Assembly: GCA_009192285.1 (NCBI GenBank)
Contig: CM018607.1
Location: 1,115,736 to 1,179,735 of the forward strand
Reading direction: 5' to 3'
Length of the DNA stretch: 64,000 bases
From: Morchella semilibera
Lineage: Eukaryota > Ascomycota > Pezizomycetes > Pezizales > Morchellaceae
Positions 1 through 64,000 of this stretch are shown piece after piece. The notes beneath the pieces were generated by a model. The model did not search any database and was not told where the DNA came from. It saw only the letters and a program-made list of their open reading frames with translations. Every line of letters starts with the position of its first letter. Position 1 is the first letter of the stretch. Made by a program: the position numbers and the translations under genes.

Positions 1-2293
1 GAGATAGGTCGGGTCGTCAACTCGGGCATTGGAAAGTGAGGATGGGCGAGAAGAAATTGCAAGGCCCCAGGGTTTTATCCAGTCGGCGCGGTGGCCTCGC
101 TAATGAGCATACATTTACCTGCCCGCCGAGTTGGTTAAAGCCTGACAAGCTCAGTGAATATATACATGTATATTCGCTCTCCTTATTGGCTCTGGTATCT
201 TTCCACTGATGGCTAGTTAGCTGCGCGTGTGCGCAGACAGTGGATTGGAAGTGAGTAGCGCGTGGCTAGATACATGTAGTTGAGGGGCACATTGATGTCA
301 ACGCCGTTGTCAATTGTTATGTAACTCGGAGCTGGTTAATCATGAGCGGTCACTCGTTGTCCTGAGACTTGGGGGGGGGAAAAAATAACAAAAACGTACA
401 TACTAACCCATCTTGCCTAATACTGTAACTCTGCTGTTAATCTTAGGTTCCTACCACTATCTAATAAGACTTAAATAAAGAACCAACTATAGCCAACACC
501 TTCCTAACTACATGTACTTCATCTACTTTTCTTGGTGTTGTTTCAAAGCGCTGGGAGATGCGCGCAGTCCCCCACGCCGCATTTATCTAGCCTCCTCTCC
601 TAAGCAGGACGAGCTAGGGCAGAATAATACCATACTGCTCCGTAAAATTTAAAACTTGAAGACCAGGCTGTCTCGCATCACATATTAGCTGGGTGACGCA
701 ATCTCCCCAAACCTAGGGCAGGCAGAACCCAAGGCCTACATACAGGGAGATGTACCTACTTCCTGGCTGCAGGGCGATCTTTGACCTGATGCTCATTGGC
801 ATAGCTCCCCCCAGCTTTGTATGGTATTCTATACTAGCGCGAGTAATCAAAATTCATGCAACACATTAATACCGGGATTCCGCTTGAGGTTGGCTGGCCG
901 GCATACTCGCTTCATACCCGGCCTCCACGACCGGCCCGCGCCGCCGAGATACCGCGCCGCAACAAATGAATCCCTCTCTAAAGTTAAAAGGAAGTCCTTA
1001 CACTACAGTAACCTAAACTCAACAGAGACAAACAGTCAAATGGTTTCCTCCCACGGATCTAGGAATTCCCAGCAATCTGCGCAGATGTTCTACAGATGGT
1101 GTTTTAGGGCTTCGACGCTTCGTATCGGCTCACACTGGGGCTAGCCGGAAAGCGACTAGTCAGGGCACGAAAAAATTTACCGAGTGTTTTACTTAAGCTT
1201 TTTACCATAGCCGAGTCAGGGCACTGACTTCCGAGACTCCCCAGCGAGGCTAGTTACATAGTGTTATTGGTTAGCTCAAGACGGCAAGTCAAGGCAGCCG
1301 GGTACCTAATGTAAGTACTTGAGAGGCATCTTTTTTTTTTATATACTCTACTTGATACTTTTGAGGGAGAAAAAAGAATGTCCGCGTGGTCAACTCCCAA
1401 CTTGACCAAGCACATACTTATATACCCTAGATATAAAAAAATCTTTTGGTTGTGAGAGGAAATATCACACCTAGGCCTCGACAACGCATCTGATTTATTA
1501 TGTCAATACCTTTTAGAATATTTAGAAGCAGTATAGAATCTCCAGACATTGACCATGAACTCACTGAGTAAATGCACCAACGCTTCTCCAAGCTCATCCG
1601 TCAAAATCCCAAGCCAGGCCTGCCCCACATATCTCGCTGGCATCGGCATCAAAAGTTTAAATTTGCTCACAAAATACATCTGGACCCGTGGTTTCCTTTC
1701 CGCAACTAGCAAGGTTCAGTCAACCCAGACAGGTACCATCGTGCAAAGTCAAGGTCAGCAGGTGTTGGACATAAAGTATGCGAGTTGAAAGTGCTCTTAT
1801 CGTGAAAAGATTTTTTTTTATCTCTCGGCCCCCATCTATCAATCCACACCCCTGTTTTAAGTAACCCGTTACCGGATTACCGAAGGAATGGAATCCTCCT
1901 GACCACTCAGAAATTCTTCCAGATGTGCCAAGAATATAATAGTAGCACCCCCTGGAAAGAAGTGAGTGATCGGAGCGTAGTGCTCCGCAGCTGCTATCTT
2001 TTTCATGCAACTGACACTGTTGGGTTAGTGAGCTACTGGGATGCAGCAGATGTATGCTTTGGGGTCACATCAGGTTGGATTAGGTTATTTGGGCTGTCAT
2101 ATGAAAGAAGAAGCAAGCTTTCTCTTATCAAGAAGCCCTTTCTTAATATATAGAAAAGCCCCCGTGGAACTCGAAAAAGTATTAACTCCCCCTTCCAGCA
2201 TTGATTGTAACGGCTCAAAGAACTCAATCCAACTATCGCCCACGAAGCTGAAAAGAAACCCGTACGACGAACCAGCAACAATTCTCAGCCAAA
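1..2293. other. Intergenic region, no gene seen
   Basis: No open frame here has a recognisable domain or codon pattern. The stretch holds several copies of the palindrome TACATGTA (near 163, 270 and 511), a G run near 371 and a T run near 1331. The last 100 bases are the likely promoter and leader of the MFS transporter gene that starts at 2294. Confidence 0.5.
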
Positions 2294-4233
2294 ATGAGTT
2301 TATTTGGTGGCCGAGGCCCAGCGTTTCACATTGAACTCGAAAACATACCACCGGTCTACCACAAGCAGCCAGTCCGCCATGCAACGACCCCAGGATACGC
2401 CGAGACAGACCCAGATGAGTTGAGAAAGCTATGCAGTCCCAGTACGAGTGGGCACCAGACCCCAAAAACTGAGCCAACGACCCCAGGCGCTCTGGAAAGT
2501 AGTAGACCCCCGAGTCCACAGCAGGATGGGACGTCCACGGGTGAGGCGCAGGCTGTGGGCTTGATTCCTAGTATTAATAGGTGAGCCATGCTTATTATAT
2601 GGCTTCAATGCTGCAATTGAACACCTCTAGTAAAAATTCCTGTGTGCGACGTAACATTGGGGGCCCCCACAATTATCTAAAACGAATGTAGCTAACCAAT
2701 GCGCAACTGATTTTGCTTTTGATTTTTGGGGAAACAGTCCATCGATAAACCGCTGGAGGCTTCTCGCAGCCTGTATGCTCATCTTCACCAACGGGGTCAG
2801 CGACGCCGCCCCCGGAGCCTTGATTCCCTATATGGAGAAATATTACCACATCGGCTACGCAGTTGTATCTCTCATCTTCCTGGCAAATGCAGTTGGATTC
2901 GTCACGGCAGCCTTCATCTCGCAGGCAATTTACTCCAGGATCGGGAGGGCGCTGACTCTACTTGTTGGGGTGCTGCTGCTTGCCGTCGCTTTCTTGACTA
3001 TCTCTTGCGCTCCGCCATGGGGTGTAGTGGTGGCTAGTTATTTTCTGATAGGTGCGGGCATGGCGTTTGTAAGAATACCCATCCGAATATAGGTGGAGGC
3101 CGAGATTGTGGGGTGGCTCAAGAAGCTAATCTCCGGTGATGACCGGTGGTCTTGATAGATGCTGGCACAATGCAATGTTTTCTGTTCGAGTCTTCAGAAT
3201 AGTACGACGCTGTTTGGATATGTCCATGGTATGATGCCCCGCCTTTTGTATGCGTGCTTTAGTGAAAGGTATCAGGAAAACTAAATACGTATATAGGCTC
3301 ATATGGCGTCGGTGGAACGATATCACCATTGATGGCCACTGCGATGGTGTCAAGGGGGATCAAGTGGTCACACTTTTACCTAATTCTTCTCGGTCTCTCG
3401 GTCGTGAATGCCGTTTTTGTCCCTTTAGTTTTCAAGGGGAGCGAGAAGGACAGCCCCGTCCCCGTGGCAGCCCAGATTGGGGGCGGAACAATGTCTAAGG
3501 GTGAAATTTTGAGAAAAAGTGTAAAGAATAAATACGCATTGTTAGCGTCGCTGTTTATCTTTGCGTATCAGGTAAGTAATGGATTGTATCCCTCTCTATA
3601 TGGCTAGCTGGGCTGTCGGAGCTAATTGTAAATAATGAATGGATGGAAAGGGGGCTGAAGTTGCAATTGGTGGCTGGACCGTATCCTTCCTGATCGCATC
3701 AAGGGACGGAGATCCTGCTGAAGTTGGTTATGTCGTCTCCGGTTTCTGGGCAGGTACCTATACCCTCTGTCCATTTGGGATATATTATAAAAGACGTTAA
3801 CGCTTTTTTTTATTTAAAAAAAGGCATCACACTCGGCCGTTTCGCCCTCTCTCCCGTGTGCCACCGCTTTGGCGAAAAGCGGTCAGTCTACTGCCTAATT
3901 CTTGGCTCAGCACTCTTTCAGGTCCTTGTTTGGACAGTTCCAAGCATCATCTCCAATGCCGTGTTCGTCTCCATCGTTGGGATCCTCCTAGGGCCCATAT
4001 ATCCGTGCACAATGACGATTGTCACACGGTTGATCGATAGCCACTTGCTTGTCACGTCACTTTCGCTAATATCCGCCATTGGGTCGTCCGGCGGCGCAGT
4101 TGCGCCATTCACAACGGGATTGTTGGCGAGCCGCTTTGGGGCATGGGTGCTCCATCCTGTTAGTATTGGGTTATTTGTCTTCATGGAGGGTATTTGGTGG
4201 ACATTGCCGACAGTAAGGAAAAGGTCGGAGTAG
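2294..4233 (+). CDS. Major facilitator superfamily transporter (six exons)
   Basis: This is a predicted plasma- or organelle-membrane transporter of 491 residues, of the fungal fucose-permease/Bsc6-like MFS type. The substrate cannot be read from sequence. Exons are 2294-2580, 2738-3068, 3159-3228, 3297-3571, 3651-3753 and 3824-4233, and all phases agree. Residues 1-95 form a Thr/Pro/Ser-rich cytosolic tail with several TP and SP sites. Then come the usual transmembrane helices, starting at WRLLAACMLIFTNGVSDAAP, with GYVHGSYGVGGTISP mid-protein and a C-terminal half with LGPIYPC and GSSGGAVAPF. The start is the first ATG of the frame in the context ccaaaATGa. No biosynthetic cluster surrounds it. 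The family call is firm; the exon 3 acceptor at 3157-3158 is the least certain junction. Confidence 0.85.
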
Positions 4234-7200
4234 TAAGTTTTATTAGATTCCTCTATATTTACGAGCTTCTTGGAGAGGATAAGAGAGGAGATGTGACCCA
4301 CCAACGCGGTGCAATGCTTCTTTTGTTTTTCCGGTTTTTTGTTTGATCTTGTTTGGTTTATGATATAAAATGGGGTTATGGATATATATCCACAGGGAAA
4401 GGGTATAACCGCAATTGGAGTGCACACGGCGGGTGTTATTTGGGAGTTCAAGACTTCGGGTTATATAATAAAATATTTTATCCAAATGCGGTTGTGCCAG
4501 GATGCGGAATTTATTGTTTTTTGAGCGAGTGATAACATGTGATTACATGTAACAACAGTGTCTTGGTGAAAAAAAGAAAGGTACATAGGCATTCCGTTCC
4601 TGCTGTACTCGTGATAGGCAACAAGTACCCAAAATATGGCTGCGTTACATTAGTGTATTTTTTTTCCTTTTATTCCAATATATTCCAGGACTTACATATT
4701 CGGGTAATTCATACCTGCTAGTAACCCCAGTGAACTAAACTTTAGAGCCAGGTCGGATTGCAACTGATCTCAGCCTTACGGCTTGTTTTATTGCCTTAAT
4801 ACCGGGAGCGGTGCTGTTCCCGTGTATGTAGCTTCCAGACTGACATGATGTCTATTAATGATTGGCCCAAAAGGAATTAAAACCGAATATCTCCCTGTAG
4901 TCTGTGATCAGCCTCATGTTGTAGTCCAGCCACACTTCTGAGGTTACGGTAGGTACGTACTTACATGTACATACATGATGTGTGTCGACTGATGGTGCCT
5001 GCCCAAGAGTCAGGAACAAAGGTAGGAGGATAGTGTGAAGCTGAGGTATCCCATCGATACTGGCTGATCGGAACGGCCCGCTATGCGGCGGAGTCTCAGC
5101 TACATGTATGTAGTAGGTAATGGGGTTGGTGATGCTAAGAGGGGAAGGCTTGGTGACACGCAGCGCTTTAGATATGATGTATCTACATTTACCTCTTTAT
5201 AAGACTACATGTATATAATCTTAAATGCTGTGGTAAAGTACGATTACGTCATGTACTTATATCAAGTACATACATACCCCTTTGAGCCCGGCTTAGGGAC
5301 TGTAGATAACCGTCCTCTGTTTATAATTATCCCATGTATTGATCACGCGTAGGGGATTGCATGAATTTAGACTCTGTCTGGTCATTGGCTCAGATCAATA
5401 GTGTGCGTGACCTTAGACATATGTAGGTAGAGTACCCTACTCTATCGCAGTAGACTGAGAGGTATTTCTTCAGCTTATCCGGCCCGCAATTTTACCCCGA
5501 CTATACCTAGTAGAAGAGGGCAGGTACAATACTTCTAAGACGATGTGTAGAGTAAGAACTACATGTGCTCTGTGCTCTTGATAGGCCGTGTCAGATCGGT
5601 AACCGATCCCGTGCCAAGGCACACACACCTCTTACTTGTGTTGTATTTGGGGGTGGTGGTAAGGGGGGCAAGACAGCTTTGGAACCGAACGCACTCGAGA
5701 TCCAAGCGAATGATAAAACGATACCTGTCCCGGTTCGGTTAAAGCTTAGATTCAGGGTCGACTGGGGGATTGGCCCTACATGTAGTTATTAAAACGTAGA
5801 GTAAGAAAAATATGTGCTTATGAGTACTTACATGTATGTACAGTAAAGATCTATATATATACATGTACTCTACACACTTTCAGCTACCTCTTCTCTTACA
5901 TACTTTTTGTGAGTGTTCTGTGTGCTTTATTTCCGATCGATTATCTGACTTTTGTGTGGAGTCATTGGCTCTCACTCGGACGGATTTTGCTAGCGGTTCC
6001 TCACCCCACCTACTTGTACCTACATGCAATCACTTCGCCGAGATGTTTACTCCCGGGAACCACGGCCTGGCTGAAATAAAATTTAAAATTTTGGACCTAA
6101 TTTTTGGACAGCCATCAATGTAACAGAGGAAGGAGGCCCAGAGAGCTCTCGATCCAGGCTATCTATTCCGGCTGGCTGGCTATAAGCCATTATGATTGCA
6201 TGACGTGACTTCGGAGACCGATACTTGTGTTTCTTTCAAACGCTTTCCTCAAACCCGCAGGACAAGGGAGGATTATATATATGTAACTACATGTACATGT
6301 ACCTACCTGTAAAATACATCACATGATTATAACAGGGTCTTTATCAAGTATCTACTCACTCTGCCAAAATTAAAATGCCGCTTACTTAATATTCTACGAA
6401 CACGTCAACGCACAGGAAGTTTTAATGGTTGGTTTAAAAAGGGCCCTTTGTGCAGCAGGAGCGGCTGCATAGAGGCACCTGTTACCCTGCTCTACAGCGG
6501 TGATCAAAACCACTGGGTGTTTTGAAACGCTTTACATCAAGCCTCGCGCTCGCAAAGCCACTCGGACAAAAGCATGAGATGTGTATCGAGACCAGAAACA
6601 CGGTGGCTGGCTAGCTGACTGGATGACCTGTGAAGTTTCCACTGTAGGTACAAAGTAACCTTCTGACAGTGTTGCTGTTGCGATTTCTGTTGGCTAGTCG
6701 GTAAGCGTTGTGTCTTGCATGTTCTTGGCGGCAGCAGCAGTCTCTCGCGTGGTCGAAAATAGTAGCAAGCACAAATCGGTATTCACAGTACCGGGTAGGT
6801 AGAGTCGGTACCTACCTGTATGTATGTACTTGTAGGTACACTGCTAGTACTAGTACATACTTGATACTAACCAACTACTAGCCCAGGCTCGCTCTAATCT
6901 CCGTGATCAGGACCAAAGAATTCGCACTAACACACATCCTCTATCCCTCATCTCGGCAGTTTGTAAAATTTTCCTAGCTAGACGCAACCTAAGGCAAGTG
7001 TCAGGATCTGAGGAGAGGATGATGGCTCTTTCACTCGGAACGCTCTTGCAGATGGGAAGATCGGCCTGGTTGTTGCGGCTGTCGGTCGCCCGCCAGATTG
7101 GGAGCGGTTGACTCAAAGGAAGACTTAACTGGGTCAGCGGATTTTATTTGAGCTCGGACCCTGAAATAGCGTTCAGAGAACCCGTTGTGCGTGTTGTTGG

Positions 7201-9053
7201 GTGTGGGGGCCATGGGTTTTACGACCTTGGCCCTTGGCAGGCATTGTTCAATCACACAGCAGACAACTTGGGAACTGGTAAGTATTATATACATGACGGG
7301 CCGCCGCCAGACGTCTACTAACAGTCACAAACTATAAAGATCAATTGAGACAGCCAGCCTCCCGCTCTCTCGCGCTGGAGATGCTTGTTTTACGGGATCG
7401 GAATCGGATGCAAGCTGCGATTATCACATAAGTAGGTACGTAGGAGAGGGAACATGTATTTCTTCTTCACAGCGTGGAAAGGACCCAGCCGAATGGAGCC
7501 GCCACAACGGCCAGCCACAAGCGAGGAGCAAGTATGCACGGCAGGACTTTTGACGAGGGGGGGCCGATGCGGTAACATGGCCTGCCTATCGATTCCAGGG
7601 ATTGGACAATTTCAAGCAGGGAAGTTTACAGGAGATTTAGAGTAGGCAGCACATCATCATCGAGAGCCCAACCACAAGGCAAAGCAAGGCAGCGTTCGTT
7701 GTTCCAACATTATCCAAGGTTGGACGACAACCGACAACGATGGCGCTGGTGATGATTACGAGCAGATAGACAGTACTACTTTCACCTACCTGGCCATGGT
7801 AGAGTACCTAAGTAAGTACATAAGTACATGTACATACCGTACTCTCTTCCCTTACTCCGTTCAGCGAGTCGCAGTTCAGGAATACTTCTTCTTCCCCCCC
7901 TGTCTGTTCCTCATGTGGGGGAGGGGGGAGGGAACGAATCTACAGTTCAGGCTTGTTCCTGGAACGTTTGACGCCGTAGCTGGGTAACCATCATCATCGC
8001 TGCAGTAGGTAAATAGAATTGATTCGATTCCAGAACTCACTCTCTATTTATTGTATTAGGCCGTCAGCTGCAGATGTCAGAAAATGTTTCTAATTCTTAC
8101 TTTTTTTTTCCTTTTTTTTTTTTCCCTGATACATAGTATATTTATGTATGCCATTGTAATAGTTGGTTAACCTTACTTTACTCTCAAGCCTTACTCCATT
8201 CTTATCCCCATTTTTTTTTCCCTTCCCCCCTCCTATTTTCTCTCCAGCTTTTGCGTCGTCTCAGGCCTTGGTTTTCCCGTGTCTCTCCATTACACTACTG
8301 ACCCAAGTGTATGAGATAATTCCGTTCCGCACTTCCTTCCTTTAAGTGAATGATCCCTCACCCCAGCAACTTCCTGTCCCAGCCACCAACCACATCAGGC
8401 ACACCCCCCTCCCCCCTCCCCGCCTAGTCTTCCTCCCGAATCCCTCGTATTTTTTTGTGTGCAAGTCCCTGGAATATGTACCTACATGTACTTTATGTTC
8501 ACATCTATCCCCCCCCCCCCAGTCCTGTAAACCCGTAGAACCGTAGACCACAGTCCGCCCACCCACAATTGGTTTATTCCCTCTCAGTCCTCTCCTTCTT
8601 CCCTCAAACTCTCCCCCCCCCTCCCCCCATTTCCGCTCCACTCCACCACACCCCTTGCAATTACCACTTAACCAATCATTCCTGCCTGCAATCGTATCAA
8701 TTTATGACTTGTTGTCTCCACGACGACAGCTGTACCATCGCTCCTCGCTTCTCCTTCCATGCTCCCCGGTAACCATCCTCCAGCGAGTCCTACCTATCGC
8801 TCTCCTACAACAGCAGCAGCAGCAGCAGCAGAACTATCATCACACTCGTACCTATTCAACCTGCCGACCTGAACCCACCTCTTACTTCAGCCTCGTCATC
8901 CCCCATCACCTTCCCCCACCCCCCCCCCCCCACCCCTCAGGAAAAAAAAAAAAAAGATATTAACAATCACATTCATCAGCACCCTCTCAATCCCCCAAAA
9001 TTTCGCGAGTAAACGGCCGCAAGCAGTGGTGGAGGCTCTGGTGTGGTAAAGAT
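4234..9053. other. Long intergenic region, no gene seen
   Basis: About 4.8 kb without a supportable gene. It is rich in TACATGTA and its relatives (near 4964, 5101, 5203, 5777, 5830, 5863, 6289, 7824 and 8483) and in GTAGAGTA (near 5430, 5550, 5798 and 7800). Short frames on the minus strand at 6907-7294 lack homology I recognise and have no splice partners. The last 900 bases are strongly pyrimidine-rich. Confidence 0.5.
8100..9053 (+). promoter_or_regulatory. CT-rich promoter/leader of the 9054 gene
   Basis: The stretch has long T and C runs, many CCT/CTC blocks, a CAG trinucleotide run near 8810-8832 and a poly-A near 8943. Pyrimidine-rich leaders just upstream of the start are common in filamentous fungal genes. 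The transcription start cannot be placed from sequence. The downstream ATG at 9054 opens a long coding frame, so this stretch most likely combines core promoter and 5' UTR. Confidence 0.4.
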
Positions 9054-11691
9054 ATGGCTCTCTGGCCATTCAGGAAGCGTCGAAAGACAAAGACGGCGGA
9101 GGGAAAGAACTCAGTCGCACAGCAACATCAGGAACCACCCACCGTCGAGCGCAAGCTCTCGTTAGTGAGGAAAGCCTCAGCTCGCCAAAATCCCCGCCGT
9201 TCAGTTAGTCGCCGTAGGGTCGTCGCCGCCGCCGTAGCTACGCCCGCAGATGCCCGGGAGCTGCAGTCATATGTCTCTGCGGCACCCCCCGTTCTTGACC
9301 ATCCCTTGCTTCCTAATCGCAATTCTTCGGATCCCATGGACACCAACTTCCAGTTGGACCCTAACTTTCAGCCACAGAAACGGTCTCACGAGGGTGGGTT
9401 CTCGTCTTACTTTGTAGAGATCGATCGCCCTATGACTAGCTCATCGACGTCTTCGGCCCGTCCCCACAAACAGACCAGCATTGTCCGCAGATTTAGCAAG
9501 CGAGGCCGCGAGCCGAAACAAGCGCATACACAGCCACCTCCTTCCGCATACATCCAACAGTTGGCCCGAACCGCTTCCAAGCGTGACGGCAAGCGCATGA
9601 GAAGTTTCAGCAGTTTTGAATATGACCGACCTATGTCTCAATCTTCATTACCTCGACAATCTCTCAGTTCTTCACTCTCTTCAGTTTCTTCAATGAGGGC
9701 CTACAGGATCCGAAGTTTTGAGTTGTTTACACCTAGACCCCGCCTTCGTTACGAGAGCGGATTTGGGTCTTCAGCAGAAGGAAAGCAACGAGAGCACTCC
9801 CCGACAACAATACCTAGCCGATCAAACTCTCGATCAAACCACGAATATATAGACAGGGCCGGCATAGATGGTCGTGGCAATGTTAGGGCGAGGGTGGATG
9901 AATTGGCAGACGACATGGATGCAAAGGAGCTTAGGGAGGCTATGGATAGAGATAGGAGGCGGAGGGAAAGGAGGAGATTACAGGAGCAAGAGAGACTTCA
10001 GAAAAAACTTGAAAGGAAACAGAAGCAGAGGGAGATGGAACAAAGCAACAGTGGTATGGTTATGGATATGGATATGGACGTGGAACAAGAGATAGATAGG
10101 AGCTACCAATCCAACCTTGGATGGAATCAGGGGACATTTATGGCACAACCTGGAAGGCAGATGGGAGAGAGTTCTCGGGCTGCTGGAGCCTATGGAGGAT
10201 TCAGTCCTGTGCACAACCCATATCCGTTTCCTGAGGCCGAAGTTGTTGCTCACCGGCCGGAAGATTCCAGAACAACAGTGGGAGCTACCACCCCTGAATC
10301 TTGGCTGAATGACGCATCAGTTGAGGATGTCACAAAGGGCGCCCGTTTATCCGGAAGAACTGATATGATCACTCCAGTATCAATGGACTCTGCAGAGTAC
10401 ACATCTGAGTCCCCTACGTTTGACACTGCTAAGCAGATCAATGTTACGTCACATAGCCATGCACAGATTTCGCCGATCCCCTCACGGAACAACTCAAAGT
10501 CCGAGAGAAACCCCAAGATTCAGATTGATTCTCCAACAACACTGGAGCAGCAACTGGACGAGGAAGACGCAATACGTGGAAAGAAGTCGGCATGGACATC
10601 ATTCATCAAGAAGGCAACGGCTGCTAGGATACAGAAGGAACAGGGCACCCGAGTTGGTCAATCATCTATGGCAATTGATTCAGACGAGGAGGTAGAAGGA
10701 CTAGGCAGAGTCTCGGAGCCTGTGAGGCGAGACTTTTACGAAGTGGAACAGCTTAGGCGCCGCGAAGGCCAGACGCCCGGGAGGCACATTCAGGATGAGA
10801 TTGCCTTTGCAATGACTGCGTTGGAGACAGGACATGTCCGAGGAAAGGATGAGATAGATGATGAACGACGAGACCATTTCTCGCCCACAGCCCCCTCATA
10901 CCCGAACTATGGCCGCCCCTCCAGCTCCAAGAGCTCCCTTGTACCCCCCGCTCTTCGCTCCCCCGCAAATCCAAGGAACTCATACCACTCTTACACCCCA
11001 GAGCTACCCGAAGATTATACCACATTTCCACCCCAGGTTCCCCGCACATCATCCCAACAGTCCAATTTCCGATCGCCCTCCCAGCGGTGTTCCCCGCTAC
11101 TCTTCTGGTGCCGCATCTCCGGAGGGCGCCCCACGCTCGTACATGTCCACCTCCCTTGCCTCAATCGATTCTGAGGGGTCGTGGCTCTCCGGGAAGGTGA
11201 CAAATCCACGCCAATCAGTAAACCAAGTCAGCCCACTGCGTACAAGTGCAACATCCCTCCGCCGTCGCTACAAGGAGTTTGATGATGGGGCTAGCTTTGA
11301 GGGCGACGACTACTTCAGCGGTGTGGAACCACGTCGGCCAAAAGGGCAAAAGGCGGAGGAGTATATCTACGCGCCGAGAATGGAGCTGAGCGATGATAGT
11401 GAGGACGACGATAACGCATCCATTAACAGTGAGGCAGAACAGAAGATGTGGAGGGAAGGCCCCGCGAAAAAGGTTGTTCCCCAGGAGGTCCCTGTGATGC
11501 CGCGCGTCGGTGCACTGAAGGGCGAAGGACGACCCAGCACAGTGAGAATGGTCAGCAGTACAAACAGTGATGAGGTATTTGAGACGCCGCTGGAGCACCC
11601 GTACGAGAGAACGGCCTTTTCGACACCCATGGAGCACCCGGCCGCTAGGAAGAGTACTGTGGCGGAGATTGTGAGTCCGGGAAAGCAGTAA
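9054..11691 (+). CDS. Large basic, disordered conserved fungal protein (one-base frame break)
   Basis: I know no function for this protein of about 878 residues. It begins MALWPFRKRRKTK and is Ser/Arg-rich and mostly disordered. A strongly charged Arg/Glu/Lys coiled-coil block spans residues about 280-330. Blocks that read as conserved lie at the C-terminal third, such as SLASIDSEGSWLSG and an acidic SDDSEDDD. The reading frame runs without introns from 9054, but at about 11085 (after SPSQ) the conserved text continues one base further on, ending at a stop at 11689-11691. Dropping one base there gives Q-GVPRYSSGAASPEG. No GT-AG intron of suitable length removes the step without losing the conserved motif. 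Sequence error or a recent indel is likelier than two genes. Confidence 0.65.
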
Positions 11692-14600
11692 AAGCGCCCC
11701 GCACCACATTATTACTTTTTTTCAGATGTTTTATGAAAATATCTGTCCATTCATTTAAAATTTTCTTTGTCTTTGTGAGAACCAGATTTGTCTCGAAGTT
11801 TGCTGCCTACGCACCCCCAATACCTTTCTTTTGTGGTAGAACTGTGTCTTTTCTTTTGTCAGGTCAGAGTGGATATCCGTCCCCAATGGGGACTGCTTTT
11901 TCAGACTTTTTAGTGTGTGTGTGTGTTTGTGTGTGTTTGTGTTTGTGTTCGATTTCTTTTTGTCTACTGTATGAATCCTTTTACTTCTTATGTATAGGTG
12001 GGTGACATCACCACTATTGATTGATAACGGTGATTATCTCCACCTGTTAGGGCATGCGAGTGTGTGGGGTCAAATGGGACGGTTTGGGCGGGCTATCTGG
12101 GCACCGGTTTTTTTCTCTCTTCACTTCCATTTATTCCTTCTTCATATCTTTATAACTGGGTCTTTTTTTCCTCTTTCTCTTTCTGTTTTATCGTGGTCAG
12201 CATCACTAAAAGGTTGAGGCGGGCGGGCGGGCGTGCGGGCTATGGAGCATTTCTCGTGAATTTTTTTTTTGGTGGTGGGGGTTTGCTTTATTATTTGTTC
12301 CACTTCTGCTTATTACTTTACTCATTCTATTATTATTACTACTACTACTTACATGTAGTACTACTGCTTATTACTATTCTGTTATTTATCTTGGGAAAAA
12401 TCTTATTTCTTCTTCTTCGGCTGTTAGATATCAAACTTCCTCTTGTTCTTTCACTTTTTGCTACCATACCGTGTTTAATTTGGATTAAATTTTTCCCCGT
12501 GTCTTTTTTTCTCTATTTTACCTGTTACCTGTTATCTGGCGGACCTCCCGATTTTTCTTTCGGATCCATGCATGGGGCTGGCTAGATCTCTTCTGTTTTT
12601 TTTACACCGGGTTTCAGACTAGGCTAGATCCTTAAAATAAAAATAAAAATAAACAAAATGGGAAATAAGCCGATCTAATCTCCCAAGCACCCACCACCCT
12701 TTTTACATGCCCAAACATCACCACATATCACTCGCACCCTCCCCTTAACCAGCACCCACGCTCAACTCACCAAGTATCCTCTACCCTTACACTCAGACCA
12801 CCGGCTACTCTCGGCCGGCCTTATCCCCCTAAGCACTCCATTGGATCTAGTCAGAGTCTACGATCTTTACGAGCACAAGCCGTTTCACCAATGACCTTTT
12901 CCAAACGCTAGTTCTTTGCAAAGCGCCGATGATCGCAGATCAGTCCGTCTCAGACACCCACGCTGGTGGGGATTAGTGGAGCCAAGAAATTTGCTGGATT
13001 GTTTTCAGTTATCGTAAACACAGGTGTAGTGTGAGTTTTGGGCTCCTCTGGGCCAATTATATGGGGGGAGTAGAGGTGGTGGTGGATCCCTGCGATCTGT
13101 GATCAGTGGCTTGCGGGCCTCGCTGAATTTCTGGCTGGTCGGGGTAAGATCCCGGTGGCTTGGTTGGAGAGCTTGAAGAGGGGTAGGGTAGCCCCTCTGG
13201 GGCCGGCAGCGGTTGATCATGGATGGTGGGCCCTCGGGAAGTGCAGAAACAGACCAGGTGGCAGCGGTAACAAGGCATGATAGACGAGGAGGAGGATAGT
13301 TTTACAGTCAGGGAAAACAGTGGCTGAGAGGTGATGTTGATACATGCAGTAGTAATGGTAGTGGTGGTAGTGATTGCAGTGATCTAGTGATCTAGTGATA
13401 TATGTCGGTATTGACGTTTGATTCGATGGTGGGGAGGAGGAGGAGGGGTTGTTGTCGTTGTCGTTGTTGTTGTTGTTGTTGTAGGTACTAGGTCAAAATT
13501 TTTCAGAAGGTGTATATAGAGTCTCCCTATCAAGCCACCCATCTATAGTATTAAACATGTACGTACGTACATACATGTACTTACTTAACGCATAATACGA
13601 AATTGACTTCGTGTCGATATTATACGTAATTTCACTTCCAACGGTGGGAAATTAGTCCCTCCCTAACATCCACCAATGAGAAGTTTTCACACGTGAAAGA
13701 CGTATTCATCAGGGGATAACTTTTCCTTTCCTATTGCTCACTGTTTTATGAAACCTCCTTCACCTATGGCCCAGTTCCGTTCACACATCCCAAGCAAGGC
13801 AAGACAACTTGTAATCCAAGAAGGCAGAGAGAATCCCGGTTCCTTACAGCTGCCCGGCACCAAACCGGCGGGATTGGCCGGCTATCTATGCATGAGTGCT
13901 TCTTTCCTATCTACCAGCGCTAATGCATCAACGGGACAGCTGGAGACGTCGACTGCTTCAAGCATTCTTTTGGCCTTGTTCACCGACCAAACACAACCTC
14001 TGAGATGGCAAGACCACGAGGCTACGACACCACGGCCGGTACATGTGCGTTCCCAGGTACGTATCTCTAACTCTCTTTATCACCTGAAGTGAGACAGTGC
14101 TAACGATGGACACACAGTGTACCTGCAGTGACATTAGAGTAATAACAGCAAGACCTAATCAGATAATCTATTAGGGCTCGGAAGTTAGAGTCGTCATGAT
14201 CTGTAGTCAAACTGCCAAGTACCAGGCTTCCTTTGACATCCTATTGGTCCAAGTTCCCACTTACCATCCGGAGGTATTATCCGATTAATGTTTCTGAACA
14301 ACTGTTTCATAAAGCTGATGCTGAGACCTCAAGATATCATGAACACTATATGAACTACCAAGCGTTAACGAACATATATGCAGTGCCAGCACCTCCATAG
14401 AAATGATCCAACATATCTCAACGGACGTTAGTATATATTCAAGGCCCAATCAGAGGGTCTCAGCTTTGATTTATGGGGTTTCACTATCAAAAAGGAATAC
14501 TGGGATTCTTGGCGTCTTCAGGGTCAGGGTTGTGGCGAGAGACCGAGTGATAGCACATGCCTGCATTTCTATAACTAATAGTTGGCACCAGTGCACCGGG

Positions 14601-16259
14601 TCTGGATGAAACGCCGTGGCGAGATTTAACTTCATGACAGTGGGCAGCATGCCGAGAATTAGGCGACAGGGAAGACCCTGCGAGGGGCCCGGGGTGTTCC
14701 TTCAAGAAACGAACCAAGGAATTGTAATTGAACAGATGATCGAAAAAAGAGGGAGGACAAGCCCTTTCTCACTTATATATAGGTATAGAGTGAGAAAAGT
14801 ATTCTCTGAATCAAAAGCACATGACAGAGTTTGGAAGCGAAAGTTACACGACAAGGTAACTTTGATAACTAACCCAGTTTTACGTGGTGGCCACACAGGT
14901 AATATGTACCCAGAACTCAGGCCATGGGACGCCCGACCAAAAACGGGCTGGCACGAACCCCCAGAGCCCATGCCGCCGGTAGGCTCGGGCAATTCAAGAC
15001 GCCTTTCGGAGAGGGCCCAACTAGCCTAGCTCGACCCCCCGGCTGCGGCGTGGAGCGCTGGTTCTTGTGATTCCTTACCTTCATCCCAGCTAGCGATGCG
15101 GCAAGAGATAGTCCGGAAGAAAAGTTATACAAAGCAGTGTTTAACTAGGTCTTTGCCGCACGGGAATTCGCAATTCACTCCATTGACTTCAACGGCGGAG
15201 GTGATGTATCGACTCATTATATTATTACCCTATAAATAGCTCTAGAATACACCCTTAACTTTCAGCGAAGCGCAGAAAGTTCTAGGAGATAAGCATTAGG
15301 GCTCAAGGGGCAGTTACTAGGGCGCGACCTGGGGGCATTGGTCAAAATGCAAGGGCCGTATTGGGGCGGTAGATATAGCTTACTTCGTCTTGCCCCGAAT
15401 CATGCACATACAGCCACTATTCTGAGTGATCTTTTAGGTCAAGGACAGGGATAAGTGATACTGGATTAGATCGGATCAGGCTTTGGGCCGGTTTGAGCCC
15501 GGTCAAAGCAACGGGCCTGGGTCAAAACAATGGGGCCCGCGGCCTGAACAAACGGACTATAGATCCCAATTATTTGGATCAATGTTTGTATGGCTTCTCG
15601 AGGGTTTATGGGGTTTAGGCCAAGCGCAGTATCTTTATCAATATTCCATTCCTGCGCGGACCTACGACATAAATTCCAGGCATGATTCGGTCTTTTGCAC
15701 TCGAGTTGGGCCCGATTTCAGACGTGGGACGACCTTGGCTAGGTATTGACCCGGAACCTCGAGATATATGGGCCTGCGGGCTATACTATAACCCGGGTTT
15801 GAAATCTGGTTCACGAAAGATCACTCGAGTGGATGAGTGATAGTCCATGACAAATTTTATACGGGGTATCAAATATTATTTTTTAATAGTGTTAGTTATT
15901 AGAAAATGTGATTACGGAAACATAGCCGTCGAAGAATAGCACTCTTATACCAGGACTAATAGCCCGGCGGCATTGAGGGAAGTATCAAATCTCTTCACAA
16001 AGTACCCGATAAGATAAATATTTTGTTAATATCTCTTGTAACGTACTCCGGATACTAGCCCAGTCTCGACAATAGCGAGCCTAGTATTCTCAAGATATCC
16101 CGGGTCGGATTATCCTATGCCTAGCTAGTCCCTATGCCTAGCTCTCCGGAACTAATTCTCACGCATGGTATTAATACGTCTAAAAATGCCTTTTCGCATC
16201 TCGGTGTCCTTCGTACCTTTCCGCTTACTCCTCATCATCCGACCCCGGCGGCATCTTCC
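11692..16259. other. Intergenic region, no convincing gene
   Basis: The start is the T-rich 3' region of the preceding gene, with a TG run near 11912 and a run of ACT near 12340. Farther on are TACATGTA copies near 12351 and 13573 and a GTT run near 13460. The frames at 13748-14092 and 14616-15029 have no recognisable domain. A short direct repeat of tatgcctagct lies at about 16114-16143. The stretch 14.0-16.1 kb may be old degraded repeat DNA, but I cannot name an element. Confidence 0.45.
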
Positions 16260-16769
16260 CTACCGTCGACTCCTCCTCGCTCTCCCCTCCTCCTCCTCAC
16301 ACCTCGCCTCCTTCGGAAACTCCTTCGGCCTACCTCCAAACATCTCATCAGCACCCATACCCACACCCATACCCGCACCCACACTTACACCCTACCTCTC
16401 TCCTGCACCCCTCCCGTAAAAGAAACCCCCCAAGAGAGAAGACCTACCAATACGCTTCCTTCCTCCACTCCCTCTCCTCACGGACGACATTCACAATCTC
16501 GCCGCCAATCTTATTCTCGCGGCCGCCAAACGCGCCCGTGTCGACGACCACATACCCGCCGCGGCGCAGCCAGACCTTTCCGCGGAACATTGTTGGCAGC
16601 TCGGCGAGGATCTCGGCTGTGGGCCCAGTGGGCGTGGCGAGGCGGTAGAGGTTGTTGCCGGCGGAGGCGAGGACGCGGCAGATCAGATGGGTCGGGGGGA
16701 GGGTGGGGGTGGAATGGTGGTGAGGGCATCGATGGCGGTGAGGGCGCGGCGGGAGGCAGCGCGTGGCAT
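16260..16769 (-). CDS. EIF1AD-like S1/IF1-fold RNA-binding protein (two exons, one-base frame break)
   Basis: This is a homologue of EIF1AD (haponin), a small protein with an eIF1A-like S1 fold. Exon 1 is 16769-16448 and exon 2 is 16329-16260. The start MPRAASRRALTAIDALTTIP matches the basic N-terminus of fungal family members. The core follows: THLICRVLASAGNNLYRL, FRGKVWLRRGGYVVVDT and GGEIVNVVREEREWRKEAYW. The second exon restores WPKEFPKEA and ends in an Arg-rich tail. The two halves of exon 1 are in different frames, changing at a G6 run on the plus strand (16694-16699). One more base there gives PPPPSPPTHLI and about 130 residues in total. The family call is confident; the break is probably a homopolymer error. 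Confidence 0.75.
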
Positions 16770-17298
16770 GGTTGGGATGCTGGTTTGATGGGGTGGGGAA
16801 GGTGGGAGGAGGTTTCACGGAGAGATCTGGCGGTGCCAAGATAGTGAATTCTGATCATTGGTCATGGGGAGGTTTTTTCTTGGCAGGGACCTTAATTGAC
16901 ATTTTGGGTGGAGTAGGCTTTACGGCTTAAAATTGCAAGTTTGAAGGCTTCTTTTTTAGGGAGTAGCCGCCCTAGAATCTTATGCACATTTGACGTTAAA
17001 TTTAAGCTTGAGACATCTCGTATCACCGTTACTGGTCAGACCCTTAATTTTCTCCCATTCCCGAAATCTATGTCCGGCCACAGGGAGCTTCTAGGGATTA
17101 TATGGCCCTTATAGTGTGAGGCTACTCTACATTACAGCTATAAAAACACAGTTATATCGATACTTATCCACGGATACCCTCCCTTGGGCCGACTGTTAGA
17201 GCCAGGATAGTCTATCCACGAACCGCAAAAACTAGCTTCAAAAGTTACTTCTACCTACGAAGCTAGCGAGCCCCTCTCAACCACATTACTCCCGCCCA
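16770..17298. other. Intergenic region between EIF1AD-like and ALG3
   Basis: Both flanking genes are on the minus strand, so this holds the 3' end of ALG3 and the promoter of the EIF1AD-like gene. I see no coding frame, RNA gene or repeat apart from one TACTCTAC word near 17125. Confidence 0.5.
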
Positions 17299-18801
17299 CT
17301 ACTTCGTCTTCTTTACCACCTCACTCTCGCTCTCGCTCCCACTTAGATCCTCCTCCAACCGCTCCACCGCCTCCTCCACCTCGCCCCTACTACCCCACCA
17401 ACTCCCCGCCACCATCAGTGCCAGTACACCCACCACTGCCGCCGAGCTCTGGTTCGTGCTCGGATACACATTCCACGCCCACTCCTGCGCCGCCCACAGC
17501 CCGCCGACCCACATCGGCCCCAGCCTGCTCCTCCATAGCAGATATGGGGTCCCCCATGCCAGCCAGCTGTAGAATTGGTAGTGGAGGGAGCGCGCACACA
17601 GCATGCCGATCGCGTTTGCGGTGAGCACCGAGGTGAGGATGAAGCGTGGGCTTACGCGCTGCGAGATCTGGTGGTCTTCGAGGCCAGTGGCGGGGTCGAT
17701 TAGTAGGGATAGGAAAGATGTAAAGGAGCGCTGTGAAGGTCTTGGTGATGTTAGTTTTCCTGTTTTAGAAGGTATGTGTGTAGGGGGGGTTACTTCTTCC
17801 AACGGGTGATGATGAAGCCAAATAGGAGTACTGCATGGATCGCCAATAGGCCAAGGGAGAATTTCTTCGATAAGAATGTCTCCTCGCCGATGAAACGCCA
17901 ATTCACGGTCCACTTGAACATGAATCGCCTCGAGAACTCAAAAGCCTTTGTAATGTAGCTCCTCGGCGCCGATCCCAAGAAGGGTGTTCCGAGGAGGAAT
18001 TGGATCTGCGCCATTATCACAGCCTGTTTGATCGCCTTGTCTCTTCCACAGGCGAGCAGATATATGACTGCGACCGCAGGGAGCGCGAGGAGGGTATTCA
18101 TCTTGACGCCGACGCTTGCGGAATATGCCGCCGACCCAATAGTCCATTGGCGCTTCTGCCAGCAGTATATCGCAACAAAGAGGAAGAAGATTGAGAATGG
18201 GTCGTTGAAGAGGCGGAGGATGTAGATGCTGTGCAGGCGCTTTGAGAGCACCAGTAGCGGGAGAATGTAAACGGGAGCCTGGGGGGTTTCACACGAATTT
18301 CTTTCTGGTTACTACTCTGTTTTACTGAGGCGGGTTTCTTAGGTACAGAAGAAGATGTCATTACTCTAGCTTCGCGGTACACCATAAACACCACCGCCAG
18401 CGTCGCGAGGTACAGGCCCATGAAAAGATATTGCGCCGTCGCAATGTCCGTGCCCTGGCGTGTGAGGTCCGACAAGAACGAGTAGATGTAGACGTGACCC
18501 GCTGGGTAGACGAGGGGGCCGGTGCCACCCTTGATAAGCGCGTAGTCGCGCTCGCCGGCCTGGTACTGCGCGACCTGCTCCATGTAGGCCTTCCAGTCGA
18601 TTTCGGTGTCTGGTTCTGTTAGTAGGGAGGTAAACTAGATTTCACTTGTTTCTGCCAGCGCTGGTTCTGCTTACAGGGAACCTTCATGATTATGAGGGTG
18701 CAGAGAAAGGCCTCGGCGAGGAGTAACGGGGGAAGGATCCATCTGGGTATTCGCGAGTGGGATGAGAAGACGAACGAGTATGCGGATCTTAGGGTATCCA
18801 T
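17299..18801 (-). CDS. ALG3: Dolichyl-P-Man:Man5GlcNAc2-PP-dolichol alpha-1,3-mannosyltransferase
   Basis: ALG3 adds the first dolichol-phosphate-linked mannose (alpha-1,3) to the lipid-linked Man5GlcNAc2 in the ER lumen during N-glycan assembly. Exons on the minus strand are 18801-18675, 18609-18365, 18278-17794 and 17740-17299, giving 432 residues, normal for the family. Family signatures visible are [15 protein letters not shown] near the N-terminus, [47 protein letters not shown] and the [20 protein letters not shown] block. The protein is a multi-pass membrane protein. The tail is acidic and Ser-rich. The acceptor of exon 2 is chosen because it restores Y-T-E-I-D-W; the nearer AG would make a stop. 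That of exon 4 restores [10 protein letters not shown]. Confidence 0.95.
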
Positions 18802-20726
18802 TGTGGGTTATGAAAAGTGATTGAAGCTGAACGAGCTCTGTTAGAACCTGAGAGCTGTCGACACAACAGCGGTTTAACTATTATGAGGCCCCAAGAAAAG
18901 GGATATTAAGTAAGCACATATTTTTTGATAATTGTAGTGCATCCCTGTCCATTTCCAGCCCAAAGCGGAGGCAGTTACATGAGTACATGTAATTACATAC
19001 CTACATGTAGATGTATGTAGGTACTGTACTGTAGGCACCCGGTACATGTAGTTATGACAAGCATTCGCATCGTGCTCTATGTGTTGACTCTTGATACATA
19101 TCTTGGATCTTGGAGTTGGGACGGGGGTGGGTGGCCTCCGAGAGCTGATTGATTGGGGGCCGGTGTCTCTAGTTGTTGAAGGTTCTTCTTCTTCTGCCTT
19201 AGACACAGTCAGTCATCAATCATCAATCATGATCATCCATTGATCCTGGGGTCCATCTTGCTGGCATCTTGGCAGGGACCTGGGCGGGCCAGCCACGTCG
19301 ACTCTGTACTCGTATTTCGCTGACGTTTGTGGACGCGACTGATATTGCATGCCATACAAAAATACGCCAAGCTCATGATTTTGGGTGTATGCAATAATGG
19401 CCCAGTTCAAAAACGTCAGCGAAAAACGAGTACAGTGTGCAGTGTGTGCATGTAACTTACAAGTTATTTATCTGCACGCCGAAAATCGGCGCGATCTGGT
19501 GGTGGTGGTGGTGGTGGTGCTTCCTATTTGCAGAAGAGGGAGGGGGAGATCTGAAGGGGGGGGGGGGGGGTTACTCTACTCCCTGTTACATTTACCATTG
19601 TAACAATTTTCTAGAGTATACACACTTGTATGTATGGAAATGAGAGAGTTTTATTAATCAAGACAATCATTTAGAATTAGAGCCGGTTGGTTGTCGGTAG
19701 AGTAGATTTATAGATCCACAGATAGAATAGATCGAGTGCTGTTTGTGGGTCCAGATTCGGTTTTTTTTTTTCTTTTCTTTTTTTCTTTTTTCTTCTTCCT
19801 TCGACCCTTTGTTTCTGCAGACCAACAACAGCCAGCCAGCCAGTGGTAGGAGAGGTTTGATCTACATACCTTGCTCCGAAGAAGCCTCAGCGGCTATAAC
19901 TGAGGAGAGAGAGGTAATTGATAAATTGCTTCGTTTCCTCGAATTTCCGCACTTGATCCGTGCTTTGCTTTTGCTTTTGCTTTTGCTTTTTGCTTTGCTC
20001 TGCTCTGCTCTGCTTGCTGGTTCAAAAGAAAGAGAAAGAAAGAGTCTTCTAGAGAGAGCCTCATTCCAGATCCAGCCTTTCTACTACTGCCCGATCTCCA
20101 CAAACACTTGACCTGACTTATTGAAGCCTGACTGACTGATTATCTGACCCCAAGTGGGTTCGTGATTTGAATTGCAGCAATCACCAAGCAGCAGCAGCGC
20201 TGTTGTATGTACCTTAGTGCTTTTTATGTAGCCGGTATCACAGCACTCCAAGCTAGTAGTAACATCAGTCATCCCAGAACACATCTTCTCCTCCTCCTCC
20301 TCCTCCTCCTCATCCTCCTCCTCCCCCTCCCCCTTCTTCTTCCTCTTCTGCTCACTCTCCCCCACTGTTGCTGTATCCTGGTCATCTTTCCTATTCGTCA
20401 ACCTAAACATCAGCCTCCTCCTCCTCCTCCTCTCCTCTCCATCTCACACAATCATCATCATTCTCACTGACTGATTGACTATCCCCCCCCCCTCCTCCAT
20501 CCCTCCATCTATACTTACTAGTAGCATCCACGACATTCACGACATCCACGACATCTACAACATACTTCCTTCCCCTCCTTCGCATCCACTTCCCCTACAC
20601 ACGTGCATTGCAGCATCACGGCTAGAGTAGGAACCCCAACTACATCACACGTGCTGCAAGAGCCCCTCCCACCCCCCACCCCCCACCCCCACCCCCCACC
20701 CCACAGATAGGCAACAGGCAGACACG
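18802..20726. other. Divergent intergenic region with promoters and simple repeats
   Basis: This lies between ALG3 (-) and the 20727 gene (+). Near 18977-19047 is the densest TACATGTA cluster of the window (three copies in about 70 bases). A MITE-like foldback lies at 19303-19435. Simple repeats include TGG near 19500, a G run near 19557, TTTTGC near 19965 and CTC/CCT near 20285-20325. The CT-rich part before 20727 is the likely promoter and leader. Confidence 0.5.
19303..19435. mobile_element. MITE-like foldback element, about 133 bp
   Basis: The ends are inverted repeats. The left end reads ctgtactcgtatttcgctga. The right end, read on the other strand, gives the same word with one mismatch and continues cgtttttgaact. 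Inner parts also pair (attgcatgccatac against gtatgcaat), so most of the element can fold on itself. There is no coding capacity. I could not define a target-site duplication with confidence. Confidence 0.6.
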
Positions 20727-22371
20727 ATGTGGACCGCAATGTTCTCCCGGAAGAAGCCCGTTGCGGCTGCCCCCGTCGAGGTGCGTGCTATCGAGGTAAC
20801 AGCGACAACGACGACGACCAATGACACCACCGCGGTAGACCGAGCGGCGCCCGAGAACGAGAAGTCGGCATCGAAATCAACTTCAAGTACCGCGACCGCA
20901 ACCCCCACAGCCGCAACTACACCGAAGGAGTCTATAGCTACCCCTACAATAACTACAACAGCTATCCCTACAGAAGCGACAGACAAGGACCCCAGGGTCC
21001 GCATCAAAAGTGAGCCCACTAGCCGCGCCAGCACCCCCGCCACTACAATCACACGCCCAAAGCGTCCCCGCACCTCCGATAGCCACCTCCCCGCCGCTTC
21101 TCCCCACCTCCGTAAACGCGTTCGCCACTCCCTCGGCCCCACCAACACTCGCTCCCCACTTATCCGCGCACCTCGGGACGTCACTACAACAGCCGCCATC
21201 AAGACCGAGTCCCGGACACCGCCCAAGCAGCAGCTCCCCACGCCCGCGACATCAATCACCGAGTCCATAACCACGCTCACCCTACTCTCCCCCCAGCCCG
21301 CAAGGCCGAAGCGGCGCTCGCGCCTTTCCCTCCCCGCAGATGATGACTCCTCAGTCCTCAGCACGACAACCGAGCAGGATACGGATGAGCTCATGCGCGA
21401 GGGCTTCAGCGCCGATGAGGTGACGCTGTTCCAGCGCATCCGGCGGCGCGGACTCGAGCCACTGATGCCTGCGCACTGGCAGGTGGACTTCGCAACGATG
21501 CCCGATAATCTATTCCAGGACCCGGGCGAGCAGGCTGTCATTGAGGGTTTGACGCTGGGGGGCACATTTGCGGCAACGGCGGCGTTTCAGGCTATGGTGA
21601 ATCTAGGGGCGGGAGTGAGGGGAAAGTTGGAAACGAGGCGGGAGGTCGAAAGCCGTATCTTGGGCGTGCTGAGGAGATATGTTTGCTGGGCGGTGGAGGA
21701 TGCGGCGCTGGGTACGTTTATGAGGGGTTCTTTTTGTGTTTGCGGGGTGGGAGGCTAATGGGTGTTGTAGACAAGAGACATATACAGCCCATGATTGCAA
21801 TTTCGTCGTCGCAGGAGCGGGGGGCGGAGCACTGCGAGCAGAGGATGGATAAGGTAGCTTGATTTCCCCTCCGGAAGCTGGTATATATCACGACCTGAGC
21901 CGCGCACTAAAACTACGGTGCACTAGAAACTCCATGACCTCGCCGCAGAATTCCGTGTCGAAGAAGCTCAACTAATCGCCGCCGGTCACGAAATCAAGCC
22001 TGAAAGCCCTTCAACTGTGTACGGTATGGCTGTCGCCGGGTGCGTAGTAGCACTCATCACTCTCGATGCCCGAAACCGCAAGGCGCCCACAAGGACACTG
22101 CTCGTGGTTGACTTTTCCGACGTCACGCTGGATTTCTGGAACGCCGTTGGGGTACGTGTTTCCTGTCCTCGGGGAAAATGGAAGATTGCTGACTGGGGAT
22201 GTTGTATAGATTGCGCTAGTAGTGATTGCGGCGCGCGATGATGAGCTATTAAGGCTGGACCGGTATGGAGAGTTAGGTTTGGAGAAGCCAGAGAGGAAAG
22301 ATGGCGCCATGGCATGGATGGGCAGGGTCAAAATCAGAAAATTGAGTGATGAGGACGACGAGGATAAGTAG
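20727..22371 (+). CDS. Conserved ascomycete protein of unknown function (four exons)
   Basis: This 484-residue protein has no function I can name. Exons are 20727-21711, 21771-21853, 21927-22151 and 22210-22371, with consistent phases. Residues 1-200 are Thr/Ala/Pro-rich and disordered, with basic patches such as RPKRPRTSD and RKRVRHS that could be nuclear localisation signals. From about residue 225 a compact region begins: LFQRIRRRGLEPLMPAHWQ, then DFATMPDNLF, a helical Ala-rich stretch, and YGMAVAGCVVALITLDA near the C-terminus. The end is acidic (SDEDDEDK). The intron-exon fit and the change from low-complexity to well-ordered sequence support a real gene. The opposite strand also carries an open frame here, a by-product of composition. 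Confidence 0.75.
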
Positions 22372-24065
22372 ATCCGTTCTCTCGAGCCTTTCTCCCTTGT
22401 GTTTTATACCATTTGTTAGGTTCTTTTTTGTTAGGTTTTGACTACGGGTGGTCGTAGTGTTTTTGCGTCTATGTTTGTGTTTTCTTTTTAAGCACATGCG
22501 TATTCCCTCGTTCTACTTTTCTTCTTGCTCTTTTTTCCCCTCTGCTTTCCTGTAGTAGTTGGTTTTTTGAGTTGTTGTCTATATTGCATCTGGCATACGC
22601 CCTCCCTCCCCCACCCCCGCCTGGCTGGGGAGGATGTCTCCTTTGTCCACTTTTGTTCATTTTTGTTCCCCCTTCTTCTATTCACTTTATTCATTTTATA
22701 TCATGGGTTCTTTTGGGAGTTTTACATTTATTTTCACTATTTTCGCTATCTTTGGTTTAGTGATTAGTTAGTTTGTGGTCATCTGGGGGTTTGTGGGTGG
22801 TTAGTTGTTTGATATCTGTCTGACTGTGCAGGTTGGTTTGGTTTTGGTCTTTTTTTTTTCTTCTTTTTTTTTTGGCTTTCCCGATGGATATTAATCGTGC
22901 GAGGGGGGGGGGGGGGGGTACGGTACGCGTTATGTACTTACGATATCATGAATTGGATCGGGATCATTCATTCGGGGTGGGGGGTGGGTGGATAGTTAGT
23001 TTAGTTTTTTTTTTATATCTTTGGTTATTGTGCCTCTGGGTGGGATGGTGTAGGAGGAGGGGAGGGGGGAGGGGAATACGCAGACCCAATACCCGGAAAT
23101 AAGGCATAATTAAAGATATTGGAATGTATCCAGAGGGTTTAGTGCGCGAGTGATACACCGTGATGCTGTGTTTGCCGTTGCGGTGAGTGGAGATAATGTG
23201 GACATGTGCGCAGAGGGCTCGGGGGTCCTGGGCACTTCAGCGCGGTGCTGGTGCATCACTTGGGAGAGGACTAGCAGCGGCCCAGTACATGTATCTCTAC
23301 AAGTTGTATTTAATTAAGGCTCTGGAAACAGATTTGGCCCCTTACCGTCAGACGGGTAACCGCCCAAGCGCTGATTGACTGCCGAAAGATACACACAGCC
23401 CGGCGGTATTTAGGTGGCATTAAGATAAGAGTCGAATCGAGTCTGAAGCGTATGTTTGGTCCTTTCTCCGGGTCAACTGTCATGAGATATCGGTATTTGG
23501 GTACCTCCCTCCCCATATTGATCAGTCTTCACTGGGCCGAATGGAATGGGGGAGCAGTCATGGTCGAGCTCGGTGCTTACATTTACTCCAGTGCTGGGTA
23601 GATCCGGAACTTGGGCACGCAAGCTCTTCTTGGGGTTTTCATATACAATACATGTGGATAGGGAACTGTCCTGTCAATTGATCCCAGAGGCACGAATTTC
23701 TTGCTTCTAAGACATGAAACCTGTTACCTGGCTTTACTTGACATAATAATCAATAGTGCATGGCAATATTCCCACAGATAGTGCCACCAAATAGTGGTTT
23801 AGACACAAAAAGAGAAAAACCTGCATCACACACGTGCACGTACTAAGTACAGACCGAGAATAGTACCCTTTACAGGGCAAGGACCCTTACAAAGCGAGCC
23901 GCTATATGGGGAGAGTCTAACTGTATAGGTATAATCGCGAAATCCCGAAAGTGTACAGATGCAGCCTAAGTCATATCTACCAATTAAATGGAAGAAGAGG
24001 TAAAGAAATAAAAGGATAAAAAAAAAAACACAAACATCCCAAACACCCCGCCGCCCAAGAAACAT
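22372..24065. other. Intergenic region between convergent genes
   Basis: It holds the 3' ends of the 20727 gene and of PPG1. Features are T-rich tracts, a long G run near 22902, a G/T-rich stretch at about 22970-23080 and one TACATGTA near 23287. No frame shows a domain or a conserved motif. Confidence 0.5.
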
Positions 24066-25143
24066 CTACAAGAAATACTCCACAACAACCCCCTTGTCTT
24101 GCTGTTGTGCTACCGCGTCTCTATGCTCGCTATTCTCTGGCGCTGCCTCGAAAACATTGAAGAACCTCTCTCCCTTGTCATTGACCTCCAGAACACTGGC
24201 CATGTTCCCACACCGGTAACAGTAGTTAGGTGCGCTCCAAACAGTGGATAATCGGTCGTCGTATAGCACTTGGTATCCTTCTTGACATAGCTGGTGGGCT
24301 CGGAGGATGTGTGATTGCTTGTTGACTTCCAGGAACTTTTTGACAACCTGTGCGCCAAAAGTATACCCGGCTCCACGTGGGGAGAGCGAGAACTCATCGC
24401 GTTCGGGGTCGGGGTCGGACCAGACGAGATCGGCCATGGGGCCCTCATGAGGAATCTCACGGAACCGGTCTATTACTTTGATTTGATCGATTGAATGGAT
24501 GGATGGGGATAGTCCTGGTGGGGGGAGGGGAGTCAGTGGTAGAAGAGGATGTAATCATGGGGGGGTTTGAAAGGCGGACCTCCGTGGACGCAGAAGATGT
24601 CGTCGTTGATAACGACGCTTAGTGTCAGGAAGTCAAACATGTCTGTAAAGTGATGCCACACGCTAGCATTCCCGTACTTTCTTGAGCACTCAGTATAGAA
24701 CCCGTAGCTCTGCGTGACACCTCGACTTTCGTGGTTTCCGCGAATAAGGTGCACCCGCGTTGGCCATCTCAGTTTGAGACACACTAACAGCGATATGGTC
24801 TCGACCGAGAATAGGCCACGGTCGACATAGTCACCCAGGAACAGGTAGTTTGTATCTGGACAGAAGCCGCCAATCTTGAATATCTCAAGCATGTCGAAGA
24901 ACTGCCCGTGGATATCTCCCACAACGGTGACTGGAGCGAGGATGTGTACAACATTGGATTCGCGCATGAGCTGCTCTTTGAGTTTGTTGCATATCGCCTC
25001 TATTACAGATTCCGCGAGTAGCTCTTTTTTGTAGAGGCGCTCGATGCACTCATCGAGGTCGACTGAGACTAGTGTTGCTGTCAGTCGTGCTAAGCTTTGG
25101 GGCAAGTCGATCAGAGTGCATATGTACCGGGTAGTCCAGGCAT
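24066..25143 (-). CDS. PPG1: PP2A-like serine/threonine phosphatase catalytic subunit PPG1
   Basis: PPG1 is a PP2A-family metallophosphatase, known in yeast for roles in glycogen accumulation and the Far complex. My model has exons 25143-25128, 25068-24580 and 24514-24066, giving 317 residues. All catalytic signatures are present: GDIHGQ, GDYVDRG, RGNHES, and SAPNYCYRCGN near the end. The C-terminal EYFL matches the carboxymethylation tail of PP2A-like enzymes. DLDECIERLYKKELLAESVI places it with PPG1 rather than PP2A, PP4 or SIT4. The start is on a 16-base exon (MPGLP) because the 59-base intron after it has a good branch site (actgac) and removes sequence absent from the family. An unspliced start at 25198 is the alternative. 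Confidence 0.92.
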
Positions 25144-26618
25144 CTGCTTGTGCGGCTGCAGCTATGGTGATGTGGTTTTTTATGGTGGGTTTGATCAAGG
25201 TTGCGAGCTTGTGTGATGGGAACAGGGGGAAGAGATGAGAAGCGGCAAAGGGTTCATGTTCATCTGGGTCAACGCATATGAAAAACCAAAGACGCGGAGG
25301 CGCACGTGTCTAATGCTGTAAAGGATGCAATTCGAGGGTTGTGATGATTTCTAAGCTCTGGGAATGTTTCCAATTACTGAGCATGAGGCTCGTGGTAATC
25401 GCACTCTCTTTTGCCCCTACGATGATGGACGTTAATAGTTGCCTTTTTGGGCGTTGGTTTGGCTGTGTTGAGAATCGGCCCCGCAATTTCATAGCTAAGG
25501 GAACCTCCTCCTCAACTTTCTCAACCTCAACCTTTCAACCAACATCAAACATTTGAAGTTCATTTCAACCAAACTTTATCACAGCATACAACTATGGGGA
25601 AGGCCTGATTGAGTTACTTCAACGCTACTGCTCAAGTCCTAAATTGTGATTTAGGCAATTAACAGTAACAGCAGCCATGACAGCTCAAGAGAGCTTTATT
25701 TTTTGCCTCCTACCAACTAACAATCCCTGCTGTCAGGCCTCAAATCTCTTATTTCTTTTGTCATCATGGTTGTAAATTCAATCTCATCTCTTTAACTCTC
25801 TTGTTCCCGCTTGCCTCCTCTCCACTGTCATTTCATTGTCATCATCATCACTTAAGACAAACACATCGCGGGGTTCAGATAGATGAGCACGGACAGATCC
25901 ACTAAAAAACCACGCCTTTTGATAGTCTTTTCCCCATGAAACATGATACCTGCTTCAGTGCACTGTTCTCTCTTAATAGATTTCTTTCTTTTTTTCTAAA
26001 CTGATCAAACCGCAAATGTTGCCCCTGTCAACGGTGCCCGTGAAAAAATCCGTCACTCTGCACCCCATTTGACATTGTTCATGATAATGTCTAAGGATTC
26101 GATTGTCTTGGCAGAACCTTAACCCGACCTCAATCTGACAGGAATAGTTCAATTCGGCAACCGAAAACCCACCCATCTCACCAGTTATCAATTTCCCAAG
26201 ACTCTCACTCATCACCTCCTTCCTTCTCTGTGTACCTCCAAGCACTTTGCCTCCCTCGCCTCACCCAATAATCTCCTTACCACCTCGTTCTTTTTTAGTA
26301 GCTTTCACTCACCATTCCCTCTTCTTGAACATGAACATTGCGCTTTTCTAGAGTCTTATCGAATTTCGCCGGTTTCCTCGTTCCCCCATACCCTAGCTTG
26401 GCCAAAGCTTATTGAAGGTGGTTGTGGAGCGGGCATTTTTTTTTGTTTTTTTTTACTCATCTCCCCTGGTCCAACCCGGTCCACGTTCTATTTCAATCGA
26501 CAATCGTGTTCCTCGAGCCGCTACTTGGCCCTCATTCTAATCTACGCCTACGACTCCTGGTTCCCTTAAATCAACATCCTCTCTTGAAAGAACCAAACAT
26601 TCGATCAAGACCCTCATA
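25144..26618. promoter_or_regulatory. Divergent promoter region of PPG1 and the zinc-knuckle gene
   Basis: About 1.5 kb separate two divergent starts. The right half is CT-rich (about 25,730-25,860 and 26,210-26,610), typical of a fungal leader, with T runs near 26440. No domain-bearing frame was seen; the minus-strand frame at 25973-26245 resembles no family I know. Confidence 0.45.
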
Positions 26619-28612
26619 ATGAACTCACAACCCCATCAAAGGCAGTTCGCACACCAATATCCAGGCCCAGCTTATCCTCAACAGCAACAACACCTACAGA
26701 ATCCTCAGGCACCGCCTGCGCCAGAGCCTTGTTACAATTGCGGGTCCCCTCAGCATGTGGCTCAGCACTGTCGCGAAGCTAGAAGGGCTGTTCCTGCGTT
26801 CGTACCTGCCCCAAACTGACCACCGTGGAGCTTTCTTTGCTGATCAAATTTTTTTTCCAGTGGGTCGCTTAATCAAGCCCCGCGTCCTCAACGAGGTGCT
26901 ATTCAAAAAAGGAATAATAAACCTGTAGTTACGCGTTTTGCTCCTCCGCCAAATTATGCCAACGGTTACCCACAGCAACCTCCGTACCCGCAAACCGGAC
27001 CTTATCAACCTCCAGCACAAATAGGCCCTTACCAACCACCGCATCATCAACAACAGCCAGTACAACAATGGCAACAACAAGCAGCTCCCCAAGGATACCC
27101 CCCTACGCAACCATGGCAGCAACAGCCCTACGGTGCTACCCCAGTTGTTCCACCACCACCACAGGTCCCTACTTATGGCCCACATCAGCCCGTTCCAAAT
27201 TATGGCTACAACCAGCCAGTGCAACCAACGCAATCGGCCTATCCGCGACAGCATAACCAACCACCATATGGTGGCTATGCCCCGCAGACCAGCTATCCAG
27301 CTCAAGCGCAAGCACCGCAGCCATCACATCCCCAGTATAACCAACCACACCAAGCACATCCTCCGGGTCCCTATCCTCCTCATCAAAATTACCAACAATA
27401 CCCGCAACAGCCGCCTGTTCAGCCACCATATACTCCCGCCACTGCACCCTTCCAGCAGACCCCCCATCATGGCCACGCACCGCAGAATCAGTTTCCTCAA
27501 ACTCCCGTAGCAAACGGTGTTGCGCCCCCGCAGCAGCAACCCCCACCCCCGAAACCACCCCCTTGCTTCCCAAGTTTGGATAAAAACGCAGCCATATCTT
27601 CTAAAAGCGGTGTTATAAGTATGTCCCCATCATTCCCATTGTTTATCAGAATTGTAATTTTTTGACATTTTATGCAATTTAAGTTTGGAGACCTGCACAA
27701 CCAACTGAAACACCTTTAGAAGCAACCTTCCAAGAAACTGAAGAGCAACGCAGTGGCAAAAAGACTAAAGAGAGCCCATTCAATAAACACTTTGATGCTA
27801 AGAATAGAAGAATCAATAGAGACTTTTATGGAGAGGACAGTGAGATTATGAAAGATCCAATCTGGGAGAGCGTTAAGTCTGGAGGAAGTATGCTTGCACA
27901 ACCAATCAAATGGGAGCTACCAGACGAGCTAGAAGAGGAAGTTAAGGTGGAAACTGAGGCCGAGGAAATAAAGGAGGACGAGAAGCCATTTGTGGTGAAA
28001 TTGGAGGACACTGATGAGCCTGTCGTGGAGGGTGAAGACGCCAGCGGTGCTACAACTGAGAAGGGAGCATCCATTGCTGGAGATTCCTCTGACACGAAGA
28101 AGCCTTGGACCCGGCAACCGATTACGGCGTCATTAGCGACTACAGGCCGTTATGAGGGGACGAACAATCTCAACAGCGGACCTCGTGGTAGAACAAATGG
28201 CATGAACCAAGGAGGAAAACGCAAGAGCCGAAGTCCCCTAGACAACAGGTATGTTGTGTCTTGTCTTATAGTTGGACCCTCAGAGCTAGACTTGTTCTTC
28301 TAACCCCTATATAGTCGGCCCCAAAAACAGCGGGTTCGTGATACAACAGCTAAGCCTCTTCCACAACCTTCCCATCACCCATTGCCGCCCAAGCCTGTCG
28401 CTGCTCCGCCACCGGCGCAGCACTTCAATCAGAATCGTCCACAGAATACAATGGTCAATCGCCGCGGCGGGCACAAATCCCAACGTGCTCACCCATACGC
28501 GAGGAGAAGCGCCAGTCCAGTCAGGCATTTCCTAGTAGATACACAAAGCCAACAGAGGGGTGGCTATAGGGGCGGAGGGAACCGAAAACAGCAGGGGGTC
28601 CCGAATACTTAA
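26619..28612 (+). CDS. CCHC zinc-knuckle, Pro/Gln-rich protein (four exons)
   Basis: The predicted protein has 599 residues. Exons are 26619-26797, 26861-27618, 27684-28248 and 28315-28612. A single zinc knuckle of the form C-X2-C-X4-H-X4-C (CYNCGSPQHVAQHC) sits at about residues 38-51, indicating single-stranded nucleic acid binding. Residues about 85-300 are Pro/Gln/Tyr-rich, with repeated QPPY and YPPQ-like words. A mixed-charge part follows (FNKHFDAKNRRINRDFYGE), then an acidic stretch, then an Arg/Gly-rich basic tail (RSASPVRHF, RGGYRGGGNRK). This layout is typical of RNA-binding, condensate-forming proteins. The donor at 26798 (gttcgt) is chosen because it is the only one that keeps the knuckle and the frame. 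I do not recognise a named orthologue. Confidence 0.8.
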
Positions 28613-30339
28613 ACGGGCCAAACATTGGCGGATTATCTTCGGGAACAGTTGGACAATTGAGCGGTATGCGTCAGGACATACAGCCAAGTATGAAAATGAC
28701 AGTTTCGGACTTAGTATTTCCGTTAATTGTTTATATTTCCTTGCTTTACTGGATGGTTTCGGTTCATGGTTAGATCGGTGAAAACGGTAGGTGTTGCTAT
28801 TATTGCTTCTTCTAAACATTCCTATTAGTCCGGTACTAGTATTACTGTAATCATCTCTCCCTGCCTATCTTGCTTTTTTTGAGGTGTTACATTTATGCGG
28901 CAATCTTAATCTTTTTCTCTCTTACTGGTTCCGGTTATCTGTCTCATCTTTGTTTATATTCTTCTCTTCCTGCCATCCATTTTTCCACTGTTATCTAGGT
29001 TTTCATGTTTCATACTGTACTTTCCACCTCGTATTAAACACCTCTCATACTAAGCTCTCCCTCTATCTCTTGACATTTCGATTCCCACATACACACCCTA
29101 TTTCAGCATCTGATATCCCGACCTACACCTCACATCACGCCGCTCGATATCTCAATGACATCTTAGGCACTACCTAACATATAGTCCCTTAATTGCCTTC
29201 GACATTTACTTCACCCTCCCCCTAACCCTAGTTTCCTCCGCCCGATTTGATGCTAAACTCCAGGAGAAAAAGCAAACGTTGGCGACAACTATCCAAGAAT
29301 AAGTTGAGGTTGAAGTAGTTTCGCAAAGTTACAACGCCCTTGACATTGTCGGGCTAATAGGCGTAGACTCTAAAACGCACTACGTAATATGACTGCGCGT
29401 TACGGGTTGGCGCTCATGAGTTGAGCTGTAGTTAGCTGTCATTTTGACGCCTCCCCTGTGTGCTATTCTACATGACGCAGCTGGATATGTTTATAAGAAG
29501 AGTGTTGAAGAGCTCGTGTACCATATTCAATAAAAATAAATTAATGTAGTGCTGATATAAGAATTGTGACCTAAGAAAGTCCGAAAGCTAATTTATTTAA
29601 AGATTTCTTTTATAGGCTTCACCGGCGATCACCTTGTAGTTTTCTGTGTCCGAGTGATAACTTGTGAACCAGAGCGGGTGCGTCACAGACCCGGGTTGTA
29701 GCGATATTTAGGTCAGTTTATATACAGCTACTTTTCAGCCGTTTCAACTCAATTAAGGCGGTACTAGAAGGGAGACTATCAATAAACCCTTTAGACAGAT
29801 AAACCCTCCCAAACCGCAGCCCCATATACTATTCCTATATGGCCCTCTACTACTGCCCAAACGTGAGCGGGGCCACTTCGTGCTCCCTATCTTCTTGGGC
29901 TGTTGACGTCATCCCTATATAGTAGGTAATTCACTATTCATAGTGTCCTCCATGTAGATCTAGAGTAATGTGCGAACCTGACCTATTATACCTCATGAAA
30001 TTAACTCCTCCGTCGGCAACTAATCCAACCACCCACCCACAACCACAAACAGCAGTATAGGAATATGTCAGCCCTCCTTCTGCTCATGGTTGTGAAATAC
30101 TTATTCAATTCCCGATGATCACTGCTCACGTCTCCCACATGCTATATAGCATCGAGTTCTGACATCGCTCCATCGCTCGCATCCACCTATACATAACTCT
30201 TAAGACACAAATTCATCCCGCTGTCTATTCATCTCACCACTCATATACCTATACAATACAAAATAACTCCATCGCTTTTCAGTGTTACGTTTATCAAGAG
30301 ACTAAACCAGAGGCGCACCCACCATGTGTCCTGTCAACT
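28613..30339. other. Gene-poor region, no gene seen
   Basis: The 3' region of the zinc-knuckle gene is followed by about 1.7 kb of AT-richer sequence. No frame longer than about 100 codons is present and none shows a domain. A single ccctaaccctag word near 29219 is not a telomere repeat array. Confidence 0.45.
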
Positions 30340-31845
30340 CTAAAGCAGTAAAATCTTTACTTGTTTTTGTTCCAGTTGATATGATATCAGCCCCTTTTCG
30401 AGAAGTGTTTTGACCACTGCTTTCATACATATCCAGGCTCCGAGATATAGTGGTTTATTCAATACCCCACGGATAGATAAGCTTGCGCCGTGCTCAATTA
30501 GGCGTTGTGCTATACTGACATATCCGTTATATATCGCAATATATAATGCCGTAGATTTATATTCGCCTGTGACTGAAAGCTTCTCACGGTTGTCCATAAT
30601 TAAAGAAGCAATTTTCAGGTGGCCATAGTTTAACGCGATGTACAATGCTACATTTGCGTTTGCGTCTGCATCTGCGATATTTATGTTTCTAGTGAGTAAA
30701 AATTCGACCGCGAGTGCTCTCCCGAACTTTACTGCCATATGTAACGGAGAAAACTTATCAACCGTCAAAGCTGAAAGATCAGCTCCTCGAAGACACAGTA
30801 ACTTAACTACTTGTTTAAAGCCGCCTGCTGCTGCTAAATGCAATGGTGTTGCATTATAACAGTTCTTGGGCGAGACTTCTACCCCGGAATAGAGAAGCTT
30901 AGAGACAATTTCTCTATTCCCAAAGTGTGCTGCCAAGTGTAGTGCTGTCAAACCGTCTTTCGTTTTGGCTAAAAGGTTAATTTTTTTTTTAAGTAACATG
31001 TGGATTATCTCTTGATTCCCCTGGCATATCGCGATGTGCAACGCTGTACGTCCTTGTTCATCGGCAGCAGAAATTCCGGACCGGTTGAACCTCCCGAGAA
31101 GTAACCCGACCTCAGGTCTTTGGCCTCGAGCTGTTGCTATATGTAGAGCCGTCATCCCATCTCCATTTGTCTCCTTGATGTCAAAGCCATTGTCCTCTAG
31201 CAGCTCTTTCATTGCAAGCAAGTTTCCTTGACTCGCCGCGTCGTGTAGTGCCTTAATCTTATGACTTTCACCTGGAGGCTCTGACCCGGACGTACCACCC
31301 ACCTCAGTCAGTAGCGCCAACAAATTTGGGTACTCCACGGGTACTTTGTCAGGGTCTAGGAAGTCCCCACCGGAGTCTAGAGAGTCTTCTCTGTTCAGAA
31401 GGCGTATGAACTCGCCCCTATAGTACTGAATTTTTGAGATATACTCAAGGCTATTATCGGCGGAGTCTATAAAGCTATCACCAAGCTCGACCACCAAATG
31501 GCCACATTTTATGACTGTGGATCTAAGTATATATGGTCCCAGTGGTCCTGTATTGTCCTTCCCTATGTATTGTAGTATCAATACCAGGCGCTTGAGCAAC
31601 TCAAGCTCATTCAAGAGTAGTTCGATGACTTTAGGAACCCATGGCGCAGTGATAGTCCGCTTAATCCAGCTGATTGCATCACCTATCACCTCAACCACAG
31701 CACCAGCCAGTATCTCCAGGGTCCAGGACCCGGCCAGATCTGCTTCATAGATAACCCTACTCATAACAAAGACGGTAAGTCCGAAATAATCCAAGTACTT
31801 AGGATGCGCTGGCGGAGATTCGAGGAAAGTCCGAAGCAGAATCAC
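30340..31845 (-). CDS. Ankyrin-repeat protein, single exon
   Basis: This is an uninterrupted frame of 501 residues. Residues 1-200 are helical and resemble the N-terminal regions of fungal ankyrin/NACHT-type proteins, but I cannot assign a domain. From about residue 200 there are about nine ankyrin repeats with classic blocks such as GMTALHIATARG, GRTALHIAICQGNQEII, GLTALHLAAHFGNREIV and ATPLHLAAAGGFKQVVKLL. The last repeats are more diverged (STALYIAIYNGYVSIAQ). Ankyrin repeats bind proteins; no catalytic domain is visible. The gene lies alone in a repeat-rich, gene-poor stretch, as many variable fungal ankyrin genes do. The lack of introns contrasts with its neighbours. Confidence 0.85.
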   Translation of the reverse strand: MILLRTFLESPPAHPKYLDYFGLTVFVMSRVIYEADLAGSWTLEILAGAVVEVIGDAISWIKRTITAPWVPKVIELLLNELELLKRLVLILQYIGKDNTGPLGPYILRSTVIKCGHLVVELGDSFIDSADNSLEYISKIQYYRGEFIRLLNREDSLDSGGDFLDPDKVPVEYPNLLALLTEVGGTSGSEPPGESHKIKALHDAASQGNLLAMKELLEDNGFDIKETNGDGMTALHIATARGQRPEVGLLLGRFNRSGISAADEQGRTALHIAICQGNQEIIHMLLKKKINLLAKTKDGLTALHLAAHFGNREIVSKLLYSGVEVSPKNCYNATPLHLAAAGGFKQVVKLLCLRGADLSALTVDKFSPLHMAVKFGRALAVEFLLTRNINIADADANANVALYIALNYGHLKIASLIMDNREKLSVTGEYKSTALYIAIYNGYVSIAQRLIEHGASLSIRGVLNKPLYLGAWICMKAVVKTLLEKGLISYQLEQKQVKILLL

Positions 31846-32041
31846 TTATCCTCAAGGGTCAGGGCAGAGCTTTGACAACGGTGAAGGATGCTATGACGTT
31901 GATCTAAGCCCACTACCCGTTCTTAGTGTTTTTTTTTTAGATCTTATTGACGTGGTGAGTTAAGCTTCCGACCACCCCATGAAACTATGGCGCGGTAAAT
32001 GTGTCAAAAGCAATTCACCAAAACGGTAGTAAATTATTTTA

Positions 32042-32182
32042 CCACCGGTGGTGAAAAAATACCAGAATTTATACCTTAAAATGGATAAAAGCACAAATCT
32101 TTCGGCCAAAAAGGGCTATATAATGCCAATATATGAGTTTTGATGCCCACCGGTGGGGTGGCAGGTATTTCACCACCAGTGG
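32042..32182. repeat. Inverted-repeat element with CCACCGGTGG-like ends (MITE-like)
   Basis: The left end ccaccggtggtgaaaaaata is matched in inverse orientation by ggtatttcaccaccagtgg at the right end, with a small indel. The ends frame about 140 bp with no coding potential. Another CCACCGGTGG core lies just inside the right end (about 32148), and a further copy, ccaccggtggtga, lies outside at about 32314. A decayed MITE family is the simplest reading, but target-site duplications are not clear. Confidence 0.45.
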
Positions 32183-32702
32183 GAAACTTTCATAATGTTG
32201 GCATTGAATGATTCAACGGTTACTATGTAATGAAGTATAGCGCAGTATAAAGACTCAGTACATGTATCTATACTGGCACAAGGACTGAAGCTCAGTACTT
32301 ATACCACAATTCGCCACCGGTGGTGACTTAATTTACTCATTAAAGACGTAAGCACATCCAATGAGTTAATTCCATAACACCTACATACATCAGCAGGTAT
32401 CACCATTTTAAGTACCATCTTGGCCCAAGCACATTTCATGTATTTTCTTTCTTGCATATTCTACTCAGTTACTTCACCGCCTAATTGACTACATGTACAG
32501 TACAGATATATGTACTGTATGTATACATGTATCGATAGCTCTATTACACATATAACTTACATGTGGGGTAGCAACATAAAAACAATCCCAGGCATAGATG
32601 CAACTTGACCAACTTGGTTCTCATCAATATAATATGGAGACCGGTCTTCGTAACAAATATTCGCGGCCCGATCAGTCGAGGGCTACAAAAATGTGGTATG
32701 TA

Positions 32703-32936
32703 CCCCGGGGGTCCTTAAAGTGATGCAACAGGCTCGACATTCTAGTGTCGCGACCACCACCAAAGCTAGACCCAGTCAATTTTTTCCATTTGTATTTCCA
32801 TTTACTATTTATTATATAGCCCCGCCTGATGCAATTCGACATATATAAATTACTTCCTAACTTTTGGACATGGTGGCCAGTAGCTACGAAACTTGTGGTT
32901 TTTGTCGCCGTTGCATCACTTTGAGGACCCCCGGGG
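32703..32936. mobile_element. MITE-like element, 29-bp inverted ends, TA-flanked
   Basis: The arms at 32701-32729 and 32910-32938 are inverted copies with one mismatch, beginning taccccgggggtcct and continuing aaagtgatgcaac. Each end abuts a TA that fits a target-site duplication. The 234-bp core has no coding potential beyond chance frames. TA duplications and short inverted ends fit non-autonomous relatives of the Tc1/mariner superfamily. Confidence 0.7.
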
Positions 32937-32954
32937 TACATGTAGATACATGTA

Positions 32955-33038
32955 CTACGGGTGTAGGGGTAAGACTGTAGACAGCGGTCGTGGTTGCAAC
33001 AGCAGTAGGTGTCTACAGACTTACCCCTACACCCGTAG
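32955..33038. mobile_element. Short foldback element, 30-bp arms, TA-flanked
   Basis: The arms at 32953-32982 and 33011-33040 (tactacgggtgtaggggtaa and onward) are inverted copies with one mismatch around a 28-base loop. TA sits at both ends. It begins 14 bp after the preceding element. It could be a tiny MITE or the hairpin remnant of one. Confidence 0.6.
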
Positions 33039-34694
33039 TACTTATGCACTTACGTCATGTAGGTATAGGCGCATTTTAGCCCATGTAGTCACTAGGCCTG
33101 GGAATGATGTATCACCCAAATCCCCCAGTGAGCATTCATATACTATATCATGGTTCTCACGAAGGGGCATCCAGGCTCTACTCTAGAGTGCAGCTGGTGG
33201 CATTTTCATCCCAAGATACCCCCTCGCTTAGGCCCGAGGATTTTTCCCGCTCTTTAGGTGCTCCAAGCCCATTTATAATTTAAGGCACATGTATGCACCG
33301 GTAATCAGAAATCTTCAGAATTGCCGGCCTTGGCAGCTGGGATAGCTAACGTGAGTACCTGGTTATAAAATTCTTCCCGGAGATAGATTTACTGACCCGG
33401 GGCCGGAGACCCGATTCCGCAGTGTTGAAATCCCAAGTGGTCAATTCATATTCATGCACATATACTAACAAGTTAAAGACCCGTTTATATAGGAGCCAGC
33501 GCTTGTAGAAAACACCGCTTTGGTTGACCTCGACCGATAGCCGGGAGAAAGCGGATTTTTTCAAAACTGAGTGTAAAAGTGAGGCACTATTTGGGGGAAC
33601 TGGCGTTATTTTAAGACTCTGTTTTCATGGAGTTAATGCCGATTTCTGGAACCCACAAAATGGCTGCCAAACGCAACTAATTTTCCCAGAACGGAGTTTT
33701 AACTCTAACGGGCCCTAAAGCTTTCATACATCACGGACCTTCAGGACTATCATACTACGCCAGGGCATTTGTTCACTTAAGGGGTATATGGTTACGTTTA
33801 GTTGCCATACGGGTAGGCTAAGTTGCACATCCAGGACGGCCAGCTCGACCTTGGCGGCCATACAGTATTCATGAGACAACTGGCATCATATCATCATAGG
33901 AAAGCGAGTTCCCCGCTCCCCCGGTTCATGAATTCAGCTGAACACCCCGCCTGCTCCATTGGTTGATGTCATCCTGGAAAGGTTCCATCAGGATACTATA
34001 TGTGGTCGTGAAAACAGCGATTCTTCGATTTTCAATCTGTGGTACTCTGACACCTTGGCCTATCAGCCTGCATCGGTCTTTGAAATCTTCGCATGGATTA
34101 TTAAACTACACTACACCCGCAGCATGAAGATTATAATTGTTTTTCATTAATTGGCATTGGCATTTGCACATACCCTTGCTCCCCAGTGTAACGAGGCAAG
34201 AAGTGGTACGTAATCCGGGACTCGGCAATGTCTCGTGAGTTTTAACAATTGCGGAATTTAGAGTAGTTATGCAGGTACTGGCGGAATTATTGGGGCCAGC
34301 CATGAAAAGCCAAGCTCTACAAGCCCCCCTTGGCTCTACTGCCTGTACTAGTAGGGAAATCTAGGTGGGTTGCAAGATTCCCGAAACCTATCAACCTACC
34401 AAATTGTACCTAACCAAAGAATTTCGTGCAGGTATCACATTAGCGCTCTGTTCATAAACAACTCTATCCCTAAGCCCCTTATCTTCTTTTAAATACACGA
34501 AGCTCCCCTCTCCCTCACATATCCATCGTATACCTCATCAGTTGGTGCCTGGCCATTATCATGTAAGCTCTCCCATCAATTATCCGCTAATAGCACCCTA
34601 TCCCATTTGGCGGGATGACTAATGATCAGTTAGTAGTGCTTTACAGAAGACGTCTTACATACACATAGCCATATACCCAGCTTGATCACTCAAA

Positions 34695-36405
34695 ATGAAA
34701 AACGCGATTAATTATTCTCAAACTACAACCTGCGGTAATAATACAGATTCTTCCGTCGACAAACCCAGAAGCAACGCACCCACATCTACCACCGAGGCAC
34801 TAACAATTCATCACATAAAGGTTAAAAATATCTGTTGTATCGGTGCTGGATACGTCGGTATGTAACTAAATACTCCCTGTCCCCCACATCTAAGCCGTAT
34901 CAATTCTCCGGGGATTTGTACTCATTCAATTAATATACTAGGAGGCCCTACATGTACAATAATCGCAGCAAAGAATCCGGATATCATTGTTACAATTGTC
35001 GATGTCAATCAGGCCCGTATTGATGCGTGGAATTCCGATAACCTACCTATATCCGAGCCAGGACTAGATGAGGTTGTTAGAAGTTGTCGTGGACGAAACC
35101 TGTTTTTCAGCACCGATGTCGACAAAGGAATTGACGATGCAGACTTGATCTTCGTATCAGTGAATACACCAACCAAGTCCAAGGGAATGGGAGCTGGATA
35201 CGCCGCCGACCTTGGCTACGTAGAGAGTGCGACAAGACGTATTGCCCAGATCGCACGCAAAGACAAGATCGTTGTTGAAAAGAGCACCGTGCCTTGCCGA
35301 ACAGCTCAAAACATGCGTTACATCCTGGAGGCGAACTCCAAACCCGGGATCCGATTCGATATTCTTTCCAACCCTGAGTTTCTCGCTGAAGGGACTGCTG
35401 TCTCGGATCTGATAAACCCTGACAGAGTGCTCATAGGCTCATTGAATACAGAAGCCGGACGTGCGGCGGCAGCTTCCTTGGCAGATGTCTATGCATCTTG
35501 GATCGCACGCGACCAGATCATCACGATGAACCTGTGGTCCTCTGAACTTTCAAAATTAGCGGCTAATGCTCTACTAGCGCAGCGAATCTCGTCAATCAAT
35601 GCGCTCTCGGCGATCTGCGAAGCTACTGGGGCAGATATTGAAGAAGTCAGTTACGCGTGCGGACTAGATACCAGAATTGGCCCAAAATTCCTTAAAGCTA
35701 GTGTCGGGTTCGGAGGAAGTTGTTTTCAGAAGGATATCCTTAACTTAGTGTATTTGAGTGAGAGCCTGCATCTTCCTGAGGTTGCTGCTTACTGGAAACA
35801 GGTATGCCTATTCATCCCTGCTACCACCGAGACATGGATTATTGACATGACACGCTAACCAACCGGGATTATGATAGGTCGTTGAAATGAACGAGTACCA
35901 GAAACGGCGGTTCTCAAACCGAGTAATATCTAGTTTCTTTAATACTATCTACGGGAAAAAGATAGCGATTCTGGGGTTTGCATTTAAGAAAGATACCAGC
36001 GATACTCGCGAGTCTCCCGCAATCACGCTAGTAAATCACTTCTATACTGAGGGTGCACAAATCGCCATTTACGACCCCAAAGTTCAAGAATCCCAGATAT
36101 GGATTGACCTCACGGAGCCAGGTGTCGTGAACCACCTCGAAGAAGTACAGAAGCAGGTCTCAATTGCGAAGGACGCTTATGCTGCCTGTAATGATGCTGA
36201 TGCTGTCATTATTTGCACAGAATGGGATGAGTTCAGAGATACTGTGCTGGATTATAAGTTGATTTACGATCACATGAAGAAACCTGCGTTTGTGTTTGAT
36301 GGGAGGATAATTCTAAATAAGGCAAAGCTTGAGGATATGGGATTTCAGGTAGGAACTATTGGAAGGGCTACGAGCGGCTTCACGGTTCCTAAAGACTGGG
36401 AGTAA
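34695..36405 (+). CDS. UDP-glucose 6-dehydrogenase (three exons)
   Basis: The enzyme oxidises UDP-glucose to UDP-glucuronate with two NAD+. The model has exons 34695-34857, 34942-35801 and 35878-36405, 516 residues in all. A Ser/Thr-rich leader of about 45 residues precedes the Rossmann fold ([14 protein letters not shown]). Then come the NTPTK loop, [41 protein letters not shown], and the catalytic-cysteine motif [10 protein letters not shown]. The C-terminal UDP-binding half has [17 protein letters not shown] and FDGRIILN. All catalytic motifs look intact. The usual STVPV is STVPC here. UGDH is sporadic in ascomycetes. In its neighbourhood I see no UDP-glucuronate decarboxylase or epimerase. 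Confidence 0.94.
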
Positions 36406-37384
36406 GAGAAATCCCTTCATCTTTTTTCAGGGCTCGTGGCTCACCACAAAAAAAAAACCATGAGGCCAGTAAAAGCTTCCAACAAGCGGCGCAAAATCAA
36501 CCCGCCTACCGCAAGAAATTATCCCCCTTCACGATGCTAGATCATACTCTTTGTCGCTATGGGCCTATTGTGTTATAACCGTCGGGGCCATGGGATGTTT
36601 TGGGTTTTGTTTTGTCTCGTTTGTTTCTTCTTTAATTCCATTGTAACTCCGATGGTTTAATTTTATTATAGGATGGGTTTAGGACAACGGTAGGTAGATT
36701 TCCTTATTTCTTGTTATCTAGACAAATATGATGGGGCCTTAAACAAGCAAGTCCGTTCTCGGGCCTCTGGTAAAAGCGAAAGTATGGTGAGTCGAACACA
36801 GCAGTTCTTTGCCAGACGGGGTTATGGGAAGATCAAAACTGAGTTTGCAAAACTACCTACCAAAACTCTCAGTAGTAGAGTATTTTAGCTGGACAGAAAG
36901 TCGAGCACTTCGACAAAAGATCCTTGGTTGAACAGCTGCAAGTCTCTTCCTAAACCAGCTAGACTTGCCGTCTAACTCGCGCAGCTGTAGTTATTGCGAT
37001 GCCCTGTCACGGCCGAAAATCAATGTGATATAATATTTTCGACTGCAAGACTCAGTAATACGCCTACAAAAATGGGCAATAACAGTTGAGTCCAGAAACG
37101 CTATGAAACTAATAGAAGATAAGAAGATCTGCCATGGTAAATGTCATAGCTTTTCTCGTGTGACCAATTTGGTAGTTTTCAGCTGAAAGTTTTGCACCTT
37201 CTATCGGCCGTGTTTATAATCATCAATCAAAACTTGATTCTGCATGTTATCATAAGTGTAGCGAAAGACTCAAAACTTAGCCTATTGATACCACCAGCCA
37301 CCGGGAAGACAGCCCTCATGCGTTGGTCCCTTGGCATGCATAGTTTTACAAGTGCTCTAATAAATTTGTTTTGATTCGTGAGTA

Positions 37385-37558
37385 TCCCTTAAGCTGTCAT
37401 ATGCTGACCCTTTCTGTGGGGGCCAAAAAGCCACAGCAATTGCGGACAAGCAATTGGTTAGAGATTGGTGCAGATCCAATAATTGAAGGAATTCGTTAGC
37501 AAAGCCACACTTTTGGCCCCCACAAAAATGGTCAGCACTTTGGTGACAGCTTAAGGGA
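37385..37558. mobile_element. MITE A, about 174 bp, long inverted ends, TA-flanked
   Basis: The ends begin tcccttaagctgtca and, about 10 bases in, continue ctgacc and tgtgggggccaaaa. The right end repeats all of this in inverse order, so the imperfect inverted repeats reach about 50 bp. TA is present at both outer borders (37383-37384 and 37559-37560). There is no coding potential. Ends and TA duplication fit a Tc1/mariner-type non-autonomous element. Confidence 0.75.
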
Positions 37559-37560
37559 TA

Positions 37561-37666
37561 GCGGTGGAGAAAATTATTGTAGAAACAGGGGCCTAAGAAC
37601 AGGGTTTAGGTGGCTGCCCCAGCCAATAGGACTCGTACCATACTTCTACAATAATTTTCCCCATCA
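37561..37666. mobile_element. MITE B, copy 1, about 106 bp, TA-flanked
   Basis: The ends carry gaaaattattgtagaa and its inverse. Borders are TA at 37559-37560 (shared with MITE A) and 37667-37668. The inner sequence acaggggcctaagaacaggg and ccaataggactc recurs, in opposite orientation, in the element at 59721-59831, proving a dispersed family. No coding potential. Confidence 0.8.
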
Positions 37667-37708
37667 TATATATTCTAATATCAACGAGTTGAAAACTTAC
37701 ACCAATTC

Positions 37709-38640
37709 TTACTTGCAGCACCTAGATACATTCAGCTGTGATCTGAAGATCATATGACCTAGCTGAACCAGATCTTCCCAGAGTTCTTTTGAGTGATAGG
37801 TCTCTACGACAGTTACCACCTCTAGTAGGCTGGCCATGTATATTGATATCGATGAATGATAATTGGGTGAAGGTTTACAGCACAGGTGATTCAATCAGAT
37901 TTTTTAAATAGTTACGTAGAGGTTTAAGGAAGCTACATGTTGTCCACAATGCTGGGCAGGATCTAATGTTCCCTACTGAATTGAAGGGGTATTTCTGAGT
38001 CGCTGTGATACATGTGAGGTTTGTTCAGCAAGTGACATCATACCATTGACAGAAGTTACATACACCTTGAGACCCCAAAGAAACCATCAACCATACCAAA
38101 TTTCCCAACTAAGTAGCTTTCCTGAAGATAACCCAAGGGTTCTCTCAAGGAACCTCCAGGAGTCACTCTCCAGTCGTTGGTAGACAATTTCAGGTCCACG
38201 ACGATACTAGAATGCCTCAACATTGACCAATAAATTTTAAAGACTATGTGCATTTTTATTTGCAATTTACCCCCGGTGATGTTCACAAGACAATGCAGCA
38301 TTCTTGCGACTAATGATATCAAGTAGACCACGCCATTCTTCAACTACCAGCAAAGATTAAAACTACCTCAAGTCTTAAATTTACCTGGGAGGAGGATTCT
38401 AAGCTTCTTCCTCTGCGCTAGGCTCGCCTGGCCCACGGGGCTACAGACAATCGAGTTTATATTTAGTTATAATGCCGCCTTTACCTCTAGCTCTGAGGCC
38501 ATGAATTGGGCTCTCCGGTTTATCTTGGACGAGTGGAGTTTTCTTCTTCGAGACTTTGCCCCGGGACACTTGAGTGAAACCCTCTTTGCCTTGCTCGTGA
38601 ATAGGATACATGCCAAAAACTATCTTCTCGACAAGCACCG
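37709..38640 (-). other. Coding-like fragments, origin unknown
   Basis: Three minus-strand segments (about 38640-38441, 38343-38056 and 37894-37709) translate to protein-like text, for example SLREPLGYLQESYLVGKFGM and ASLLEVVTVVETYHSKELWE. They lie in order on one strand in a repeat-rich area. I recognise no family. They may be remnants of a mobile element or of a decayed host gene, or chance frames. Confidence 0.25.
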
Positions 38641-39266
38641 GGGCTTCCTCAGTTGCATCTTAAGACAAGCCTATCCACCAGTCTAGTGGCAAAAAAGAGG
38701 ATTATACGAAGAGCCAATACCCCACCGTCTACAATCATCAGGCTGTAAAATCTTCTGATGGCTCTATATTCCTGCCATGTCACGAATGTGTTAGGCGGCT
38801 TTGGACTTCAAGACGACTTATCAGCTATTTTGGAATATCAGTGAGGGTTACAATACCGTGCGGCTATTATACTCACAAAATTCACACTTGTTTGTATAGG
38901 TCAGGGACTAGTAGCTTTTTCAATTGTGATTACACGAATATTTAAGTAAAAAATATACGTAACCACTAAGTTTTCTAGGCTCTCGGGGGGGATATTGAGC
39001 TATAAGTTTCCGAAAAGGTACCAGGTTGGCGGGAAAGGAATGACTGTTGGTAAACTAATGATTGCCATTACTAGTGCCTATCGAATAAGACGACTTGTAC
39101 CGGCATAAGTTGGTTAAAGAAGTTTTTAACCTGGGGACAAGGAAACCATGTCATAACTGACTTTGCGCCGTTAATATAATACAAACGCCTTACAAGTTTC
39201 AAAGAAGGACCGCCCTGACGGTTGGTGCCCTCTGCTTAAAAATTAAACCATTGATGGACGCATCTA

Positions 39267-39734
39267 TCAATTCTCCTCCATCTCATCATCTTCGACCACA
39301 ATATCCTCTATGTCAACCGTTGATCCGCCCACTCTCCTCACCTCTTCCCTTGCCCTCCGTATCGCCTCCTTTTCTACCTTCTTAATTGTACCACTCACTC
39401 TCACGACCCTGATCACTACTGGAACGCCCTTAAGCTCCTTCATGAAAGACAGCGCCGTCCACACGAGCCTATAGTGCTCTCTTGACACCCTGACAATTCC
39501 TGTCGACGTTGCAGGTGAAAAGTACTTCACGCTGAGGTTCCCGGCTATGCCTGCGCCGTAGTCACCGAACTGGTGGGCGATGCCATCGCGCAGCAGTCCT
39601 GACAGGTATGAAGATGTGATTGAGGGGTCGCTGGGCGAGGAAAACTCGAGGTGTATATTAGGGGAACCTAGAGTCTTGGGTGCATCTGGGTATAGGATGT
39701 CGAAGAGGATGTAGCGGGCCTTGTAACGAACCAT
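39267..39734 (-). CDS. POP5: Ribonuclease P/MRP protein subunit POP5
   Basis: POP5 is a shared subunit of nuclear RNase P (5' end processing of pre-tRNA) and RNase MRP (pre-rRNA processing). The single exon encodes 155 residues, close to the family's usual length. Signatures are the start MVRYKARYILFDILYP, then GLLRDGIAHQFGDYGAG, SVKYFSPATSTGIVRVSREH, and a C-terminal half with VRVSGTIKKVEKEAI. The C-terminus is acidic. The ATG at 39734 opens the conserved motif directly, so the start is firm. A MITE lies about 240 bp upstream of the start. Confidence 0.93.
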   Translation of the reverse strand: MVRYKARYILFDILYPDAPKTLGSPNIHLEFSSPSDPSITSSYLSGLLRDGIAHQFGDYGAGIAGNLSVKYFSPATSTGIVRVSREHYRLVWTALSFMKELKGVPVVIRVVRVSGTIKKVEKEAIRRAREEVRRVGGSTVDIEDIVVEDDEMEEN

Positions 39735-41016
39735 GGTATGAGCAGTGAGGTGAGGTTAGGTTTAGGTGTGGGATCTAGGCGTGGAGATTAGGGTTCTGCA
39801 GAGCCGCTGAATGCCTTGGCGCTAAGCGAGTGATAGTTTGAGTAACCTATGTGGCTTGATATATGTTGAGGTTGTATTAGAAACATTTTGGCCACGCGAC
39901 CATGGAAATGGGCTCTGCGTGCTCGAGATCTATCTGACAGGTCGTTATAATCAAATGAAGTAAGTATATACACGGATGAAAGTGGTCAAATTCGCGACCT
40001 GGACCGTGTACCCCTTAGTAAAGGAATTATGTTGCTTGTTATGGCAAATAGCAACAACAAGAATTTCCAACAGTTGCCACACAAGGTTAATATTAGCTGT
40101 AAGGGGGAGGTCGCGAATTTGACCACTTTCATCCGTCCAAGGGATACCACAACCTCTATCACCAAGATATAGATTAACCCCAAGCAGATTTGAGAAAAAC
40201 TGATAATGGTGAATCCATAAGTACTCAAGCTGCCCAACTACTCTATTGGCAGTACTCCGTCTGACATGGAGTCCATATATTATGTTTCTAGATTGTTATT
40301 TCGACCTCTACTCATGGATTATGACTCGAGACATTTAGTTGACTCGTACATTAGTTGATTGATTAACTAAGTGCAATGCACGCAACCGAGACGTTTAGTT
40401 ACAGTTCCTAGTTGACCTGTGAATTATCCCATCGGCCTCTTCTACTAAGCTGCCAACTATGGTAATTTACTATTAAATCCTTTGCTTTGAGCTGTAATTC
40501 CCGGGGGTCATCACTTCAGCCTACGTTTTATAGATCTACTTCAACCTACGCGTTATCATCCATCAGTTCTTAAATCTATCGGTGGTTTTGGGTTGAATAA
40601 AAGTTCTGGGAGGCCCCGAAGGACCGACTACTACGGATTCTAAAGGAGAAATTGCTACACGAATATCGGTTAGTGGCAATCCCCCTAGATACTCCTCACG
40701 ACTACACTTGATAGAATATTTTGGTATTCCCTAATAACTGCACTCTAAATCCACCACAATGATAGCAATGCAAGCAAAACACCATAGGAAGCTACCAAAA
40801 AAAAAGGGGAGGAAAGGAAAGGAAGGAAAAAACTATTAAGTACCCCTTACTCTCCACAAAGTAGCTTCTTGATACTTACAGATACCGATTTCTAAGTAAA
40901 ATATCGAGGGTATCTTTCAACGCCCCTTTCCTAAACCCACTCTTTATCTTTGTCACAAACGCCCCCAACGCACGATTAAAGCCAAACCCTAGTTAGATAA
41001 TTGATGTCGCTCTCTA
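39735..41016. other. Intergenic region with a MITE
   Basis: It holds the POP5 promoter, the MITE-like element at 39972-40136, and the 3' flank of KAP114. An imperfect direct repeat around cgagac-tttagtt lies near 40326 and 40388. No gene was seen. Confidence 0.5.
39972..40136. mobile_element. MITE with perfect 29-bp inverted ends
   Basis: The arms at 39972-40000 and 40108-40136 (acggatgaaagtggtcaaat and onward to cgcgacct) are exact inverted copies. The 107-base centre has no coding potential. Perfect arms suggest recent movement or conversion. The flanks (tatac on the left, ccaag on the right) do not give a clear target-site duplication. Confidence 0.75.
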
Positions 41017-44000
41017 TTACTGTATACCCAACAGCTGTTTAAGTGGCAACTGCTCTTCCTGTTTAAGTGCAGCGTAGATGTTCTGGAAACCGCCAAGATT
41101 GGTAGTTGACAGTTCACGGAAGAAACCTGTCAAGTAGGCCTGTATATGCTGCGTTAGTTGACAGAACAGAGAACAGACCTATATCCATGTATGAGGGAGC
41201 TTACATATGTTTCGTCATTTGCCTGTCTGGACACACGGCCAGACCCACCGAGGGCCATGAGTTCTTCGGTAGAGATACCTGGTATGTTTAAACCAGCTGG
41301 CATATCCTCCCAGCCCTCACCCTCGTCCTCACTATCTGACTCCGGCGCCAGCTGGTTGTTGTAGTATGACTTGGATGCGTCACCCATTGTCGGCCCGAGC
41401 TCTAGGACCAAGAGCTTGATGATCTTGAGAGGCACCGGGATCATCGTAAATTGGTCAGGATCTGCACGTAAGAGAAAGTACAAGTTAGCCAAACTTTCCA
41501 AGATAATGTAGCGAGTCAAGACATGACTGGAGAGTCTAATGAACTTTGTTTCGCTTTGGATCTCGTCATTATTCGGTTACTTTCGGGGACGATCAGATCA
41601 CCCTTAACCATAATCTGCGAAAGCCTAGGATCCTGTAGGCGGTACAGTAGTGACAACGCGATGACACTAAATTTACATTAGTGCCTGTTTATCCGCTAAG
41701 AGATATGGGTGAAAAGTTTTACTTTTGTCGAATCTCTTCGTATCCTGAGAAACTACTAGAGTTCTCCAACCATGCTCCGAGTACTACCTGCAATCCGTTC
41801 ACATCTCCAATATTCAACCCAGCCAGGAAGTCTACGACGTCCTTTGCTTGCTTCAGGACAAGACGAGCGAAGACAAGGATCAAGCTCTGCGCTACAGTCA
41901 GTACCTTCAGAGTCGGGGGGGGGGGGAGCGGATTGTTTATCGAACCTGGATGAAGGGTGGTGACTGTGCAGTAGCCAAACGCTCTGCAACGGCCCGAAGT
42001 AAGCTCGCCAGGAAAGGCCCGAGATGCTCACTAGCCTTTTCGACAACCTCCGCAGCCAACCCACCAACCTCTAGCGCAGAGTTGTCCGGAATGTCTGGCC
42101 TTAGCAATCTGTCAATAATGACCAGAGTCACCTCCAAACCGCTCTTGCCATCCGCATCATGCCATTGAACGAGCTGGTTCACATCATGTTTAACGATGCT
42201 TCCCAGCGCCTCGCATCCGCTCTGCAGGACGTCGCTTTCCTCACACTGAATTAGTATCCTTTGAAGCCGCGGTACTACAGTTGCAACGAAACCATTTGGC
42301 AGAGGCTCAGAGCCGTTTTGCGCGAGCACAGCCAAAACACTAGCTGCAAGATCCACCAAAGCATGATTCTTTCCATCTGGTCCTACATCTAATGCTACTG
42401 ATATGAACGGGAGCATCACCTCGCAGAGAGGCACGAAGTTATCATATAGCTCCTCGGAAATATCTTGGAACAAGTCGTGGACTAAACTCTGCAAGTGCAT
42501 ACTCGTTGGGCCATTGTGAGCAATAGCAAAGCTCAGCTCAACTACGCGGACATTAGGATCGATTGCGATGGAATAATTAAGGCCAACGGCGCCGCGAAGA
42601 GCCTCCATTAATTCAGCCAGTACGTCTTGGCTGTCCTCCGCTTCATCATGTGGCTTGTGGGCGAGGAAAGACCGGACTGAGCCAATAATACTAGCCTGGT
42701 ATGGTCGAATTATCTCAAGATCAACGATTTCACAGTATCTACTTCCATTAGTGCAGGACAAATAAAAGGGATATGTCTCAACCACTTACTTCTGAAGGAC
42801 CTTTATGCATGAGATTTTTACGATATCCGATGGGTCGGTAGTGGATGCCCGAATAGTTTGGTCAATCAATTCGGTTACACGGGGCCCAACTGTTTCGGGG
42901 GCTGCCTTAGTTAATGTTCCAGCAAGATAGTAACCACGAGCTCTGAGAAACTGCTCCTCTTCAAGGTTGCTGCCAATAGCAGATACTACATATTCCAACA
43001 AATTTGAGGCGATGCTAGGGTTAATCTTTCGGTTGATTTCAGCAAATTCACTGAGTAGCTCGTCCCAAATGAACAGGGCTGCCTCCTTGATTTGACGAGT
43101 GCTTAAAACAGATCGCGTTAGCAACGCTGCATAACTGTTTTAAGGCAATTTCTTTACAAACCTTTCCCCAGACTTGAATATCTGCTGTGTATACTCCCAT
43201 AATGCAGTCTCTGTCTGTTGCTGGAATGATTCCCCAAGCTTCAGTATCAAATCACCTGAAGCGCTTCTAGGAGTATAATTCGCCGAAATTGAAGTCTCCT
43301 CACACAGGAAAACATTCAAATCAACCTCCCACATTCCCTCGTCCTCACTCGCAACCTGACTCAACGCAACAGTAGCATTCACCATTTGGACCAATGGGGA
43401 ATCCGCGCCGCCACCAGCACTCACACGTGCAAGCTCATCCCTCACAGCCTTGTTTTTCAAGCAAGTTTGAATGAAATCTAGCTGTTCCAAAACCAGGAGA
43501 TCCAGACTATAGGGCAAGCTGTCCAAATCAACAAGCTTCCCCTCAGTCTCATTGATCACAAAGTCACGGACATAACGGTCCTTAACAATGTTGAGTTCCT
43601 GCCAAGTAACCGCAAAGATTTGGCCCAAGAATGGGGCAAGAAGTGAGCCAAACACTTTGCGGATCTGCATGATTGTTCGAATAATCTGAATGCGGAGGGT
43701 CACAACACCATCAAAGGTGACATCGTCAGTTTCTGGGAAAGAGCCAGAAAGAGTACTAGCAAAGAACGGGACCCAGAGGTCGAGAATCTCCTTCGCAAAA
43801 TCATTAACGGCATTTGGATGATCCTCTTTCACCATCTCCAGCATTTCGATGCAAGCAAAGAAGACATGCACGGCCAATGCACGAATAGAGTAGTTCCTTG
43901 ACTGATGTGTAGCAACGCCATAAACGACTGAAATGAGTGCCTTTGCAGTCGAGAAGAACTGTTCGTCCGAGAAACCGTCGTTGATAAGATCTACAGAGTT

Positions 44001-44723
44001 GTATAAGCATCAAAAAAAAATACTCGCGCCAAAATCACATGTAGAAAAAAGACCCACCACTGAGCACACGCAAGGCTCCATGAACCTGTGATTCACTCCC
44101 CCCAGAGATCAGTTTCAGCAGGTCCTGCACCAGGGTCGGCCATTCCTCCGGAAAATCTGTCCTCAATTGCTTGATTAACCTCTACACACATATGCACGCC
44201 CCAATGCGCCAATTCCCTTGCTACTCACGAACCTTGACTCGCAATTTTGCTTACGACGTACGACGCAGCCGCTCTAATCTTCCTTTGATCATCCGTAACA
44301 AGGCCCAGTAATGCGACCCTCATCTGGGCCTTGACATCATCCCTCACCAACTGCCCCTTAAACTCCTCGAAGTGTGGGCTCCAACAGTGCTGGACATATT
44401 GCTTCAGAATCAACAGGGCCGCCTGGCGAGAGGTCATGTCGAGCTGCTGCGCAGACGCAATGTTCATGAGGGCAATGGGTAGAGCTATCCATCACATCAG
44501 CGTCCACCGAGGTGCACTACATCCCAAAGAAAGATCAAGGCCAAAAACGAACCATCGTTGGCGTACAAGGCGGTAACCTGAGTTTCCGCATTGCGTCGAG
44601 GGCCCTCGGCGGTAGACTGGAGTTCTCCCAGAAGACGAAGAATCCTGGATATTGCGCGATCAATGTCAACAGCACTATCAAAATAGATCCGGACGCAAAG
44701 AACTAAACTTACTCCTGCTCCAT
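41017..44723 (-). CDS. KAP114: Importin-9/KAP114 nuclear import receptor (eleven exons)
   Basis: This is a karyopherin-beta that imports proteins such as TBP and histones in yeast and animals. Exons (minus strand) are 44723-44713, 44674-44553, 44484-44229, 44179-44058, 43990-43162, 43101-42790, 42741-41946, 41886-41723, 41666-41545, 41461-41205 and 41139-41017. They sum to 1,037 residues, and every phase fits. The start MEQD sits on an 11-base exon. Next come the importin-beta N-terminal domain (NAETQVTALYANDGA, then ALMNIASAQQLDMTSRQAA), HEAT repeats, KQNPDQFTMIPVPLKIIKLL, and an acidic loop (ESDSEDEGEGWEDM) before the C-terminal end LLGIQ. The last acceptor could lie 9 bases upstream without a frame change. 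The orthology is confident; yeast KAP114 is the named counterpart. Confidence 0.93.
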
Positions 44724-45835
44724 ATTTGGTATACGTTAATGCTTTCTTCACAGGTACCTTTTTTCTTTTCTTTTCTTTTTCTTTTCTTTTTCTTTTCTTT
44801 CCTCTGATTCAAGCTGGTGGGGGGGGGCAGGGTAAGTAAGGCGAGGCGACGAGATTATAAAAAAGGAAGAAGAATCGGGGACGCAGGTCAGACAGATCAG
44901 GGTCAAGATTGTGACAATTGAAGGTGTACGATGTAGGGTAGGAAGTATCTACTCTACTCTATGTTTTGTGGCTGCCGTGTCCAGAAATAAATTTATGGGC
45001 TGCTGCTACGCGCGCATTCCCGCGAAGAGTGAGGCTCGGATGTGCGGGGGTGCGGGACCCCTCCGCCAAGACCTGCCCAAAATGTTGGATGTAACGCGTC
45101 TCTGCGTTGCTACCTCGAGCTTCCTCCCTCCCTCACAACAGATAACAATATGAGCTCCCAGGCACAACACGCAATGTATGAGGTATGTACATAAAGAAAA
45201 AAAACAAGGAAAGAAGAAAAAAGACCATGCCGTGGTCGTCGTTGCCGTCGTCGTCTTTGCCGGAAATAGTCGGCTTCCTCACAACGCTCTCCAAGTGTCA
45301 CTTTTGCAGACGCAGGGTAGTTCGGGATCTTCCGTAATTAGCCAGGTTGATAGACCTGATATGCGGGAGATTAACGGATCCAATCAGAAGTAATAGAAAA
45401 GTAATGTGGGATTGCCTGCTGTGCAGTCATGTGGTTACTGCGCTGTACTCGTACAATAAGGTAGGTACAAGAAAGAAGTAAGGTACAAAATATTGCACTG
45501 CTGCAGGGAGTGTCATATATACATGTATGTATATGAGGTGGGCAGGCTGGTGCCAATGATCGTTCAAGCGACAAAATGAGATTAACGTCCTGCAGCACCA
45601 CAATATCGAACTTGTGCAGAGGATTTGTTAGGTATTATTCTACCCACCCCCTTTTTTTCTCTGCTGCTGTTATCACTAAACAGACACTATTATTACAACT
45701 CATATATGCATAGTCACAGGAAGACATGTACATCTACGTAGTGCACCCAGCTAGAGCTTGGCTGCTTCTTGGATCACACGGAATCACTCGATATCACCAA
45801 CACCACCCATCACTCGCTCCGCCTTTCACCGCCCA
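44724..45835. other. Intergenic region
   Basis: This is the promoter of KAP114 and the 3' flank of the secreted-protein gene. A TTTTC-rich pyrimidine tract lies at 44757-44800 and a G run at about 44819. TACATGTA lies near 45523 and TACTCTAC near 44952. No gene was seen. Confidence 0.45.
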
Positions 45836-46574
45836 TCACTTCATTTGACCGTCGACACTAAACACCCGTCTGCCCCACAAATTCCACCGCCGTACACTTC
45901 TGCCCAGCACTCTCTTGATCCTACCTCCGCCGTCACCAGCATCCTCAGTCAGCATTAGCACTCTACTCTCATTCCCACACACCCTCGCCAGTGCACTACC
46001 CACAATCCCGATATTTGTCGCCAGCTTTGTATCGCTGTCCGCCAGCTTTGCCTCAATATCCCCTGTATCCCTCCCCGCCGCCTGCGCCTGCGCAAGCTGG
46101 ATCCGCCTGATCTGTGACAGCCCCGTGAGCTTCAGCACCTTATTCCTATTCGGCCCCAACTTGCCATTAGCACACCGTCCCACACACACACCCCACACCC
46201 AGTGCCGAATTAAGAAACGGCAAAACAAAAACAACCTACTTGATCTTCCCACACTGCAGCCTAACGGCGGCCTCGCCAGAAGCCGCGGCAATCGCCGGAT
46301 TGAAGGCGGCGGTCTCGGCGTCCTCGGCGTTCTCGCGCTCGACACTGAGGATGGCGAGGTCCGCGGCACTGATTGCCGCCAGGTCCGAGAGGTCCAGGCC
46401 GGCGGCCCAGATTGTGGTTGCTTCGGTGGCGGCGGTGCCTGCGGGGGTCGAGGAGATGGACATGGAGGTGTAAGAGCGGAATGTCAGTGCTCGCTTTTGG
46501 AGCGGGAGGGGGTGGGGGGTAGCGAGGGGGAGGAGGGGTATGAGGAGGAGGAGGGAGGCGTGGGGGGCGTGCAT
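45836..46574 (-). CDS. Small secreted protein with Kex2 site (two exons)
   Basis: The predicted protein has 214 residues. Exons are 46574-46240 and 46145-45836. A classic signal peptide (MHAPHASLLLLIPLLPLATP) is followed by LPLQKRA, a likely Kex2 processing site. The mature part is Ala-rich, with GLDLSDLAAISAADLAIL and ETAAFNPAIAAASGEAAVRL. A helical region NKVLKLTGLSQIRRIQLAQA follows, with a basic C-terminus. I know related fungal secreted proteins only as a family without function. The acceptor at 46146-46147 restores KIKNKVLKLTGL. It probably acts outside the cell or in the wall. Confidence 0.75.
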
Positions 46575-47616
46575 AGTGGCGGATTGGAGAAGTTAAAGTA
46601 TAGATATAAAAAATACGCAGAGTGTAAAAGGAAATTTCTTTCCAAAAAAAAAAAAGGTTGTAAGGACCGGCCGGCGGTGTAGAGAAAGCAGGTGAGTATT
46701 AAGAGAGTGAATAGTGGATATGACGGTAAGCTCCCCGCGCCTCTTTTATAAACACCCAACATCCACCAGGCCCTTAGATTCCTCGGTATTGCGCCCTTTG
46801 CTTCACACCCTGACACACGAGACGTCTCGATCCCGCCCCGGACCCCCCCCCCCCCCGAAATCCGAAACCCAAACCGCTCGGCTACCCGACCGACCCACGG
46901 GTAAAACGTAAAAAAAAAAAGAGGGGGCCGAAGGAAACAATAATATATGTACTCTACTCTATTAAACACACACCCAGATGCCCACTGAGCCCTGTCCTGA
47001 CCTGCCCTGTATTGGACCTGTTGCGTCGACGTTGCCCGATAACGAACCCCCTACCCCACCCTCTATCGATAAGAAACACCCCGGTCTGGCCCGTCCCTGG
47101 AAAAAAAGATGCATTTAGATCATTACCCCCGTCAGTACCCCCGTCGCTCATGAGACCTTGGCGGTGTCACATACACCATGAGCAAGCATGTGCTGTTTGG
47201 GCCCCGCTGAGCTTCCGGTTGGTATGCTTGATACGTGAAGGGGATGGCAAGGAGAGATGTTAGTCATTATTATTGCCCTTTATTGGTGGTGGACCTGGAT
47301 GGCTGCCTGTAGTGCTTGCTTATGGAGAAGCCTACATGTAGTGACGCTTTAAGATGTAAAAAAAAAATAGTGGAAATGATGAAATAAATATTTAAAAAAT
47401 AAAAATAAAATAAAATAGGGAAAGGGAAAACTACCCTCTACGTAGCAGGCAAGAAAGACAGACAGACAGACGAAGAAAAGAAACAGAAGCCAGAAGGTGA
47501 AACGACCCGTAAAAAAAAAAAAAAAAAAAAGGGCACACGAAAAGAAAGGAAAACGAGCGCAAGAGAGAGAGAGAGAAAACAAACGACGCCGCCCACCAAA
47601 AAATCCAAACCAAAAC
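46575..47616. other. Intergenic region
   Basis: Promoter of the secreted-protein gene and 3' flank of the RING gene. It has A runs near 46647 and 46911, a C run near 46845, TACATGTA near 47333 and an A-run near 47512. No coding frame is convincing; the Phe/Leu-rich frames near 47349-47660 mirror A-rich sequence. Confidence 0.45.
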
Positions 47617-48864
47617 CTAAAGCTTAACCCTATCCCCCCCCTGCTGCTGCACCGCCGCACCCTCCACCCTCCTCACCGCCGCCGCGCCCTCGGCCCTCTC
47701 CCCATGACCCTTCTGCAGCCTCGTCGTCAGCAGCCAGTGTATCTGCATCCTTATGCCGTTGATCGCGGCCCTCATCCCCGCCATCTCCTCCTTCGTGCGT
47801 AGCGTCTCGTTCATCAACAGCATACCCTGCTTGATCTCCATCTCGCCCATGCTCGCGCTCAACCGCTCGATATCGCCCCTGAGATGCTCCTGCTCTGTTA
47901 GCAGCTGGATCGTCTGCTCGTCGTACACCGCTGCCCCTGCCCCTGCCCCTGCCCCTGCCCCGGCTCCGCTGAAGCCCTCGGCACCGTCGCGCCCGGGTGG
48001 TAGGAGGATCTCAATCTTGCGGCGTAGGGCTCGGTTCTCTAGCTCAAGGGTCTCGAGGCGCGCGTTGTGGGCCGCGAAGATGGGTCGCAGCGCCGTGAAC
48101 GCGCAGAGTGCGGTGTGGGCGGGGAGGTCGCGGCGCGGGCCGTTCCAGGACAGCCGATGGCGGAGGCATCGCAGGGGATGGGGGCAGACGGGCAGACGCT
48201 GATGTGAGCGGTGATGGTGGCGCGGGAGAGCTCGGTGGTGCAGTGGGGACATGTGGCGAGGATCTGGGGGCACTCGGATTCGTGTGTCTATTGTATATTA
48301 GTTAGCTTTCTTTGTTTTTGTTTTGCTATGGACGCGGAGATACGGTGGGCAGTGGGGGGGGGGGGGGGTGGGATCCCGGAGGTAAAGACCAACCTCCATA
48401 TCAAGTCTCCGATAGCTCTCAAAGCAGTACTCGCACTCCACAACCTGGTGCATACACTCCTCGCCCGCATCCTTCCTCCAGACGGCCTCCTCACACCCCG
48501 CGCACCTGACCTCCACAAAGCCACAGTCATCACGGAGGTGACCCTTGAGCAGGTACCTTGCGCATGTCGTTGGGCATCCCAGCTCCGCGTTCGGGCAGAG
48601 CACCAGCAGGTCATTGACGAGGCTGGCGACCATGATTGGTGCGGGGGCAACGCCGTCGGGGGTCAATGGCTTTCGGTCGACGGGGCATGACGGCGAGTGT
48701 TCGAGCGATGATGCGATGCAGGGAGCGCAGAAGGTGTGGCGGCAGGCGGTCGTCACGGGGTCTAGAAGGGGGGAATGGCAGATTGGGCAGGAAAGGTTCT
48801 CGTCTGTGGGAGTGAGATATGTGAGATTGCGGAGGTCGAGAGTTGTAAATGTTGTGAAGGTCAT
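47617..48864 (-). CDS. RING and TRAF-type zinc-finger protein (two exons, one-base frame break)
   Basis: This is a probable E3 ubiquitin ligase of TRAF-like layout. Exons are 48864-48394 and 48287-47617, separated by an intron with a long G run. Residues about 27-65 form a C3HC4 RING (CPICHSPL, TACRHTFCAPC, CPVDR). TRAF-type fingers follow (CPNAELGCPTTCARYLLKGH, VRCAGCEEAVW, CEYC, then CPHCTTELSRATITAHISVC). A coiled coil starts at ARLETLELENRALRRKIE, then a GAGAGAGA run, and helical text to the end. The frame changes by one base near 48150: IGC-P is followed in another frame by WNGPRRDLPAHTALCAF. A tgt-ccc-tgg reading would fit, so one C seems to be missing. About 380 residues if uninterrupted. 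Confidence 0.75.
47935..47963. repeat. CCCCTG hexanucleotide repeat inside the RING gene
   Basis: About four to five tandem cccctg units encode an alternating Gly-Ala run on the minus strand, between the coiled coil and the next helical part. Length changes by whole units keep the frame, so this may vary between strains. Confidence 0.7.
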
Positions 48865-50598
48865 TGGGCAGATTATTGGGGGGGGGGGGGGGGTAAATAA
48901 TTGTAGTTGTGATGTGAAGTTGTTCTGGGGAGGTTGTGAGATGTGAGGTGAAGTTGAGTTTGAGGTGCGGTGCGGTGCGGTGGTGGTGAAGGTGTGAGGG
49001 TTTGGTGAAGTTGTGAGGTGTCGACGACGTTACGAGTCTCCACGTTTCCCACGAAAGTTCCAAAAAGTCAAGCTTTCATCTCATTCGCTGTTTTTTTCTT
49101 TTCTTTTCTCTCTTTCTCTCTGCCCGCATAGCATAAGAAGCACCTCATACTCCGCACATATGCATGCAGAAGCAATGCACGCCAGATAACGCATATTCCA
49201 TACAATCAGTTGATTCTGATTTCCCTGGGAGACGATAACTTGTTGTAGATTGAGTTGAGTTTGGAAAAGAAAAGAAACGAGCCACCAAAAACAGGGACTC
49301 GGGACGATCAGAAAGTCCCCCTCCCCCTCTAGGGTATATTCCCCCGCAAAACGGATAGATTCTTATAATAATGATATTAATAACTAATAATTCGATTCTG
49401 TGGACAGGAGGATCATATGATCCCACGTGCATGAAAACCAGTCCAGGAATAAGAATAAAAGATCGCCGTAGAGTATGTATGTAGGAGTCGACAGCGTGCC
49501 AAGCAGAGTAGCAGAAAGAGAGAGTGAGTGAGTGAGAGACATTGGTTCTGAAAATTCACTCATCGTGAACCCGATTTCATATACATATACAAATATCAGG
49601 TACGTACATGCCAAATTCCAATCTCAACTACACATCTCCGCAGAATAATCAATGTGCCGCGGGCCATAATAAATAAATATGATAATCTACGACCCCAGAT
49701 TCACAACCCAATCGCTCAACGTTTCATACATAGACTCCACATAATGCATCTACATACATACGGTTGTATGCAACCCTCAACCACCAGACCCGCGGGGCCA
49801 CCGGTGCATAGAATACGGTACAAGTGTTCGTCCCCTAATTCTCATCTCCATGAAACTCCCCCGGGCCAATAGTCAGATTACATGAAGTTGCATCTGCTTG
49901 GTCCCTCCGCGCGCGTGCGGGTCATCAAATGTCATTCATGTCAGCGCTGCAGATCAATACATGAATGTACATGTAGCTACAGACCCTCTACTCTACTGTA
50001 ATTATTACACATTATATACATTTAATTACCTGATTAGCAGCCATGGTAATATAAATAATCTTGAACACGATCAGAGTGCTGCTCCTGTATTATTTTATGC
50101 ATCATGTATCCCCAATTAGAAAATGACGATTTGATTGGAGCTTCTGAAAGACAAATTTGAAAATGAAAATAGCGGGCCCCAAATAAAGCTTTCTTCACTT
50201 TATCTCATCTGCCTCACCTCATTCGAACCCACCCCCAGCTCCATTCATCTATCCATCTATCCATCTATTCTTATTATTATTACTATTACTATTGATCTAT
50301 TCTCTGATTCCACGCCCGCCCGGCCACCAGACCCCAGAAACGAGTACGACAACGACGACGACGACTCGGGCCCCAGCAGCGCATTGACAGACAGACCGGC
50401 AACCAACTCTCCACAACCACCAACACCACCCATCAAAACATCCACCACCACCACCACCACCCCCTTCTTACATACAACCATTCCCAACCCATCATCATCA
50501 ACACCCCGTATAAACTTCTTTCTTTTCTTTTCTTCCCCCCCCCCCCCCCAAGATAGCTAGTAAAATAAAAATAAAAAAATAAAAAAAAATATACAAAC
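48865..50598. promoter_or_regulatory. Divergent promoter region of the RING and SNARE genes
   Basis: This stretch between divergent starts has a G run near 48875, GGTGC repeats near 48963, TACATGTA near 49968, TACTCTAC near 49990, a CCA/ACC run near 50440-50460 and a C run just before 50550. No gene was supported. Confidence 0.45.
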
Positions 50599-51401
50599 AT
50601 GGCAAGCACCACCGCCGATCGCCTCGGCCTCCTGCAAGATCATATCCGTCAGTCGTTATTCGACCGCACGCGCACCCCCGAGTCCGACGCCGATCTTGCC
50701 CGCAGCCTTGCCACGCTTCATGCGGGCATAGAGCAGCTCGAGAAGGAGCAGAAGGAGCTCGAGGAGCGGGAGGAGACGTATATTCCACCCCCCCCCCACT
50801 ATAGAGCTACGGACTACATGGCTATATACTAACATCCACCCCCCCCCCCCAATATAGCTCCTCCCAAACCCTCCGTGACCGGGAAGACATCCTTATCCGC
50901 CTCCGCACGCAGCACGACGACCTACACACGCTTCTTACCACCCCCGTCTCCGTCCCCAACCCGCACCCCTCCGCCGCACCCCAGCCAGCGCACCCCGGTC
51001 GGCGCAGCCCCACCGCCGATGCCGCCGCGCGCGAAGCCCTCATGGGCAGCGTGGAGACGCCGCAGGCGCTGCGCAAGACGGTGCGCTTCAGCGAGGCCGA
51101 CAACACGCAGATCCTACAGCTGCACCGCCGGGTGATGGATGAGCAGGACGAGGACCTCGAGCGCCTATCGGCCAGCATCCGCAACCAGCGCGAGCTCAGC
51201 ATCCAGATTGGCGACGAGCTCGAGAGCCACGTGCAGTTGCTCGACGGCGTGGACGACCTGGTCGACAGGCACACGGAGAGGCTCGAGGGCGCGAAGAAGA
51301 GGTTGGGGGGCGTGGCGAGGGGCGCGAAGGAGCATGGGAGCTTGGTGGTGATTGTGCTGCTGATTGTGGTGCTGGTGGTGCTGATTGCGGTGTTGAAGTG
51401 A
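50599..51401 (+). CDS. Syntaxin-8-like SNARE (two exons)
   Basis: This is a tail-anchored Qc-type SNARE for endosome/vacuole membrane fusion, 240 residues long. Exons are 50599-50777 and 50858-51401. The intron has a perfect TACTAAC branch site (about 50826-50832). The N-terminal part is helical, with a Glu/Lys-rich segment (GIEQLEKEQKELEEREE). A Pro/Ala-rich linker follows. The SNARE motif spans about residues 160-215 (MDEQDEDLERLSASIRNQRE and LSIQIGDELESHVQLLDGVD). The last 20 residues are a Val/Ile/Leu membrane anchor. In a by-eye alignment to syntaxin 8, a His falls where the central-layer Gln is expected. Family confident; exact orthology to SYN8 likely. Confidence 0.85.
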
Positions 51402-52062
51402 GGTAGGTTTGTGTTTCTCTCTTCTGTGTGGAGGAGTGAGTGAGGGAGTGTGTTGACTGATTAACTGACCGGTGGTGAGAATTCTGGATAGATTTGCAGA
51501 TTATTGCCCCCTTTTCTTTTTTCCTTTTTTCCTTCTCTCCCGGAGTTTTGGGTACAGGGTCCTCTATCTTTTTTTCCTTTTTTCTAGTCAATAAAAACTC
51601 ACGGGTGCGGAATTTTATTTTATATTTTTATTTTAGCTATATTATATATATATTTTTTGCCGGACCGACATTTTTCCGTCACCAGCAATCATTTCCGTTC
51701 TGCATGTTTTGCTTTTTTCATATCTCGCTTTTATATTCGCCCGCTTCACATTACAAGTTTGAACAAAGCCCGCGGCCAGTGGGATACTTTAAATACCCAC
51801 TACGAATTGAAATCCAAATTCCACACCAAAAAACTACATGTAGCTCTACCTACAATACAACCGGGGTAAACCGAGCAAATTAATCAATGACCCTCTCTTC
51901 CTACCATACTATCCCCATACAAACTAACCAGCCAGTAAACAATACAGCCACTACCATGGCCTTATGCAATAACACACAAACCCGCCCAGACAAAAAACCA
52001 AAAGTGAGATATTCACAATCCACCCTCTCCTCCGGACCCTAACCCTGGGCTACTACACTACC
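51402..52062. other. Intergenic region between convergent genes
   Basis: The shared 3' region of the SNARE gene and the small mitochondrial protein gene. It is T/A-rich with one TACATGTA near 51835. No coding frame was supported. Confidence 0.5.
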
Positions 52063-53106
52063 CTACTCGTCGCGCTTGGTCTTCTTCGTGGTCTTCTTCT
52101 GCAGCTCCGAGATCTCCTCATGAATCGTTCCGTTGTGAATCTCGTTGCGCTGGGCCTTGACCTATTCACCCCAACCACACACGCACACACACCCACACGT
52201 TAGCCCCCCCGCCTCTCTCTCCCCGCCACGCCTCCATCAAATCAAGCAAGCAAAAGGGGAGACCTACAAAAGCCTCAGCATCGGAGGCTAGCTCCTCGTG
52301 CCAGTGCGGGTCCTCGGTCGAGTTCTTGGAGTGCTTGCGCAGGATTGATTCCTTTCCCTTTTGGAGGACCTGTGCGGTGATGCGTGTTGTGCGTTAGCAC
52401 GTATTTTTTTTTATTTGTATCATGATGATGATGATGTACGCTAGCTAGCTAGCTTGCTGGCTACATGGCGGTCGGTGGTGGTGATGATGATGACGGTGTT
52501 TTCCAATTAATGCAGATTGATGCAAACAAAGCAGACAGACAAGGCCAGAACAGAAAAACAGGTCAATCGCAGAGGAAGAGAGGTTATGTAGGTGATATGT
52601 AATGTATGCAATGTAATGTAGGTGGAGCAAAGCAGAAGCAGGTACGGGGTTGACAGTGAAAGTGACATATATGGCGCACACGATAAGGAATGAATGGAGA
52701 GAGAGGGAGAGCGATAAAATCGTAAGGCGGGGTGATTTAGAATCGGGCCCGGTTGCGTTGGGTATCTCTCTCGGTCTCTCACTCTCACTCTCTCTCTCTC
52801 TACAACGACGACGTCTATAGGGACAGCCACGGGGACATGTTGTTTGGGGGAGAGAGATTGCGTGAAGAGGGGAGGAGGAGGAGGGGGAACTACATGTAGC
52901 TACATGGGGGTTTTGATGTATGGACGGAATAAATGCTATGTGATAATGTATGTATGTAGTCTACTGACCTCTGGATCGTTGCCGTGGCGTGTGGATGTGC
53001 TGTGGTCACTCATGCGCCGGAGTGCAGCCACGGAGGTAGTGCGGTGCACGGCAGTGATTGAGCTTCTCCGGAGGCCCTGGAGAAGAATGAGTGATGAGGC
53101 TGACAT
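52063..53106 (-). CDS. Small, probably mitochondrial conserved fungal protein (three exons)
   Basis: This is a 112-residue protein of unknown function. Exons are 53106-52969, 52369-52268 and 52161-52063, each junction in phase 0. The 600-base first intron is unusually long for this window. The N-terminus (MSASSLILLQGLRRSSITAV) is rich in Ser, Leu and Arg with no acidic residue, like a mitochondrial targeting sequence. Then GNDPEVLQKGKES, DPHWHEELASDAEAFVKAQR, and a Lys-rich tail (SELQKKTTKKTKRDE). The DPEVL and PHW-E-LAS-AEA-VKA patterns match small fungal mitochondrial proteins I recall only as uncharacterised. It is not the F1-ATPase inhibitor IF1. Confidence 0.75.
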
Positions 53107-56100
53107 TCTCTTTTTGTTTATTTGATGAGCTGTGTTGTTGTTGTGTTGTTTGGTGAGTTGTTGTTTGATGGCGGGGGGGGGGGGGTGAGTGATATCGGGT
53201 GAGTGAGTGATGGGATCGGGGATTTGATTTGATCGAGCGGGGAAAAAAAGGAAAAAAAAAAAGGGAGGAGATTTAGAATATAGATTTGACGATGTTTTTA
53301 ATTTTAAAATGAGTTGAGAATGAGGAGAAGGAGAATTAAAAAGAATGGATCGTAGGAGGAAACTGAAGTTGATATTTGTGGGGGGGAGGATCGCAAGATG
53401 CATTACGTCACAGACCTGCTTTCTGCTCTTCTCTCAGCCGTCGTCATAGACGGCCGGTTTCCAGCCGTTTCAACGGCTTTGCGAGCATCAAGACAAGCGT
53501 TGTCAATCCCGAGTTCTTTTCTTTTCCTTTCTTTCTTTCATCTACAGACTTACGTCCCTTACCTTACGTCCGAGGGACGGAATGGTACCGAGGTTACAAC
53601 GGAGAGTGAGGGGGAGTGTGTGTGTGTGTGTTCCTTTGTGTTCCTTTGTTCTGTGGGTAGGTACATGTACCTTTGATCATTCTTACCCAACATCCACATA
53701 CTTGAGGTACTCAAAGCTTGGTTGTTGAAGCAAATCAACCTGGATGGGTGGATTGGCGGTAGCTTAGCCGCTTTGGGTCAATCTTGTTTTTGGACTTATG
53801 CAAGTTCGAGTGGTAGACAGACTGGTTACTAAGCAGGAAAGGAAGGAAAAAGAAAAAAGCAGCACTTATGGCTGAGTTGAGTTGAGTTGAGCCGGACTTC
53901 CCTCACTCCGGAAGTCTCAGTTGAGGCTTGGTCTTTTAAACTCCCTTGCAGCCAACCTGCTTATGGGGAGTGCTGCCTGCGGCGTCCCCCCCCCCCCCAG
54001 AAAAAAAAACATAAATGCAAAAAACAAAAAAAAACAACAAAGAGAGAGAGAGGGGCTTGAATTCATTTCGATCCAAGCATCATCACTGGCCCTATCGGGG
54101 AATTAGGGAAGGGATCTGCAGGATTAGGTTAATATTCCACGTTATTAACCTTTGGTATGGTACGGGTACTTTTCCAACTCTGCGCCCCCCCTCATCTTCG
54201 CCGCCGCAGCGTGCGTCGGTACATTATGTACTCTATGTATGTACGGTATGTACGGCGTAAGCAGACAGAGAGATGTTACGGTAGATATACATATATGTAG
54301 ATATACGTAGGTGGTGCATCTCCCTTAATTCTTCTTCTTCCTCTTCTCCTCTCTCTCCTCTTCATTCACTTTTTACTCAGCTTCCCCGCTACTGCTGCGG
54401 CCGGGGTAGAGTGGAGTGGGGAAGTGCTGTGCTCAGAGTTGGTTGTTGGGGAAAGCGATCGGAATGCGGAGAGTTTGAGCACAAGCAGTCTGTGTCCTGT
54501 CCTGTCAGTCAGTCAGTCAGTGCGGTGCGGGCGCCGGGACGAGCCATAACAATTAACGCCTCACTTCGCTTTATACACACACCCCCCCCTCCCCCCCGCA
54601 GATTTGCTCTGGGGCGGGTAAGGAGAAAAGGGAGGGACGCCAAAGAAAGAAGCTGTGTGGAATAGGGTGTGGAAGGAATTAATTCCGGGCTCGGCTGTAG
54701 ATTTTTGTTTTTTTTCCCTTCGTTATTTAATTTGCACCTTAAACTTATTAAGACGTGCATGGAGGGAGGCTTTTAAAGTAGATGTTTCTTTTCTTTTCTT
54801 TTCTCTGCTCTCTTTGCCGCGCATACGTCTCTCTCACCCATTCCCTCCCTTAACTTAAGCTACAGTATCTATCTACTCAGCACGGTATGCGCACAAGCAG
54901 GCAGCCGATGCGTGGGGGAATGGTTTGAATGGAGTGAAAGGATGATGGACCAGGCAGAAAGAAAGGTGATGTTGCATCCGGGACTGGCTGGGGGGAGGAC
55001 TGGAACTGGGACTGGGACTGGGGCTGGCGCTTGTCTGCATCCATCTATTTTTTTTTTCCTTCTGTACGATGATGCTGGTGATAAATCCGCCCAGTGTAAT
55101 GTAGTAATTAGGGTGTGTGTTATGCTATCGGTCGCTGGGGAAGATCGTGAACTGAACAAGAATAATTCCTCAAGACGGGTGAATGCCTCTCTCACCCCCC
55201 CCCCCTCTCTTACACTGGGCTACTCTACCTGGAGTAACACGGAATGGGGGGTTGAAACGCTCGAGGAAACCAAACCCAGCAGTCTTCGAAACAACCGATA
55301 TAGAAACAGTAATTATAACTACATCTCCGAAAAATAATAATTGTGGTGGGATGTACCGTTTCCCTATGTAGCACCCACCGTCGGTAGACTCCAGGTCCCG
55401 CCCCCCCTTCTTACCCAATTGTAGACTCTTTGAGAGAAAGGCGTACGGCGTACCCTTCCTTCCCACGAGGTTCAGTTCGGAATCGGTAACCATAGGTAAG
55501 GGTAGCTACAGCAAGAAAAAAAAAAGGTTCTCTGACCCTTGAGCGAGGGCCTTTTGCGCAAGGGTTACTTACATAGACGGCCGCGACCGACTCAGCTTGC
55601 GTGCGTGCGCGCGGTAATGATGATGGTTGTGATGGTGATCGGAAATCTGCAAATTCTCACGATGGTCTCTCCACCGTAACACAGTGTACCTAAGGGTACA
55701 TGTAGGCAGAGAAGAAGGTATGTAGGTAAGTGAGTGGGCCGGACGCCCACGCCTTATTTTACTGCTTAGTTGATGATGATGGTGGTGGATGCCCACCACC
55801 GGACCGAAAATAGAGAACGAAAAAAAAAGAAAAAAAAAATATTTAACAAAGGTGCCAAACAAAAACATCCCCCCTCCCCCCCCAACGGGAAAAACGCTTC
55901 TCCGCCCCTGCCCTATCGGTGTCTGATAATAATATCTGCGGTGATATTTAGCATGGTCGGTGATAATCCAGCTTCTCGCTTGATAGCTATCTCGCTAGTA
56001 GGGTGTAGTCGGGACTCGATGTGGTGGTGGGGTTGTTGTGGTGGTGGTGGTGGTTTGTTGGGTGTTTGTCTCTCTTGTCTCAACTCCACACATGAATGGT

Positions 56101-57946
56101 TTCAATACACAACATTATTATTATTACTGAACTCAACTGAACTGAGCTCTCAAGCCCTTCCAAGCTAAAATATCCAACCCTACAAATATATTTCGTTTGG
56201 TAAGAGAGAGAGAGAGATAGGATAGAACAGGTGATCTCTTTCTCGCCGTGTAACCGCAGGAGCAGGAACAACACAAAAAGATCCACTGAGCGCTCAGTCC
56301 TTACTCTCAGTCCCCTCCTCCTCCTCTTGTGCTCGAGGATCAAGCATCTATGCGAGCGAGCCGATGGATGGACGGATGATGGATGGACGGATGGGCAGCT
56401 GTCGTCCGTGCACAAACGATACAGTAAGTACTGTAGAGGGTAACAGAGTACCACAAGATCATCGTGAAGACCGACTTACAGACCGATTGACCGACCAAAC
56501 GTAACGAAGGCATGTAATAATAAGACCAACTGAGAGCTTCTTGGTAAACCAATCCAACTCGACTCGAACTCAGGTCAGTTCCACTATGTAATTAATCCAG
56601 CCAACAGACCCCTCTGGAAAGTTCCCCCCCCCTCCCCTAACTACCGTTTGAGAAATGAGTTGAGCTACAGTATGTATCCCCCCCCAACCTAGCTACCCAT
56701 AGGTCACTCACCGTAGACCCCATCAAATTCATCATCATCACCATTTTGAAAACCAATCGGTCGGGAAAGCTGAAAAATATCCCAGAGACAAACTACGGTA
56801 ACTTAACTTTGGAAAGGAAATGACCGTCTGTCTGTCTACCTGTCGGTCGTGACGATATTAGCCATTTCCCCACTTGCGCCCGTGGCGCTTTTCAAATACC
56901 GGTAATCACCCCTCGACTGAGACCTTGCTTCCATTTCTTCCCGAGACAGCTCTCCCAACAATTTACAAAAATTACTACACCCCAAATGTCAAGCAAAAGC
57001 TTCAAGGTAGGAATGGTTCAAGTGGAATGTAGTATTTTTTACACTCAAAAGAATCAGTACATATCCATTCAATGAGCTAATACACAAGATATCATGGTGT
57101 ATGGAAAAGAAAAGTAGGACTAATAAAAACAGTAAGGAAAGAAGAAACTAGTTAGTTAGTAGTAGTAGTAGAAAAACCAACCCAAAATGATTTTTTCAAA
57201 AGATCTTTAAACAAGAAAAGAATCTGAAGAAAATTGACAAGTGAAAAAATAAAGAAATGGAGAAGAAGAAGATGCAAAGAACCTAAAAACACAAAGCACC
57301 CGCCCTACCAAGTAGTTCAACAAAGATATACACCGCTTATTGCAGCAAAGCCAAGCACAAGCCCAAACTTTGACACCATAACAAAAATAACAAAAAAAAA
57401 CCTGACAAGCACCCCCGGAAAGAGCCCCATATCGTTAAACAACCCAAAAATCCCCGCACCGGTGACCGCCCAAGTCCACCAACCGTTAGACAAAAGAACT
57501 CCCAAGACTTAAGAGATATGCGAACATAGACCCCCAAGAAAAAAAAAAACAGAAAGCCGCACACAAAAACTATGTATAGGTGAGATATTTATAAGGCCGT
57601 CCAATATTTTCACTTTTTTTTTCCCCTTTCTCCTTTAATGATCCTTAAGCTGGAAACCCGAATAAAAACACAACCCACCGCACCGTTAATATAAAACCCA
57701 CAGAAAAAAGAAACTCACACAATAACACCATCCCAGAGTTATTTTGACACACCCAAAAAGTACAATGTTAAACACCAACATTCTATAGACATAGCGAGAA
57801 TGTGATCGCTAATAAAAGAGGCGAATAGAGGAGGAGATTTGAGATTTGCGTATTGAGGATGCTGAGATGATTGACTTATTGTATATTATTCGCTCGACGT
57901 AGGTTTTATTACGGTGGTGGGGCTAAGGATCAAGGATGGTAGGGGT
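53107..57946. other. Long intergenic region, no gene seen
   Basis: This 4.8-kb stretch has G/C homopolymers near 53172, 53992, 54579 and 55196. It also has GA/CT tracts, a GGGACT repeat near 54995, TACATGTA near 53661 and 55697, and TACTCTAC near 55222. A-rich sequence fills 57.0-57.8 kb. Open frames here are low-complexity and lack domains or splice partners. Confidence 0.45.
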
Positions 57947-58440
57947 TTACCATACCCTCCTTGCCAAATTAGAGGTAGGATGGGGCATCCTGCTAGGTGA
58001 TGCAAGAGGGGGAGATGCGACGCGCAGGCCAGTGTTGGGGTTGACAATTGGGATAGCGTTACGCTGTCTTGGAGGCAGCGCGGCGGGAGCTTGGTATTTC
58101 ATGTGCATATTGGGGTTAAACATATTCGCATATGTGGCAGCGTGAGGATAAGCCGTCGAGGGCTGTACTTGATGCTGTAGCGGAGATGACTGGGGTGATC
58201 CACTCGAGTTTGATGAACGATCTGAACCTGAGAAGTCCATCATTTGACGCTGCAAGTAAATTAAAATAAGCATGTGTAAAACTAGAGTTCTAGACAAAGA
58301 TCTCATACTTCTTCTTCAGTGCACAGCTCCGGGATGAATGCGAAGTCGTCCTCCATTTCAAAGGACCTCCCTGCCTCGAACTTCTCGATGAAAGTTGGGA
58401 CTGTGGGAATGTCTGTCAGCTCCTCCTTCGGCCTCATCAT
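57947..58440 (-). CDS. Short conserved-looking protein of unknown function (two exons)
   Basis: The 144-residue protein has exons 58440-58309 and 58249-57947, phase 0 at the junction. The N-terminal part (FIEKFEAGRSFEMEDDFAF then IPELCTEEE) is acidic and ordered-looking. The rest is Ser/Pro-rich (SGSDRSSNSSGSPQSSPL), with a compact motif NAIPIVNPNTGLRVASPP near the C-terminus and a basic end. Short linear motifs in a disordered chain suggest an adaptor or regulator, but I do not know the family. Two ATGs are adjacent; the first is used here. Confidence 0.65.
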
Positions 58441-60231
58441 TTGAAAAGACTTGGTAGAAGAAGGACGATGGGGTTCCTACGCGAGCGGTTGCCCGAGGAA
58501 GCTGTAGAAGGATGGTGCTGAAAGTGGTAACCGAAAGAAGACATTGTTAAGTATAAAAGGTTTTTGAAGGTTTATTATGGTTTGAGTATTTTGGAAGAAG
58601 AAGTAGTAGTAGGTAGTAGTAGTTAAGAGCTTATCGGAACAAGAGAAAAGCGGCTGAGCAGGACACTATGTAAACAAAGCGAGATAGTAGCAGTAGTACT
58701 GTGGTAACAGTAAATATGAGGATAATGTTATCTGAAGAGGCGGTACAGGAGGTGGTAGATGCAAGGCAACGAGTCAAAGAGATGGGAAAGTCGATTGTGG
58801 ATGGGGGTAGAAGATGAAGGAGGGTGGCGATGATTAGATTATAACAATAATGCTGTATCGCACGGATACTTGTGTATCGATTTAAATGCCTGGTGGATAG
58901 ATAGCTCGTGTGCTTAAAGAAGAGGGGTGCGCGGGAGGAGGAAGAAATAAGAACAGTAGAAGGGGAGGGAGGGCTGTGGCGGGTGGATGGTTGTTGTGTG
59001 GGAGGGGGAAGAGACGGGTGGGTAGAGACTACAGCACCGAAAGTAGTGAACAACGGAAGGGGGGCAAAGAAGAGACAGGACTGGGGAACGGCCAGGAGGT
59101 AAAAGGACCATGGAATAAAAAAAGGGGTGGCGACATGTATGCTGCGAGCAAAGCGAGTGGGTCACTCCCGTTCTGGGAATAGCCCGGCGAAGCGCTGGTC
59201 GTACTCTACCTCAACTTCTCTCACACCCAGCCTAAAAAAAGGAAAGATCCCCCATCATAAAAATACAAATAAGAAGAAATCGACTGCCCAGACCATGAAT
59301 ATTCAGCCAATCAAATTAATAATGGATGTCAAGGGGGGAAAAAGGAAGATCTAACCTCTGGAACATGGGTAATTGGGGCTTGGTTGGTTTAACTGCGCCT
59401 GGAGGTATGGGGGGGGTAAGCCCCACCAACGTTAACCCAGTCGATAACCCACCTGCCCCCCCTTCAGTCAAATCCACCAATTATATATCATTCCCTAACA
59501 CCCCCAGCCGTTTTTGTTTTCCTCCTCTGGTTGCTGGTTCGGGTCAGCAGGGGAATGTTGATCCACAGACCACTCAGAAGTTAGAACACAGGCAGTTAGA
59601 GGCGGGACGGTCTCGCCATCGACCTGCTGCAGGTGCCGTGTCGCATTCGCATGCATCATTTTAATTTCGGTCTTCGCGCTTGCTGTGCCTCGCGTGGTCG
59701 CACTGGTGGTTATCTGGTTACAGTTGTGGGTAAGATTATTGTAGAAGCATGAGAGAAGTCCTATTGGTCTGCCAGCGACTATAGACCCTGTTTTTAGACC
59801 CCTGTTTCTAGAATAATCTTACCCATAGCTGTAAATTTGTGGTCCATTAGCCTCGAATGGATTATTGCATGCACCGATCAGGCAATTTTGTTTGTGATTT
59901 TCGAATTTATTATTGGCCAGGAGTTGCCTAGGCTGTCGTTTAGCCCTGTTTGACGTGCTGTTCGCTCATCACCCAGGAACAAAAAGAGAGAAAATAAACG
60001 TCACAGGGCCTAGGGCAGATGGAGGGTTGGTCCCGGACCACCCTGGGGTTCTTCTAGTCTTTAGAGATCTTCAAAGACAGTCCCCCACCCTCTCCCCTCC
60101 TCTCCCCCGATCGGAACATCTGTTGGAAAACGTCTAGAAAGAATGGAACCACCGCCGGCTTTGCAACACAATTGGAACATGTAAAATGTGGGGTTGATTT
60201 TCTACCGTCTGATATTGTCGATCAAGACAGA
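58441..60231. other. Intergenic region with MITE B copy 2
   Basis: This holds the promoter of the 57947 gene and the 3' flank of cyclin C. A TAG/AGT run lies near 58602-58623, a G run near 59408, and the MITE at 59721-59831. The plus-strand frame at 59326-59664 has no recognisable domain. Confidence 0.5.
59721..59831. mobile_element. MITE B, copy 2, about 111 bp, TA-flanked
   Basis: The ends, cagttgtgggtaagattatt and the inverse of cagctatgggtaagattatt, frame an inner sequence. Read on the other strand it matches the element at 37561-37666 (acaggggtct, aacagggt, accaataggact). TA is at 59719-59720 and 59832-59833. The end repeats are about 26 bp with few mismatches. Confidence 0.8.
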
Positions 60232-61346
60232 CTACAACATTCCTCTTCCCTTAATCATACGAGTAAGCTGGTCTTTGCAGTTTTTCTCCGTTGCAGTAAA
60301 CGACTCCCAGGCCTCATATAGAGATATGATCTCCTGGGTGCAATCTATAATGGCTTCCATGTCCACCTTCGATTCAGCATACCACTCTATTATTTTTCCG
60401 ACGCGACTCTGCGGTCCCTGGCCACTCGCCCCCAGGCTACCATTGCTGGCATTGCTCCCACTACCGTTACCAGAACTTGCCGCCACAACCGCAGCAGCGG
60501 CTGCAGATGTTGCAGCAGCATGTAGACTGGCTTGAGACAGTGATGGCTTCAGCACCACAGACAAGAATATTGCAGTTAGTGCAATGATGTGCGGGGGATA
60601 TAACAGTGGCAGATCCGTCAGGCAGGAATCATTGATAACCTGCCAGGACATATTATTCTCCTCAGTCGTCAAAGTCAAGACAGGTGTAAGGTCCTGTAGC
60701 GTACGATACGGGTGATGGACTATAAGATACGAGTTCATTTCGGATATGAGATAGAACTCGCATTCGGCGAGCTTCGCTGTATCAGAGGGCATAACATCTA
60801 TTTGTTCAGCGGTGTACAAGGATTTGGAAGAGGGGGTTTCTTGCCGATCAAAGCTCATGGGGAAGCGAGGGAGGGGATGAGTGAAGCTCACCTGGCCAAC
60901 ATGTTCGTGCTTCGCTGACAACGATTCTAATGTGTTGAGGACATTCTTCCATCTTCAAGGCGAGGTACAAGCATGTCGCCATAACCAGATATGGATTGGT
61001 ATCCCTTATTGGTACCTTGGTGTAAAATCGACGGATATATAATTGGGCAGTCGCGAGCGCCTGCTGTCTCGTCTGCATGCGCCTTCCAAGGCGAACTATC
61101 TCTGTTTCGTACAAGCAACGGGATTAGGAAACGGGGTAAAAAAGTAAGATGAGCGAAACCGGAGGTCGCGTGAACATTCTACGTACGTGAATTGAAGTAA
61201 ATACTCAGATGCTTCAAGTCGGGTAGGGGATACTGTTGAACGGCCTTTTCATCCTGAGCATCAAGCGCGCTGCGTATTTCGGTCAGTTTCGGGCGTGACA
61301 TTTGCCAGTGCAGACGCTGTGATGAAGTCCAATAATTTGCAGCCAT
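60232..61346 (-). CDS. SSN8: Cyclin C, Mediator kinase-module subunit
   Basis: Cyclin C partners the CDK8-type kinase in the Mediator kinase module and modulates RNA polymerase II transcription. Exons are 61346-61187, 61101-60892 and 60839-60232, giving 325 residues. Hallmarks are the start [15 protein letters not shown], typical of cyclin C, then [40 protein letters not shown], and [15 protein letters not shown] in the first cyclin box. The second box includes [20 protein letters not shown], with [14 protein letters not shown] low-complexity Ala/Ser/Gly insertion of about 45 residues lies in the second box, before [11 protein letters not shown]. The gene is divergent from the carrier gene at 62060, with about 710 bp between the starts. 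Confidence 0.95.
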
Positions 61347-62059
61347 TATTGCTATCGCTGGCTCTCACGATGTGGCAAAGAAATAATATAATATCTGTCC
61401 CCTTTTCCTTCCTTTGAAATATATGTAATTGTAAAGGCGGGTTGTTCTCAATCGAGGATGAAATTAGCGGTAAGACGACAACGATGGATCGGTAGTGAAT
61501 CTTTGAAGAGCTGTTGTGGACCAGCTGAGCCGAGGGTTGCCCGTGGTAAGGATAACAAGACCAGGGACTAGGTATCTATTGGATGAGGCTCAAGCAAGCT
61601 GAGTTAGGCAGATTAAATGACTGTAAGGCAGAAACAAAACAAAGAGGTGAAATTTGAAGTAGTGACAGCTTTAAAGCCGCTTTTCTGAGCTTTGCTGAGT
61701 TAAAACAATTGAAACATGGTTCTGGTTGCCGGAATCCCGAATGTCATCAAAGGCCGCTGCCAAGATGACCTGCCAAGAACCTTTTTTTTTGCTTAGGCTT
61801 TGTCCTGTGTGACCCATCCGACCCATCCATGCAAATGTGACGTCTTTAGACATACTCCCCCCCACTTGACCTATGGACTTTTCACTTAACACTTGACCCC
61901 CCCTCCGTAGATATGAGACCCTGGACACAACTTTTATCCTGATTGCGATTTCAGATCTTGTATTCGCAACCTTTTCCCTAGTTACACACCTAATGTCATG
62001 ATAGACAACGATATCATACCAAAAAAAAGACCCCTTTGACAACTTTTGAAGACAGTCAG
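61347..62059. promoter_or_regulatory. Shared divergent promoter of cyclin C and the mitochondrial carrier
   Basis: About 710 bp separate the two starts. No coding frame or repeat is seen apart from short C and T runs near 61788 and 61896. The two promoters must overlap or adjoin here. Confidence 0.5.
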
Positions 62060-64000
62060 ATGGAAGAGCGGGAGAGCCAGAAGGCTCGCGACAAACGATT
62101 GCTGCTACTTTTCAAGAACTTGGATACACGCAACGAGGGACATCTAGATCTTGAGGGGCTGAGACGAGGACTGCAGAGAATTAATCACCGTATGTCGAGC
62201 ATCCCCCCTGCGTTCCTCCCGGTTACTCCCAGACCTATTGTTACAGCAGCAAAAGGTGAATCAATCGCGAATATTCTAAACCCATTTTCTCTGCAGCTCT
62301 GAAAGACGCCGACCATTTACTACACGATATTCTCACGGCGGTTGATACTTCTAAGGATGGCCTTATCCAATACTCGGAGTTCAAGCATTTCTTTGAAGGC
62401 GCGGATAGGGAATTATGGAGGATATTTCATTCAGTGGATCTAGACAAGAATGGAAATATAGACAAAGGAGAGCTAAAAGTCGCATTGACTCGGGCTGGAA
62501 TCGCAGTCGATCCTAATCGACTGGAAGAATTTTTCGACTCAATGGATAGGAATAATGATGGCGTAATATCATTTGAAGAGTGGAGGTATGATCGCTGGCA
62601 TCCCTAAACCTCTGCCCGGGGAAGGGAACCCCGATGTGCACTTTGGGTTTGCATCTTGGGATTGCACCTGAGGTGGTCGCTGACATATTAAAAGAGATTT
62701 CTTGATGTTTATGCCGAAAGAAGCCACACTACACACGATCTATTCGTATTATCTTTCAACTGTCAGCGTTAATCCGGAAGGTGATGTAAATCTGAGTGAT
62801 GAGATTAATCTCAAAGGCTTAGGTAAATCGGTTTCATCATTAAATCCAAGCCCGCCGCTCCGCATGTTATCCCTGCGCGTCCCACATTCGTTACGAGTTA
62901 TCGATAACTGTATTCTAACCTCAATTGATCAAATAGGTTACTTCCTTGCAGGAGGTGTCGCTGGGGTAATATCTAGAACCGCGACAGCGCCATTTGATCG
63001 TATAAGAGTATTTTTGATAGCCCAAACCGCTCCCAAAGTAAAGCATGCAGCAGTTGAAGCAGTGAAAGTCGGCGAACCATTACAGGCAGCAAAAAAGGTA
63101 TCAGGACCACTCAGGGAATCTATCAGGACACTGTGGAGAGCCGGTGGTGTGAGAACATTCTTTGCAGGTTAGCGTCTGAAACGCCCCCCCCCCCGGGTAT
63201 TCAAAATCCTAAGAATAGAAATAGGGAATGGATTAAATGTCGTAAAGGTGTTGCCTGAGTCTGCAATCAAGTTTGGCTCGTTCGAGGTACGAACGACCAC
63301 CAGCTGCTCCGGTTTATATTCAAATTCTGACAAGGAAAACAGGCAGCAAAAAGGACTCTTGCGAGATTAGAAGGTGCAGAGGATGCTAGTCAGATATCAC
63401 CAATGGCCCGGTTTCTTGCTGGTGGTATTGGGGGAGTCGTTTCTCAGTGCGCTAGCATCACTCCACTTGAATTGGGAGCATCATATCTAATATATCCTGC
63501 AGATTTTCCATATACCCCATAGACACATTGAAATTGTCAGTCTAGCTCTCCCTTGCCTCAGACGTACATATGCGACGTACACTATGAAACTAACTTGGGT
63601 TCTGTAGTCGCATGCAATGTGAAACTGTTCAGAACGGCTCTATGGGCAACAAGCTAATAGCAGAAACCTTCCAAAAAACCTGGAAAGCTGGCGGATTCAA
63701 TGCCTTCTACAGAGGCTTGACTCTAGCTTTAGTTGGGATTTTTCCATACTCAGCCATCGACCTCGGTACATTCGAGTACATGAAGCGTACCTACATTAAG
63801 CGCAAAGCAAAAAAGTTAAAATGCAATGAAAAGGACGTGGAGGTACCGAATTGGTTGGTTCTTGGAATCGGAGCCACAAGCGGGAGTGTGGGGGCGACGA
63901 GCGTATATCCAATCAATGTGTTGAGAACAAGACTGCAGGCACAGGGAACAGCGCAGCATCCCCAGACTTACACTGGTATGTGGGATGTTGGGATGAAAAC
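62060..64000 (+). CDS. Calcium-regulated ATP-Mg/Pi mitochondrial carrier (SCaMC/Sal1 type), 3' end outside window
   Basis: This inner-membrane carrier exchanges ATP-Mg for phosphate under Ca2+ control. Exons are 62060-62189, 62297-62585, 62695-62822, 62937-63167, 63225-63286, 63343-63446, 63503-63535 and 63608-63975. A donor at 63976 means more follows past the edge. Four EF hands are visible: LDTRNEGHLDLEGL, VDTSKDGLIQYSEF, VDLDKNGNIDKGEL and MDRNNDGVISFEEW. Hand 1 looks degenerate. The carrier repeats follow, with YFLAGGVAGVISRTATAPFD then RIRV, GGIGGVVSQFSIYPIDTLKF then RMQCETV, and GATSVYPINVLRTRLQAQG. The 33-base exon 7 is needed to restore PIDTLKF. The ATG at 62060 begins MEERESQKARDKR as in homologues. 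Confidence 0.93.

Follow-up and report, generated by a model that had tools for sequence, protein, structure and literature searches.

The window, the whole 64,000-base stretch of DNA analysed here, carries 33 exact copies of the palindrome TACATGTA, two small TA-flanked elements and, around position 34949, exon 2 of a UGDH gene. The preliminary description had counted about 30 copies and called them strongly over-represented; all 17 of the positions that it named are real copies, offset by 0-7 bases. Unless stated otherwise, each site listed below is an exact match without assigned strand.

163..170, TACATGTA site 1
271..278, TACATGTA site 2
509..516, TACATGTA site 3
4544..4551, TACATGTA site 4
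4962..4969, TACATGTA site 5
5101..5108, TACATGTA site 6
5206..5213, TACATGTA site 7
5777..5784, TACATGTA site 8
5829..5836, TACATGTA site 9
5860..5867, TACATGTA site 10
6288..6301, TACATGTA sites 11 and 12, overlapping (TACATGTACATGTA), exact matches at 6288 and 6294
7825..7832, TACATGTA site 13
8483..8490, TACATGTA site 14
12350..12357, TACATGTA site 15
13572..13579, TACATGTA site 16
18984..18991, TACATGTA site 17
19002..19009, TACATGTA site 18
19043..19050, TACATGTA site 19
23286..23293, TACATGTA site 20
32259..32266, TACATGTA site 21
32490..32497, TACATGTA site 22
32524..32531, TACATGTA site 23
32703..32936, no strand, CCCC-MITE, a small TA-flanked inverted-repeat element, from its terminal repeats
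32937..32944, TACATGTA site 24, adjoins CCCC-MITE
32947..32954, TACATGTA site 25, adjoins CTAC-MITE
32955..33038, no strand, CTAC-MITE, a small TA-flanked palindromic element, from a TIR scan and a self inverted match
34949..34956, plus strand, TACATGTA site 26, in UGDH exon 2, from translation and exon context
45520..45527, TACATGTA site 27
47333..47340, TACATGTA site 28
49968..49975, TACATGTA site 29
51835..51842, TACATGTA site 30
52891..52898, TACATGTA site 31
53662..53669, TACATGTA site 32
55697..55704, TACATGTA site 33

Dinucleotide shuffles of the window (n=100) yielded a mean of 0.73 copies and a maximum of 3, and TACATGTA ranks first by z-score among all 8-mers of the window, with 33 copies against 1.1 expected from a second-order Markov model (a poly-G/poly-C run is next below it). 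The genome contains 22,206 copies in 56,756,124 bases, which is not near background but about 22 times expectation, an excess of about 21,000 sites at a mean spacing of about one per 2.6 kb; the reversed word occurs 3,723 times. The genome-wide count takes in some duplicate contigs (C9/C10 and C12/C13), which differ by indels only and have no mismatches across the compared 10 kb; as both sampled pairs lacked mismatches, a comparison of alleles was ruled out. Finer counts were made in a 294-kb sample consisting of the window and 25 sampled 10-kb stretches, minus L011 and L014 as duplicates of L010 and L013; L001, which is the window again, was also dropped. This sample holds 134 copies, where 5.3 are expected, at densities of 0 to 15 per 10 kb (variance 17.4 versus mean 4.6, indicating clustering). 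Among the 16 palindromes with the core CATG, the one with outer TA..TA accounts for the 134 copies and the next for 13; the excess requires TA on both sides.

Placement relative to genes rests on a home-made gene finder, and all start and stop codons are predicted ones. None of the 134 sampled copies was placed in coding sequence, three were placed in introns and 131 between genes, in keeping with the earlier impression that nearly all copies are noncoding. One of the three intron calls is the copy at 34949, which truly is coding, as the preliminary description had it: it encodes Pro-Thr-Cys of the peptide GGPTC, within a region matched to UGDH in both Pfam and the PDB (Pfam UDPG_MGDP_dh_N, residues 25-199). 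One coding copy is about the number due to chance, and this one is probably a chance copy. In the last 200 bp before predicted start codons there is one copy in 12.1 kb, and in the first 200 bp after predicted stops there are two in 12.6 kb; out to 1,000 bp, the 28 upstream copies in 52.8 kb and 31 downstream copies in 53.4 kb show no upstream preference. Convergent spacers contain 11 copies in 30.6 kb, which is 15-20 times chance, and divergent spacers are denser, with 22 in 26.0 kb (P = 0.02).

The preliminary description suggested that the palindrome could be the promoter target of a dimeric DNA-binding protein, a spreading repeat or a modification signal, and knew of no described factor for it. 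The second statement was not quite right, since the same palindrome appears, in passages of papers on Phytophthora, as the predicted promoter motif-1 or M93, found upstream of 12,070 Phytophthora genes and 4,150 times in promoters of P. infestans, and correlated there with expression; the passage on motifs with gel shifts names M51, M58 and M75 and not M93. A literature search for TACATGTA as a whole word returned papers on Phytophthora only, and among the titles searched none dealt with a palindrome of this kind or with scars in fungi. A passage of PMC3520976, one of these Phytophthora papers, names Irx homeodomains as favouring TACATGTA and also mentions Tc1 footprints.

A site for an abundant sequence-specific protein, such as a homeodomain factor of the homodimeric or TALE type, maintained by selection at thousands of positions between genes and with weaker contacts at the TA four bases out, would account for the perfect palindrome with its symmetric TANN..NNTA extension, the clustering, the absence from predicted coding DNA and the denser divergent spacers, and has the Phytophthora and Irx precedents in its favor. 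The Phytophthora motif is identical and likewise highly abundant, but it is reported upstream of genes, whereas here the copies are as dense downstream as upstream and sparse in the first 200 bp. With convergent spacers also enriched, a promoter reading is poorly supported by placement and was set aside as the main reading, the density of divergent spacers being the one result that points towards the earlier suggestion. The 6-bp difference between repeat copies, the stacked sites and the one-mismatch neighbours described below also argue against a protein site, which is the leading alternative to the reading given below but which we consider possible at most and unlikely.

Elements whose ends match the middle bases of TACATGTA are present in the same genome, together with transposase domains: the profile PF13358 (DDE_3) has 69 matches, of which 57 are above the cut-off. 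Elements L030, L031 and L034 end in TA-CAGCG...CGCTG-TA, a pattern with 263 genome-wide matches at up to one mismatch (two for the reversed control). CAGCG insertion loci, over 11.8 kb, contain 15 copies of TACATGTA. With only three exact ends, the Tc1 family of L028 was ruled out as a source of TACATGTA. Some extant elements sit in TG-TA-CA or ATG-TA-CAT.

The CCCC-MITE has 563 first-look candidates genome-wide, of which 40 were scored and 20 copies aligned. It is inserted in ATG-TA-CAT, often inside TACATGTA, and the right-hand flanking TA of the window copy belongs to site 24. A nearly identical copy, L095 (100% over 244 bases listed, with one difference visible in the alignment), has TACATGTA at one side only, which rules out both element ends extending to CATGTA and an eight-base target duplication of TACATGTA. 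At one of three TA positions probed in this element, most siblings and the window copy have TA, copies L115 and L116 have TACATGTA, and copies L103 and L104 have TATATGTA; the difference between TA and TACATGTA is a 6-bp unit of uncertain direction. L115 and L116 share further variants, so their TACATGTA may be a single event, and TACATGTA may have been lost in the siblings rather than gained in these two. The other two positions gave no confirmed insertion (five matches versus two for the reversed control at one, of which one was inspected and is not a CCCC-MITE; zero at the other). MITE interiors, counted without L115 and L116, which were chosen as carriers, hold no TACATGTA in 7.2 kb, where 4.6 are expected.

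We put at about even the chance that most copies of TACATGTA are footprints (TA-CA-TG-TA) left by the excision of cut-and-paste elements of the Tc1/mariner type and of their small non-autonomous derivatives. An element of this type would insert at TA and duplicate it (TA-CA...TG-TA); on departure, its outermost dinucleotides, CA at one end and TG at the other, would remain, and if both overhangs were filled and joined, TA would become TACATGTA with a gain of 6 bp. Scars would gather only where insertion is harmless and then decay neutrally, and with one scar per jump, they may far outnumber the surviving elements. We infer the excision origin, the source family and the 6-bp form as the main repair product; the source may be other than the two CAGCG groups. 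Of the readings offered earlier, a spreading repeat comes closest, provided that what spreads is a small insertion scar. A passage of PMC3878927 derives Tc1/mariner scars from overhangs of 2-3 bases plus end joining, and in such footprints, as in TACATGTA, the overhang bases lie between two copies of TA. In C. elegans, taCATGta is described as a rare Tc1 footprint in a passage of PMC3520976 and typical scars are +4 in a passage of PMC13148408, whereas here the +6 form dominates, about 22,000 times, a difference that counts against the excision origin.

Several observations favor excision scars, beginning with the like densities of TACATGTA upstream and downstream of genes and its absence from MITE interiors. 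Three stacked pairs (TACATGTACATGTA) occur in the 294-kb sample, including sites 11 and 12, which are read as a footprint formed within an older footprint; hits on every TA of a site at the average rate per TA would give 2.45, and the density of sites would give 0.085. Of seven other palindromes, ATGTACAT had one stack in its 24 copies, and the rest, with 10-14 copies each, had none. TACATGTA occupies 3.5% of ANNTANNT, which is a target preference of Sleeping Beauty, versus 0.6% of other TAs. Among one-mismatch neighbours of TACATGTA, transitions are at 2.59 times expectation and transversions at 1.34 times, a spectrum that leans toward mutational decay, but the transition bias is only the 9th of 256 palindromes. 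The denser divergent spacers also speak against scars, as do the two CCCC-MITE positions without a confirmed insertion and the results that follow. The flanks TANN-TACATGTA-NNTA are favored (of 268 half-flanks, 103 carry TA at -4, against a background of 0.096), but neither 64 flanks from 40 CAGCG loci nor 20 from the GGTRGGTAA end variant show this preference; these flanks are partly non-independent because L075 and L094 share one and L053 and L094 are one place. The CCCC-ended family, an abundant one, shows no excess of TACCGGTA in the 294-kb sample (2 observed, 3.8 expected). Removing tandem arrays lowers the sample count of the +4 word TACATA/TATGTA from 354 to 186, which is not clearly above the 200 or so predicted by a model whose set included L011, L014 and L027-L034.

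Three other explanations appear weaker. A signal for chromosome architecture, replication or DNA modification, intergenic regardless of transcription, would suit a noncoding word without upstream preference that recurs every few kilobases genome-wide, and its abundance would recall the highly iterated palindromes of bacteria. HIP1 of cyanobacteria is a palindromic octamer hugely over-represented genome-wide; it differs in sequence, whereas TACATGTA belongs to a eukaryote and is nearly confined to noncoding DNA. The very uneven density and the TA/TACATGTA pair inside a repeat, which suggests insertion, make such a signal improbable. Slippage expansion of TA-rich tetranucleotide quasi-repeats (TACA, TACC, TATG) could yield TACATGTA as a by-product, and TACATACA, GTACCTAC and GTACGTAC are likewise enriched in 314 kb (the sample still with L011 and L014), while TA steps occur in excess at even spacings in a set including L011, L014 and L027-L034; 52 of the 134 sites, however, lack TA at both +/-4 positions, and TACATGTA far outnumbers each of the other palindromes of its form, so that slippage is very unlikely. 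Least probable, and to our minds barely tenable, is that TACATGTA is a target made by something else and chosen by elements. The context of the CCCC-MITEs and the density around CAGCG insertions suit this, and because TACATGTA is common near insertions, target preference confounds part of the signal, but a target accounts for the association and not for the origin of the excess sites. An origin of TACATGTA as the ends of an extant repeat was rejected: 248 of the 268 half-flanks match nothing else among the sampled sequences at E 0.001, and the inward flanks of site pairs resemble each other no more than controls do.

If the copies are scars, a count of one sequence records thousands of transposon departures in the past, repair scars could pass for regulatory sites in motif-discovery programs, and the Phytophthora motif of identical sequence is open to recheck. 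If they are not, some 22,000 exact palindromes without a promoter-proximal peak are stranger still. Each scar would also offer two TAs to new insertions, and we suggest, as a doubtful extension, a self-feeding cycle in which TA becomes TACATGTA and supplies new preferred TAs, the top 8-mer of the genome then being transposon scars that mimic a transcription-factor motif.

The fills of two to four bases within G-TA..TA-C, tabulated from counts in which palindromic fills appear doubled, also favor scars. Two-base fills are led by CC/GG (47) and CA/TG (40), with 10-20 for each of the four other non-palindromic pairs; three-base fills by CTC/GAG (9) and CAG/CTG (6), the next having 5; and four-base fills by CATG at 8 places, the next having 3. 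The leading fills match ends of element families present in the genome.

The palindrome TACATGTA, in which a CATG core is framed by outer TA..TA, was noted in the preliminary description as over-represented, and this is borne out: the window contains 33 exact copies (sites), against a mean of 0.73 and a maximum of 3 in 100 shuffles. The 56.8-Mb genome searched (23 contigs, the window being part of C5) contains 22,206 copies versus 3,723 of the reversed word, a total that counts some duplicated contigs (C9/C10 and C12/C13) twice; about 1,000 are expected by scaling from 5.3 per 294 kb, placing the genome-wide count far above background, with an excess of about 22-fold. The members of these two contig pairs have near-equal lengths and differ by indels only, with no mismatches in the 10 kb sampled; from this comparison, some chromosomes seem to be present twice in the assembly. 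C21 and C22 have matches at similar coordinates in the searches with the PF13358 profile and with an element end pattern. Runs of poly-G/poly-C are also in strong excess in the window (CCCCCCCC, 54.5 versus 3.1 expected).

Further counts were made in a sample of 294 kb (the window and 25 stretches of 10 kb, two duplicates left out) with 134 sites, unevenly spread at 0 to 15 per 10 kb. Among the 16 palindromes with a CATG core, outer TA..TA gives 134 copies and the runner-up ATCATGAT 13; among the 16 words TAxyy'x'TA, TACATGTA exceeds expectation 25-fold, followed by TATATATA (6.3) and TACTAGTA (3.7). Its one-mismatch neighbours show a mild excess (2.59-fold for transitions, 1.34-fold for transversions; the ratio of the two ranks 9 among 256 palindromes), a spectrum that fits mutation of formerly exact copies only moderately. 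The half-flanks of sites are mostly unique (248 of 268 without a match to the other sequence compared). At a distance of four bases from the site, TA is favoured symmetrically (103 of 268 half-flanks; background, 0.096), and a directly adjoining T is avoided. Sites occupy 7.6% of TANNTANNTA contexts (filled forms counted in), 3.5% of ANNTANNT contexts and 0.6% of all other TAs.

The window encodes UDP-glucose 6-dehydrogenase (UGDH), an ankyrin protein and an importin-9-like gene, with short introns, a combination that points to a fungal source. In a simple gene model trained on the sample, with approximate boundaries and leaving out genes whose predicted coding sequence is shorter than 300 bp, none of the 134 sites falls in predicted coding sequence and three fall in predicted introns, in agreement with the noncoding bias described earlier. 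One of the three, at 34949, had been assigned to UGDH exon 2, correctly: although modelled as intron, it is truly coding, within GGPTC. Divergent spacers hold 22 sites (26.0 kb), tandem spacers 19 (48.1 kb) and convergent spacers 11 (30.6 kb); 79 lie at the edges of fetched stretches (105 kb), with a predicted gene on at most one side. Sites are sparsest in the 200 bp next to start codons (one in 12.1 kb) and next to stop codons (two in 12.6 kb); density rises farther out in both directions (first 400 bp upstream versus 400-1000 bp, P = 0.004). On the promoter role proposed earlier, the results point both ways: the greater density in divergent than in convergent spacers (P = 0.02) leans towards it, and the equality of upstream and downstream totals leans against it.

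The window also contains the following small repeats, the first two named by their ends:

32703-32936: CCCC-MITE, 234 bp, ends CCCCGGGGGTCC..GGACCCCCGGGG, TA-flanked; 20 copies fetched (L095-L114)
32955-33038: CTAC-MITE, roughly 85 bp, nearly palindromic, ends CTAC..GTAG, TA-flanked; also at L002:4815-4904 and in L059, where a CAGCG-MITE adjoins or interrupts it
37383-37558: short inverted-repeat element
37573-37663: short inverted-repeat element
39972-40146: short inverted-repeat element
59727-59817: short inverted-repeat element
19307-19430: short inverted-repeat element

Several of the last five are TA-flanked, and they apparently represent at least three families. A first look found 563 CCCC-MITE candidates genome-wide, of which 40 were scored; the 20 copies were fetched in listing order, skipping duplicate contigs. 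Their target is mostly ATG|TA|CAT, and none contains TACATGTA internally. Two copies that are apparently duplicates of one locus (L103 and L104) carry TATATGTA at a position occupied by TA in the window copy and in most siblings. A search for TACATGTA at this position found it in two further copies, L115 and L116, which may reflect one single event because they share other variants. Searches at two other TA positions of the element yielded no convincing case: five matches at one (reversed control, two), the one inspected being a different element, and none at the other.

Elements of Tc1/mariner type are present in the genome: the PF13358 profile has 69 matches, 57 above cut-off. Three elements (L030, L031 and L034) have the ends TA|CAGCG...CGCTG|TA, and L028 has the related pair TA|CAGCA / TA|CAGCG. 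The CAGCG end pattern has 263 matches with at most one mismatch (reversed control, two); 40 loci, mostly MITEs of about 90-134 bp, were fetched from 100 places listed, and an additional 20 flanks from a sub-type. The end variant CAGCGGTRGGTAA (L044, L045, L054, L075-L094) has G adjoining TA in 16 of 20 flanks, unlike the target preference of the CAGCGATGGGGAAAA MITEs. According to a review (PMC3878927), Tc1/mariner-type elements have overhangs of 2-3 bases and a duplicated TA; if a two-base overhang were filled at each end of a CAGCG element and the ends joined, TA-CA-TG-TA would result, converting TA to TACATGTA as a +6 scar. An origin by insertion is addressed by the CCCC-MITE copies above, by the fills between TAs and by stacked sites. 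In the frame G|TA..TA|C, the leading fills agree with the ends of families present (CCCC, CAGCG, CTCG): CC/GG (47) and CA/TG (40) among two-base fills, the four other non-palindromic pairs having 10-20; CTC/GAG (9) among three-base fills, with CAG/CTG (6) barely above the next (5); and CATG among four-base fills (8 places; next, 3). Stacked sites TACATGTACATGTA occur three times in the sample; 2.45 would be expected with every TA within a site being hit as often as the average TA (0.92%), versus 0.085 from site density alone. Seven other palindromes gave a single stack, from ATGTACAT (one among 24 copies).

Several results count against scars. The TANN..NNTA flank preference of sites is absent from 64 flanks of the 40 CAGCG loci and from the 20 sub-type flanks, where TG before TA is preferred; TACCGGTA, as would be left by the abundant CCCC family, is in no excess in the sample; and scars would outnumber surviving CAGCG ends by about 80 to 1. 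The typical somatic Tc1 scar of C. elegans is reported to be +4 (PMC13148408), and taCATGta is called a rare Tc1 footprint (PMC3520976); the +4 word TACATA/TATGTA (354 in the sample, 186 outside tandem arrays) shows no clear excess. As a whole word, TACATGTA appears in the literature searched only in three papers on Phytophthora, where it is predicted to be a regulatory motif; the authors of one (PMC3520976) considered a transposon footprint, then put it aside. No report of comparable accumulation in a fungus was found among the titles listed in a search with most subscription journals outside its scope. Element interiors (the 20 CCCC copies and CAGCG copies matching both end patterns; L115 and L116 excluded, having been fetched for carrying TACATGTA) contain no site in 7.2 kb, where 4.6 are expected at noncoding density, which fits scars needing time to collect and, equally, a functional site. 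Weighing the supporting evidence against these real contrary results, we therefore give excision scars about an even chance of accounting for the copies and a protein-binding site about half that, leaving the rest to other readings. Also among the contrary results, insertion loci have an above-average number of copies (15 in 11.8 kb, at 12 of 60 loci), a surplus that could reflect either hot spots or target choice.
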